Assembly (NCBI GenBank): GCA_003999685.1
Contig: CP021229.1
Span: 434,001-498,000 of the forward strand
Length of the DNA stretch: 64,000 bases
DNA from: Taiwanofungus camphoratus
Taxonomy: Eukaryota; Basidiomycota; Agaricomycetes; Polyporales; Taiwanofungaceae
Direction of reading: 5' to 3'
Part shown: in pieces, positions 1 to 64,000 of the stretch
Numbering within the stretch: position 1 is the first letter of the stretch
Layout: the number at the start of each line of letters is the position of its first letter
Program-made: the position numbers and the translations under genes
The notes under the pieces: model-generated
Told to the model about the DNA's origin: nothing
Databases searched by the model: none
The model's input: the letters and a program-made list of their open reading frames with translations, nothing else

Positions 1-2327
1 GAAGACCAATACGTACCATTGCGATACTTGCTAGGCGATGCACTACTTGTCCCAAGGGGAACAACAACGATATTATCCCCCGGTTTATGCGCTATCGCAA
101 CATTACTTGCACAGTTTTGTACTCTCGCCTTTGCAATGGAGAACTTCTGAGTTAATGAGGCCGGAAGACTCACAGAGGAACCAGATGCCACAGCAGGATG
201 GAAATGATCGTAAGCCTGTGCAAGTTCATCGTGACAAGGGTCGCGAGGAGGCCGAATGTCTATCAGAGTGTTGGATGCCAACAATGCAACTTTGGCAGGA
301 AGCCCGGATATAGCTAAAAAGGTGTCGGAGGGATGCGGTTTCCAGGGATCAGAGGCTGACCCATGAAGGCGAAGACAAAGACACTTACTTGCAAGATCGC
401 GCCGTGGCGTCGAACGGAACTTGATCATGGGAAACATGCCAGGATCGAGCTGATGCAGACGTAGCTGAGTGTACGCGGCACTTGTGAGCGTGGCTCGATC
501 AGGTCCGTGTTCTCGTGAGGCAATCAGATGCTATTGAATGAATCTGAGATGACGTCCGCATCATGAAAATACTGGAAATTACATGTGTGTCATCTGCAAA
601 ACCGTTCATGAAGGCTTTATATCTCGCATCTTCCAAGACACCTTCACCGCAAATGTGGACTACAAGGTGAACACCAAAATCGTTCCGGTCACTCTCAGAC
701 TTGGAGTGGAGTCGCGCGAAGAAAGGAGATGTTGCGAACGACGTCGTGAGCTCATGAATATACGCAGGGGTCGGCACGTCCAACACTATCATGACCTGGA
801 ATGTGATGAAGCTCATTTCTCACGACATATTATGAACCGTGTGTTTCCACTGACCTGTGGATTCTCAGAAGGTCCAACGCAATCTTCTGGTCTGACAACG
901 CGCGTTACTTTGTTCCCTTTGCCATCATCAACAGTGAACGTCACTGTTTCACCCTTAGTAAGTTTCCCACGGAGTGGTCCAGGCTTGAGGCCAAGAGCGT
1001 CCGCTTTTTGTGCATCGAATTTGCCGCGTGGGCGCGGACCGACCACGACATAGCTAAGCGTAGGTTTGACGGGCGAGGAGGCATCGTCGGAGGGGTAACC
1101 AAATGATGGAAGACGCCGGTCCCTGTGAGGATGAACGACGTTATATTTAGGTAGTGGAGGTGGAGGAGAACTTGGATGAGGCAGAGGTTCATTCGGAGCA
1201 TTGGTAGGGCCAGAATCTGACGCCTCTGACTCCGCCCCTTTCCGCCCTTTCTTTTGTTTCTTCTTTTGTTTCTCACGTTTTGGCTCCTGTTCTTCCTTGG
1301 CGGTGTAGGCAATGGCAGGTTCGGGTTTTGGTGCATCATATGGAAACATATTTTTGACAGTGAGCCTCCGCCACTCTTGTGCCTCTTCTCCACGGAGCGT
1401 AGCGGGCGAAAAGCCAGGATTTCGAATCTGACTGAGAAAACCGAGCGTTTCCGACTTCTCCGAGTTATCTTCAGATGTCTGATCAGGGCAAATGGCGACG
1501 TCTTTTTCGTCGGCAGTGGCAGGCCGTTTGGATGATAACGAAGGTGACAGCGACCGCTTCCTCTTCGCAGGGACCACAGCAACATGTTCGTCGTCAGGGG
1601 CAGAATCGCCAGCAGAATTAGACATGTCTTGCACTTCAGCTTTAAAAGAGCTAGGATAAACTGGAATAGCGTAGACTGTAATGTTTTCATCCTTATATAC
1701 GTGCGGCGGCTTCTCATCTATGATAGGTGTGGAGGGAGACGATGAAACTTCTGTCGGTGTAAGGCACATAGTAACGCTATACCAATTCAGTTCACACGAC
1801 CGCAATAATTCAAGACGATAATACGAACGAACCGCCAGAGATAGGCACGCATGGACGCCAGATAGTGCATCAAGCCATGCGGTCCGACAACTTCCATATT
1901 CTGAATACGGGCATCCGCGAAGAACATCAGCAGACCTATAAGAAGTTAAACAGTGGATGAGCACTGTGTGTAATTCAATGAAATGATCGCTAAGCGTAAT
2001 TGTCGAATACTCACCAGGCAGACCGCTGCATCTCTGCGTTCCAATAGAAGTCAAGAATACACCTCTCGCCTTCCGCCAATGACGTCGACTCTGGAGCCAT
2101 ATTCTGCTAGTATTCTCTCCGACATTGAATATATACTTTCCGCTGTCAAAGGTTACCACAATCGTGGGTTCTGTATCCGATGTGACCGTGCTGAGCACCG
2201 ACGCAGACCAGTTCATATGAGTACCAGGCTGGGAGAGACAGGAAGGGGTAGAATGGAAGAGTCTCTTTGTTTTCGGATAATATTTACAAAGTCTGCTGAT
2301 GCGAGGACATAGCAGAGCCGCCAGCAT
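1..2327 (-). CDS. TRZ1: tRNase Z, long form (tRNA 3'-end endonuclease), 3' part outside the window
   Basis: Long tRNase Z cuts the 3' trailer from precursor tRNAs in nucleus and mitochondria. Six exons fit in frame: 2327-2015, 1935-1825, 1750-855, 795-583, 530-389 and 313-17, with introns of 52-82 nt; the gene leaves the left edge at a GTACGT donor. About 657 residues are visible. Family landmarks in order are FDSGKYIFNVGE, GVFLTSIG, GLPG, GPHGLMHYLASMRAYLW, ALGLKPGPLRGKL, DVPTPAYIHEL, ASREHGPD, LDPGMFPM, RPPRD, and VVVPLGT...PSKYRN, which opens the C-terminal beta-lactamase domain. The catalytic His motif lies outside the window. The insert between the N-domain blocks (about residues 145-330) is charged and low-complexity. 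The first ATG gives a basic leader (RLFHSTPS) resembling a mitochondrial presequence; a second in-frame ATG at 2216 begins the conserved domain, so dual targeting by alternative starts is plausible. The 1935-1825 donor was chosen to keep the frame. Confidence 0.93.
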
Positions 2328-3425
2328 GCACTGGATGTTGGTCGTTTGACTCTAGCCTAAGGTATGCAAGAAGATGAAGGAAAATGGGCCGGCAATATCC
2401 CCGGCAGCTCCCGCGTTTCCGAATATGGAAGGCCAAGTATTTGCCTGACACTGAGTGCTCTGCCTGCCAACTCAGTGTACCAGAGGGGGCAGGGATTATT
2501 GTATTAATTGTCTTAGAATGTACTTACCATTCTTATATAACTTGAGTAAGAATATAAGATGTACTAGAAATGCATATGACAAGTTGCTTTCAAGAAACTA
2601 TGACAGATAAAGAATTGAAGAAACATTCAAGCATCTAAAGAACATTCTTTAGCTGTCTTGTTTACTCTTATATCTGCCCTTGAGACTACTCAGACAAAAT
2701 AAAGTGCTGAATTTTCTGGATACAGAACCTTCTCAGCACTTTCAAAACTTAAAGGCAGTCATTAAGATAATTTTAGAATCCAGCAAGGACTTGACATTAA
2801 TAAGACAGTTTATTTTTGATTAAAATATAGACTTCTTGATCTGTTCTCATTGCCTTGTCTGTCTCTTTGCACTTCTTCAGCTGTGGGAATGAGCTTTTGC
2901 TGCTTGTTTTTACAGATCTGCACTTGTTTTTCATCTCTTTTGCTCTTTGTATCTGCTTCTGTCTGTGAGGCTGTGTAAATGAGCACTGGGTTTATATGTG
3001 ACTAATTTCTGTTCTTTTTGTTTAGCACAATCATCTGTGCTTATTCGACGATGAGAGCAAGATGTTATCTCTTCTTTGTGCAGGCCTGGACTTGTTGTCT
3101 GTTCCTGCCCTTGCTTGTACTTGATCAGATGTGAGCCTGGCTTTGGTTCATGTCCTGCTACTTTACCCATCTGTTTGTGCTCAAACAGGTGTGTGAATGG
3201 GCTCCTGCTGCTTGCTTATGCAGGCCAGACTTTTTTCTTCCATAACTGCTGCTCCCTGCATCTGCATCTGCTCAGTCAGTGATGTCAACAAGTGTGGGCC
3301 TGAGTGCAGCTGCTGAAGTTCATTTTCATAGCACTTTGCTTTTAGCTATATATCATATCTCTGCTACTACATCTAAGTGACAAGAACCCATTTCAGGAAA
3401 TTGTCAACCACTGCTGCTGCATATG
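2328..3425. other. AT-rich, CpG-poor intergenic stretch with diverged repeats
   Basis: No convincing gene. From about 2500 CpG dinucleotides almost vanish; the only ones I noticed are near 3046. Around 2880-2930 and 3185-3240 two segments resemble each other (GAATG, then TGCTGCTTG, then CAG and a CTTG/ACTT run), suggesting old diverged repeats. The stretch forms the left part of the CpG-depleted block that continues to about 5990. Confidence 0.5.
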
Positions 3426-5144
3426 CTAATTGAGATTAGACATGCAAAACAATGAGAGCTCTGTTATCAGAGTCATATTGATAAAACATACCTCAACCTC
3501 CAAAGTTGTGTTTGTATCAGAGAGTCCAAGACCTTCCTTCAATGGCTCTTTCACTACCTGTGGAATCTCCTCTATATCATCCCATTCAATTGCACCATCT
3601 GTCTGGTCATGCTGCAATGCATTTGTAATTGATACATCTAGAGCGAAGCCAGGCTCTGATTCCAGTGCATGATCAGAAAGAGGTGATCCATGATTAAGTG
3701 GTGCTCCTAAATTGCCAACTATTCTTGAGGCAAATTGAAGATCTGATGTCTGTGACAGCTCAGAGGAGAGGTGTCTTTGTACAAGATGCACTTGACGAAG
3801 ATTGAGAAATAGGTGAGAAATGAGAATTGAAGTGAATCTAAAAATGAGTGCTTTATAGTTAGTGACTTTGTGCATCTTTTCATATTATATATCAGTACAG
3901 ACACATCAAAAAACAAGCCAATGCTAATGTAAACCTATAGAACAGAATCAATGTCAAACTTTGAGAGAATGTCAACAGACCAACATTCAAAAAATAAATG
4001 ATTATATAAGTGATATTCAAGGCTAAAAGCACACTTCAGACATTCATGAATGTCAAAATCTGCTTTAAGAATAATCTGACATACCTGAAATAGATTGTAC
4101 CTATCATAAAGCTTTGAATCAGCATTCAACTGTGAAAGATGCTTTAAGAACTCACCATCCCTTAATAACAGCATTGTAACAGAGATTTTCATGGATGTCT
4201 GACTTATGAGTTGCTTGATGCCATATGTAGCATATAATGTTGTTGCCAACACCACAGCATCAGCAGTAATAGAAGTTGCCAGGGCCATAATATTCACTAA
4301 AGATAAAATCATGCCTAACACTAGTTAATACAGAGCACATAAAGTCTTACATCTATAATAAATATATCAGCAAACCTGTTGGCTGGCAATAGGTTTATAG
4401 TGGATACTCACTTGTTTTGTAAACTGTCAGTGATACTATATACTTGCACACAGTAGATAGGGGGAGAAGTCACCAGTGCCTGTTGAGAATACATATACTG
4501 AGATTTGTCAAAGTGAGTCTAAATACTAGTATACATGAAATCCTCACAATATTTATGGCAGGGTTAATAGAGCCCAAAGCAAAAACAATAGATGAAAGCT
4601 GCCAATTACACTGGGCAATGGCATAGACACGAAGTGTTGAACAAGCTGACACAAGAGATTAGTTCATAGTATACATATCAAACATCATATATTATACCAG
4701 CTGTGTTGATGTAAAGTAGAATCTCACATCCATTTGCAATTTGAAGTAGAATGAAGCCACTGACATTTGATAAACATAAGTAGCTGCCATTCTGAGATTA
4801 GTTTCAAATGAAGCTGGCACCTCTGAAAGACAAAATTGAGCATATGATATGAGACAGGACAACTTGATAGAAAGCATACTTCACATGATATAGTCTGATA
4901 CAAGCTGGCCACCATATAGCACAGAAGATAGACAAACATCACATATCGATTCAATATATACAAAAGGCTTGCTCCTGTCAGTTTCCTGCACCATACAACC
5001 TGACATTCTTGACTGATAGTGGTTATATAGTCATAAAAGAACAGTGCTTGTGATAGTGTTGAGATTGATAAAGAAGTGACAAATTTCATATAAAGACTTA
5101 CCAGCAGAAGCCACGAGACAATAGTCATTCACAGCACTAGACAT
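3426..5144 (-). CDS. DUF6533-like multipass membrane protein in CpG-depleted DNA
   Basis: Resembles the basidiomycete DUF6533 family of predicted seven-helix membrane proteins of unknown function. The likely start is ATG at 5144. Segments that fit are 5144-5102 (MSSAVNDYCLVASA), 5046-4880 (LFFYDYITTISQE, then WCRKLTGASLLYILNRY), about 4822-4698, 4645-4548 (STLRVYAIAQCNW), 4296-4156 (TADAVVLATTLYATYGIKQ, ending LLLRDG), a 16-nt microexon 4100-4085 restoring RDG-TIYF, 3934-3905, and 3837-3426 (TSILISHLFLNLRQVHL, SDLQFASRIVGNLGAPL, then an acidic tail). The phase between the 4822-4698 and 4645-4548 segments could not be resolved, so that junction is wrong or the gene is slightly damaged there. 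Only a handful of CpG remain over 1.7 kb, unlike the flanking genes, yet most reading frame is preserved. The last intron choice and C-terminus are uncertain. Confidence 0.68.
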
Positions 5145-6542
5145 AAAATTAATAATAATATTTTATTCTACTCAATCATGGAACTCACCTTTCTTGAATA
5201 GCCAAGATTGCCTGTTGAATTTCAGTTTCTGATAACATTGAGAATATTGAAAAGTTGGCACTGATGAAGATGCTTGAACTTATATATACCATTGAGACCA
5301 TGTTATTTTTGACCATATTGATGATTCAAGAAGTGAACATTATCAGAAAGCTGTGAACAGGGTTACCATTGTCATTAATATCATGATGGCTATATTTCTG
5401 AACAGCCTCATTCACACACTCATATTTGAAAGAGATTAGTCCCATCATGTGCAGGACTATGATTGCATCAACACAGCCATCTTCTGTTTTGAGATGCATT
5501 CTAACATTATAAACAATCAATGATCAACAAAGGCATGAACATTAAAAATTCCCCCCTGACCTCAGTTGCTCTTTGTGAAATCACACCATCAATGCATTCC
5601 TTCAACATGGTCAATGCCATCATCAGTATATGCTACAGAGCAGAAGTGATATGGAATCTGACTCACCCTTTCAATTTGACAAAGTAGCCATTGACAGCCA
5701 AATAGAGTCCACTCCACTCAATGTACAGAATTCTTCTGTTGCTTCCACATCATTAGTTGAATTTATCTGAGTCACTGAGATGCAGACACACATCCCATGG
5801 AGTTAGAAAAGTTCTGCAGACAGGACATGCATCCAATCTTGAGATCACCAAGCAACTTCAAGTACAAGGTGTAGCAATGCATTCACAGTGAAACTTGAAG
5901 GCTGCACAGTGTGAGAGCTGAAGACAGGCAGACCAACTTTGGAACACACCTGTGAGAGCTCTGTGAGGGAACCATTGAACTGGGCCACTGGGTTAGACAC
6001 TCCGCCACAACACTGCGCATGGTATCAGGATGTGAGAACTCGTCTACTATCTCCATTGAGTTGATCCCCATTCCTTGGGTTCTATACTATAATAGAACAC
6101 GCATGTTGATATATCAGGGCTCAAAATTTTATCTTCACTACTGATTTGTTGGTTGTTTATCACACAGGGATGCCAGATTTTGAGGGACATGAAACCCTCA
6201 GATCAGTCTGTATGCATAATGCCGCAAGCACAATGAACGTTGCCTCACGACCATTATGATGATACCCTAATTTTCGTAAGTTATTCACATTTGGAGAACC
6301 AGCCTTCGCATTCGAGTCATCAACAGGCTCAAGGGGAAATGTCAGAAAGTGAACGAGTTCGTACCCATGCCCTTCTGATGAGAGGTGGAACGTGGACAGT
6401 TACTAGTAACATTTGTCAATCTGTTCCAATATCTTTATCATAGAGGTAAGCGCTATATTATGTAATGAGCCTGCTTGCCGCATTAGCGGCGCCTTGCCAA
6501 CGATTTCTCCTCGGTTCACCTCCTTTCCAGCGCGTATTCATC
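5145..6542. other. Intergenic; CpG-depleted up to about 5990, then normal composition
   Basis: No gene recognised. CpG is essentially absent from 5145 to about 5990 and returns abruptly near 6000. A short minus-strand open frame (5883-6071, starting MGINSMEIVDEFSHPD) straddles the boundary and may be a remnant of an exon, but resembles no family I know. 6100-6542 is the likely promoter region of the next gene. Confidence 0.4.
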
Positions 6543-8048
6543 ATGTTCCGTCTACCGACCCTCGTCTCTCTTTTGCTTCTCGCAGTTCCAAAGGCGGTCT
6601 TCTCCTCTCCCTGCGTTGCTTTTGATGCCAACTTCAACCTGCTCGTATTCGGTCTCGACGGCAAGGACTGGAATGCAGGCACGCAGGAATCCTGGACAAG
6701 TGGTGAGTGTAGAATGCTTGTTAGAGGTCCGCGGCGGAAAACGTCCTGCACATCGCTGAGTGTGCTCAGCGTAGTCCCACGTCTGCCGGGCTCAAATTTC
6801 ACAAGAGAGGATGGTACACGTCAGGAGTACCGTCATTTTTGATCACATCTTTGAGGACATCCTTGTATCCAAGCGTTTACAGAACGCTTTCTGAGGAGAT
6901 CGCTGACGACCCACTGATTCAGGTCAAGCAACCGAGATCACAACCTCAGGCCGACCGTATGTTCTTGTTTTCATGTTCATCTAGTTCCGTCTGTTCTGAT
7001 GGGTTTGGGCCCAACTAGTTCATTTGATGGCGCAAACACTACTTGCTACCTTGCACAGTTCTACAACGCTGTTTACGTCATGAACGGCGACTCTTCCAAC
7101 CCCTCTTCTGTCTATATCTACAATGCCGGCTCCAAGTCCTGGTCCACGCAGTCCGTCACTACGGGCAATTTCAACCCTTCGTCTTTCAACGCGATCCTTG
7201 ACCACGACACGAACGTCTTCTATGCACTCTCGCAAGGCGAGCTCTACTTCCTCGATATGGGCTCGATGACGTCTGCCAACTCGTCTTCGATCGCCTGGGT
7301 GGACGTCGAGAAAGCACCGTACCCCTCTTCGTATACTAGCCCCGTGATGGCTCTTGCGCAGAACCACATTCACTTCTTGGATATACCTGGCGTTCAGGCT
7401 GGCAGTGCAGAAATTTTCGTCATCCACTGCAAGTCGACATCCATTCGTCCCATTGAGTCTGAAACGCTGATTTTCTACTCAACAGACTCATACTTCCAGC
7501 CCACCGCTCAGTCGTACCCGCTCTCTAATGGCAGCGCCTTCCCCGCGACACACGGGCAGACCGCGTCGTTCTTCCAGCAGTCCGGCGTGCAGCAGGAGTT
7601 CGCGTTCATCCCAGACGACGGCTCGGCGACCTACGTGATCAACGTCGAGACGAACAGCACGGACGCGTACGCGGGCCCGCCGACGAAGGACCCGAAGGCA
7701 ACGTACGCCGCGGGAATCACGTCGCTCGTGCAGCTCGACAGCACGGGCACGCTGATGTTCCTCCCTTACCAGGAGGGCAACGTGCAGGCGAACACCCAGG
7801 CATCGTGGACGAAGGTCGCCGCGGTGGCGTCGGTCGCGCCGCCCAGCTCCTCGTCGGCGGGCGCGAGCGCCACTGGCAGCCATTCTGGATCTGGGAGCGC
7901 AGCGAGTGCGACGAAGAGCGGGGCAGGTGCAACTGGGTCCACAACTCCGGGTTCAAACAGCAGCAGCAACAGTGGGAGCATTGCCGCGAGAATCAGTCGT
8001 GGGCTGGTTGCGGCGGGCGTCTTGGGTATCGTTGCTTGTGTACTTTAG
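6543..8048 (+). CDS. Secreted, probably GPI-anchored, propeller-like surface protein
   Basis: Four exons join in frame: 6543-6702, 6923-6956, 7019-7428 and 7486-8048, giving 388 residues. The start MFRLPTLVSLLLLAVPKAVFS is a clear signal peptide. The body has repeated hydrophobic beta-rich blocks (YNAVYVMNGD, NVFYALSQGELYFLD, SPVMALAQNHIHFLD, FVIHYSYFQP) suggestive of a kelch-like or related propeller; that fold is inference. A Ser/Thr/Gly/Ala-rich linker from about residue 325 leads to a hydrophobic tail (GLVAAGVLGIVACVL) with no charged end, typical of a GPI-attachment signal. Intron 3 has a GC-AG boundary (GCAAGT...ACAG), is 57 nt long and has no in-frame stop, so retention would insert 19 residues. 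The exon 3 start at 7019 was chosen because it alone keeps the frame. Likely located in the cell wall or plasma membrane; molecular role unknown. Confidence 0.82.
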
Positions 8049-8777
8049 GTGATGGACATCTTTGGAACACTCGTCCATAGTATGCCTTTAAATCTCACTG
8101 TCTCGGTTCCCTCCGTAATTATTCTACATCTGTGATTTTGCTAAATAAAAACAGGATTCTCTCGTAGGCTCGATTGCCTTGGCACCCTGGGGCTTACGGT
8201 GTCGTGTCACATCCTTCAATTGAATTTCTATACATATTCCTTCACATGTGCATTGGGGTTACTGTGTGCAAAATATCCAGCATGGCATGATGCACGATTA
8301 TGAGTGTTTGAATAGTTTACATGCATCCCGTTGAATTTACATGCATCACTGGTTGTGTCCCTGGAGTCGGCTATTTACCTCCTAACTGTACAAGCCATGA
8401 CGCAAACTACTAGCGCTCACCGCTCATATATTCACTGGCGTCGACGTCTGCAAAATGGTCCCTAACCTCAAGCTGCCCTATGGAATGGTATTATGGAATG
8501 ATAGTCACTTTGCGCCATGAGACCACGACTACCAGCTAGTCAGCCTCGTTCTCGCACTGGATGAAATTCTAATGTCGAGTAACAGAATCATGCATGGATT
8601 GCTCCCCCCATATACGCTTGGCGTCTTGCTATCTTGTCTTCCAGAGCCTCTAGACTGTCTAGTTTGTTGAATCGTTTGCTGCACACGTCAGAATTGTTTT
8701 AGCTTCTGGACACACATCCCACTTCTTTCTCGTTGGAAAACAGCTTGCGCTTTCGATAACGGCGAATATCGTACAAG
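8049..8777. other. Intergenic region, no gene seen
   Basis: Holds the 3' flank of the GPI-type gene and the 5' flank of the next gene, both on the plus strand. No repeat or RNA gene was recognised; an AATAAA hexamer near 8143 could serve the upstream gene. Confidence 0.4.
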
Positions 8778-9656
8778 ATGGTTGCTTTGAAGTCTGCCGC
8801 TTTCTCCTTCCATCGTTCCTTGGATGCCCCCGATACTCTGCCGCAAGCACCTCGCTCCCATCGTCAAGGAAAGGAGAGCTTATGGAAAATCCCGTTGCCT
8901 CGATCCGCATTGGGCTCAGCGAAGACATTATCTGCCGCGTTTCCTCGCTCTCGCCGTGGAGTAGGGTCTAAAGGCATTACGGCCCTCGACTTCGATGGCT
9001 CCTTCTACGATGCCTCGGACGTATCTTTGGAAGCCCCCGCTGCGGGAACGTCAGCCAATAGAGGGCTGCAGGCGCTGCAGCTTGCTCTCGCTGCGCCCCA
9101 TCATATGCCCCTTATCCCACTCTCGTTTGCTCAGCGCCGCAACGATATCCGTAGACGCATTGAAGGGTTTGAAATGGCGTTCGAGCCCGAGTTTATTCCT
9201 TTTGCGCTCCGGACGCAGACCCTCATCCCGCTCCGGGATGCGCATGCCAGAGAAGATATCAGGAGGAGAGGCGAAGGCTTCGAAATGGCGGAAGCGAAAA
9301 GACTGGCAAGACGCATGGAGGCGGTTAGTCACGAGGCAGACCATTCGAAAGCTCCGCGAGACACTATCGCCGACTACGAGGCTGCGGAAACGAGCGTGCA
9401 TCTGTCTGCGACCTCTACTGTCCCATCCATTTACTCATCCGAAAGCTGGAAGGAGTCTGCCTCGGAACACCATGGCACCAAAACGGAGGATGCTATACAG
9501 GCCAGTCCCTCTGCAAATCTCGTCTCCGTTATCAACGGGAGTCCTCGCGACAGGAATCCTGGTGATGGTTACTCTAGGCGAAATGCGGCTGACCTGTCTA
9601 CTAGCTCTTTCGACGAGGAAAGTTTTCTCCGAATGGCCGCTCCTTTGGGATGGTGA
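8778..9656 (+). CDS. Unrecognised 292-residue hydrophilic protein with an internal repeat
   Basis: Single uninterrupted frame of 293 codons with a GC-rich, coding-like third position. I do not recognise a family. Residues about 113-133 and 150-170 form an imperfect repeat with a 37-residue period: LIPL, then a short spacer, then DIRRR, one residue, EGFEM. The copies are followed by FEPEF and AEAKRLARRMEAV respectively, giving a charged helical-looking centre. The N-terminus is basic (HRSLDAPD, PRSRRGVGSKG) and the C-terminal third is Ser/Thr-rich and probably disordered. No signal peptide or membrane segment is seen. It is intronless among intron-rich neighbours, which may mean a young or retrocopied gene, or that 5' non-coding exons were missed. 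Confidence 0.55.
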   Translation: MVALKSAAFSFHRSLDAPDTLPQAPRSHRQGKESLWKIPLPRSALGSAKTLSAAFPRSRRGVGSKGITALDFDGSFYDASDVSLEAPAAGTSANRGLQALQLALAAPHHMPLIPLSFAQRRNDIRRRIEGFEMAFEPEFIPFALRTQTLIPLRDAHAREDIRRRGEGFEMAEAKRLARRMEAVSHEADHSKAPRDTIADYEAAETSVHLSATSTVPSIYSSESWKESASEHHGTKTEDAIQASPSANLVSVINGSPRDRNPGDGYSRRNAADLSTSSFDEESFLRMAAPLGW

Positions 9657-10534
9657 ATCGTCCCGGCATTTCTCACTGGAATGGCTTTTCGTGATGCTGG
9701 CTCTGTAGAACTTTGTTACTGGCACACGCCCATTCTGTTGTACTTTTGCATCTTGCCTTGTTGTATGTGCTATCTCCACCACGTCGTAATTACCTTGTAG
9801 TTATCTGCTCTGGCTATTCAATGATGTCTGCGACTGCGGCTATTGTGCTCCCGGCCTAATTGTCTATGGAACTCGTGAGGGACGAAGCATGTCGTGTTCC
9901 GAATCGACATATATCAACCCTTGTTGATTGGATCACCTTGCTACGTCGTTGAGTGTTCTCTGGAAATTCGATTTTTGATGTTGAAGTTAGACGAGTTGAG
10001 CGAGAGCGGCGAGGTACGGTGAGTACCTTACCGTTCTCGTTCAATTCGAATTCGCCTCCGTTCGTCCAATCAGATGCATGTGAGTCCTGTGCCAGCGATC
10101 GACTTGGAGGCATTACTACTAGTGCCTCTACTCACACGGCACGTGCAACATGATATGCGGTAGTAACTGCCATAATGCACGGAACGCGGAATCAAGCCTT
10201 ACCGCCAAATGGCGTAAACGTTGTAGATGTCTTCACTTCGGGATATTCAACGTTTGACCAGGGCGGCCCGCGGTTCGGTATTCCTAATTTGGCATATCCG
10301 CCTCATCTTCACCGTGGTCCAAGCCCCTGCCCAGGTACGTGTTTCCGCGGAGCTAGTGCCGAGTTTTTTTGTTCATACATCCGCAGCGATAATACGTTTC
10401 CGACTTTTCCGGTGCGGACGCTCGAAAAAATCTACATGATCGGCCAAAAGCACGTTCAATGAGCCGTACTAAAGCAGGATGCTGAGTACGCTGACGTTTC
10501 TACACCCTGTCGCCACCGTTGGTATTCTGTTCTA
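9657..10534. other. Intergenic region upstream of the first kinase
   Basis: No open frame with coding character. This is the 3' flank of the 292-residue gene and the likely promoter of kinase 1. No repeats or RNA genes recognised. Confidence 0.4.
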
Positions 10535-11928
10535 ATGGACTACCACAGCTCTGCCATTCCCAATATCATCGGTCATACAATAGACGGCGGTCGTCTCAGA
10601 CTCACAGACGTGCTAGGTTCGGGTTCCAATGGTGTCGTTTTTCTCGCAGTGGATACGGCATCTCCAACGATCACATATGCCGTGAAATGCATCATCAAAG
10701 CGCCCAAAGGCACCCGCAGGTACAAGCTTCAGCGACGAGAGATCCATAATCACAAATTGGCGTCCTCCCATCCGAACGTCGTCACGCTGCATCGTGTAGT
10801 TGAGGACGTTTGCTACATATTCCTCGTCATGGATTACTGTCCCGGAGGCGATTTCCTCAAGTTCCTTTCCGAACGTCGAGACATGTGCGGGAACGACGCA
10901 CTCGTCAAGATGTTCTTATTCCAGATCTTAGACGCGGTGGAGACATGCCATGAGATGGGTATCTTCCATCGGGACATCAAGCCGGAGAATATCTTATGCA
11001 GTGCGGACGGGACGCAGCTTTATCTTAGCGACTTCGGGCTGTCGACTCGTAAGCCGGATAGCCTCAGATTCGGCGCAGGAAGCTCGTATTTCATGAGCCC
11101 AGGTCGGCGCTTGCTTTCCCCCCGCTTTATCAACGCTAACGATAAGCATTTTCAGAATGTATTGGCTCTGACGTTAGGCAGAAAGCATATTCTACTAGAG
11201 CAAATGATGTGTGGGCTCTCGGTGTTATTATGGTCAATATGATCACTGGCCGGAACCCCTGGCGGAAGGCAACCATGGCCGACGAATGCTACCGCGCCTA
11301 CATACACGACCCGAATTTCCTGCAAAACATGCTGCCTATATCTTGCGATGCGAACGTCATTCTCCAGCAGGTCTTTGCCGCAAACCCGTTGTACCGCATA
11401 TCCCTCTCCCACCTACGCGCCATGATTCTGCAAATCGACACATTCTTCATGACGAGGAAAGAAATCGCCGGGGCTAATAGTCACGTGAGAAAGGCTGCGG
11501 AGACGTATTATGGAACCTCAGAATGTCTCATGCTTCATGAAAAAACGTCCCCAAAACAATCCCACGGAGCATTCACGGCGTATAGCCTTGACAAACACGC
11601 TGTTGAGATTGGTGAAAAGTCATTGCTTGTTCTGGCTCCATTCGGGCCTCCGTTCAGCGATGGCGAAGATATCTGCCGAGTTCCTCGTTCGTACCCCACC
11701 AATACGGCACTGAAGGAGACATCGGCACCATCAGATGTTGAAAGCGATGGACCGATGACGCCCGATGAATCCCCCTCCCGCTCTTTTCTGACTATTCCTA
11801 GTTTTCCGGGAGGTGCAAAGGCTGCGCGGTCGCTCGCAACGCAGGTCTCTTCGTACAGCAAGAGATCGGGTATATCACTGTCCTCTGGGTTCATTCGGCG
11901 CGCGATAGAAAAGTTGCACCTACGTTGA
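10535..11928 (+). CDS. Serine/threonine protein kinase, Ran1-like fungal group (tandem copy 1)
   Basis: Two exons, 10535-11102 and 11156-11928, separated by a 53-nt intron, encode 446 residues. A complete kinase domain runs from about residue 20 to 310. Visible elements are the glycine loop GSGSNGVVF (28-36), Lys51 in YAVK, Glu69, hinge MDYCPGGD, catalytic HRDIKPEN (145-152), DFG (166-168), a short activation segment, SPE in place of APE (188-190), DVWALG and a Gly-Arg-Asn-Pro-Trp segment. All catalytic residues are present, so it should be active. The layout (CPGGD hinge, HRDIKPENIL, FMSPE) resembles fungal Ran1/Ksp1-type kinases; this assignment is inference. The C-terminal 130 residues are Ser/Pro-rich, including a PMTPDESPS cluster also found in copy 2. 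The next gene is a paralogue with an intron at the same codon and phase. Confidence 0.92.
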
Positions 11929-12430
11929 TCTGGCCTGGGTTCTGCGGATGTCGGTTGTTGTGGGACTAATGGACGGCTGTCGTTTGCTTACCTCATTTAA
12001 TCTTAAAGGGTATGGAAATATTGCCATGTAAGATTTGGGAGTCATGTAGATTCATCTCACAGGGAGTGTTGTCATTATTGATCTAATCAATAATACCAGA
12101 GACGTTGGTGATAGTGAATCTGAGACTATGTGTGGTCGATCGAACACTACCAGTAAAGTTGAATACGTGATTTAGCTTGATATTTGCGTCTGCGGGCAAC
12201 ACGTTGAAGAAAATCATCGGATGTATTATAATCTCGACCGCCCCGGGTGTCGCGGACTTGAAAAAAAGATCCTACATAGGAATCGGTCCCCTGTGATCCC
12301 GATTCTGAATGATCATCCTCAATGAAAGCAAGAGCGCGAGCACAACGAGTTCTGCTTATTCTGGAAATACACTCAACAGTAACTTCATTGAACTATCTGT
12401 CGACCAACCTGAGTTAATGGTATATTTGTG
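11929..12430. other. Intergenic spacer between the paired kinases
   Basis: Three-prime flank of kinase 1; nothing recognised here. The palindrome array that follows starts at 12431. Confidence 0.4.
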
Positions 12431-12666
12431 GGAATTCAGGCTGTGACTGCCAGTAAGTACCTAGCAGTCACAGCCAGAATTCGGGCAAGTGATCCGGCAA
12501 CTCGGGCTGACCACGAAGCATTCACCTCCGTTGAACGGATCGGTGGTCACGCAGCGGGGAACGTTTGTTCCAGCGTTGTGCCGACTGACGATATCCGCTC
12601 AGTTAAAAAACCAGAGGGCGGAACAAACCTTGTGACGCCCTTTGGTCTTTTCACTGAGCGGATATC
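12431..12666. repeat. Array of four consecutive inverted repeats upstream of kinase 2
   Basis: Four palindromes lie head to tail. (1) Arms 12432-12450 and 12464-12482 (GAATTC then GGCTGTGACTGC and its complement, one or two mismatches). (2) Arms 12508-12514 and 12543-12549 (TGACCAC/GTGGTCA) enclosing a second perfect palindrome, TCCGTT-G-AACGGA, at 12527-12539. (3) 12558-12571, GGAAC-gttt-GTTCC. (4) Arms 12590-12620 and 12636-12666: the outer 14 bp GATATCCGCTCAGT is perfect and the inner 17 bp has about three mismatches. The array ends about 35 bp before a TATAAA box. It could be a nested or degraded MITE, a cruciform-forming element, or dyad operator sites. Confidence 0.75.
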
Positions 12667-12701
12667 ACTCATATCCGAGCTCCCCCCCACATGACGATAC
12701 G

Positions 12702-12707
12702 TATAAA
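12702..12707 (+). promoter_or_regulatory. TATA box of kinase 2
   Basis: TATAAA lies 109 bp before the kinase 2 start codon and immediately downstream of the palindrome array. The spacing is reasonable for a fungal promoter with a 5' UTR of about 80 nt. Confidence 0.5.
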
Positions 12708-12815
12708 TTTCCGCGAAGACAATGCGATAGCCGACACTTTCTCTTCTCCTTTGGACTTGCAGGTCAAGTCACCAGCCTTTTAATCGACTCTTCATTTCCT
12801 TGATTTATTGTCATC

Positions 12816-14224
12816 ATGGCACCGCGTAAGGCTGCCCTTCTTTCCTCTCTTATACCCAACATGTCCAATAAGACTCTGGATCATGGCCGTCTCAGGTTCA
12901 AAGAGTTGCTCGGCGAGGGTGGTTACGGAGTGGTTTATCGAGCTGTAGATGAAACGTCTGCATCTTCTTCGTCCAATCCTTCTCCGAAGGAGTATGCCAT
13001 CAAGATAATTGTGAAGGCAGGCCCTGACACGCGAAGATGGCGCTGCCAGCGACGAGAGATTGCAGTACATAAGGCCTTATCGAACCATCCAAATATCCTC
13101 ACTCTGCACCAAGTCATTGAAGATGACTGGTTTATATACCTGGTCCTGGACTATTGCCCTGGCGGCGATCTGTTCGGCGCCGTCGTCGAGCGGCATATGT
13201 ATTGCGGAAATGACGAGTTGGTGAAGAAGGTCTTCGTACAGATCCTCGATGCCGTACACTTTTGTCACGAACAGGGAATATTTCACCGTGATCTCAAGCC
13301 TGACAATATTCTCTGCAACAAGGACGGCACGGAGGTTGTGCTGGGTGACTTCGGGATGGCCACGGATGACTCAATAAGCGAAACCTATGGCTGCGGCAGC
13401 TCGTTCTATATGAGTCCAGGTTAGTGTTACCGAGCACTTGTAGCTCACGGGGCTGACTCTTCACCTCAGAATGCATCGGAGAGGAGTTTCATTTTAGGCC
13501 GTACTCCAACAAAGAGACCGATATCTGGGCACTCGGGATCACTCTCACCAATATGATTGCTGGTCGCAATCCGTGGAATTACGCCACGACTGATGATCAA
13601 TGTTTCCTCCGGTTCATGGCCAATCCCGAATACCTTCGCGAGATGCTTCCTATATCCAAGAGTGCGAATAACGTTCTAAGGCGCATGCTCACATTCGATG
13701 CTCGAACTCGCATTTCTATTCCTGAGCTTCGCGAGGAGATCCTTAACATCGACACATTCTTCATGACTCAAGAAGATATAGCCAAGGGTAACAAATTTGT
13801 CAAAATCGCAGCGGCAACGTACGCTGCACCCACCTCTCCCCTCTTCTACCCAAGCGATATTGGTGCACTTTGTGACGACGATTATCTGGGACGCGACCTC
13901 TACGCGGATGAACTACGCAGGTCTTCTCGCTCCATCCTTTGCGCCGTCTGCATAGAGGACCGCCCGAACAATTTTGTCATTGTGGATGCATTTGGCACGC
14001 GCTGTAGTACATCCCTCGGATCCCACTCGAGTTCCGGAGATGAAAGCGAAGGCCCAATCACGCCGGAGACGCATGCGCAGGACTCCGTCTCTTTAGTCGA
14101 GGTTCCCGATATGCTAGAGGGTGAGGATATGGGCATTTCGGTGGTGCCAGTCGCGGGGAAAGACAAGCTGCCCGCATCGTCTGTCAATATGCTGGTGGAA
14201 CCGCTCGAGCAGGTTGTACTTTGA
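12816..14224 (+). CDS. Serine/threonine protein kinase, Ran1-like fungal group (tandem copy 2)
   Basis: Exons 12816-13419 and 13470-14224 (50-nt intron) encode 452 residues. The kinase domain shows GEGGYGVVY (33-41), Lys63 in YAIK, Glu81, the CPGGD hinge, HRDLKPDN (157-164), DFG (178-180), MSPE, DIWALG and RNPW, so it is complete and predicted active. The intron interrupts the SPE codon in the same phase as in the upstream kinase, and the two share long blocks (for example QRREI, CHEQGIFHRD versus CHEMGIFHRD, IDTFFMT), proving tandem duplication. Copy 2 carries a Ser/Asn/Pro insertion between beta-2 and beta-3 (residues 47-58). The C-terminal tail is acidic and Ser-rich. An in-frame ATG at 12861 (MSNKTL) is an alternative start close to the homologous start region of copy 1. 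Confidence 0.93.
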
Positions 14225-14476
14225 CGCATAGATTCTGTATCATAGTCAATACAATAGAACTTTGTTTACAAAAATTGACTTGTGCGGTCGATCTGAATCG
14301 AAACATCTGGTCCCAGATGAAATACGCCTGAGGTAATTTTGCTTGGGAAAAATACGCAACAGGACTATTGCTAGACAGCAGGAAACAGTCTCCAGGACAT
14401 CGATTGTTCAAGAAATCCAAAAGTACAATAATTTAGCGAGACAAATGCTGGTACAAGCACTTACGAAGAGTAGGAG

Positions 14477-17439
14477 CTACGAAGCCTCAATTGTCCGTCT
14501 CGCTTCTGAAGCCCTCTCTTTGAACTGCGCGATTCTTCTCACCGCATCTCCTTTAAATTGTTGGTACTGTAGTTCGATCTCTCGCCTAATGTATTGCTCA
14601 ACCGTCATTGCACTCTCCTCTTCCGTCAAGGATGTGAGCTTCTGGATGGGGAACAGCGCCATGTAGGGCTGGAATGATTCCAGTGAATCTGCATCGCCTA
14701 TGTCCATAGAATCTCCTCCCGGATCATCTGAAGATGCAGCATCGGCAGGAATGGCGTGAGCTTCCGCAATAGATCGAGGAGCCGGAGGAACCATTAGAGG
14801 AATATCGGCACCGTTGGCGGCTGCAGTGGGAGGCAGGTCCACATCCATTTCAATATTGGGAGCATCAGATTCTTGAGCGCTTGCCATCAGTGCATCACGG
14901 ACTGTCCTGGTCTTGGACTGAACGACAACCTCTACTTGCATCTTTTCTGCCTTCTTAGGTACAGATGTGCCTGCAGCGGTCCACGAAGTCGCCGGCTCTA
15001 CTTGCCTGACAGTCTTTTTGACCTCGCGAGATGCACGAGATGGGCCAATGGGGGTGTCTTCATCCTCTTCGCCGTCAGATGGAACCTCGATGACTTTCAG
15101 CTTCTCCCTCCCCATCTGGCCACTTCTGGACGACGCGTCTGTCGCACTGCTGCTAGCTCGCGAAGGAGGTGTGACTCTGGTTCTTCCACTGGTTCGAGCG
15201 TTTTTGGACGTACGGCTCGGGCCCACCTCCGACGTTGTTGAACGACCTGAGCCTGTAAGCCCACTGTCTCGAGTAATGCTCGGGGCTCGATCTGCCATAT
15301 GCACATCCACACCTGCACTACTATTACGTGACAATGTGGAGCCGTGGCAAGCCTGGAAACTGTCAGGATCCTTCATCTGTGTATTTGATTGATGCTCTGG
15401 CAACTTCTTGTTGGAGTGAGGCACCATATCCTGAGGAAGCGGGTCTGACCGATATTCGTCGTCCATGTCTATAGGTTCCGCTTCCGCTGGCAACTCTGCT
15501 GTGGCATATCCTGCATCGGACGTCGACGAAACTCTCTTCCGAGATTTGTCCTTTCCTGAACCTTTCAGAGCAGACGTGTGTGTGGCCGAACTCGCAGCTT
15601 TTGCCCTGGCCTTGACAGTATTCGCACTCTCGTATTCCTCCCGATCCTCGGCGGGTTCCTGAGTCGTAATGGTCTCCTCTTCACTGTTGGTTTCACTCCG
15701 TAACACCTTCTTGCCTTTGGTGTGAGAAATCTTTTTGTGCTTAGTGTCCACGCTGGCTTTGGTTGAAGGTTCGGGAAGGTCAGGCGAGAGCTCAGAATCC
15801 TCGCCTTTTACTTTCTTCATTTTCTTCTTGCTGCCTTTAGCTGTTCCCTCTGCCGAATGTGCATGAATGGCCTCTTCGTCATGCGTCTCTTTCGATTTCG
15901 AGTGCTTTGTCTTGCGCTGAGACAATTTAGAGGACGAGGGTATTGGTACATCTGACTCTGAGTCCAGATTGGCATGAGACCGAGTGCGAGCGTGTGGCTT
16001 CCTGACGGGCATAGGCTCAGGCTCGATGTTCGCATCCTCCACGATAACTTCTTTCTCCACGGCTTCCGGCTTCTTGGCCTTCGGAGGACGACCTCTCTTC
16101 GGCTTCTCCTTCTGTACTACCACCTCAGGCTCTGTTTCTGCTTCCTCCTGTGCGCCGTGTTGCTCTGCGCCTTCCTCCTCTTCTTCGATAACATGTATCC
16201 CGCGCTTCGCCTTGATTGGCGGTTTCCGTTTCGTCTTCGACACCCTCTTCCCAGCATCACTTTCACCCTCTGTGTCTTCCACCTCAGAGCCCGCTGTGGT
16301 CTTGCTAGCCGGAGTCTTTACGTTGACGCCAGTTCCCCGCGTCGATCTCCTCGAACCAGGAGTCTTCGTGCTTGTCGAAGACGCCCTACTGCCAGTACTT
16401 CGCACTGACTTTGAAGTCCTGCCATTTGTGCCTGTTGCCAAAGCAGAGGTCGGGGCCAGTTCGTCATCTGAGCCTACTGACATTGGCTGCTCTTCATCGG
16501 TCTTACTCCGAACCTGCGACACAGAGCGCGAAGGAGGCTTCGATGAGGCTTTCGATGGGGGCGGTCGAGAAGTGGACTTGCCAAGCGACCGCGCTGATGA
16601 TGCCCTGAAAAAAGCACATGGCATACCCGATTTCTTCTGGCGCTTTAGGTGCTCTTCCCTGTGGATTTACATTGAATTACAAGGTATGCGTAGCACAGTG
16701 ACAGGACGCACGTGGGGTCGTCATCTTCGTCCCATCCGCTCAAAGACAAATTACAGTACAGACAGGTAGCAGTGTCATCGCCCGAGGATTGCGGTGTGTA
16801 CACGAACCCGGCTTTGGCCATCTGAAATGTGTCAGTCAGGCTATCATATTTGCATAGACACAATTTCGCACCTTCTTGGAATTGGCGCCATGCCCCCTCA
16901 CCGAGTCATGGGGCCAAGACTTATTAGCGGCGAAGGTGTCTAATCGGGCCTTTTCCATTGCTTTGGAGGTGGGTAGACGCGCTGGATCCGAGAATTCGTA
17001 GCTACAAAACCATCAATTAAAAAAGAGACACATTGAAGGGAAAAAACGCGTACTTTCCGCTTTCGTCAAGGTCATCAATCAGCCCGCATCTGACGACCGC
17101 CCAAGCGCAGGTATTCCGGCATTTTGTCCAGTGGATCTCGAACGGGTCATCGTCTTCATCCCAGTCGCTAAGTTCTTTCCCGCACATGAAACATGTGACG
17201 TTATCTCTGTCGTCTGCGCTCGGGTCGTAATAAAAGCCTGCTTCTGCGAGAGTGTTGGGTGTAGCTCTATACGTCGAAGGGTGCGGCCATTTGAATGCAG
17301 AAGTAGACCTGGACAGAGATTGTTTCGTGCGTTTGGATTTCGAGAAAGAGTCCAATCTAGCTTTCAGTGACTCCATCGTCGCTTCGTGCTTTGGAACTGG
17401 GTTAGACGTTGACGACAGTGGAACGCGTTCAAAGGCCAC
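14477..17439 (-). CDS. BIR1: BIR-domain chromosomal passenger protein (survivin/Bir1 homologue)
   Basis: Bir1/survivin targets the Aurora-INCENP chromosomal passenger complex to centromeres and is needed for chromosome segregation. Four exons join in frame: 17439-17054, 17001-16872, 16821-16712 and 16658-14477, giving 935 residues. Two BIR zinc modules are visible: the first has Cys83, Cys86, His103 and Cys111; the second has Cys192, Cys195, His212 and Cys223 with an unusually long His-Cys spacing. Each has the GWDEDDDP or DWDEDDDP signature. A long Ser/Lys/Glu-rich disordered middle carries an AT-hook-like KRGRPPKAKK. The last 50 residues (TVEQYIRREIELQYQQFKGD and the following helix) look like the helix that bundles with INCENP and Borealin-type partners. 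The architecture (two BIRs plus long tail) is that of fungal Bir1 rather than single-BIR animal survivin. Head-to-head with WAPL. Confidence 0.95.
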
Positions 17440-17564
17440 TGTGACATGACTTGTCTGTGACGGACGCGGCTAATCCTGTCATACATCCGGTAACAATACC
17501 GTGACAGCACTTATCAACTCAATTGTATCTTCTATCTGACGAGTGTACTTTGGAATCTGGCAGC
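17440..17564. promoter_or_regulatory. Compact shared promoter of BIR1 (left) and WAPL (right)
   Basis: Only 125 bp separate the two divergent start codons, so both 5' UTRs and both promoters must fit in or overlap this interval. No TATA box is evident on either side. The arrangement predicts co-expression of two mitotic chromosome factors. Confidence 0.7.
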
Positions 17565-20500
17565 ATGAAACACACATATAGTCGTAAGGCCGCGAAACGA
17601 CGCAAGCATATTCCTGGTGATCAGCCAGATGAAACCTTGCAGACAGAAACAAGTCCTGATCGGCCGCGAAAACGCCAGAAGATAGAGGTAGAAGTGGTCC
17701 TGCCCGCTACCCCTAGTCCTTCACGACGAGTTCATAATGGTGATTCAGCTAGGCCCAGGGGTAATGACGTGGATTTTCGACGCAACACTGACCGTTCCAG
17801 TGAGTTTGCAATCTCGATAACCATGATATATTCACAGTTGCATCGAGTCACGAGTTGTATTGTATCGTTGCTTTGACCCTGCACCTTTCCTCCCTCGATG
17901 TTACCGCGCGTTTCAACCTCATGGATATGTGGGACTGAGTATACCTACAGGATACGTGCATTCTCGTATGTATCCTGTTACAGACAGTTTCATGTCTCGC
18001 GCGTCCTGTGTTCTAGGGCATGACCCAACTGGGCTGTGTGGCAGACATTAGTTGTAGTAACACTAAAATCTCTGCTACCTTGATGTTCTTCGTCACTGAC
18101 CTCGTTTTAAGCCCTTAGGACTGTTACCCCTAGAACGCCCTCCCCTCGTAGGATAGCAACATCCCCCACGCCTTCGCCGTCCAAAGTCAGGGTAACCTAC
18201 TTATCTCGTACACCGTCTCGGTCACATGAGTCTTTCGAAGTTCCCGCCACGCCGTCACCCAAACCTCTCGTGCGTTCAGATACATTACCAGTTGTCTCAA
18301 GCACGAATTCGCCAGCTTCTCCATCGCCGAAGAAACCTGCAAAGGATCTCTCGGACCTATTCGATTTCTCGCGCTCCTCCAAAGGTTCTGGTACAGGTGT
18401 CATACTGCCAAAGGCCCCTGCCAGCGTGGCTAAGCGAATGCTTCGTCGTACCCATACTGAATCGAGCATGAATGGCGCTAGCGGAAGCAGTTCATTTGAA
18501 AGTATTGATGACCCATCTCGTTCCAACCAACTCGCCTCTCCTAAACTAGCAAAAGTACCATCAGAGTCAGTCATTGACTTAACGAATGACCTGTCCTCTT
18601 CGCGAAGCCATTCCATCTCTCCACCTAAACCACAATCTCTCGATGATGTTTCTTCTCCCCCCGTTTCCACTTCTGCGCGCCCATCGCTAACAGCGAACAA
18701 CGTCCGAACATACGCTGGCAAATCACGTTCATTCCTCGTTGCCCTACCTACTGCACAGCTCGAAGGGCTGTCTCGCAGCAATTCTCAATCTCTTCTCGTC
18801 GATGAGGACGACTTGCATGTGAATAGTCAGGCAGATGACTTCGAAATTCGCGAGTCTTATACTGACTTGCGTACGCGATGGGGTGTTGATAACTCTGAGG
18901 ACGATCCCCGCCCACCGTCACCTGTAACTGCGTCTCCGGGGGAGAAGAGTAAGCAGAAGGGAAAGGGAAAGCAAGCGGAAACATTGCCAGTGGTCTTACC
19001 AAATGGCATGCTGAATGACTTGAAAAGTATCACGGAATTGAGGAGCAAAGGTGAGACAAGGCGATTCCTGGATGAGGTCGGCTATTTGTTCGAAGGCTTG
19101 GACGCCAAGGGTGCTGTCAGTGTCAGGAGAGGAAGGTGCGATGCTTGCATGCCGGTTGCATATCTGCTTGTCATTGAAACATACTTGTTGTACTGTACAA
19201 TTTGTGTCTGTAGTGCTCTCGAGATGGTCACAAAGGTCTGCGATCCTGATTTTGCCCGGAAAGCCAAAGCTGCAGACTTTCTGGGCCGTGCATGGGACGT
19301 TCTTCGCGAAGCAGGCGCAGGAGCCGGGGACAAGGCAAGCGTCTGACAATGCCCTCACCTCTCTGTGGTTACCTCTCATCCTGTCAGTTTCTCCCATAGG
19401 TTTTGGATACGGTACTTGTCTTCTTTGCAGCGCTGGTAGCAAGAGATCCACGCGACCTTACCGATCTTGCTACGAGGTCAGACTTCGCGTCTAATTTGTA
19501 CCACATGTTGGCTTCTCTGGAACGTGAGAATGACCCACTATGGCTGATCTCATGCACTTTGAGCGACGCCGAGCTGAGAAGGGCAGGCATACCCAAAGTG
19601 GAAAAGACTCTTGTGGGTAGTCTTAGGGTCAATTTGAGCGACATGAGAGATCTGATAGCTTGAATGGGTAGTTGACCAACTTGCAGAGGCTCATACGCAA
19701 GAAATCAGGTCTTCTCGAAGATGGTGATATTGTGCGTCTGCAATGCATTCTCTTAATTTATATACACCATGACTTCCTGAACAGATATCAAATCGCTTGC
19801 TCATATCCCTTACCTTGACTGCTCTGCCGCCTCCTTTCCATAAACACCAACACATATCATCGTTGCTGACAAGTTTCACTTTGGAACTTGGACCATTGTC
19901 GTCTCGTTTGTCAGCTTATACCTCTGGATTGTCTCTTCTTCCGTCTCTTTCGTCTGCTTCTTCTTTGGACAGCATATCGTTCTCCCACGTCGACAATTGC
20001 CTTCGCCTTCTTGATTCTTTCCTGTTAGGCTGTTGGGCAGACGCTGAGGCGGAAGAGTTACCCGACTCACGAAGGCTTAATGCGGAGCGTGAAGAGGGCC
20101 TGGGCGATGCCCTCATGGCGTTATGTACTGCTTGCGGTGTGATATCTCGTGATACCCAATATCAGAAACAAAGTCCCACCGGTGATTCTTCCTGTCATCT
20201 CCATTGTACCTCGGATTGACAGACATCGCTCACAGCCAACCGATGCATAGAATCTGTGCTTCGGGTCCTCATCAATCTTACACACGATGATCTCGAGTGG
20301 TGTCAGGCAGTGCTAGGCGAGCAGTCCTCCCTTCTGGTCATCATGCGACTTATTGTGATCTCACACCGACAACGTGCTATCAAATGTGAGGACGAGGACG
20401 AGTTACAAGCAACTGATATCGGAGATGGAGTGGCGTCTTCTCTGGATCGGATGTGCCTTGCGCTTGGGGTCCTGACCAACCTTGTGCAAGTGTCTCACGA

Positions 20501-21062
20501 AGCCAAGGAGAGAACGAGGGAGACTCGTAAGTCAAGTATTTGTCCCCTTGACACCGTGTGGTCTCATTAGTACTGTGCAGTAATAGACTTCGATTGCAAG
20601 GGCAGGCGTGCATGTATCAGAGCCTGCTGTTGTCCTTCTCGTATCAGTGCTCTTGAGTGCCTTGCACTCGTCTACTTGCAGCGCTGCACGTCAGACAACG
20701 AACTCGACCTCGTTATCCGTGGCCACATGGCGATTCTCTTCGGCCTACTCATGCGTGGATGTCCAGACAACCAACTAGTTCTGCTCGGCGCTTTGCCGGG
20801 ATCATCAGACAAGCGGAAGCTCAATACGCTCATTGAGCATGCACGCGACTTCACTCAATTTTACGTTGAGTTTACCAAGAAAGTGTCTGCAGTTGTGAAT
20901 AGTCAGTCGCGGGGCGACGACAAAGATTATGGTATGGAGGCGCGGACCCTGGGAGTAAATATTGATGGTAGTATGGAGAGGGTATTGCGGGATGCGAATG
21001 GGGAGACCGTGGCACGGGAAGTCATTTCATTCCTAGAAGGTCTGAGAGATAACGGCCCATAG
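17565..21062 (+). CDS. WAPL: WAPL-domain cohesin release factor
   Basis: WAPL opens the cohesin ring and removes it from chromatin. Eight exons join in frame: 17565-17799, 18112-19135, 19214-19334, 19400-19612, 19687-19731, 19785-20181, 20236-20526 and 20587-21062, giving about 933 residues. The N-terminus MKHTYSRKAAKRRKH is basic, followed by a long Ser/Pro-rich region. The WAPL helical-repeat domain starts near ELRSKGETRRFLDEVGYLFEGLD and continues through SALEMVTKVCDPDFARKAKA, the LINLTHDDLEW block and RGHMAILFGLLMRGCPDNQ. The intron after 19334 appears to use a GC donor (AAG|GCAAGC); a GT donor six bases later (after 19340) also keeps frame and adds two residues. Intron 1 is long (312 nt) for this genome, so a skipped or alternative exon is possible. 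The start was chosen as the first ATG after the bidirectional promoter. Confidence 0.92.
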
Positions 21063-22135
21063 TGAACAAGTACTGGACACATAACGTAAGGGGCCTCCGT
21101 GCGTAAACCCTTCGACGTCGACTTCCCGGAATGAAAACGATGGGCAAAAGTCTCCCTTCACAGGCTGGTATATGTATAATGTAGATTACCTTCCTATGCC
21201 TGTCCAGCCCAGTGCTTTTCAATGTCGTAGACAGAGCTTTAACGATGTGATCACTGCGAACCTGTATACGTTGCTCCCAGAGGTGTCTTCCTGCATCCCC
21301 TGTATGATGCTACCAGTGCTGTTAAAGTCACTCCACAATCGCAAAATAGCAGGATGGGTGAGATGATAAGATACCGTTCCATTATAATCATCGAATAGCA
21401 TTAGACAAGCATCACGAATATATCAAAGCCTTGAGGAGACCGGAGACAGCAGACAGTTGTTTTTGGTGAGAAGGTGTCGGCAGACTATGCTTATTCTTGC
21501 TACCACCGTTGGAAGCCTGTTCAGATTTCGTTGCTTTACTTTGACTCCCAGGTGGTTCGTTGGCCAGCATTGTCTCTGTCAGCTTTGCTCGTCAGTCTCC
21601 CCAGGCAGACTAGATACTTCCTTCAGCCTTCGTGATTCAGGATATCCGTATGCAGTTGAATTGACTTCACAGCTGGTCAGATGTAAGAACGCAGAGATTG
21701 TGAAAAATCACGCATTGCCGGAAGTGATAGCATGTTTGGGTCTGTACATTAATCGGTTAAGACGTCAGACAGAGTGTTGTGTGCGCAACTAATACTGACC
21801 CAACAAATCCAAAACCAACGATGCGTAAGAGAAACGGTCAAAAGCCGTGAGTATGAACTGCGCATTCCGGGCCAAGGTGCCGTAAAGTCCAAGTCATTCA
21901 AATTTACAAATTAGTGTATGTCTTTACAAGGTTGTAGCAAATGTATTTCGAGCCAGAATCTAGCCTGCGAATGCAATTGTGCCAACATGAACTTTACTGA
22001 GGCATCATGTGACCGTGTCGCGACGCGTTTTCCTTCCCACGCTTGTTTGCGCTTGGGATCAACTTGCGTTCATCTTCAACTACGACCAAGACCACGATCA
22101 CGACCAAAACGACGACGACGGCGACGACCAAAACG
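21063..22135. other. Intergenic region between WAPL and the RING-RRM gene
   Basis: No gene seen. The last 60 bp (22081-22135) before the next start codon is a low-complexity run of ACGACC/ACGACG units containing two copies of CGACCAAAACGA, probably 5' UTR of the next gene. Confidence 0.4.
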
Positions 22136-25080
22136 ATGTCAAAACACTCCTTGACTCCCGCCTCAGCACCCACCTCTCCTGCAGTGACACGCTCCAAGGC
22201 AGATCGTCATCCTGTCACCCCGCAGCGCGTCGCGCGCTCAGCTCAACTTCGCCACGTCTCTCCTTACACACCGGCAACAACTCTTTCAACTCCTTATACT
22301 CCCTACAGTCTCCGATCCCTGTCTTCCTCAAATGACTCAAGCATAGCGACACCAGCTTCAGCCACCAACCGCAGGCGACTCAGTCTCTCTTTGTCTCCCG
22401 ACGATGGCATCGATACGAAGAGTCTTGCAGATATTGCAGAAAATTGGAGGACTCGCGCGAATGAAAATGGTATCAAAGTGGCCTCGAGTATGCGTCAGCA
22501 CCGCGGTGAGTACTTTTTATTTTAATTTCTTTGTAGAGTGGGAAATCCAGCGGAGAACTCCATTGATGGAATTACTGCTTACTATGAGTTACTTTAAGTG
22601 GTGAGATCCACTCAGCATCTCAGTCGATGACAGTGATATTTCACTATGAGCGTCCAGTCAGACTGATGTTTTGTATACGTCTGGCCACCATGTTGAGCTC
22701 TTCTCTGAGCTATCGACGCCTGATAATCTCCTATACCATCAATGCCACTGTGATATTCTAAGCAGTTTGCCTTGCTACATTTCGAGAGCTCTCAATCGTT
22801 GGATGGGGGCTTATCTCGTCATTGTGTACAGCCGATGAATCAAGCCTCGACATCGGTTCTTGTATCGATAAAGGTATATTCTATCCGTCCGTCTGATACG
22901 GCCACACTCTAACTGTGTCTTTAGCTCTTCTACCTGCCCCCTTTTTGTCTACCCACCGTCGCCCACGTGCTGTTTCCCAAGCTCAGGTTCCTCTTTCCCA
23001 GATCACGGATCCCACCCAGCTTTGCACCCCAAGCCGTGCCTTACATCCCCCAGGTATCCTTAATACTCCCCCCCCTCAGCCTGCTTTCCGACTTCGAGGC
23101 AGCGTCACAGATCCCGCGCATACTCGTCGCAGGCCTCCATTCGAACAGGTGCGCAAATCTTGTGAGAGTAGACTACATGCGCCTCAGACCTTGTTCCGCA
23201 GACTTCGGAGTTGTTCGACATAGATGAGGATGAATATACTCCATATCCACCTGCATTTTCTTCAGCGTCCTCCCAGACTCTTCCCATCGCGCTCACCGAC
23301 CCTTTCAACTTGCAATCCGATCTTTCGGCGATTTCCGAACCCATCCAGTTTCATGGATCTCGTACTAGATCAGGTCAACCTGAACCAAAAACCACGAATC
23401 CAGTCTTTGCCTGCTCGGTTTGTGCGTCTGCAGGAGGTGCTCTTGCGATATTAGAACCATGCGCACACCCATTGTGTTCTGCCTGCTTGACGAGCGCGCT
23501 GAACATCGTCGGCGAGAAAGACATGGAGTGCGCCGTGTGCAAGGCGAAGGTAGACAACTTCCAGTTATGCAAGTCGCCTCCCACCGCTAGTGAGAGGCAG
23601 TGCATCAAGAGATTTCAATCCAACGACCCTACCACTGCCGGACAACACGCATATAGTAATGTGGATGGAACGGATAACAGTATCGCGTTGTTACCCAGTG
23701 CGTTTGAGAATAGCCTCTCCCTGGGAGCCGAAGTAGAATTCGGTGATCAAGATGACTTCATGGATCGTGCGCAAGGCTCATCGACTCCCATTGCTGCTAC
23801 TCGCACTGGACATCATGGCGACGGTAAATCTGAAGAGCGCGCTGTGCTGCGTATCGATAACGTGCCCTGGGTAAGCCTCTTTCCAAGTAATCTTGGGTGT
23901 ACAACAGTTGATAATGACCTTCGCTAATATAGGATATAACACCTCCCGCCATTGCAGCCTGGCTCAAACAGCCTGTCGAGCGTGTACACGTTCTACTGGA
24001 TCGTAAAGGCAAGACACTTAGCCATGCGTATGCCGAGATGGCTAGTGCAGATGCTGCCAAGGCTGCGCTGCGTGGTTCCCAGAATGCAGTACTAGGCAGG
24101 GGAAAGAGAGCGCGTGGGGTCACGGTCACACGGAGCGGCCAGGAGGAGCTCATGAGGGCGGTGAGTGAGACCAAAGTACAATAGACGACTGGCTGACTGT
24201 TCTTTGTAGTTGTTCCCATCTTGGCAGGGTAATTTTGATGGCTCGCGCCCCTCGTTGGCTGGGCTGAGCAACGAACACGTCATCTCGACACTGCAGCGCG
24301 GGTTACTGTCGGAGGCCGAGCTGAGCTCACTCATGCACCTTATTCGTTCTCCCGATGTGCGTCCGTGTTTCTCGCGTTCAATGAACTCCGCTCTGCAACT
24401 GATGCATGTGGTGTGTGACAGAGTCATTTCTTGAAGGTCCCCTCGCTTCCTTTCCATTCGCTGATCAGCATTCTGTCAAAATTCCCGGCGGACGATGATA
24501 GTAGAGTTTTCTGGTCCGGCACGTTAAGGGATGCATTATACGGTTTGTGTTTGATCCTCTCCTTCTTGCTGTTTGTGGTTCTCATGGGGTATATTCCATG
24601 GCAGAGGTTACTTATGGCGGGTTCTTCGATGCCTGTATTATGAACATTGTATTGACATCCCCGTAGCTGCTGTTCAAGTTCTTTTGCTTCGAATTGAGGA
24701 AAACCCTCTATCAGACTGGACGACTGTAATGACTCAGGTTGTGCGCGCCGCAATGGATTGTCAAGGTCTGCCCAGAAACTAAATCACATTTGTGAGGTTC
24801 CTCCACTGACCTCACTTCAGCTTTTACTTCTGAACAGATGAGCAAGTTGTCTGACATCCTCGAGGCTGCTCTTCCTCGGTCCGCCTCATCTCCACCTGAC
24901 TCACGTAGTGTCTCACATTCTCCAGCTTCACCTGGAAGCTCTCCTCGGCATCAGTTTCCAACCCGCATCAATTGCCACACTGACACAGGTTGCGAGGCAT
25001 ATGGTGAGCTTGCTAAGGAATTTGGGGTGGAGGCTGACGTGGTAGAGGCCCTTGTGAGACGGCTCTCCGAAGTCTGCTGA
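22136..25080 (+). CDS. RING-finger plus RRM protein
   Basis: Nine exons join in frame: 22136-22505, 22832-22873, 22925-23148, 23202-23870, 23933-24160, 24210-24356, 24422-24542, 24607-24765 and 24821-25080 (739 residues). A C3HC4-type RING shows Cys283, Cys286, Cys299, His301, Cys304, Cys307, Cys322 and Cys325. An RRM-like fold follows: VLRIDNVPW (about 427-435) is RNP2-like, and VHVLLDRKGKTLSHAYAEM carries the RNP1 position, spanning about 427-510. The N-terminus is Ser/Thr/Pro-rich with a conserved-looking ENWRTRANENGIKV block. The combination suggests an E3 ubiquitin ligase acting on RNA-bound targets, or a Not4-like factor, but the order and spacing differ from canonical Not4 and I give no symbol. 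The exon junctions at 24356/24422 and 24542/24607 were chosen on frame only; 24357-24421 is itself largely open, so retention is possible. Confidence 0.85.
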
Positions 25081-25955
25081 ATAGAAAAATGATTGGACTC
25101 TTCTGCATATCAATCGACACGTGATCACAGCTCAAGGACTGTTGGCTCTCTTTCCCGTCACACTCGTCGCGCACGTTTCTTCATGATCCAGACTCGCTCG
25201 CTCTCAGTACTTTCGGTTCTCCTATTGTGCAGTTATGTTGATCATATTGCCTTAGACCATGTCTCGCTGTCTCGCTCTGCACTTTGTTGTCCGCTGTGTA
25301 TGCCAAAGCCTTTCCATCTCGTATGTACTCCGCCGTCCATGTATCCCTGAAGCGTCATGAAATGCTATGGTTGCCCTTAACACTTTCGCATCGCTTGGTA
25401 TAGCCTTCACGAAGTGATCCTAGAGAGGTAACCTGGTTTCCATATATGTTCCGCCGGCTCGGCAAAAGTCAGGGTACATACTACCATTGGCTCCATCAAG
25501 TCTACCTACAACGGCCTTCCGTTCGGAAATACTTCAAGGTTCGTAAAATAGTCAGATTGACGCACGATCGTCTCATGAGCGTAAAGCTAGAGCACGAACG
25601 TGGACATGTGGACATCGTCAGAAGCACTGGAACAGGGTGAGATGCATTTCACGGGTTCGCAGTTCAACCATCGATGCTTATAAAACGTTTATTCAGCTTC
25701 TGTATATCCCTCGTGATGTCGCTAGTTGTAGTGCATTCTATTGGCGAAGACGACAGTGGATATGGGAAGCAGCGATGGTACTTGACTTTTACTATTTCCT
25801 TGCTGGCCGTTCACCTCGTGATGTTCGCGATCCGAGCTTATGTCCTCTTTCCCTCCCCGTGTACAATTCGGAGTCAGTATCTCTCAAGAGGCTTGTTTGT
25901 CCCACTGACTGCGTCAATACATAAACCCGACACGCTGACAGCAATAGTCCGAGTC
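25081..25955. other. Intergenic region upstream of the first royal-jelly-type gene
   Basis: No separate gene. An open frame upstream (from about 25674) runs in phase into the next gene, but its composition is not convincing. A TATAAAA at 25679-25685 lies 271 bp before the chosen start, which would leave a long 5' UTR or imply a further upstream exon. Confidence 0.4.
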
Positions 25956-27905
25956 ATGATGCTCCCCACTCTCTATAGCATTGGATTCTGGGCTGTAGCA
26001 ACAGTCGCACAGATCTCGTCCAGTGTCTTCGACGTATGTGATGCGCTATTCAAGAATTCTACGTTGATACATCAGACGACTTACAGTTTCCAGAGTACCC
26101 ACCCCCTGGCACACCGGATCCAAATTCTACGTTAGCAAGTGGGACGGCCCCCCTTTCTCCTTACGGGATTGCAGATGATCCTGCCTTATCCGAAGCCTAC
26201 ATACATTACGATACAGGAACGTATGGCCCACAGATCGAATTGGTTCATGCGTATTACAATTATTGGCCGACTGTTAGTTATCAATTTGCCATCAAGTTGC
26301 ACAGTTACTGAATGCCTTCCTCGTTGCATATCACCAGGGCGTTGGTGTAGCCAGCGATGGTACAGTCTTCACCACTTTCGGCCGGGGTAACGAAACATAT
26401 ACACTTGCGGTACTCAACAGCTCGACGACAGAAGCCGCATGGCCCAGGTCTGCATATGATCATGATCAGAGATTGCCTGCTGACGATGTCCCTGCATAAT
26501 TAGTGAAGAATATAACACCCCTCCTGCCTTCGTCAACGAAAGCAACCCTGGGTACAGCATCGCTACTGACAAGCTACTTTTCGTCCAATCTGTCGTGGTC
26601 GATGGACTAGACCGAGTCTGGGCTTTAGACACAGGCCGTCCACGAGTCAACGGATCGATTCTGCTCGCGGCTGTTCCTGGAGGCCCCAAGCTTGTTGGCT
26701 TCTATCTCAATGGCACCAACTTCATAACATACACATTCCCGGACTATGTAGTGTATGCGGATTCCTCACTGAATGACGTGCGCTTCGATCTGCGTGGAGG
26801 AGGTTATGCATACATCACGGACAGCTCCCCAAACCATGCGGGAATTGTGGTGGTTAATCTTGCAAGCGGCGCGTCATGGAGGCATTTAGATGGACTTCCT
26901 GCCGTTACTCCTGATCCCGTTTTCGTGCCCGCGTATGATGGAGGTGCGTTCAGTCTAAGTCAATGGGAGAAGGCACTGCCAATTCTGAATTTCGAACATC
27001 AGTCCCGTTCTACCTCCATCCTATCACTCCTCCCAACGCCATCAATAACATGGGCTTGGTAATGCGTTTGCTTCATGGCCAGTTGCAGTACACTGACGTA
27101 TCATCCATACCTAGTACGCTGCGGATGGTATCGCCCTTTCTCCGGGTAGGTGCTCGATTTTATAATGGTTATATCATTCTATTCACACCGTTTGCACATG
27201 CAGATGGTGCCTATCTCTACGTAGCCCCTCTAGCAAGCCGTCACTTGTGGCGCGTCCCGACGTCGTTCTTGAAAGTCCAGCCTTCCTCAGACAATCCTTA
27301 CGCGATCCTTCTTGCGAAGCAAGCGGTCGAAAGTCTCGGCGAGATGCCAAGTCATGCAGATGGCCTAGAGACGGACAGCATGGGATATATTTATTCCGGG
27401 GCACCCGGTGTGTTTAGCACTCGCACATATTAGCCCCTTTTTACTGAATAAGGCCGCCGCTATAAAGAGCATAACTCCGTCTTCAGGTATAACCCCGGTA
27501 CTGGAATTGTCGAACCGTTTATTCGAAGCCCCGTTATCCAAGTAAGTGCCTCGAGGATGAGCATAAGACTGAATGTTGTACTCACTGTCTCTGTCCAGTG
27601 GCCTGATACTTTATCAGTCGTCTCCTTGCAGAGCGGGGGAAATTACGTGTACTTTACCGTGAATCAGTAAGTCTAGAGACCAATCATCTGCCAGCCGAAC
27701 AAACACGTCTCCTGATCATCTGTACCAACCATTTTCAGATTATGGCTCGGCCCAGACTATCAGAATGGGTAAGTATATTTCTTCATATGAATTGCGCGTA
27801 AACTGATCTCGTTTGTTTCTCGCGGGCAGGACTGATCTGCGTACGAAACCCTACACGATGTTCAGGGCACCCATCGAAGGTGGTCGAGCGATGCAGACCG
27901 ACTAA
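25956..27905 (+). CDS. Major royal jelly protein/yellow-family secreted protein (tandem copy 1)
   Basis: MRJP/yellow proteins are secreted propeller proteins; in fungi the role is unknown. Eleven exons join in frame to 450 residues: 25956-26033, 26087-26272, 26338-26447, 26504-26943, 27003-27058, 27115-27145, 27204-27407, 27468-27541, 27599-27666, 27739-27768 and 27830-27905. The signal peptide is MMLPTLYSIGFWAVATVAQ. Family blocks include DRVWALDTGRPR, PKLVGFYLNGTN, YVVYADSSLNDVRFDLRGGG, YAYITDSS, GIVVVNLASG and SWRHL, then LWRVPTS and LETDSMGYIYSG. Introns are 49-65 nt. The second copy, 3.5 kb downstream, has all ten intron positions in the same phase, so it was copied as genomic DNA. Exon 2 here has one extra codon relative to copy 2. 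Confidence 0.93.
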
Positions 27906-29427
27906 CGCAAAGCCGGGCAGCCTCCGTAGGGTTGATAGCGTTGAAGACCTTGTTCCGCATTGTCTGCAATCATGGCTTCGAGACGTTGTAGCTATCAATG
28001 CTTTCAGCACGGAAAACATTGAGAGTTTGGCGCTTTATTCGCGTGCTCCCCAACTGCTATCTGTCTGTCTGTCTCTCGGAAAGGCGCTACAAGTTTAAGG
28101 GTGCTCTGTGATCTTCTCCGTCACGCGCGTCTCGCATGCCGTTTGGGGAATCCAGAGATAGGTTGTCAATGATATTCGGATACATCCGTTCGACGCCTAC
28201 AGTGTGCTTGCTTTTATTTACTCACTCACATTCAAGCTACCACTCACACCTTCGTCGCAAGTTTTTCCTACCTCTACTCGACGCCTACAAGTAATCCGAA
28301 TGCCTGTTACGCCTTCCATTCTGAGAGGTAAGTTCTTCGTGTGCAGGTCACGAATGAGTGCATTTCACGATTACCAGATGTCTTTGGTAGATTGACGTCG
28401 AAATCTCGTCGTTACAGGCGATGGTCGATTGCTTCGCTTCACCCATTCTTGAACGTAGTATTAGCCACCTAGATGGTTCACTCGATGTTTCAATCGGTTG
28501 TGTCGGATGTCAGGGGTATCTGAGCCGCCTATACACCTGAAGTAACTGACATCTTGACGGAATAAATCCTGGCGCATATAAAGAAGTTCACTAGCGGCTA
28601 CAAACGGCGAAGGAAGGTACAGCGCTTGCCAAAAGACTTTCGGTAAACTCCGTCTCCTTGCTTCTTTGAACAAACCCCGGGACTCGAATGAACCACATAC
28701 GGACCGGTGACTGGCACAGCCGTCCATTCTGTAAACACACTTCTGAGTATTCCACGATCCAGGCTTGGTCTGTCATCGGCAATGATATTCTAATGCTTTA
28801 ACCTGCCTCGGCTTCATTTCATCTTGACCTGGTTCTACTGCCTACAATGTCATGTGCATTGAAACAAGGCATGGCCCTCAAGGCATGGTCTTTTGGGGAC
28901 TGTATGGTGTCAGATCGGTCTCTGATGCATTCGCATAATACCATCGATGCTTCGGCAACGCCATTCTGCTTGTCGACACCCAACAATTCTATGTGATGGT
29001 AATATTATTCTTCGTGCTCATTATGGGTTCGCACGAATTGCTTCTGGCGGCCTTCCGCTCGGAAGTAAACGGCGGACTGAGGGAGAGCTTCTGAATTGTA
29101 GTACGGCAAGTCCGTCCCATAAGTACGAAAGCTTTGCACATACGTGTACATGTGGTCATGGTCGAAGGGAGCGGAAGACGGTGAGACATATCTAGCGGAT
29201 TCCTCATTTTATCCCGGCCCTCATAATACCAACATTTCGCTTCCCAGCTTCTTAAAGATGCCATTTCGCACGTCACTTGCGTTCGCGAAGCCTAACACGA
29301 ACAGTCGTTCAGCAGCATTAGATGACCTGGACAGCTCTCATGCGGCGTCTGATGACCATGACATGATCTGCGGCACTTGTCTTCGCGGGCCCCCAGCTAC
29401 GAAGCCTAATTATAGGTGTTAGCGGAA
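27906..29427. other. Spacer between the two royal-jelly-type genes
   Basis: About 1.5 kb with no convincing gene on either strand. Nothing resembling a third copy of the flanking genes was found, and no transposon ends were recognised. Confidence 0.4.
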
Positions 29428-29434
29428 TATAAAA
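29428..29434 (+). promoter_or_regulatory. TATA box of royal-jelly-type copy 2
   Basis: TATAAAA lies 38 bp before the ATG at 29472. That spacing fits a TATA-driven promoter with a very short 5' UTR. Confidence 0.5.
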
Positions 29435-29471
29435 CGTGGATGCCTTGGCTGCAGCCGTTCTTCGAGTCAAG

Positions 29472-31415
29472 ATGATTTCCCCGCTCTCCACCCTTGCCCT
29501 CTGGGCCACGGTGGCGACTGCACAGGCATCTTCCAGTGTGTTCGACGTACGTGCACCCTCTTTCGAACCTGAATGGCTCATACATAATTACCTTGTTTCA
29601 GTTTCCAGAGTATCCGCCTCCCGGCACTCCCGATCCCAACGCCACTTTGGCAAACGGGGCGGCTCCCCTTCCCTATGGGGTTGCGAGTGACCCTGCGCTG
29701 TCCGATGCATACATTCATTTCGACACGGGAACATACGGTCCCCAGATAGAGTTGTTCCATGCATACTACAACTACTGGCCCACCGTTAGTTGCATAACAT
29801 CTGCTCTTGCAAGTTTCATACTCATCAATGGTTTCATTGATCTTATTGCTAGGGTGTCGGTGTTGCCAGTGACGGCACCGTGTTCACCTGCTTCCCCCGT
29901 GGAAACGAAACCTTCACGCTTGCAGTACTCAATAGTTCGACGACGGAGGCCGCCTGGCCCAAGTCTGTTCATTCCTCCCGTCAAAGTTGATCGATCGCTG
30001 ATCGTAACATACTCAAACAGCGAGGAGTATAACACTCCCCCGGCCTTTGCGAACGAAAGCAACCCAGGATACAGCATCGCGACAGACAAGTTAATCTTCG
30101 TGCAGTCTGTAGTGGTGGACGGAACGGATCGAGTTTGGGCTCTTGACACTGGCCGTCCTCGAGTGAACGGAACAATTCTACTGGCCGCCGTGCCAGGCGG
30201 ACCGAAACTCGTTGGCTTCTACCTGAATGGCACCAACTTCGCCACATATACCTTCCCAGACTACGTAGTGTATGCTGATTCTTCGCTGAACGACGTGCGG
30301 TTTGATCTACGCGGCGGTGGATATGCGTACATCACAGATAGCTCTCCAAATGAGCCAGGAATCGTCGTGATCGACCTGTCCACTGGAGTGTCATGGAGAC
30401 ATTTGAGCGGCCATCCCGCTGTGACTCCTGATACCAGCTTCGTTCCTGCATACAACGGAGGTACGATCACTTGAGAACGTAAGGGTTTTGGTGACTGACT
30501 TACTGTCCAGTTCCGTTTTATCTTCACCCTATTCCACCGCCCAGGGCTGTCAACAATTTTGCTATTGTAAGGCTTCTCCATCAGATGTTTTTTGTTACAT
30601 ATTGACTTACCTGGCTGCACACATATAGTACGCTGCCGACGGCATTGCTCTCTCAGCAGGTCGGTCCTAGGTGCTTTATACTTTTTGGCCTGTTGCCATA
30701 ACAAAATTGATACGCAGACGGAGAATATCTCTATGTCACCCCTCTGGCGAGCCGCCACCTCTGGCGCGTACCCACGTCGTATCTGAAGGTGCAACCTTCT
30801 GCGGAGAACCCATACGCCTTCCTCCTCGCCAAACAGGCAGTGGAAAGCCTCGGCGAATATGTAGGCCATGCTGATGGACTTGAGACAGATAGCTCGGGCT
30901 ATATCTATGTTGGGTCACAAGGTATGCTTGTGCTGCTTCAGCACGAGTGACGTGATGCTCATGGGGGCTGATGTAATTGCAAGAACACAATGCAGTGAAC
31001 AGGTTCAATCCAGCCACCGGTATCGTGGAACCATTCGTACGCAGTCCCGTCATTCAGGTCAGTCAAATTCGTGCTCGAATCCGGTGATAGTTAGATCTAA
31101 CACATGTGTGGAGTGGCCGGATACGCTATCGGTCGTAACGCTACAGAGTGGTGGGAATTACTTATATTTCACCTCGAACCAGTGCGTGAAGTGTCCTTTT
31201 TCCATAGCATCGTTTCGCTGATTGATCGTGCTATAGATTGTGGCTTGGCCCGGATTATCAAAACGGGTGAGTACATACGCTAAAGGCATCGATTATAAGG
31301 AGCGTTCTGACCGACCCTTGTGCGGATCATTTCATGCAGCACTGATCTGCGTACGAAGCCCTATGCAATGTTCAGGGTTCCGCTCGAAAGCGGTCGAGCG
31401 ACACAGACCGACTGA
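29472..31415 (+). CDS. Major royal jelly protein/yellow-family secreted protein (tandem copy 2)
   Basis: Eleven exons join in frame to 448 residues: 29472-29546, 29602-29784, 29853-29962, 30021-30460, 30511-30566, 30629-30659, 30718-30921, 30984-31057, 31114-31181, 31237-31266 and 31340-31415. Exon lengths match copy 1 exactly except for exons 1 and 2, each shorter by one codon. The signal peptide is MISPLSTLALWATVATAQA. The conserved core (DRVWALDTGRPRVNGTILLA, YVVYADSSLNDVRFDLRGGG) is nearly identical to copy 1, with most differences in the second half of the protein and in introns. The product is predicted secreted. Whether the pair differs in substrate or timing cannot be read from the sequence. 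Confidence 0.93.
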
Positions 31416-31870
31416 TATGAAGCGGAAACCAGTCTTGCAGTGCACCGGCGCTTGTCATGACCCCGAGATGTTTTGCGATCCCCTCTTTTAACAAACAAAT
31501 TCACCAACTTCAAATGTGGTCCTGCACTCCCTTATTTGGTTTTGATGGGAGCTGTCAGTGAGCAAATCAGGATGAGCTATAGCTCTAACTTCTTCGTGTA
31601 CCCTGGATTGCACACTTTTGCATCTCATCAGGAGCGACAATGGACGTGTGAATCACAATGAGCTCGATATACAGTAGATGGATCAAACGGACCATACGAT
31701 GCACAGATGGAAACCGTCAGCTATTTTGAGACATGCTACAACAGAGCCTGAGGAAGAAAAAGGAGAATACACTACGAGTTCCACTCTTCCTCACCCAGGC
31801 CCCAGCTCCACTGGAGTTAATGAGATACAAATACAATGACCACCACAAAATTTGTAGAATTGAGGTTGAA
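31416..31870. other. Start of the gene-poor half of the window
   Basis: 3' flank of the second royal-jelly-type gene. No features seen; from here to the right edge conventional genes are absent apart from the zinc-finger family. Confidence 0.4.
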
Positions 31871-32137
31871 TCATCGTAAATGGATCGTGGCGATATGATG
31901 GCCAAAGCTTCCGTAGTCCATCAGTCTAGCACAACCAGAGTTCCCATGGCTCCACTGACAGAGACCCACGTTCTTCTTGTGCCAAGGAGAACTATTGAAG
32001 TGATACTGCCGCAAGTGTTGCTCGACGCCTGCGGGAGTCCGATCATGAATATGAGCACTGCAGGACCCCTGGTTCCAATGACAACGTGCTGGTGCCTGCG
32101 CCGGAAGCACCTGTCCCCGAAGTAAAGGAGTATTCAT
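31871..32137 (-). pseudogene. Truncated member of the C-x-W-x-C three-finger zinc-finger family (member 1)
   Basis: A single 88-residue frame starting MNTPLLRGQ. It retains finger 1 (C-H-W-N-Q-G-S-C, then EQHLRQYH) and finger 2 (C-Q-W, then C, then GHHIATIH), but stops two residues after finger 2, exactly where the other members continue into a third finger. No third finger was found in the following 150 bp in any frame. Finger 2 also has GHHIA where intact members have KHIA or KHVA. No upstream exons with the Ser/Gln-rich character seen in the larger members were found. It may be a decayed copy or a short two-finger product; decay seems more likely. Confidence 0.65.
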
Positions 32138-33506
32138 GGTTGTAGACGAGACGGAGTGGCGAAGATGAAGGAAGCTTTTACAACGTGATCAGGGCATGTG
32201 TAGAGTACCATTCCTTCCACTCACACTGATTGTACTTTCACTATTCCAGCAAAGGTGAGACTCAATAGATGACCTCCTCGCGTTATGATTATCTTGCGAG
32301 ATAGCTGGACCGTTGCGTATCGTGGAACCCGGCGACGTTCGGCTGATACGCCATGAGTTATCGACCGTAATAATACGATAACCAGTGCGGGCTTACCGAA
32401 CTGCTATCGTATCGAGAATGGTACGGGGATGCGTCCGACACTTCCTGGTAAGAGGTGACTTAGTGATCTGGGCTGGAGATCAAAGCAGAGGGACGAGTCT
32501 GGTGGGCGTCTCCGTGAATTCATTGCTCAGAGGTGAAGGCATCTTATACGAAAGCCAAACCTGCTCCAAGTCGCAGCCATGATCGGGTGACAGCTGCTAT
32601 CTAGTATATGATTTGGGCCCATCTTCGAATGAGAATAAGCGGACGCATGGTCTCGAGACTGACAAATCACCCAGCGCCCGGCTCTCATTGTTGTCTGTGA
32701 CATCACCATAGGACTAAACCAGGCTCTGACATTTGAGACGAGATGCGATTTGGCAAGTCTAGCGCTGCGTGAACTGTGCATCGTAGGGAGGGATTTGATT
32801 GGCGCCCTACTGGCGCTTAAGTCAGGTTTTTGATGCCTGCACAACCGGAGCGGCGGCTCAGCCTAACCGGTAGGGAGCCAACCGGATTCGAACCATCGAC
32901 CGTATACTCGCATCGTAGGCTGTTCAGCAGCAGGAGCAACTTGATTACGTACTTACTCAGCGGCCCTTCCGATGTTAGTCGACTCAAGAAATTAGAATCT
33001 TTTAGTATGTGCGATCCATCTACTAAACTCACAGTGATTCCCCAAATTTAATTTCAAGCGTATCATTCAGCCATAATTTTCTTCTTCAGTCATTATCATT
33101 TTCCTCTGATATGTATCACATAAGTCAAAGCATTGCATCCCTGACAATATCGCAAATCTCGCAGTCCCGGATCACCCATCTAGTACATAAGGGCCTAGGC
33201 CTCAGCGCTCAGCATTCACCCACTGATTTGTAGCTCCAATGGGTGTGAACAACATTTCATACAACTTGCCTGTTCAGTCAAGACAAGCCATTCGATATGA
33301 CCGCGTATCCCGAAGACACCGATCAGATTCATAAGTCACTGGTTTAAAATCTGAATGCTTTCCAAATAGCAATCTCTTGAAATTGTCATCTAACCGCACC
33401 GAGCGGTCGAAATCAGACGTCGACCCAGAAGACGCCTAGATTATTCTTTTTCATGTGCATTGATTTGAACGAGACATTTAAACACCGCACCTCTTTCGCT
33501 CGGGAC
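32138..33506. other. Intergenic, holding only a tRNA-like relic
   Basis: No protein gene seen. The Pol III-like motifs at 32884-32961 are listed separately; the remainder shows no repeat or open frame of note. Confidence 0.35.
32876..32970 (-). pseudogene. tRNA-like relic (class II-like) or SINE head
   Basis: On the minus strand an exact Pol III B box, GGTTCGAATCC, lies at 32894-32884, and an A-box-like GCTGAGTAAG lies at 32961-32952, about 67 nt upstream, a spacing suited to a Ser/Leu-type tRNA. The acceptor stem pairs in only about three of seven positions and no clean anticodon arm can be drawn. It is therefore better called a decayed tRNA or tRNA-derived short element than a working gene. 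Confidence 0.3.
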
Positions 33507-33867
33507 TAGTCATCAGGAAAACCGGAAATCCACTGACGGGCTGATGTCAGTGATTTCAGAGGCCTCAGAAGCCTTCAGTGGCCGTCAGAAGCGATCAGTT
33601 GGTCAGCTGTCAGAACCTGAAAATTTCGGGGCTTTCTAGTACTCAGATTTCTCAGAGCCTAAACTTTCAATCTCATATTACACAACTTCCTGGGCACATA
33701 TCATAGTAGAACTGGTACCAAATGTTTCAATAGTATATTAAATATATTTTTACAGAAGCACTAAGAAAAATATTGAGATGTGCTCATTTGAGAGCCAAAA
33801 GAGTATATTTCGGTCAGAGGCTTCAGATGGTCAGGTGATCAGCAATTTCCACTTTTCCTGATGACTA
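33507..33867. mobile_element. TA-flanked MITE with about 20-bp terminal inverted repeats (MITE-1)
   Basis: Terminal inverted repeats begin GTCATCAGGAAAA at 33509 and at 33865 (reverse), followed by CCGGAAAT versus GTGGAAAT. Both ends abut TA inside the same palindromic CTAG, consistent with a Tc1/mariner-type TA duplication (33507-33508 and 33866-33867). The 357-bp interior is non-coding and rich in GTCAG/CTGAC motifs near both ends. Because CTAG is palindromic, a 4-bp CTAG duplication cannot be excluded. Confidence 0.7.
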
Positions 33868-34301
33868 GATTGAACACTTTAGTAAGCGATAAGTGAGACC
33901 TACACGAGGCGCTCTCCAGATAGCTTATGAAGCTTATTTGACCTTGTCAGGTGCGTTTTTGTCACCGCTTCAAGTGATGAACAACGTCGCCAGGAGACGG
34001 AACCTTCCACTTATCACAGATAAGACAGCGTTACAAGTCATCACAAGCACCGGAGCTTCTTAAACTGTGTGATACTGCAGTATGCTTTGACTGCGAGATA
34101 AATGAGCTCCTGCGGAAGCTTGAGAAACTCGAACGCCGCTGGCCCGGGAGCTTCATCGGTTGTGAAACTTCACTGAGGCCTGCATGGAAAGATGTGTAGC
34201 ACAACGCACAATATTATTCCTCCGCCAACCACATCATCAAAAGTATCAAGAGAGGTAACCAACTAACGTTTCTAATGATATCAAAGATGTAAGCAACTCA
34301 T
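33868..34301. other. Spacer between two MITEs
   Basis: About 430 bp of non-coding sequence. No gene, repeat or RNA recognised. Confidence 0.35.
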
Positions 34302-34634
34302 TAGAGCGTATCTGCAGGGACCCTTCAAAGTTTTGCTCCACTTGATTCAGCCATTGGCTCACTGCTAAAATGCCCCGTAGAGTAAATGAAATACAGTAAA
34401 TTTTGGAGCCATTTCTAAACAAGATGCACTGGCTTGAATTATATGACTAATTTCCGTTCATCATAATGCACTGGACCCAGTTGACAGTCAGACAGAGGTA
34501 CCAGGGGGCATGCTCCGTTACCGTTGAGCACCGACTGCCTCGAAGATAGTTCAAAGTGATGCTCCACTTGATCCGAAGTGGCTCCACCCTTAATTACTTT
34601 TCAAAGTTACTTAGGTCCCTGCAGATACGTTCTA
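34302..34634. mobile_element. TA-flanked MITE with 19-bp terminal inverted repeats (MITE-2)
   Basis: Ends read GAGCGTATCTGCAGGGACC at 34304 and, on the opposite strand from 34632, GAACGTATCTGCAGGGACC: one mismatch in 19. TA flanks both ends (34302-34303 and 34633-34634). The 329-bp interior has no coding capacity and includes a repeated TGCTCCACTTGAT motif preceded by TCAAAGT. Small size, TA duplication and high terminal identity point to a non-autonomous Tc1/mariner-like element that moved fairly recently. Confidence 0.75.
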
Positions 34635-34955
34635 TTGTTCGTCGAGTAGGAACGTCGTAGTGTTGTAATCTATTTCATGGTTAATTCCAATTTGTCATAT
34701 TGTTGTAGATAAATTCGCACCGAGGGAAGACGATAATATTCTGAGGCTCAGAAGGAGCCGTTTATATACTACTAAGTCATAAAGCATTCTAACTAGAGTA
34801 GCGGGAGACAAAGATCCTTGTGTGATGTTAGTTCATAATGGATCTCGTTCAAAGTCCTTTGAGCGTGGATAAAGTGAACGCGCCAAAGCGGCCGCACCAT
34901 ACTGGCGTCGGTTGTCTTCATACAAAGCGGAAACTCTAACATGTCACCCATCCTC

Positions 34956-36333
34956 TCACAAGCATATGACCCGCGGACAGCAATCCTTTTGATGCCGCCT
35001 CAATGCATCCTTTCTACTGAAGACCCTCTTGCAAACAGAACACGTTTGTCTTGTGCTCTTGAGGTGTACGGCAGCAATATGCTTGCCTATGTTTTCCAAT
35101 TTGATATTCTTGAAGCACCCGTTCCATAAGCAGATTACGCGCCGCCTCTTGTCGTGCCCGTGTGTCGTCTGAACCAAATGACTTTGCTCAAGGTGACGGC
35201 TGATCCCACGAGGGGTGAGATCAGTCAGTGCGTCAACGCAGGAACCATCCCAACAACACCTTGGGTTGTCAACGAGGTTCTGAGGGCTTCGCGGAGTCTC
35301 AGTGACGGACAGGGGATTAGTCGTGATCATAGCTGCGCCTGAGTATGAGGGCGGTTGGGACACGGAGGAAGGATGAACCAGTGAGTTTGAGACGAATGCG
35401 GAATTGGCGGAAAAATTAGCAGCAGAGGCGTTTGGGAGGGTATATGGCAGTTGTTGAAGATGCACCGGGACCGTGTAGTCATTGTCCATGAATTGTGACA
35501 TCAACAACTCTTGCGGAGCGGCCAGACTGAATTGGCCGAAGAGTCCTGACGGCAGCCTAGACAAAGAATATTTGATTCAAGAAGAACAGAAATAATGGAG
35601 CGCCTGACTTACATCGGCCCTGAAAGGAAGTCCACGTTCATATCGTGGTTCATGGGCAGACCATATGGGGGGTGCAGCATGCCGGTGTAGGACGATTGTT
35701 GATCACCATAGTCTGCAACCTGTGAAGAAATGTGTTCGGGGCTGCTCATGTATGACTTCATAGTCGCAGTGTTGTTCCAGTAGTTGAGAGATGATCTATA
35801 CAGCAATTTGGACGGTCTAACATCTAAACAATGACTGCACAAGATCTTACTCACGGTGGACCGTGCAGACTCGTAGGTGTCGTGCGTCCAATAGGACCTC
35901 CAGGAAACGACCACGCTGGGCTGAGAAGACTACGTCAATTTCTCCGGTTTCTATCCACTATAGGCGATAATCACCTTTGTCCATAAGACTGAAGGGGTCT
36001 CTGGCCGCTATATAAAACCGACATTCCTTGCGCTTCGCCAAGGATCTGAGCCTGCTGTGTCTGTCCATGACCCCACTGCCCCTGTATGCCTCTGTGAGAA
36101 ACAGGAGATATATTGTGGCTATATGACCTGTAACATATCGGTCAGCATAGACAAACGACAAGAATAGATTCAGTCGCGAACCTAGTTTCAACACATCCGT
36201 TGGCAACATCATCACGTCTCTGGGATCCGGTGCCCGGTGCTGGTGTCAACGGGTGCAGCATCCGGTCCTTACACAGAGCGCCCGATACACTAGAAGAGCG
36301 TCCAACCGAAGACCTTTGGATGCTATAGACCAT
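34956..36333 (-). CDS. Three-finger C-x-W-x-C zinc-finger protein (member 2, largest)
   Basis: Five exons join in frame: 36333-36182, 36127-35975, 35920-35855, 35795-35613 and 35556-34956, giving 384 residues; all four introns are phase 2 and 53-59 nt long. The N-terminal 230 residues are Ser/Gln/Pro/His-rich with no fold evident (for example GQWGHGQTQQAQ, SYMSSPEHISSQV), like a transcription-factor activation region. The C-terminus carries finger 1 (C-W-D-G-S-C, then SRHLEQSH), finger 2 (C-L-W-N-G-C, then GKHIAAVHLK) and finger 3 (C-S-V-C, VFSRKDALRRH, ending in Cys, hence C2HC). C-x-W-x-x-C fingers occur in Gli/Zic/PacC-type factors, so DNA or protein binding is likely; function is otherwise unknown. 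It belongs with the members at 57.9 and 62.8 kb by finger sequence. Confidence 0.8.
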
Positions 36334-36401
36334 GCTATGCCTGCGCAGAGGAAAGACTGAGAGGACACAGAGCGAAGCTGAGTTGTTTTTTTAAGGCAGA
36401 G

Positions 36402-36702
36402 CTGGAACCACCATCACTACCAAAGATGGGTAAACCACTGGGTGGGTTCTGCGTGTCTGCGAGGGCCCACCACTTGCGGGACACAGACAAAATCGATGGC
36501 TTCCGGCCGCAGGGCTACAGCAAACCATGGACCACTGTTATGACACGAAGCGCCCCTGGAACCACCATCACTAACGAGGTTGGGTAGGATGTGTTCTGTG
36601 TGTCTGCGAAGGCTCACCACTTGCGGGACACACACCCAATCGATGGCTTGTGACCGCAGGGCTAGAGCAAACCATGATCCGCTGTTAAGACACGAAGCGC
36701 AC
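36402..36702. repeat. Two-copy tandem duplication, unit about 154 bp
   Basis: Copies at 36402-36555 and 36556-36702. Both begin CTGGAACCACCATCACTA and share CACCACTTGCGGGACACA, ATCGATGGCTT, CCGCAGGGCTA, AGCAAACCATG and GACACGAAGCGC. Identity is roughly 80 percent by eye, with substitutions spread throughout, so the duplication is not recent. It lies just upstream of zinc-finger member 2. Confidence 0.85.
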
Positions 36703-39700
36703 AACGGAAACCGCACCCATTGGGAACCTTTCACGTTCACCACAGCAGCGGTCCACAAAGGAGGCACGAGCAAATTTTTCACGACCTTGAGGCAGCAAGT
36801 GAGCCGTGGCAAGGACCCGGGCAAGCGGCCCGTGCTAGAGGTCAGTCCGCTTGAGTGTCCATCGGCGTCCATTGCCGCTCTTGCACGTCACTGAAACACG
36901 TTTCTTGAGACACATTCACAATATGGAGGTAAAACATCGCGCGTTAATGAACTATTGAGGTGTGATGCAAATGAGAAAAACAACTGCACCGAATCGGTAA
37001 GAGCGCGAGGACTATCTTCCCCGCCATCAATGAGGAATGACTATGGTGACAGATAAGCGCATAGAGAACGAACTTCGAACAAACATTGGACTCGAAAGGG
37101 TGGGAATCCAACTGCAGCGGTGAGAATGTGGTCATCGATGGAGCGGAGCAAGCCGGAAGGAAACATAAAATCTTCGGCACCACAGGACACTGATGGAGAC
37201 ATAGATACGGTAGAGGACAATACCTTCTGTGGTGTGATGTGTGTAGGGTGGTTTGCTCATGGGAGCCCAAGGTGTACGTGTCTAAGGAGGGTAGCGGGCC
37301 TGTGGCCATGTTATAATAATCTTGAACGATACACACCCCCTGCGGAATGACTTGGCTCCATATTCGATGCTGGAATAGCAGACACATCCAAGATCATTGG
37401 AATAGCATCAGCGCCCGCGAGGAGAGAAGTTGCCCGAAGGAGCTGTATTGGTGTAGGATATGTGAGTAGATAAGGAGAGAGGTTAGATCAGATAAGTCCT
37501 GGCCTTTAAGTACTTCGACCGGCGCCGGTGGATATTCCTGTCCATTGCAGCGCCATACTACCTGTTAGATGCGCGGCTAAAACCCGTACTATCTCATGAT
37601 ACATAAGGCATGGAACCTGTCATACGAAGAGATAGATGCATTCCTGGTGGGACTACATCAGCTGAGATGTCGATAAACGCTTCGTTTGCTATCCTTACAC
37701 GGAGCCTCCTTCCAAAGCTGTTCATGTTTGTATGTATCCTGTTCCTAGGAGAACACGCTAATTCCCGTCGAAAGCCACTATATCTGGCTTCCCTAGTGTC
37801 AATCCAAAATGCGACTTGTCGTATCTCCTACGAACAATAAGTAGTAGGTTCGGCAACACTGGGAGTGCGATTCCGTTCTGCTATAAGATGTGAAACGCGT
37901 CCACTGGCAGCGATCGTAGTGAAGTAGCAACCGTGGGAAACTAAGGTAAGTAGCCTCGTTTGCGGTTCATTTATAGCCTCACTTTCACGCTCAACTCGGT
38001 CAACACCAAGCTAGTAAGCCTTTTAACCAACGTCCCTATCTGACATGCTGCGAATACGTTACCTAGTCATCGACTGATCACGACGATGACGGGCGAGACC
38101 ACCCCATCTCCTGTCGACGCGTCAACGCCGGTAGCGACACCGCGCCTCGCCGCTCGACATCCAAGAATTCTCGCTCATCGTCGTTGCGATATACAAACAG
38201 TCTAGGAGGTCGGCGTTACTGACGTTGGGCTGAGGTAGCTAGACACTTGGCGCAGCAAGGTCGGTGGAAGCCTTCAGGGTTGTCTTGCGCAACGTTGGCT
38301 GCCTATCTTATCGAAAACGATGCGTCTGCGTAGAGGTTCTGCTTTCTCTCGCGCAAGTTCGTCTCTTTGGTGACATTCACGTACATTATGCAAACCCAAG
38401 TCCCTATCAGAATCAGTCTGATTCATTGATCTCCCAGCAAAGTTTTGCGACCACTTTGGACTATATCGCGTGGATATAAGCACCGAACTGCGCATCCGCG
38501 ATCATCCTCACTCCATGAGTCGACAATAGTGGGAGTCCCTCACATGGCAGCACCGGCCTTGAGGCTTGAGCTAATCTCTCGCGTTGGCGCTTATTCAGCT
38601 GCAGAACTAGGCGATGTAGAAGATAGCTTATTTCGTATTGCGTAGACGTTTGGGCTTTACAGAGTTTCTTCCCTCGTCTCTGTGGACCTGTACACTCCGA
38701 GTGGGTACATCTGTACTCTAACAGATTCCCGTGTCCGTTGTATATGATAAGGCGGCTTCCAAGATCCTCCGCGATAGTTATCCGATCATTCACAAAAGGT
38801 GTATAGATTACAGACCGTCGCACTCGGGTCAATTAAACAAAAAGATCGTGGAGATCCGCGAATAAGCACAATTTTGGGTGTTGCCGATGACCGGGATCCT
38901 GTCCACTCGGTTCACAAAAGTCGAGAGTGAGCCCTTGGATGTAAAGCAAGACCGGGACAATACTGAAAGGTGTAGTTTGAAAACATCTGACCATGGTTCT
39001 CAGAAGACCTGGTGTCATTAATTGGCAATAGCCTTGTGGAAGATGAAGAACTTGCCGATGCACTACCATCTCCCCAACTAGCAAGGCCACTGTGATACTG
39101 ACTCATGAGAAAGAGCTGGCAATTAAGGAAGCGACGGGGCTCGGTGAACTGTCAATGTACCGTACACTGTGTACGTGACTGCAGCCTGAGTGTAGCCGAG
39201 AGACTGGTCAATGGTTCGCTGAGTGTATTTGTGACGGCGCTCAAATGACAGGGTGGAACGATCGTTGAATGATGTGTGTAGCCGTAAGCAAAACCTCTGG
39301 GCTTCTCGTACTTCGAGTACGCCATGATTGTGTGTGCAGGTCTTGATTCGACAGCCAGTCCGATAAACCTTGCGTCGAGGGCTGGTGGCTGGCTCCTGGA
39401 GCCACTTGAACACCTTGTGGCCATCGGCTGGATCTCATCAAGTAGCAGCTTCAAGTTGGCAGATGATAGGAGTCTGTTGTATAGATGGCAAGGGCCGGGG
39501 AATGCCTTGTTTTCCCGTCAATGTTTTCTATCACTCTTGACGCATGTTCCCACCCGACCACATGAGCTGTGCCAACTTCAAATATAACATGGCTGTACTC
39601 AGCATCTGATAGGCCAGTAATGGCAGTACGCTGACAGCAGAGTTCCACGTACAGGAGTCTTGTCTGTTCAGCGCCGAAAACGCCAAGCAAGGCTACCATG

Positions 39701-39722
39701 TGCAGCTCGTTCAACTTACTGT

Positions 39723-39774
39723 TAGTCTCGGGACCAGCCGTTGCCAGAAAACCCGAACGTCTGGTTCCGAGACT
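39723..39774. repeat. Hairpin-forming inverted repeat
   Basis: Arms AGTCTCGGGACCAGCCGTT (from 39724) and the complement of AACGTCTGGTTCCGAGACT (to 39774) pair over about 19 bp with two mismatches around a 13-nt loop. No open frame or element boundary coincides. It may be a small palindromic element. Confidence 0.55.
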
Positions 39775-42700
39775 AGTTACTGTATGACTTGGTCCTTCAT
39801 CAAATCTAATTTATCGCTATCTAAAACGAGAGATTTAGAACTGCTGTAAATCCTAAATTTCCTTACGAAAAGTCATCCACTAGTTACGTTATGTCACTGT
39901 GCCCTGAGTCTCGCAACATTTGGACCCGATACCCGTCACAGACCACAAGCCGTCGTCTCAATCCCACAGGTCTAGGCGATAGCCACACCGTTATCTTTAG
40001 GGCGCGTGTCATGCGGGCAAAATTTAGTTCAGACGGGCAAGAAGGTTGGAGTCGTATTAAATTCCATCTAGCCGCCATTGTCCCGCCGTACGGCCAAGTT
40101 CGTCTCTTCCACTCGCTGATCCGTGTGGATCAGGCGCGTGTGTCTAATACCTGTTGCTTTGACTCAAGGGATCAACTTTGCAAAGAAACAATCTACGTAC
40201 GACATTTATGCGCCGTATAATAGGTTCCCGCCGTTGATGAATGGGGTCGTTATCATGATAATACGGGACGATCAACTCACACCGGTTCATAAATCCATTC
40301 ATCGGCAACAGCCTTGCCTCGCTCTCGTAGATTATCCTCGGGGACCTAGCCATGTACAACTGTTCCAATCAGAAAATATCCCAAGCATGAGCTACCGCAT
40401 AAAACTCTGCCTGTTGTTGCCATCCAGTAGTAGCCTTTATCTTACCACAAAGAGAGCAGCGAAGATGTCATATTACACAAACTTACCGGTCCCTGTGTCC
40501 AACCGCCCTCATGGTATCCTTTACGAATACCTTCTATAGCAGGACTTGAGAGCTGTCCATCGATGTCAGTCCTGAGTTCCGACGGCACTGCATATATTAA
40601 GGACATCAGTCTAATACAATCCCGAAAGGCTCCCACCCGCACATTTCTTACGTGCATATGTTCCAAAGGGTCAAACCGTCATGTTGTCCCCACTAGAAAA
40701 CTTGTTGCAGGTTGAAAACTACAGCTTTCATAAGCTGCTGCCAGTGTTGAATGGACAGAAACAGCGCCCCTATCGCATGAAAGTAACAATGCGTACCGGC
40801 GGAGGGGCAGATTGCATTGTCGGTCATTTTGTCCCCAAAAAACCGTTGATAGGCGTCATAGACGACACAGATATCAGACTGTCGTTAGCCCCAAACACGT
40901 TAAGCATGAGTATTAGAACGCACAACTGCAGTGGCCGATAATTTACATTACATTGTGACAAACGAGAAGACTTCGGTTCCATGGAGAGGCAGGCCACACC
41001 CGAACCGATCTTTCAGTTAAGGATCCTTCCCAACGGACCTAGAAAATAACCAATATGTGATATTTGCAAATGTAGACAGCCTGCAGGCTATTCAATGGGA
41101 CGTCGGTAGCCTTGAGGTACACAGAGAAAGACAGGAGCAGTCAAGAAGTCATTGTGACCAAGCGGAGGTCCAAGGTCTGATATCGAACTCGGAACCAGGA
41201 TCCCTGGGCAGAAATCGCAGGCGTCATCGTCGTTCACCAGAACGATATGACAGTCAGACAAAGGGATCGATGCGGACATATCACGCTGACCGCCATAAAG
41301 AGAAGCCATCCACGTCATGCTCAAGCGCTGAGTGCACCATCAGTACGCAGCTAGTTAACAAGCAGGAAAAGCCAGAGACTGATGCATGGTGGATGTGGAT
41401 AAGGTACAGGGGTCAGACGTGAACCACAGGAAACCGGGGAACGGCAAAGTCGAAGAAGGGTTACGTGGAATTAGCGATGTCCAAACTCTATCCCTAAATC
41501 TTCCGTGTTTACATCTGAATTTCATGATGACCTAGGCGACCATCGCTAACCAAGAGCAGAACCATTCGAAATCTGCCGTTGACCGAATTAGCTTACATCG
41601 TTCGGCTCTGACCTACAACTTCATGAGCTCAAAAGGCCGAGAGTGTGCCTCATGCCACACCGGAAAAGTACAAGGCGAACCGGTGATGCATCTACTTCCG
41701 CCTCTACAGAGGCGCAAAGGACATCGATCTAAATATGGAACGATACCGGCGTCTGGTGATCTGCTCCGTCAATATCATTAATGCCATTGTCACATAAACT
41801 GAGCTACCTGCATTTCTCGCCATCTTGTCCCCTTATATTGCCTCATCCCTAGTTGAGCGGGGCGCGGAAATATTGCCATCGCAGACTGTACTCGCGTGAT
41901 CCGCACTTCGTCGTCATCTTCATATAAGCCTAACGTACCAGATATGTTGGCATTGATGGTTGACAGCATGAATGTCTTCGTCTGTAGAGTAAGAAAACCG
42001 TGTAAATCGTGACAAAGCCAATACGGAAGGCATCACGGACTTAGTATGCCCTTCTTTTCACATCCGGGAGCTTGGGGATTAGATTTCACCACCCCAAATA
42101 ATGCTCCTGGCTCGTTTAGTAAGTCCATTGCCAGAACTTCACAGGCGGGCACCCTAATTTTTTAGACCAATTGCAAGCGGGGTTAGAGCGCGCCCACATA
42201 TGCCCTTTGTTCTGGACTGGGTCTTCGAACCGTCATTATCCTGTAGCATGGTACATGCTCTACCGGAGGAAGGGAATGGCACCCCTGTCATTTGCTCTTT
42301 CCTTAGCTGTGAGAATATCAGAACGTCGAACATGTGGGAGAAGACATTTTTGATCGGCCAACCACCATCTAGAAGACTGGCCTTAGGCCGTTTCAGGTGG
42401 CTGGCATCAGGAGCTACACATGTAACTTAAAGAAAAGGACTTGAGGGTAATGGGGGGATATAACCTTGAGCTTTTGAGGCGCATGCTTGTGAAAAAGGAC
42501 GTACCGGAGACTAGACCTGTAGAACAGGACAGTGTACTTAGCAGAGCGAATGGGGTCTATTGACCAATGGACATCTTTCTGTGTTATATAGATAACGGAT
42601 GCATTGACAGGAATGATGAAGGCTTCAACGGTCATCCGGAATAAGGGCAGCAAAAACCCAGCTTCTCAGGTCATTCAGAGGCAATCAAGAATGTTGAATG

Positions 42701-44249
42701 ACTCGGATAAGAACGGAAAGGGCTAAGGCATCGAGAACCGCGTACACCACAGAAAGAGGTCGCAAGTAAATAAGACATGGACCTTCGAATTTTCAAAGCA
42801 GTGAATGGATAACGATACGAAAGTTGGTTCATTAAGACTTATGCCACTCAGGTTCAACATATCGAGGGCAGCGCTCGCGGCAGTGTAAGCGCTCAGTACT
42901 CCGGTCTAATGAGCACGCTCGTGCCCGGTTCTCATTCCTTCTCTCCCAACTCAAACTCATTAGCCATTCATCCTGCGCGTTCTCTGAATTTTAGCTTGAT
43001 GCTTGGTGCAATAACAAGACCTGAGACTTGTTTTCGACGTTTCTCGCGTGCTCAGGGTCAGCATCCCGGTGACTCTGCAGGTTTAAAGCTCGGATAGCTA
43101 CCAGGACGACGTCAGGTATGCATTCTTTTGGTTGTGGGCTCGGAACTCTTCCCCCTTCAAACATATACAGCGTCAGGTGAGACGCATGCGCACATGTCGG
43201 TCTTGGCTTCTTTCTCATTTGTGAATGTCAACATGTCATGGATAGATGTGTCCTGTCAGTGGCACGTACGTCAACAGAGATTTATGCTCGAAAATATGTT
43301 CATGGTGGCACATACCGTTTACTCAGCCGCTTGTCCTTTAATAGGAGTCTAAGTCCACTCAATAGTGTCGCTAACATCCCAGAAACGTGCCAGAGGCATA
43401 TACAACGTGTGCCCGATGTTGCCATCTGTGGAGGGGCTCCTCTAGATGTGTCTGCCTGAGATTATTCGTTTTGATGGCACCAGAGCCCGTCTTTGCGCTT
43501 CGGTACCGATGATGTGACTCTCTGCTCTCCCCCTATTCAGTAGTGTCCATTCAGTCGTTGACTTCCCTCTGGAAGTAGGTCTGTTTCGCGACGCCTCCCT
43601 CTTTCCCTTCTGATTTGGCCGTTGTTGTAACTCGTCGCAACCCGGACTACTCTACTAGTCGAAAGACTTCGGACATTGTTCTGTATCTCATGTCATAGCA
43701 AATCATTTAACTTATTTATGGCTGCGCGTGTTTCTGTGACTCCGTGCCGTCAACTTCCCGCTTCCCCGCTTTTCATCAGTGTGTCTAGGAGCAGTGCCTC
43801 AGGTTTTCATTGGTACTCAATCTACGTCTCATCTTCGTCGTACCTGTCTTCTCACAAGAAATTATCCCTCTGGATGCAGTCTTTTCTGCTGCGGTGGCAT
43901 CTGTCTCGCTTCTGTTTATTAACTCGATTGCATGTCAACATAGCGTGACCATGTTGGGAGCCTTTAATCGCAAAGGAATTACCGTCACTTGTAAGCAAGA
44001 ATTGATGAATATAGTAGTGTAGAGTAGCGACAGGCTGGAGTGATAAGTAGATAAGGACAAATGAATGTGTTGGCTAGATACTAAGTAGTGGTAAAGTGAC
44101 TGTGAGTTTCGTGAGTGGAACAATACAATGACATCCCGATGGTCTGTAGGTATCATAGAGAAAAAAGCAGGGAAGTGGTATTAATGAGATACCGCTAACA
44201 TGGAGCACTAGCTGTGTGCCCAATGTCAGCGTTCGAGATACTGTTACAA

Positions 44250-45117
44250 CTAACCACTATGTTTCCTATGCATGTGTCGTCGCATTGCATCTCCTCGAGT
44301 GAAGACTTCATTGCATTTTGTGCAACGCGCCACCATCGTCTTGAGATGTTGCGTGGCGATGTGTTTTGCAAGGCTCCGGCAGTACATGGCGCGGCCCCAT
44401 GTGCATCCGTGCCATTGGCAATACCCGCGTTTTCCGCGCGTCCAAGAGTCTGGCGCATCATTTTCGAAGTGGGCGGCCTTCAGGTGGGCCTCTATCGCCG
44501 AGAACGTCGTCGACTTGATGCGCGCGGCGCAGTTGGCGGGGCCGCCCCATAGGCACTCAACGCCGTGACCAGGCGGAGGTGAACTAGTCGTGACCATGTC
44601 ATAGACTGGACTTGCAGCAGCGCGCGGTCCCACGGATCCGGCGGTTAGCTGCGTTCCAATCGTAGGGTCGCAAATCATCGTGCTGGACCGCTCGGGTCCG
44701 AGTAATGCATCGTGTTCTGTTCTCAGAATTAATGAAAAAAACAACGAACGGTAGTCACAGGATGTTGACATACATACCTCTCCCCACGGCTCTCTCACGA
44801 CTCCTTACCACGGGCCCTGCTTCGAAAAAGGTGATTTGGTTGCCGTCAGCAAAGTCATCGATGAAAGGGTTCCAACTTTGTAGCTGGCCTATTTGCAGGT
44901 CGATGAATGAAACATTGTCATGGCCTTGCAGACTTGTGTAGGGAGAGGGACAATGAATCCTTCAACATCAATCAGTTCCTATCCGATGAGCGCGAGTATA
45001 GAATCAATATACTCACAATTCCACATTAGAGTTCGTCGTTGGACCATCTTCACCAGGGATCTGGTCTACACTGGTAACGGCGGTGTCTCTTGCATCCACG
45101 AAGTCGAAAAAGGACAT
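44250..45117 (-). CDS. Three-finger C-x-W-x-C zinc-finger protein (member 3)
   Basis: Three exons join in frame: 45117-45017, 44932-44778 and 44716-44250 (240 residues). The N-terminal part is acidic with Gln/Asn (SFFDFVDARDT, QIGQLQSWNPFIDDFADGNQ). Finger 1 is C-L-W-G-G-P-A-N-C followed by SAIEAHLKAAH; finger 2 is C-Q-W-H-G-C followed by AKHIATQHLK; finger 3 is a standard C2H2 (C-T-K-C, EVFTRGDAMRRHMHRKH). It ends four residues after the last histidine-rich block. It is closest to the member at 54 kb. The downstream donor of exon 2 (after GRAVGR) was chosen because the nearer GTAAGG breaks the frame. A TATATAA on the minus strand near 45290 is a possible promoter element. Confidence 0.8.
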
Positions 45118-48100
45118 TTTGACACCGGGCAATGTGCAAGGGCGTAATAGACGAGAAGGGAAAAACGAATGTGTTTGGAAAGACGTGAGACGAAAGTAAT
45201 AATCACGGATGATCACCTCTAACACCGTAGTTGGGAGTGAAAGAGAAAAAGAGTGATGGGACTCAAAGGAACAAGAAAGGTCGAAATCCTTATATATACT
45301 GCGGTTGGCGGTCCACCATGTTGATAACTGCAACTCAAATTGTCGAGTGCGTTGAAAAGTTTGAGCTCAGATCTGCAAGATATACTGCCCATTTTGTCCA
45401 GAGGAAATCCTCCCCGGCGGGCCTGCTCAGCGCCGATGCCGTACAAACTTCTGAGTCCAACTAGTAGCCGGGGATAATGCGAGTTGACCATGATAGATCC
45501 ATAACTAGTAAGAACCCGGAGCCATCTGATGCTTCGACTCGGGCCACGCTGACCCGTCTGCGGAGGCGAAACGTGTTCATTATCAAGATTCGGCGGAAGC
45601 AGCGAAATAAGTACTTACTGAATGGCCACGTTTGTAGCGAAGCAGGATCTCGAACTGTCGACTTGACTCGTGTAGTCAAGGGAAACGGTCCCAGGCTGTC
45701 ACTTTTGGAAGGGTGGGACACCGTTTCAAGATTCCAAAGATAGTGACCTTACCAACCTACTGGCTGAGACGCAACTCGGAGCGGAAATTCTCAACCGGCA
45801 GCGAGATTACAGGAATCAAGTTTCCATAACAGTCTTGACAAAATTAAGCTATCAGATCTACTCGGCGACTGGCCCACTAGTAAGCACTGAGTGTTTGATG
45901 AACATACGCCCATGCCCACAGCTCTTAGTGTCTTCGAGAGATTCGTTAAGATAGAGCGAATCAAGATCTAGAGAAAATCCCGAGTTCACCTTTTTCCCTC
46001 ACTTGATCTTAGGGCGACTTTACGACCAGAACACGTCATTGTCGCCTCAAGTTGCGAAAGCGGGTAGCAGTCCCCGATGTATTGGGAATTCACGAACGAC
46101 ACCATTAGTTTCGGCCATCTATGATACACGGACGTAATCTAGAGGCTTACCAGAGTTCCGTATTGGGTTTGCCAGCTCATAAATGTTTTCGCATCATTTC
46201 TATACGCCCCGGTACCATGTCATTTCGGTATTCTGTCTTGACGAGGCCGCCTCAATCCTCCAGATGCTCTCCACAGATGACATATCAGAGTACCGGCTGT
46301 CAAAGATGGTGAGGAGTGAGGTATAAAATGGTGGATACAGGAAGCAAGCGTTGAGCCAGGAACAGGGTCGCCAGAGAGGGCAGCCCCTTAGCTAGTCATC
46401 AGAAGCACACTACTTCTTCTGTTATCGCCGACAGCCAGCCCGGGAAGAATGGCCAGAGGGAGTAGCTATTGCTGAAACTGCTGTAGTAAGGTACTACCTG
46501 ATATAAATCCGCGGTAATCCGCGTTTGTCAGGAACCAAATACTTGGAAGAAAATTTACATGGAAACTTACGACTGAGAGTATTGAATGGGGTGATATTAC
46601 GTCTCCCACAGAAAATTCATTCGATACATGAGGCTCATTAGTAGTCTATCATTTATCAGCGATTTGTTGAGGAATGACAAAGAGAATTAAATGCTCATGA
46701 CCGAAGTAGACCATGCGCTAGAATTAAAGCCGTCCGTGCTTCTAAAGGTGCCGGTAATCGGATCCAAAGGACGCCACAACGACCACGACACTATTTCCTG
46801 CCCTGACCCAGAGCGACTTTAGCAACCAGATTTCAGGGTAAGCACGGCGACTTCAGATAATTTCGTGTCTCCCGGAACTTCCCAAGCGTCGCAAGAATAT
46901 CGACGCACGTTCTTTGTATGCCCCCATTCTGAATACGACGATATTCTCCGCCTCCAACAGGAAAGAAGGGTTTGCCTCCGAGCTCACGGAATCAGTCCAG
47001 GCAAAAAGTATGGGAAAAAGGAAAGCTATCTTAGTGATTTGCTGGTTTTCTGTACATCGGGAATCGGCGCATGAGAGGTGCTCAGTCTGAGCACTGTCCA
47101 GCAACGGCAGTCGGAAATGTCGCCATGGAATATGGGTTACGTGCCTCATAAGGCCGAGTGGCAGCTGTCCTATTAGAATAAGTTGAGGATGTGGTTCACC
47201 AGAGAAGTGCCGGCGGGCGTCACATTGGGCGCTGTCAGTGTTAGGGATGCGCTTTGCCTGCTAAGTAAGTATCACTATTAGATCCGACGTCTGCCACGAG
47301 GCTGTGTGGCTGTGCCTTCTTCAGTTGTCCGGGTCGGGAAACACTGGTAAGTACTCTATAATGCGCAGCCGTCGCGGGCTGGAAACGTTGTTATCTGATT
47401 CTGAATGCAGTAGGCGTATCCAGATATCCATCAGCGGCGGTTGCAAACTCCGCCGAGTAGCGCATCTAATGCAATTTATATATGATCTAGTCTCGATATG
47501 TTTGAGGCATGAGGCGTGCTGTGAATCGTGATACTACGGCCATTAACCTTACTATAAAGTACTTGCTGGCATTACATCAGTTCATGATCTCGCAGATTAG
47601 GACTTCACGGCTAGCTTGAACACCGGCGAGAAGGCTTCCTCAGTGTGGTAGCCGGGCTGTTTGATTAGTGCTATAAGCTATGTTACTGGCCCCTGACGAT
47701 CTTATTTGTCTCGAAACCTGTTGTTTATCCCTCAATAATGGCCGTCTTCCTCCGCCGGTTTTGAGATAGTTCGGTGATCTTGCCATGGCCGCCGTCACCA
47801 CTGCCGGATGTGGAACCGATTCGCTTAGCCCCTGAATTCTCCACGCTTGCTTCCATCACTCTTGTCAAATACCAACAGTTCCTGCATCGCCAGGCCTTCA
47901 GGGTTTGTGAGACACTGTTTGTGTTACCATAGCATCGCGCAGTTCACACTAGCTTGGGTGCTAGTGGAGTCTTCCATCATCGATTGTTCATGATAGAACA
48001 AATCGTCAGCTTCTACTTCCCTCACAGAAACCTCGAGCCTCAGGCACGGCATACAGATGTTTGTCGCCGATAAACAAGTAGGATAGCCACTCCCCGAGCG

Positions 48101-51100
48101 ATTCTCTCAATATGTAGACACAATGTAGCGTGCACGCACGAGTCAATCAGCGCAACACCACACAAAACTTACTCATACATGTGTACCACGGCCTAGACAG
48201 TGTACGTGAAGTTGCAACATAAATGTCCAAGAACTTGAGACACCCAATAAAGGATACCACACACGGGCATCCAATCACATGGAAGGGCTACAACGCGGAC
48301 AACGAAAACTGTCTGTTTAGGGCCGTCTGAAAGGACTCGGTGAGAGGTTCCGAGCTAATCATGATTTTGAGCAGATACATGAAGGAGACTAATGCATACC
48401 GAGAAATGTCGACCAAGCAGCGCGCAAGCACGTTGGCCCTAAGAAGGGTACGGCTGTGCAGCTCTTTAGCCAGAGTGTATCGGCGGTGTTCATACGGCAC
48501 ACCAGTCTGGTCATGAAGCACAATCCCCTTGACGCGGCACCCGATGTCACTTCCACGCATCGTCCGGGCTGACAACGAAGTCATGAACCATTGTTCTGAC
48601 CCCGATATCTGAACACCTGGTAGAGGGATCGCGAGTTTCAGACTGTTTACTATGCTCCGCCCAGGGAAGTGAATGGTGCATGTTGAGGAACATAGCGAGA
48701 GCTCCTACAAGGATTATCGATCAGACGAAGAGAGCAAGAGGTCACGGCATGCTTAGGACGCAGCAGGAGCTTAGTGTCAGCTCTTGACAGAGTTCCAAAT
48801 TCAACTCCTGCATTGCCTGTGTCTGTTCTGTCCCCCAACCCATGCAGTCCGTCGCTTCAGCAACCGTCGTGCTGCGGAGAACAGGCCCACCGTTCCCCCT
48901 CTTCCCTCTCCGTCCAAGCTCATAGGCACGAACGTCACGCCTGCGCGCTGGGCACCCATCGCACAGGCCGTCGCCCAGGGTACGTCCCCAACCCAGAAAA
49001 ATGGCTCCTCGACCACTGGGGGCTTGTTAAGGCACACCGATACCAGTGCGGACACTAGCCCTGTGAGTCTGTTAGGTTCATCCGTGTTCAAGCGACCTCC
49101 CCTTCATGACCCTATGAGAAGCCCCGCAAAACGCATTCTTATATCGCAGGCAGTGGTAATGAATCCATTGGCTTCCCCGATGAATGAGAATATACCATCC
49201 ACTCCGAATCATCAGTGTTGCAGGGCATCTAGAAACCGTGTACTCGTCCTGAATGACCGAGCATGTTTGTGTCCGACTCGAAATGAGCTAGAATTCAACC
49301 GTTGCCACCGAAGACGTCGTGGGATGCTGTACCACAGCGTTGCTGCGTACTCTCAGTCTCTGGATAGGCCAAGAGTACATGGATTGATGAAACACAACTT
49401 TGGCTCTGAACAATAGCTGTTCGATGTGCGAGGTTCAAGTGACCTGTAGATAGGTAGCAAGAGAATCATTGCAGATGAAGGGAGGAAGGGAACAATGGCA
49501 TTCCAATGAATTCTGGTTGGCCTACACTCCGTCACAGTAAAGGTCAAATGGAACCTCCAGTAGGGTACGGTACAGGACAAACTGTTCCTGAAAGAAGAGC
49601 GTGAGTTCTCGGTGCTGAAGATGTGCTCGCATACCTCGCTCCTTGGTTTTCCACTCAGGGACAACGGCTCGGGATTCTCTGAAATATGGGTCTTAGGGAG
49701 AGACAGACGTTCCTCAAGGTCATGACACGATTAAAGACATATATCGACTATCCAAGAGACATTAGGTTCCGTTTCATGGGAATCATATCGCATGAGATCC
49801 AAATTCAGAGCTAGCAGTCGCGCAAAATTCCGATTCAAATGAAGCGTCGGCCTAGCTACGATTGAAAATAGGGCCGGATAGTCAAGTCGTCAGATGAAAC
49901 TTTATACCGAGACCCTGAGCTTAGGTTCAATAGGAAGGTAGAGGCACTGCGCTAGTACTCACAGACACCGCCGAGACGACATCAGCACGTCCGTGATCGA
50001 AGCACGGTGACGATGTCGCATCCAATATTCCCGTTTGATTTCCGACGAGTTATACGACTCCCAATTAGAGGCTTCAGGTACAAGTAGAGTCATGCATGAC
50101 TAGAGCCGGATAGATGGGTACGACAACGTACGAGCGAACTCTACATCTGCCAACATTATCAAATTCAACTGAGATATGTGTATCTCTTCAAGGCATAATG
50201 GGATATAAATTGTAGTGTCAACCGTCAAATGGGTTCATCAGAAATGGGTATCCGCTGATATGCGGTCACCTTCTAGTCTGCAAGGCACATGCTCAGGGAA
50301 AATTCTGAGTATTGTCAAGAATGATTGCACTAATTGAATCTCTTGGGGCGCGATTGCCAATTATGTCGTGTGAGGAGGACAATGGGAGATGTTCTAGTAA
50401 TCAGGGTTGCTATTAGCAGCAGCTCCAGACTTTGCCATAATCTTGTACATTGGGGTGGTGCCCATAGATCCGAGTTCATTGGCATGATGATTGCCATGTA
50501 AATCTTCTTCAGACCTGAATGACGTGCTACACTGCGTCGACTCGAAGGAAAAGCTCATATGAGTAGCAGTCGGTCATAGAGTAAGAGGCGATTCTGCCCT
50601 TACCACGTAAGTAGTACGTGAAATAAGAAGACATCCTTGTTTGGTTCAGCCTGCAGATTTGTCATTCACAGCAATCTTCTACCGTCTCATCATATTCTGT
50701 CTCTCCCATCAACCAGGAGCAACCTCTGGATTGTGTATGCAAACAACCATAACGTTGATCCGCTATACTCCTGTGGCCACGTAAATTGGGATGCGTATAT
50801 ATTGACAATGTTCTCTGGGAGTCCGCCAGGTTGTATCCCATAGAAAGCTGTTCACAACGGACTTTTGTTGAGTCGATTTTATTGATACTGTCATTGCACG
50901 AGGCCATAACATCCCATTATGACAATTCTTTCAAAAGTGAGAGACGCGGGACTAACATGGTAAGCTCAGTAATTTATCTCATTCTCTTCGTTATCTTGCA
51001 ATTGGAGAATGCGTGCTGAGTCCTTGACAAGTCATTAAAGGACAGCGGTGCTTATTCGAGGACAAAATGATATAACACGGCCGACAGAAACGCGATTGGC

Positions 51101-53951
51101 GAAATGAAGCATAAAGGCCGAATGCACCTGTAAGTTACAATCGGCGAATGGTGCGTTGAGGCATCAGATTCAGTGAAAACAAACACTACACCCATTGAAC
51201 AAGAGGACGGCGTGGGTGACAGCACCGAAAGAAACATACAGACCGGGGCATGCAAATCAGCAAGAAAATTCAGAGCGAGGAAGATACTATATTACTGAAG
51301 TCTATTCCCCTGTGAATTCCATCCTATTAAATAAGATTCACTCCCGCACTGAAACCCGGAATGTTGCTATCACTGTTCGCTCCCAAACTAAGTTCGCAGG
51401 TATGAACGAGGTCCGATGTTATAGGGAGGTAGGTAGGTAGTATTACACAACACGGCCTCTACATGGAAACTTCAGCCGGTTCAGTACAACGCAGAAAAGT
51501 TTGCACCAAATTATTGCATACAGGCATCTACCTACAGCTCTGGACTGACAGCTTATGAAGATGGCCGAAGTTCCAAGCTCAACCGATGACCGGGATTGTT
51601 GTTCGGATTTCCGAGATCGTTTTTGTCAAATCAGAGGTCATTAGGATAGCTTTAACGACACAATTCTTGAAGACTCACGAAGGCCTCCAGATTCTATGCC
51701 ACCCTGCCAATGCAGGGTATGAACTTGTCACACTAACTTTGCGGATAGCATGAAATATCGAGCACCATCGAGGACTCACTAGAAAGCTATGTATCCTATT
51801 CTCGTTTCTGAATGCCCTGCTTCTAGAGCGAAGGTCTACAACCCCCAAGTTAAAGATGTTTGAGTCAAAGTCAACAGGGCCCATCATGCCACAAGTTTCT
51901 ACTCTTGCTTCTCATCTTGGTCGTAGCATGTGGGAGCTGGAGAGGCAATGAAACTGCTAAAACGGATTGACGGGGGTTTGAGGCAATCAGATCACCGTTC
52001 TAGCCTAACTTTTCATGTGTAATTCAAGGTTTGTTTACATGAGCGGCTTCAATTATTACCATTGCATCACCACATGGATTTACCAAGGTAATATTACCGG
52101 CATCACTGTAAATGGAATGCTTCATCCTATCTTGGCCTGACCCACATGATCTCCGCATCATGAAGATGTCCAATGAGACTAGTATTGACAAGCTTGGTGT
52201 TAACCAGAGACAACCCAATGCAGTGTTATGTGCTTGGATAACATATATTCGTCTTGCGAAATGCTTCCTGACAGTGTACTCGGCTTCGATGAGAACGCGT
52301 CACTAGCTTTCACCTTCGTGAGCAATCCTCGAATCCTATATTGCCCATGTTCTGTCAACAGGAAAGTCCATGACAGGGTCGAGGCCACAAGGTACAGACA
52401 TCTGTCAGTTAGATCCAGCTGCAAATATGAGACGCTGGTCAAACCTTACTATATTGCTATCTGGAGCATCAGCCATCATGGATGCACGAAGAGGACTCAT
52501 GTGAGTGTTGACCTTCTAAAGGCATCTACTGTGTTGAGGGATGCTCCCCCCCCCTCCCTGCGGAGTGTCACGCCAGGAGTCCTGAGCAGAGCGTTCAAAG
52601 TAATATAAGTAGTATTTAGGACACACACTTTGACAAGAAGACTAGTGCTGAATTCTGATGACTGACCTCATACTTATGTGGCCATGACTTCATTCCTTCC
52701 TATGTCCAATGTAGTTCAGAAAGTCTAGAAGTGAATGGTGGGAGCGGCACATTACAATTGTGCCTGAAGGTACAATATAAAAACCATAAGCTTCATTGCA
52801 GCTAAAATTGCCTATAAGGGAGTTCATCTCAGTATGGAAAGGTGTCCCATATCAATGCCTACTTTGTCATATATTTCAATGGATATGACACACCATGACA
52901 GCTCCTTCCATCACGATGGTCACAATAATTTCATTGGGTGTGCACGTCCTAAAATGCCTGACACGGAAATGGACACCGATAGCACACCTTTCCGAAGAAA
53001 GCCACTTGGTGTAGATATATGTACACAGAAAGCAGATTAAGGCGTTTGATTGGGAAGACATATATAGCTTGGTGGCACAGACATGCCGCGTTGCACATGG
53101 CTTTGCAGCCTCCAGTCAACATGCGGTCACTCCTGAGTCCGTCGGAGAGGAAATTCACATCGAGTCAAGCTAAGCTGTGTATCTTAGTACAATGCGCGAG
53201 ATCTTTGGGACTTCTAGTAGGTCTGTACAGAGAGTGGTTAGAAAGTCGGCCAAAGGATGCACAAAGACTCAACACGATTAGCACACGCGAAAGTATATGA
53301 TGGCATCGCGATATCCAACAACCAGAAGCAGTAGGTGTACTCCTGAGTCTGACCCTTACCACCGTAAGGAACATAGTTGTTGTACTTGACTGAACCCTTG
53401 TGAGTTCCTTCATTGTAGGTATCTTTGCAGAATCCTACTATGACTTTGCCTCCAGGTCCGTAGCTGCGGGTACCGCATCGGCACACTTATCTGATCCCCG
53501 ATTCCTTTGTCTTCCTGTGCTCGAGATCACATAACGAGTCATGGGTGTATGCGGGAGTTCGGCTACTCTTGGGATCGTTGCAGACAATGTTACATCTCGA
53601 GGTTGTGCTTTGTTCTGTTCCAATTATGGCTCGTATTTGCAAGTCTAAGTCCTTTTCGCCTTGGCGGGATGGAGTCTCATGAACACAATGGCTAGGACGA
53701 CACCGAGCTGGCACTTTACTTCGGCCGATATGCCAAGTATTCGATTTGCTTTACACGAGTATAACAAGTATATTGCCGGACACTGCTCTACATGAATATA
53801 CCCAAACCGGATGTTCGAGGGCGAATGTACATTGTGACCAACATCAACGGAATGTCCAAAATAGACCTGATAAATACCTGAAAGCTTCTTAGTCAGTTCG
53901 CCATAGATATGATCAAAGTCAATCAACCACGAACCAATCCCTCTCGGCCGT
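45118..53951. other. Nearly nine-kilobase gene-poor stretch
   Basis: Apart from the isolated open frame at 48784-49416, no gene, transposase, RNA gene or long repeat was recognised. Open frames are short and evenly scattered over both strands, as in random sequence. A patch from about 52600 to 52950 is AT-rich with few CpG, a weaker version of the block at 2.5-6 kb, and may be a methylation-decayed element. Confidence 0.4.
48784..49416 (+). other. Isolated open frame with coding-like Pro/Ser-rich segment
   Basis: A 210-codon frame. The segment from about 48848 to 49110 (NRPTVPPLPSPSKL, ARWAPIAQAVAQG, PVSLLGSSVFKRPPL) is GC-richer than its surroundings and has the look of a disordered protein region; a splice acceptor (CCATGCAG) sits at its left edge at 48846. 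No domain is recognised and no partner exon was found. It could be a captured or decayed exon, or chance. Confidence 0.3.
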
Positions 53952-54551
53952 CTAGCGGGAGTTGGCCCTGCACAACACAGTTTGAGTGGCATGCTGGCTC
54001 CGTGCGTGCCTGTTCCTTGAGTCGTCTCGAGTGAATTCTGAATCACAGTGAGGGCATTGAGAAGCGGTCGTATACAGATGCTGAGTAGCGATATGTTTTG
54101 CAAAACTTTGATAATACATATCTCGCTGATACTTACATCCTCCCCACTGGCAACGACCTCGCTGTTTCGGAGACCAAGAAGGTTGTGCTCCCCCGCCGAA
54201 GTGGTACGATTTGAGGTGCGCTTCGATTGCTGTGAACTTCGCAGAAGTGATGGGGATTCCGCAACTTAGTCCCCACATACACTGAATTGAGATGGGAACA
54301 CTCTCAAGCGCGATATTCGTCGCTGGCCCAGGCTGGTCGGGAAACATCGCGTTATGGCCGAGATCTTGATACCATAGGTGGTTGAATTCAGGGAAAGCAA
54401 GGCGCCATGTAGTGGGCTCTGCGATGGTGGGAGAAGGGATAGGGGCAGAAGATGTAATGGCCTCTGATGTTACGAATTCGCTGTCAGGATACATGGTCAT
54501 CTCATCGTCGCACATGTCGCAGCAGGTCCGATGGGTGTATGGTGGTGGCAT
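53952..54551 (-). CDS. Three-finger C-x-W-x-C zinc-finger protein (member 4); 5' end uncertain
   Basis: A 199-residue frame from ATG 54551. It has finger 1 (C-M-W-G-L-S-C, then TAIEAHLKSYH), finger 2 (C-Q-W-G-G-C, then AKHIATQHLY) and a C2H2 finger 3 (C-P-H-C, EFTRDDSRNRHARSQH), and is the sister of member 3 at 44.3 kb. Upstream, in another frame, lies a Ser/Pro-rich open segment from ATG 54798 (MDFRRCRSSPELSS...). Joining it to the finger exon by a weak GTTGGC donor near 54637 and a CACAG acceptor near 54562 keeps the frame, so the true protein may be longer. The region before the fingers is acidic and Thr/Pro-rich (EAITSSAPIPSPTIAEP). Function unknown; nuclear role inferred only from the fingers. 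Confidence 0.7.
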   Translation of the reverse strand: MPPPYTHRTCCDMCDDEMTMYPDSEFVTSEAITSSAPIPSPTIAEPTTWRLAFPEFNHLWYQDLGHNAMFPDQPGPATNIALESVPISIQCMWGLSCGIPITSAKFTAIEAHLKSYHFGGGAQPSWSPKQRGRCQWGGCKYQRDMYYQSFAKHIATQHLYTTASQCPHCDSEFTRDDSRNRHARSQHATQTVLCRANSR

Positions 54552-54798
54552 ATTTCGCTGTGAGCGTTTGTAGGCTCTTCCTTAGTTCCGACAGATCTGC
54601 ATCGAGGGAAAAAGACGAATCCTGATCGCCAACATTATGACGAGGCCAGGAAATATCGGCAGGATGACTTGAATGCATGAAACCGTGTGTGACGAAAGAT
54701 GAAGAGGCAAGAGATGATCCCGGCATTGGACTTTGTTCGCTGCCGTCAACTATCATAGAACTGAGTTCCGGAGACGATCGACACCTGCGGAAATCCAT

Positions 54799-57700
54799 AC
54801 AGGCCGAATTAACGAGTGGTGGATATAGAGGAGGGATCCTGCTGGAGCAAAGACAGTTGTCAGATTTGGCTGCCTTACACAACTGCAATAACATGTAACA
54901 CATACTTGTTTTGTTGGTCGTCTATTGTATACCTGGCAAAATCAGTTTCTCGGGGTCCTGTCTCTCTAGAGTAAAACGAGAATGAGAATTTGAACAAATA
55001 ATTATTAGTTCTACACTGTACCGCTGTTCACTGGCAACAAGAGAAGCAAGGGACTCTTTTGATTCATCAAAAAACATGATCGAAATATGTATGAGCAAGG
55101 AGCAAAGGACAAGAGAAGGACAATAGGAACGTGGTGAAATTTGACAATTCCCACATTGACTTATGTACACCCTGGAGGCGCCGTAATCAAGGTCATCGGA
55201 ACTGGAACCATGTTGAACCATGCGCTACCGTCTCAACTTGTTTATGGAACATAATTCGGCAACGGTGCTTCTTGAAGAAGACTCAACGTTGATCATATCA
55301 AGAGATTGAGTTCAGGAACGTTAGTTGTCAATTTATATTCATCCCGCCGTGTCGTACCTTGATTTCTTAGGTAACAATGATTTGATCTCAGTAATTGGCC
55401 TATGGACTTGAGAAGTGAAGCTTGCAAAGCATATTCTGATACTACTTTCATATGCGCGGCATTATATCGACGTACCCTGGACCTAAATTCACACCAGGCA
55501 TCAAACATGAATACGGTATATTAGAGCTCATGACGTGCACGACAAAGCACGTTCACTTACGTTACTGCTTCGAATAGAGTGGACCACAAGGCAATGCAGA
55601 AGAGCTTCATCTTACACAACCCTGAGCAACTGAGCGCCCAGCGCTCATCGAGGTCGGTAATCGGAGATCAACTTGCGTGCGGTCATGACTGGGTCTGACC
55701 TAGGCTCCTGAGGAGCCTGAATCTGACCCCGTAAAGCTCTGTAAAAAAGGATAATCAACCGTAGTCCCCAAATCGCGCCAGGGGACTGCGATCGTGACTG
55801 AACCTGGTACAGTCACGCATTAGTCGCTCGAACTGACTACACATTGACTGCTGCTGTTTCTTCCAGTTGAGAATATATAACGGAGTCGAAACGAAATGGC
55901 TTGTTAGTCAATTGGGGCGGACTAGGATTGTGACTAACCTTTCTTTATAAAGCGACTTTCGCACGTTCCTAGGTTGACTAACAGTAATGGCCTTCGCTTT
56001 CCATCTCATGATACTTTCACCTCCTTGCACGCTCACCATACTGTTACGCTCGTTCTTTTATGACTTTACATACTTGATTGCTGCGGCAAATGGAAGGATG
56101 TCTCGTTTTATCAATTTGCGACTCCCTGATTGTATCGGTCTTGAAAGTCAGTCTTCTGCAGCGCAGTGCGGCTCGGGCTTGTCGGCGGATTAGTATGAGC
56201 AGTACGTACCATGATGAACAGATACGGACATTCGTTGTCTGTAAATGATTACTGCTTGTCTATCCAACATAATCGTCTTCATCACGTTATCCCAGATTGA
56301 CCTGATACGTATAAGTAACTCAGGTTCTTTCTACAAGTTTGCAAAAGCAGCCTGCGTTCTGTCGTGGCGTTTGATATCCTAGGAAGGGGAACTTGTCTCA
56401 CATTTACGGTGACCATCGAGAGCCTGTGCGCAATTTACTCAATGTTACGCATTTGTGGTTCCATGGTTCGGCACGGCATCACTAAGGCCCGACGTATCGC
56501 CCTGTGCTTTATCTAATCAACTCCGCGTGTCTGATGACCAGAGGTGCAGCACATATGTCTATCATTCTTCTGTAAACTGAAACTGCCATCCTTTTTCCGG
56601 ATCGTCTAGTTTCGTGCTTCACCCAGCGATAGTTACAAAGTGCCATATGGCCACCTCCCATTCGAGCATCCTGACTACACTTGGCCGTTGCGGTCTTGTT
56701 CCACATGAATGGCGCAAACCATTGTTTACTCTCTCCCAAGAGGATCCATCCGTTAATTTGCTGCAGTCTTCTTGCTATTCCGTTGTCCCTGCATAGTGAC
56801 GCCCTGCGGTTCCCCATCCGGTGTTTGAGATTTCCTGATGACCGGTTCTATCCTCACTCACAGGCGGCAATCATGTTGTATGTCATTTCCCGACTTCACT
56901 CCTCTATTTCTCGTGGTCAAAGACCGTGTCAGCCTGAGTAACATATCGATTCTAATGGTAAGCGTCTTCTTTAATGACCTGCGTTTCTGGAAACTTCTCT
57001 CAGCATGTTGTCTTCTCGGGGCCATCTCATTTCATATGCTGTTCCCGGTTCCGTCTGATCATCGAGAGGTCAACTTAAAGAGTATGATCCTTGAAGACAC
57101 CGTTTTGGCGCTTTTACGACCGCAGGCCTGTGGATGATCATGTTGTATCTCGGCGGCATTACGTTCGCGCAGTCCCTGTACAAGGTGCTACTCTTCATAT
57201 CGTGAAACCAACCACAAGCTTAGGCACTCTTGCTGCGTCCATGTCATGTTGTATCGTCCCTCCCTGTTGTGATACACGAGACTGCATCGGCGAGCGGCTT
57301 CTCTCTATCGATTATCGATCAAGCTTCTAGCTGTTAGTCAAATGTCAGGGCGCAATCAGGCTTGAGGGTTTCCGCCTTCACACTGATCATAGTGGTGCAA
57401 GCTTCATCGCGATACGCTGTATCAGGGGCGGCGACTCCAGAATATTGTCGAATGGATACATTGCTTATGGGCAGGATTCATAAGGTACGTAGCCATGTGG
57501 CCGGGACCCTCAGACTTGATTAATCTTGTGTATATCTTATCCTAGTAAGTAAACACGATGTTGCTGCGTGCTGTCTTGTCTTCAATTACAACGGCTATGC
57601 GGCCCCGAGGCTTCCAATGAGACTCGTACTTGAACTCTTCGAAACCACACGAAGCAAGAGGAGCCTGTCAGCAGTATCCAGAAATTTTCTATCTCTTGTC

Positions 57701-57945
57701 CTAGTTCCGGGATGATGTGATGCAGCTGTGGGTGTTGTAAGCCGTAGCCGCCCATATGATCAAAGCATCCGAAAGCCGTGTGCAATCACCAGCGGAGCAT
57801 GGGCCCACGGGCTATAACAATTGGGGACGGTCTGGCAGATGCTTGATTTGATGTACGCAGGTCCAAATGAGAAGTATAAATGTAGGCCAATCTGTATCCT
57901 CTGACGTGCAGACCATTCAGGATTTCACGCTTGCACTGAGCCAGA
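54799..57945. other. Gene-poor stretch between zinc-finger members 4 and 5
   Basis: No gene recognised in about 3.1 kb. A 17-bp perfect palindrome, AGGCTCCT-G-AGGAGCCT, lies at 55702-55718 within a GGTCA/TGACC-rich patch that recalls the subterminal motifs of the hAT element at 60.8 kb, but no matching ends were found. Confidence 0.35.
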
Positions 57946-58731
57946 ATGAACAGCAATGTTCTCCCTTCCTCCACCATTGTAGGCGATAACACCGAGTACA
58001 TGTGAGTCTGTCAACACTCGCATCCCAGTCTTTCACGAGCTAATTCCCACCATCAGGCCAGCCGCTTTTATACGTGCTTCGAACACTGTTACTCCTCAGC
58101 ACAGGAATCATCCAGCTGCCCTAACTTCTGCTACCACCTTACCGTAGGCATTGAGATTAGTTTTAAGAAGGCTCAATCTCATGATTGAACTAGGTTGCAC
58201 TCATCTCTGCCTTATCGTCCTGAGCGTGATCATCATATCATGGGCCCCCATCAGCTTGTTGACACTGCGTAGGGGTGTTTCCTCTTTCTCCTGTAAAGCC
58301 GAAATCTCATGTGAGCACACTCTAGAACGTCCTTCGGTCCCGTTATCCACGCATGTTCTGGACATCAACAATCGCAGCCCTCCTTTGTGACTTCACGAAC
58401 CGGTCCAGTCGCGTCGCCTAGTGTGAAATGCCTCTGGGATGAGGGCTCATGCGGCGTCGCCTTGGACGATGTGTCTCCGTCAGGCATAACACGTCACTTA
58501 AGGGATATTCATTTCAGCAATCCCCCTCATGCATGGCATAACAAGCATCGTGGCACATGTCGATGGGGTGATAGCTGCAAAAGCGACGCGATGAAATACG
58601 AAAGTTTGGGGAAACATATCGCAGCCGTTCACTTGCGAAGTACAGAGCAGCAATGCGGTCAATGTCACAAGTGGTTTTCAAGGTCGGACACTTTGAGTCG
58701 GCATGTTGCGGAGAACTGTCCTGGTAGTTGA
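57946..58731 (+). CDS. Three-finger C-x-W-x-C zinc-finger protein (member 5, the only one on the plus strand)
   Basis: Four exons join in frame: 57946-58001, 58057-58143, 58194-58268 and 58326-58731, giving 207 residues. All three introns are phase 2 and 50-57 nt, as in member 2. The N-terminus (MNSNVLPSSTIVGDNTEY, SNTVTPQHRNHPAALTSATT, GHQQSQPSF) is Ser/Thr/Gln/His-rich and disordered. Finger 1 is C-L-W-D-E-G-S-C then TRHLRDIH; finger 2 is C-R-W-G-D-S-C then GKHIAAVHLR; finger 3 is C-G-Q-C, WFSRSDTLSRH, ending in Cys (C2HC). The match of intron phases and of fingers with member 2 marks them as paralogues of one subfamily. The short first exon rests on frame and splice signals only. Confidence 0.78.
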
Positions 58732-60763
58732 TATCACATTGTATGAGGGCCTGAAGCGCTTGCAGCTGGAAGTTTACCTATAGAAGGCGGTCTGAAATGA
58801 TGTACCGTTGCGATATCGTATGGGGAGTGTACGAGTAGATGATCGCAGAGCATAGCACTGTCAAATGTAGAAAAACAGTCATCCGATTTACCGCTGTCCC
58901 AAGCATAGATACCAACGTTGGCATAGATGCGCCTGTCAGTCAGTTCGTGCTAGGATCAACATGATGCGCGCTGGGTTATGCAGCCAGATGATTAACCGCT
59001 CATATTCCGGAACACCACGGCCATAATCACATGCAAACAGAACATGGACTCAGGACAAACTAAATAGGTATTCCGGACAATGTCCTCTGCCTATCCCGCT
59101 ACTTGTCACATGTAAGCCAAAGGGCACATCACATATGTCAGAAATCGTGTGGCCCACTTCTCACGGTCCCTTCCCCTGAGTAAATTTTCGTTGCTTTCCA
59201 TGAATTCATGCGAACTTGCACGATGTTCTTTATCGCAGTAGTATGATAGGTATAAAACTCGAGGAAGAGCCCCGTTCAAGGATTCTCTCAAAGACATGCG
59301 TAAATCGTTGCTTTGCGACCCGGCAGTCTTCAGTTATACTAAAGAAGCGGGAGTGAAATGTTCAGGGAAAAAGTGTAGACACGCACCTCTGCTATTCTTC
59401 CTGCTACAAATTCAACTGATCGAGATACGAAATTTGGATGAGTAAAAACTGCGCTGTGGATTTTTGTATCGACATTTTAGATCACAAAAAAGGTCTGCAT
59501 TCATGAGCTTCAGCCTTGCCGACATCTACCGCTAAACCCAGTCAGCCCAAGTGCGCTTTTGAAGTCTGGATGACAAGAAAAATACATAACCCTATTGCAT
59601 CATTCGTTCACTGCATGGTCGGACACGTGGGACGCGTGCACATATAGATTGAGTAGACACCGCCGGTTAATAGCTTAGTGTAGTCAAATGACCAACGGTA
59701 ACACTCACCGCATATCAAGGGCTCGCAAAAAGCATGTATGATACATTGATAACAGCCAAAGCGAGGCTCGAGCACCATGCGCGGCGACCTTTATTCAAGT
59801 CTCAGGGTAGACTCGCAGGAACCTTTCTCTCAGTATATACACTTGACCGCGCAGGAAGGAACAATTTTCGTGATTGAGGTAACCAAACACAGACGTGAAT
59901 GAGAAAAGATAGCTTGACGTTGTCGTCGTCTATGAAGCTCCCATCATCGGGATCGAGTACCAAAGACTTCTATTCATGGCATTCGACCGCAGTAGGGAAA
60001 GGTAGTCCATAATGGCAGCCAAGATAGACACATGCGGAGGTGGTGAAGTGTGCCATGACAGTGGCCATCCGTGAGGAACACGTTTATTCGCTAGCTGTAC
60101 AGCGGATGAATCCGATGATGCGAACTGACCATGGCCAGCAAACGGGACGGCACCTACTAACGGACTAAATAGTCTATAGTCTTTCGGCCTGGCCCAGGCC
60201 CCCCCACGTTACTATCAATTACTCTTAATTAGGCACTCCGCTCCAACGGTAATTGGTGAGTGAATAGCAGGGGGGAGACACTGGATAGCCGCTAAGAGAC
60301 AGGGAACGCGAGTCCGCTGCTACGATGACACAGCAGGCACCAGTGTCACGTGGTCCACACAGCAACTGACCCCGCCACGGGATTAGCTGTACGCGGTCTA
60401 CACGCCGTAGATATAGCCACAGCGACATGCGGAAACAAGCTGTTGTGTGGGCAGGTAGGCTTGCGGAGCTCAACGGGCCACCCTTCGCCTGTGAGGTCAA
60501 TTGCCGAGTGTTGCCCCGCATTGGTTCTATCTGGGGAAGGGTTACTCACGGAGACTGTTGTGATAGCTACCATCCGAGCCCGCGCGACTCCATACTTGTC
60601 TGAGCCCTTCATTCCTCCAAAATTGAGTCGTGTCTCCAGATCGAGTCTCCCATTCAGTTTTCAACCTGTGACTAAAGGTTATTTGGGTTAAGAAGACGTT
60701 AGTTTAACAGAGTTAGGGAGCCAAGGCGCTCTTGGAAAAAGCAGCTGTAATCTCTGTGGGTCA
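58732..60763. other. Gene-poor stretch left of the hAT element
   Basis: No gene, RNA or repeat recognised in about 2 kb; open frames are short and on both strands. Confidence 0.35.
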
Positions 60764-61897
60764 GTCACAAGCAGTGATGTGCGGGTCAGTGACTAGTCAG
60801 TGACTTTCCACAAGTCAGTGACCCTGACCCTGATCTGACCTTACTGACTGTGACCTTACCCACGGTCCTGGCATAGAGCGGCCCGACTGCGGCCCGTTAC
60901 TGAGACAATAAAGTCATTGCAGCTAACATTCAATGTGTGCCACGAGAGAAATACAATTAAGTACTAAGGATTGTATCTGCCGTCTCATCAATACTACTGA
61001 ATGCTGCTTCCTCCTTGCCGTCAACATCTAATTCAATTAGTTCATACAATTAAAGCTGTTCATCTAGGATATGGTGTGCACCCCTCTCATATCTTTCCAC
61101 CCAAGTGGTCCTGGTAAAGTCAAAAGAGAGATTTGAGTTCAATTGAGATGCTTGACGGAAATTATGCAGCATGAAGGTCAAGATCGTCATCTACCATTTG
61201 CGATAAGGTGTCAGTGATCATACAAACTTGGTCTGCCATGATTGCTCTGTGCAGTGTTGTGCTTGACATGACCGGGTCATGACCGGGTCAAGTCAAAAGG
61301 TCAAGGGTCAAGGCATGACTTGCACACGGGATCTGATAAGGGCTTAGATGCCTAAATATTATCAAGTTACCCTGCACGGATTTCGCGAATTTTGGCATCA
61401 ACACAGTAGCGGCAGCAGGCTTCCCAATGAGATATATCATTTCTATATCTTTAGCTGCCTTTGTAGAAGTGATACCAGACCAAGGTTTGGCATTGCTGTT
61501 AAGAACATAATATAGAGATAACTACTGCACCTTCCGGGCTAATTTACTATGTTTTTTTCGAAATTTCTAAATATCTTCCTCACACGTGATGTGTTAGCAA
61601 CGAGTAGGTCACAGCTTGACTTTCTGACCCTCATTTGACCCGGGTCATGACCCCGTCAAGGTCATGACCCCAGTCAAAAGTCAAGGGGTCGAACGTGACC
61701 TTTACAATACTGGCTCTGTGACCTCTGCGTTCACTACCGATAAGGAAGGGTGCCCTCTGTCACCACTCTGGACAAGACCCCGGCGTTACCCTCGGGGTCA
61801 TGACCCTACCAGGGTCAGTGGAAAGTCACTGACAGTCATAGGGTCAGTGACCGTGACCTATGACCTTGGGCACTGACCGTACATCACTGGTCACAAG
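60764..61897. mobile_element. Non-autonomous hAT-type DNA transposon with intact 8-bp target duplication
   Basis: The element spans 60772-61889 (1118 bp). Its ends are inverted: the left reads CAGTGATGTGCGGGTCAGTG and the right, reversed, CAGTGATGTACGGTCAGTG. CAGTGATGT fits the hAT terminal pattern. A perfect 8-bp duplication, GTCACAAG, flanks it (60764-60771 and 61890-61897), the size hAT elements make. Both subterminal regions are packed with GGTCA/TGACC motifs, often as GGGTCATGACC palindromes, and share GTCAGTGACTTTCCAC in opposite orientation; such motifs are typical transposase-binding sites. The AT-rich centre has no transposase frame, so it needs a helper elsewhere. The intact duplication suggests fairly recent insertion. 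Confidence 0.88.
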
Positions 61898-62777
61898 TAA
61901 CTTTGAATCCCAATTACTTTATTTAGCTTACCATTAAATGGTTGACACCGTGCAAGTGAAATATGAAACTTGAGCTCAAAAGAAGCATTGCCAAAAGAGA
62001 TATTAGGTCATGTTTAGATCCGCCGCACGGTGGGACTGATATGGCGGTTATGTCGAGACATTCAACGACGCAAGCAAGAAAAATCCTGAATAATAAGATC
62101 ATAGAAGATGTTGGGAGATAATGTTGTTATGCATTAATTACGGACTTGTTTGCGGGACAATGAAACTGGATTCCTGCAAGTTTCTGCTGTACCTGGGTAC
62201 GGTTCGCCGACGAATTGCCAAGTCGCCTCATGAATCTGAGTCCCACACGTACGCGTCACTACTCACGTACATCAACTTGTGGGAGTCATTTCCTGGGGCA
62301 TAAGGGCGTATTTTGGACAGTGCATCATCGACTTGCTAGTGCATGCTCCGAGTCAGTGTACTACAAGCTGGCGGGGGCTGTGATTTCCTCCACGTGACGC
62401 GCCGCGTTGCAGATTGCAAGCAATTCTGAAGCATATGCTAAATCAACTATGACAAGTGAGATCTGAGCGAGCTATTGTTACATCCTTTATAGCTAACGAG
62501 TATGACATAGATACGGACAAGGATACTACCAATGAGCAAATGGTTGGCCGACAATAACCAGGTTATGTATGATATAGCGCGGACATTATCGCCAAATGGT
62601 ATGCTCACAAGAGATACAGCCCCAAATACGAGCGTGTGAAACAAAACATATGGAAAAAATAACAATAAATAGTGAACGGCCATAATCATTGCAACACTTG
62701 GGGCGAAGCACCTTTGATGAGCTCCACGCCTTGATGCAGTAAAAGATAACTTACATGCCAGACCCAGAAAACGTGAC
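61898..62777. other. Intergenic stretch between the hAT element and zinc-finger member 6
   Basis: No gene or repeat recognised; contains the 3' flank of member 6. Confidence 0.35.
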
Positions 62778-63248
62778 TCAGCTTGCAGTCCTTTGGAAAT
62801 GTGTACAGTAGTTCCTTATGTGCCGGTCCAACAACCCAGGCCTTCCGATGTCCTTATGGCAATAAGGACACTGGACGCTTGCGCGCAAATGGACAGCCGC
62901 GACATGCTTCCCGTAGCTCGCGTACGCCATCTCCTTCCTGCAGTTGCCGCCCCACCGGCAGGTGCCGCGATTCCGCTTGTTCCACGGATTCGCGGCGCTG
63001 CACAGGTGATAGTCCTTTAGGTGCCGCATGATGCCTGCAGCAGAGATATCGTCTAGCAGGATGTTGCAGTTATCCCAGAGACAAGGCACGCGGTGCGTTG
63101 TGTCTAGGATCCCTGGCGCCGACATCACAGCCTCTCCGGCTAGCGAAGAACTCGATGGGCCCGGGATTGCATACGTGTAGTATTCAGGAGACTGGCTCGG
63201 GACTGAATATCCCACTGAATAATTTATCGAATATTGTTGATAATCCAT
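62778..63248 (-). CDS. Three-finger C-x-W-x-C zinc-finger protein (member 6, compact)
   Basis: A single coding exon of 156 residues starting MDYQQYSINYSVGYSVPSQS, a Tyr/Ser/Gln-rich leader. Finger 1 is C-L-W-D-N-C then MRHLKDYH; finger 2 is C-R-W-G-G-N-C then GKHVAAVHLR; finger 3 is C-P-Y-C then LLDRHIRNYC (C2HC) with a degenerate middle (DIGRPGLL instead of the usual FSRxDxL). It groups with members 2 and 5. A likely intron in the 5' UTR (63310-63252, GTATGT to TTGCAG) ends three bases before the ATG. A TATAAA on the minus strand at 63405-63400 would place transcription start near 63370. Gene structure therefore looks complete. Confidence 0.78.
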   Translation of the reverse strand: MDYQQYSINYSVGYSVPSQSPEYYTYAIPGPSSSSLAGEAVMSAPGILDTTHRVPCLWDNCNILLDDISAAGIMRHLKDYHLCSAANPWNKRNRGTCRWGGNCRKEMAYASYGKHVAAVHLRASVQCPYCHKDIGRPGLLDRHIRNYCTHFQRTAS

Positions 63249-63251
63249 TAT

Positions 63252-63405
63252 CTGCAACAAAATCAGATTAGACACAGCTCTAGGTCAAGAGTATGATCGC
63301 CGACACATACAAGGTAGCCCGATTGCAACTGTGAGATATTAGGTTTCTAGCGGATATCTGTGTTGGATTCGTTGCACTTGCCGGGAGCATTTTGTCACAT
63401 TTATA
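63252..63405 (-). promoter_or_regulatory. TATA box and 5'-UTR intron of zinc-finger member 6
   Basis: TATAAA on the minus strand at 63405-63400, a probable donor GTATGT at 63310 and an acceptor TTGCAG ending at 63252. The distances fit a short leader with one 59-nt intron. Confidence 0.45.
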
Positions 63406-64000
63406 TGTGGCCCACCGCACAGGTTGGTACCGGAAAACGTGTGTACCATGAGCAGAAATGTGCGCACTCCTTCACCCGAACCGCCACGTCTGGATGCACG
63501 CAACCTGATGACGAGAGACTGTACCCCCCATGAGGCTCAGCGCGAAGGGAGAAGTCGATGTTAACTTGGAAGCTGCAGTGTCCGTCGCGCACCCAGTTGC
63601 CAGTTGCCACCACGTGGAAACCTCGTGGTACGGAGCCTAGGCCCACACTCCTTGCACCGCGCCTGGTGGGATTGCCTCAAGTTTTACAGAATCGAAAGAG
63701 ATACGTACTCGACGAGGGGTGAAAGTGAGTAGTACTAGAAGGTACAGCTCTGCTAGTACGTTGTCATCGGTCTCCAAGCGGAGGAGTATGAACAACTTCA
63801 AGTAAATGCGGACATCAAGCATCAACACCAACCAGTGCACGACCTGTTCCTTTGGCACGTTGTATCCTCACATGTTCGTCGTCATCCTCACTACTATAAT
63901 ATCTATAGTATATCCGGATTAGATGTTGAATGCGCTGCGGAAAACGCGGTAACCGCCTGCGGAACACGTACCTGTCGATTCCTAACAGACTAGGCAATCT
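63406..64000. other. Right edge, no gene recognised
   Basis: About 600 bp upstream of member 6. Short open frames occur on the minus strand but none has recognisable family resemblance or splice-consistent partners inside the window. Confidence 0.35.

Follow-up and report, generated by a model that had tools for sequence, protein, structure and literature searches.

The growth of zinc-finger gene families is commonly put down to changing DNA targets. Among the closest described systems are the KRAB/poly-zinc-finger clusters of mammals, which consist of clustered, repeatedly duplicated zinc-finger genes and for which one study reports positive selection on the DNA-contact residues at helix positions -1, 3 and 6 (PMC2604467).

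A second point of comparison is the tandem CWCH2 (tCWCH2) unit, a module of two paired fingers found in GLI, ZIC, PacC and Zap1. In the sections of the defining survey that are available (PMC2837044), the two fingers are described as packed into one unit via their tryptophans, the tryptophan is kept in both fingers (87-100% per class), a small hydrophobic residue (V, L, I or M) follows the first histidine of each finger, and the linker between the fingers is long (11.8 +/- 4.4 aa) and lacks the TGE(K/R)P sequence. A fungal case in those sections is PacC, with tCWCH2 in fingers 1 and 2 of a three-finger DNA-binding domain; in PacC this domain is N-terminal, and further zinc-finger domains serve the pH response (PMC2837044). 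In basidiomycetes, C2H2 genes have been found as tandem, proximal and dispersed duplicates that are unevenly spread over the chromosomes (PMC12295980, PMC11433517). This Basidiomycota work includes a survey that starts from PF00096 at a domain E-value of 0.01, and the term CWCH2 appears in the main text of neither paper. Among the papers listed from the literature covered, which mostly excluded subscription papers and bioRxiv preprints, none describes tCWCH2 genes that have expanded in clusters in a mushroom-type fungus. Here we describe six zinc-finger loci within a stretch of 64,000 nucleotides from Taiwanofungus camphoratus (hereafter the window; contig CP021229.1, positions 434,001 to 498,000) and the family to which they belong.

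Results

The initial annotation of the window had reported six dispersed, three-finger zinc-finger genes as the only clear content of a gene-poor block of 32 kb. Open frames are indeed present at all six loci and score 76-122 bits against the family profile (Table 1). All other matches listed in the window have scores under 0 bits, and the intervals between the six loci thus yielded no decayed copies; across the window and six 10-kb samples of contig C10, the profile found no relic above 2.7 bits. The sparse setting was confirmed as well: when stop-to-stop frames 100 aa or longer are summed over six frames, finger genes included, they amount to 0.49 times the region length at 32-64 kb versus 1.16 at 1-31 kb. 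A further 63 frames at 31-64 kb reach 85 aa or more, all of them without a Pfam match at E <= 0.01. Two details were revised. The locus placed at 57.9 kb exists, but its finger exon sits at 58.3-58.7 kb, and the KHIA core given for finger 2 is exact in four of the six copies, with HHIA at 31.9 kb and KHVA at 62.8 kb. A third finger occurs in five of the six, as reported; the frame of copy 1 stops two residues past the last finger-2 histidine. Since the copy 5 exon has no in-frame ATG before the fingers, a 5' exon must exist that is missing from the model.

Table 1. Zinc-finger copies and associated gene-model features, in window coordinates. Bit scores come from a profile of the 23-copy family, which has the six window copies among its members.
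Feature	Position	Strand	Fingers	Score (bits)	Remarks
Copy 1	31871..32137	-	two, tCWCH2 only	76.1	profile positions 1-73; first ATG of frame at 32137
Copy 2	34956..35564	-	three, 34968-35258; third C2HC	99.4
Copy 2 intron (predicted)	35557..35612	-			56 nt, GTAAGT...CTAG; joins upstream exon open in frame
Copy 2 probable upstream exon (leader)	35613..35929	-			open frame 35612-35929, in-frame across predicted intron; start approximate
Copy 3	44250..44798	-	three, 44253-44555; third C2H2	95.8
Copy 4	53952..54551	-	three, 53982-54281; third C2H2	107.0
Copy 5 finger exon	58315..58731 (open frame 58387-58731)	+	three, 58429-58728; third C2HC	122.3
Copy 6	62778..63248 (open frame to 63275)	-	three, 62796-63083; third C2HC	111.3	ATG at 63248, right after predicted intron
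Copy 6 intron (predicted)	63252..63310	-			59 nt, GTATGT...TTGCAG; directly 5' of ATG

Comparison of protein queries with the genome yielded 23 copies of the finger block, and the window loci are, as judged from their sequences, members of one paralogous 23-member family, of which the initial annotation, correct on paralogy, had seen six. Four queries recovered the same loci (23, 23, 21 and 23), the 478- and 499-kb copies being absent from the query that returned 21. Seven copies lie at C10:466-500 kb (block A), the seventh of these just beyond the window at C10:499.7 kb, 13 lie at C10:897-1027 kb (block B) and three are found elsewhere, giving four contigs in total; C10 carries 20 of the 23 copies yet 5.2% of assembly bases. 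Copies are dispersed and occur on both strands. DNA similarity between them is limited to the finger block, bar one dispersed repeat, and apart from that repeat no flanks are shared within 1.5 kb of the copies. Leaders likewise share little across the family, outside three nearby pairs (896/900, 972/977 and 980/984 kb) that have leader similarity in common.

A repeat finder detected no DNA-level duplication among the copies at 30-64 kb, in line with the earlier statement that this is not a simple tandem array, and a recent tandem array was rejected on this ground and on the restriction of similarity to the finger block. A transposon nest was not supported: window positions 35.7-44.1 and 46-52 kb are nearly single-copy, matching other places only in five short segments of 56 to 408 bp, and the 63 frames lack Pfam matches. 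In the family tree, copies 3 and 4 are sisters (branch support 100/99), and just one inner branch out of 20 carries a star. Of 200 bootstrap trees, none unites the copies of either block as a single clade, yet the block labels sit closer together than shuffling usually gives, with 19 (block A) and 12 (block B) of 500 shuffles as low; block A as a clade was not rejected by the AU test (p 0.076). The data point both ways on whether the blocks represent two clades.

The initial annotation could not name the family, although fingers 1 and 2 match a described module by pattern, tryptophans, hydrophobic residue and linker. Using the published PHI-BLAST pattern for two successive C-x-W...C...H...H fingers, the strict form was found in five and the loose form in all six window copies (copy 1 matching the loose form only), compared to none in 100 dinucleotide shuffles. 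Over the whole family the strict form is found in only seven of 23 and the loose form in 16; by eye, the copies that fail have an extended stretch between W and C in finger 2, carry F in place of W (two copies) or have lost ligands (one copy). Tryptophan is present in finger 1 of 21 copies (F in the other two) and in finger 2 of all 23, the residue after the first histidine is hydrophobic throughout (finger 1, L in 20, M in two, I in one; finger 2, I in 18, V in five), and the linker measures 14.2 +/- 1.1 aa (range 12-16, n = 23), with TGE(K/R)P in none of the copies. Fingers 1 and 2 are, by these features, a tCWCH2 unit.

Fold searches gave a mixed picture. With copy 2 as the query against PDB, GLI (2gli, probability 0.94) ranked first and Zap1 (1zw8, probability 0.99) second of 162 matches, though not at E <= 0.001, and 1zw8 aligned to the model with a TM of 0.67 by target length. 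With a fingers-only model, a CTCF chain ranked first by E-value, GLI fourth and Zap1 ninth. Neither model had a Foldseek match at E <= 0.001, and the 50 matches listed for each search did not include ZIC3 (2RPC), which PMC2837044 names as a third tCWCH2 structure. The 23-copy sequence profile retrieved mainly ordinary fingers, aligned to finger 3, with no GLI, ZIC or Zap1 chain among the best 60 of 134 matches; GLI was found at E 0.014 with a six-copy profile. The leader of copy 2 is predicted to be disordered (AlphaFold pLDDT about 47-54 per ten-residue block, versus 67-94 for finger blocks), and the copy 5 fingers have a mean pLDDT of 79.7.

The family shares with tCWCH2 proteins (PMC2837044) the C-x-W in successive fingers, the hydrophobic residue after the first histidine, the long non-TGEKP linker and a canonical finger C-terminal to the pair, and GLI and Zap1 came first in one of the two fold searches. 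Unlike those proteins, its three fingers lie near the C-terminal end of the frame, its third finger is mostly C2HC (20 of 22) and most copies reside on a single contig. The W-to-second-cysteine insert of finger 2 is also variable, which for a second finger the accessible sections report only in Arid2/Rsc9. We could place the family in none of the tCWCH2 classes described in those sections: the finger frame of every copy holds two or three fingers, in contrast to the five C2H2 fingers of Zic/Gli/Glis, and one pair, in contrast to the up to eight fingers and two tCWCH2 pairs of Zap1/ZafA; unlike in PacC, the frame, which is all that was considered here, ends 2-35 residues past the last finger-3 ligand (at most eight in 17 of 22).

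None of the six window proteins has a Pfam match above the model's own cut-off, and as whole proteins all six fall below the curated cut-off of PF00096; in a six-frame genome search, finger 3 of two of the 23 copies (C10:468986 and C4:490423) exceeded that cut-off, among 33 matches. At E <= 0.01 only 10 of the 23 members match PF00096, so surveys based on this model could miss many of them. NCBIfam gave one chance-like match across the 23 members, and a viral fold library gave none at E <= 0.001. None of 7 pattern matches in viral contigs or 19 in prokaryote genomes was confirmed; these collections are not fungal and have no bearing on other fungi.

Finger 3 follows C-terminal of the pair, seven residues on. 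It is here that the proteins match structurally known, classical DNA-binding fingers, and the recognition helix is kept. This makes the role as DNA-binding factors that had been suggested for the loci plausible. R(-1), D(2) and R(6) occur together in 20 of 22 family members and in none of nine other fingers from five of the eight fetched PF00096 loci of the same genome. Mean entropy is 0.78 bits at positions -1, 2, 3 and 6 versus 3.03 at positions 1, 5, 9 and 10, and positions -1, 6 and 2 rank second, third and fifth in conservation among 79 columns that are neither ligand nor tryptophan. Of 100,000 random column triples, 16 were equally conserved, the triple having been picked after the columns were seen. 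Position 3 is a main contact but is variable at 2.06 bits (19 of 22 copies have S, A or T there), and copies may therefore differ in the middle base. Contact positions of finger 2 are less conserved than its other exposed positions (1.96 vs 1.34 bits), and finger 1 is intermediate (1.35 vs 2.14). Drift is seen in some copies: copy 1 has lost finger 3, the finger-3 helix is changed in the C10:1019 kb copy, and three zinc-ligand histidines are lost in the C10:499.7 kb copy.

Synonymous sites are saturated (pS >= 0.749) in 202 of 253 pairs, indicating that the expansion is old. pN is below pS in all 253 pairs, a sign of purifying selection that, together with the little-shared leaders, upholds the proposal of selection on the fingers amid non-conserved surroundings. 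The dN/dS comparison proposed with it could be made in part: the ratio is not computable in the 202 saturated pairs, and among 26 distinct pairs printed it was computable for three (0.17, 0.30, and dN 0.73 over dS 1.59). Under neutrality, 0.2-0.8 substitutions per site would leave 1-9% of blocks open, an expectation that counts substitutions only; 22 of the 23 blocks are open through three fingers, though the similarity search itself favours well-kept copies.

Discussion

The six loci belong to an old 23-member family, whose architecture of leader, tCWCH2 pair and recognition finger, clustering, purifying selection on the fingers and constant finger-3 residues are evident from sequence; its members are probably small DNA-binding proteins that act as competing regulators at a shared core site. 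The N-terminal leader is variable and probably disordered, with the fingers at the C-terminal end of the frame. Fingers 1 and 2 would form one rigid unit with the two tryptophans at its core, capping and positioning finger 3, which, perhaps helped by finger 2, would read a short G-rich core in the major groove, and the leader may recruit or block partners. With R(-1), D(2) and R(6) so widely kept, we expect the paralogs to recognise identical or overlapping core sites and to differ in leader and expression, so that they would compete.

An alternative of some weight, though an unlikely one, is that the main task of the fingers is to contact protein or RNA, with the tCWCH2 unit as a protein-binding module and DNA reading secondary or lost. 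Hatayama and Aruga propose roles other than DNA binding for tCWCH2 units, and finger 1 of GLI makes no contact with DNA (PMC2837044); here, helix position 3 of finger 1 is G in 19 of 23 copies, and one copy lacks finger 3 entirely. Against this, few residues of the block are as well preserved as the outer base-reading ones of finger 3.

Less probable still is an arms race of the KRAB-zinc-finger kind, in which copies diversified toward different targets such as transposons. The paralogs are clustered and dispersed and show birth-and-death signs, block B contains an LTR-type gag protease (C10:986-996 kb), a dispersed repeat of roughly 355 bp lies between copies 1 and 2, and finger-3 position 3 and finger-2 position -1 vary. 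However, intergenic DNA is nearly single-copy in both stretches tested, and where PMC2604467 reports positive selection on contact residues, finger-3 positions -1, 2 and 6 are nearly fixed and position 3 varies among small residues. This conservation argues against an expansion that gave each copy its own DNA target. Compared to those mammalian genes, the family also has one canonical finger rather than many, conserved outer contacts and old duplications.

Two further readings are very improbable. A graveyard of old duplicates surviving by chance would fit the synonymous saturation, the gene-poor setting and the copies with lost zinc ligands or no finger 3, but is disfavoured by the open blocks (with the caveats on that expectation given above), by pN below pS in every pair and by the absence of relics above 2.7 bits from the sequence sampled. 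Spread of a domesticated or mobile-element-borne finger by transposition would fit the two strands, the four contigs, the similarity restricted to the finger block and the weak zf-BED matches of two members (best E 5.5e-5), but no transposase or other Pfam domain occurs in the 63 frames between window copies, flanks are not shared beyond the dispersed repeat, and leader similarity in three nearby pairs is what local gene duplication would leave.

Returning to the reading as competing regulators, we read the copies as sharing one core DNA site while their outputs would diverge. On sequence grounds, near-constant finger-3 contacts with changed leaders are the opposite of KRAB zinc-finger expansions. 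A stronger version, 'same lock, different hands', is tentative: the family would have grown to 23 transcription factors, most of them in the two sparse blocks on C10, while selection kept one recognition helix near-fixed and allowed the leaders to diverge, and its members would form a network of rivals for the shared core site.

Since a PF00096 scan at E 0.01 misses over half of the members, counts of fungal regulators based on this model may be too low. Most predicted target-reading residues of the canonical finger have stayed constant across duplications old enough that synonymous sites are saturated in most pairs, so the reason for many copies may lie elsewhere, in partner recruitment, timing, dosage or competition. 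If the stronger version is true, this zinc-finger family would have grown in a way that is the reverse of the KRAB pattern.

A tandem CWCH2 finger family in the window

The zinc-finger genes of the window belong to a clustered genomic family that shares one architecture, is constrained in its fingers and conserves particular residues of finger 3. Six open frames of the window carry the finger block (copies 1-6, at 31.9, 35, 44.3, 54, 58.4 and 62.8 kb), and a family-wide profile recovered the same six copies there, with nothing further above 0 bits. The initial annotation of these loci was accurate overall and is amended in small points: the fifth copy, on the plus strand, had been put at 57.9 kb; the KHIA core of finger 2 is exact in four of the six copies but not in the other two; and the frame of copy 1 ends after finger 2. 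The gene-poor character of the 32-kb block was borne out, as stop-to-stop frames of 100 aa or more sum to 0.49 times the length in 32-64 kb versus 1.16 times in 1-31 kb, and a Pfam scan of the 63 remaining frames in the block that reach 85 aa gave no match at E <= 0.01. In its first half the window is normal genic DNA; the 10 frames scanned there include kinases, a BIR protein, a WAPL-like protein and proteins of royal-jelly type. The adjoining royal-jelly-protein (MRJP) frames are likely a tandem duplication.

The tandem CWCH2 (tCWCH2) module was described by Hatayama and Aruga (PMC2837044), and fingers 1 and 2, to judge from their sequences, have its signature. Patterns from PMC2837044 matched five of six window copies in strict form and all six in loose form, and 100 dinucleotide-shuffled versions of the window gave no match. 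Across the family, the tryptophan is kept in finger 1 of 21/23 copies and in finger 2 of 23/23, the two hydrophobic positions of fingers 1-2 are kept in 23/23 each, and the linker between these fingers measures 12-16 aa. The patterns fit only 7/23 copies (strict) or 16/23 (loose) of the whole family, chiefly owing to finger 2, where the insert that separates the tryptophan from the second cysteine is often longer. Finger 3 follows finger 2 after 7 aa in 20/22 copies and, because its last ligand is a cysteine in 20/22, is of C2HC type in most. By pattern, tryptophans and hydrophobic positions, a family that had first been left unnamed thus belongs to a known kind, the tCWCH2 regulators.

The family is clustered mainly on one contig

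The window covers C10:434001-498000 of an assembly of 33.2 Mb in 15 contigs. This assembly has 60 matches to DUF6533, a domain typical of Agaricomycetes; 14 control genomes gave none, but no fungus is known among these, so they say nothing on how typical the domain is. Four protein searches of the assembly converged on one set of 23 loci, recovering 23, 23, 21 and 23 of them; the count is a lower bound (at least 23), with weak places on contigs C4 (235 kb), C9 and C12 left out. The family is strongly clustered, since 20 of 23 copies sit on contig C10, which holds 1,738,909 of the 33,194,378 bases. About 400 kb separate its two blocks. Four 10-kb stretches were sampled between them and eight long frames scanned against Pfam: an IBR-domain protein was found in the 550-kb stretch and a reverse transcriptase in the 850-kb stretch, and no Pfam match was obtained for two frames in the 501-511 kb stretch or for two long frames in the one at 700-710 kb. 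Other features of the window and assembly are collected in the table; the inverted repeat on C12 is either a real palindrome or an assembly artefact.

Locations of family copies and of neighbouring or related features
Feature	Location	Description
Block A	C10:466-500 kb	7 copies, 6 of them in the window
Block B	C10:897-1027 kb	13 copies
Copies off C10	C4 (490 kb), C7 (2344 kb), C8 (672 kb)	one each
L024	C10:499708-499989	seventh copy of block A, just beyond the window; open frame, 234 aa
L062	C10:986001-996000	inside block B; retroelement gag-type aspartyl protease (one 10-kb stretch sampled)
Kinase genes	window 10463-14224	two adjoining protein-kinase genes, layout alike
MRJP frames	window 26484-30474	two adjoining frames with MRJP domains
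Dispersed repeat	window 33511-33864	roughly 355 bp, between copies 1 and 2; genome-wide 34 more matches, many partial, 71-100% identity, one adjoining the C10:1019 kb copy
Direct repeats	window 36440-36700	two of 114 bp, 86% alike, start-to-start 147 bp
L032	C9:1417594-1417809	tCWCH2-like frame, two C-x-W fingers then more cysteine-rich fingers; weakly related to family
L055, L056	C12:774617-776948, C12:777117-779448	exact inverted repeat, arms at least 2332 bp, spacer 168 bp; 298-aa frame with other C-x-W fingers in both arms, weakly related to family (E 0.003)

Fingers are maintained while leaders share little

Selection on the fingers, as originally proposed, is upheld by pN below pS in 253/253 pairs (means 0.414 and 0.815); pS is at least 0.749, beyond correction, in 202/253. 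All three fingers are open in 22/23 loci. In a neutral simulation (substitutions only, 100-codon block, 2000 runs), the block stayed open in 9.0, 3.1, 1.3 and 1.0% of runs at 0.2, 0.4, 0.6 and 0.8 substitutions per site, a comparison that leans towards selection because similarity search favours well-kept copies. The fingers are old and have been maintained. Decay also occurs in the family. Copy 1 has lost finger 3, and in the copy at C10:499.7 kb three of the ligand histidines have become Q, R and V, which probably leaves its fingers 1 and 2 without zinc.

Leaders, taken from the stop to the first finger rather than from a true gene model, share little: 3/253 pairs match at E <= 0.001 (small-database BLAST), namely 896/900, 972/977 and 980/984 kb, all in block B and each within 6 kb. 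The family tree is mostly without resolution, with copies 3 and 4 as firm sisters (100/99). The pattern is consistent with local duplication accompanied by birth and death.

Finger 3 conserves its outer recognition residues

Among 79 well-filled block columns, ligands and tryptophans excluded, finger-3 helix positions -1, 6 and 2 rank 2nd, 3rd and 5th in conservation (0.27, 0.27 and 0.53 bits); 16 of 100,000 random column triples were equally conserved, the triple having been chosen after the columns were seen. Position 3, also a main contact, stands at 2.06 bits (S, A or T in 19/22), and the neighbouring positions 1 and 5 at 3.27 and 3.10 bits. Compared with the other exposed positions, contact positions show somewhat stronger conservation in finger 1 (1.35 versus 2.14 bits) and weaker conservation in finger 2 (1.96 versus 1.34 bits). 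The combination of R(-1), D(2) and R(6) is present in 20/22 copies and in 0/9 other fingers of a small control (5 of 8 fetched PF00096 loci). In mammalian poly-zinc-finger expansions, positive selection acts on positions -1, 3 and 6 (PMC2604467); in contrast, this family holds the outer recognition residues of finger 3, and the regions outside the fingers have changed.

Predicted structures compared with known tandem fingers

Structures were predicted for window sequences. The copy 5 fingers reached a mean pLDDT of 79.7, and the copy 2 finger frame (202 aa) 67.0 (pTM 0.42), with about 47-54 in the leader and 67-94 in the finger blocks. Similarity and prediction support the view that the tCWCH2 pair is rigid and the leader disordered, and composition suggests that the remaining leaders are disordered too. 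In a PDB fold search, the copy 2 model ranked GLI first (2gli, probability 0.94) and Zap1 second (1zw8, probability 0.99, TM 0.67 by target length), with nothing at E <= 0.001. For the copy 5 fingers, a CTCF chain came 1st by E-value, GLI 4th and Zap1 9th, and 1zw8 had the top probability and TM-scores among the 50 matches listed. ZIC3, the third tCWCH2 structure named in PMC2837044, was absent from the 50 matches listed for either search. Against PDB chains, the 23-copy sequence profile matched mainly ordinary fingers, via finger 3, with no GLI, ZIC or Zap1 chain in the best 60 of 134 matches; the six-copy profile matched GLI at E 0.014, spanning the whole block.

Relation to known classes and a proposed mechanism

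Judged on finger frames, the family differs from the Zic/Gli, Zap1 and PacC classes in the tested features of each. Among the papers listed by our literature searches, none was seen to describe a clustered tCWCH2 family of this sort. One basidiomycete C2H2 survey (PMC12295980), which we compared along with a second (PMC11433517), starts from PF00096, and only 10/23 family members match PF00096 at E <= 0.01.

A precedent for the tCWCH2 pair is PacC, whose DNA binding needs a tCWCH2 tryptophan (PMC2837044). In this family the pair may position finger 3. The zinc-finger recognition code has arginine at -1 and 6 reading G. Under that code, finger 3 would bind a short core whose two outer bases are G. 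The leader would set the output, and the paralogs may compete for overlapping sites.
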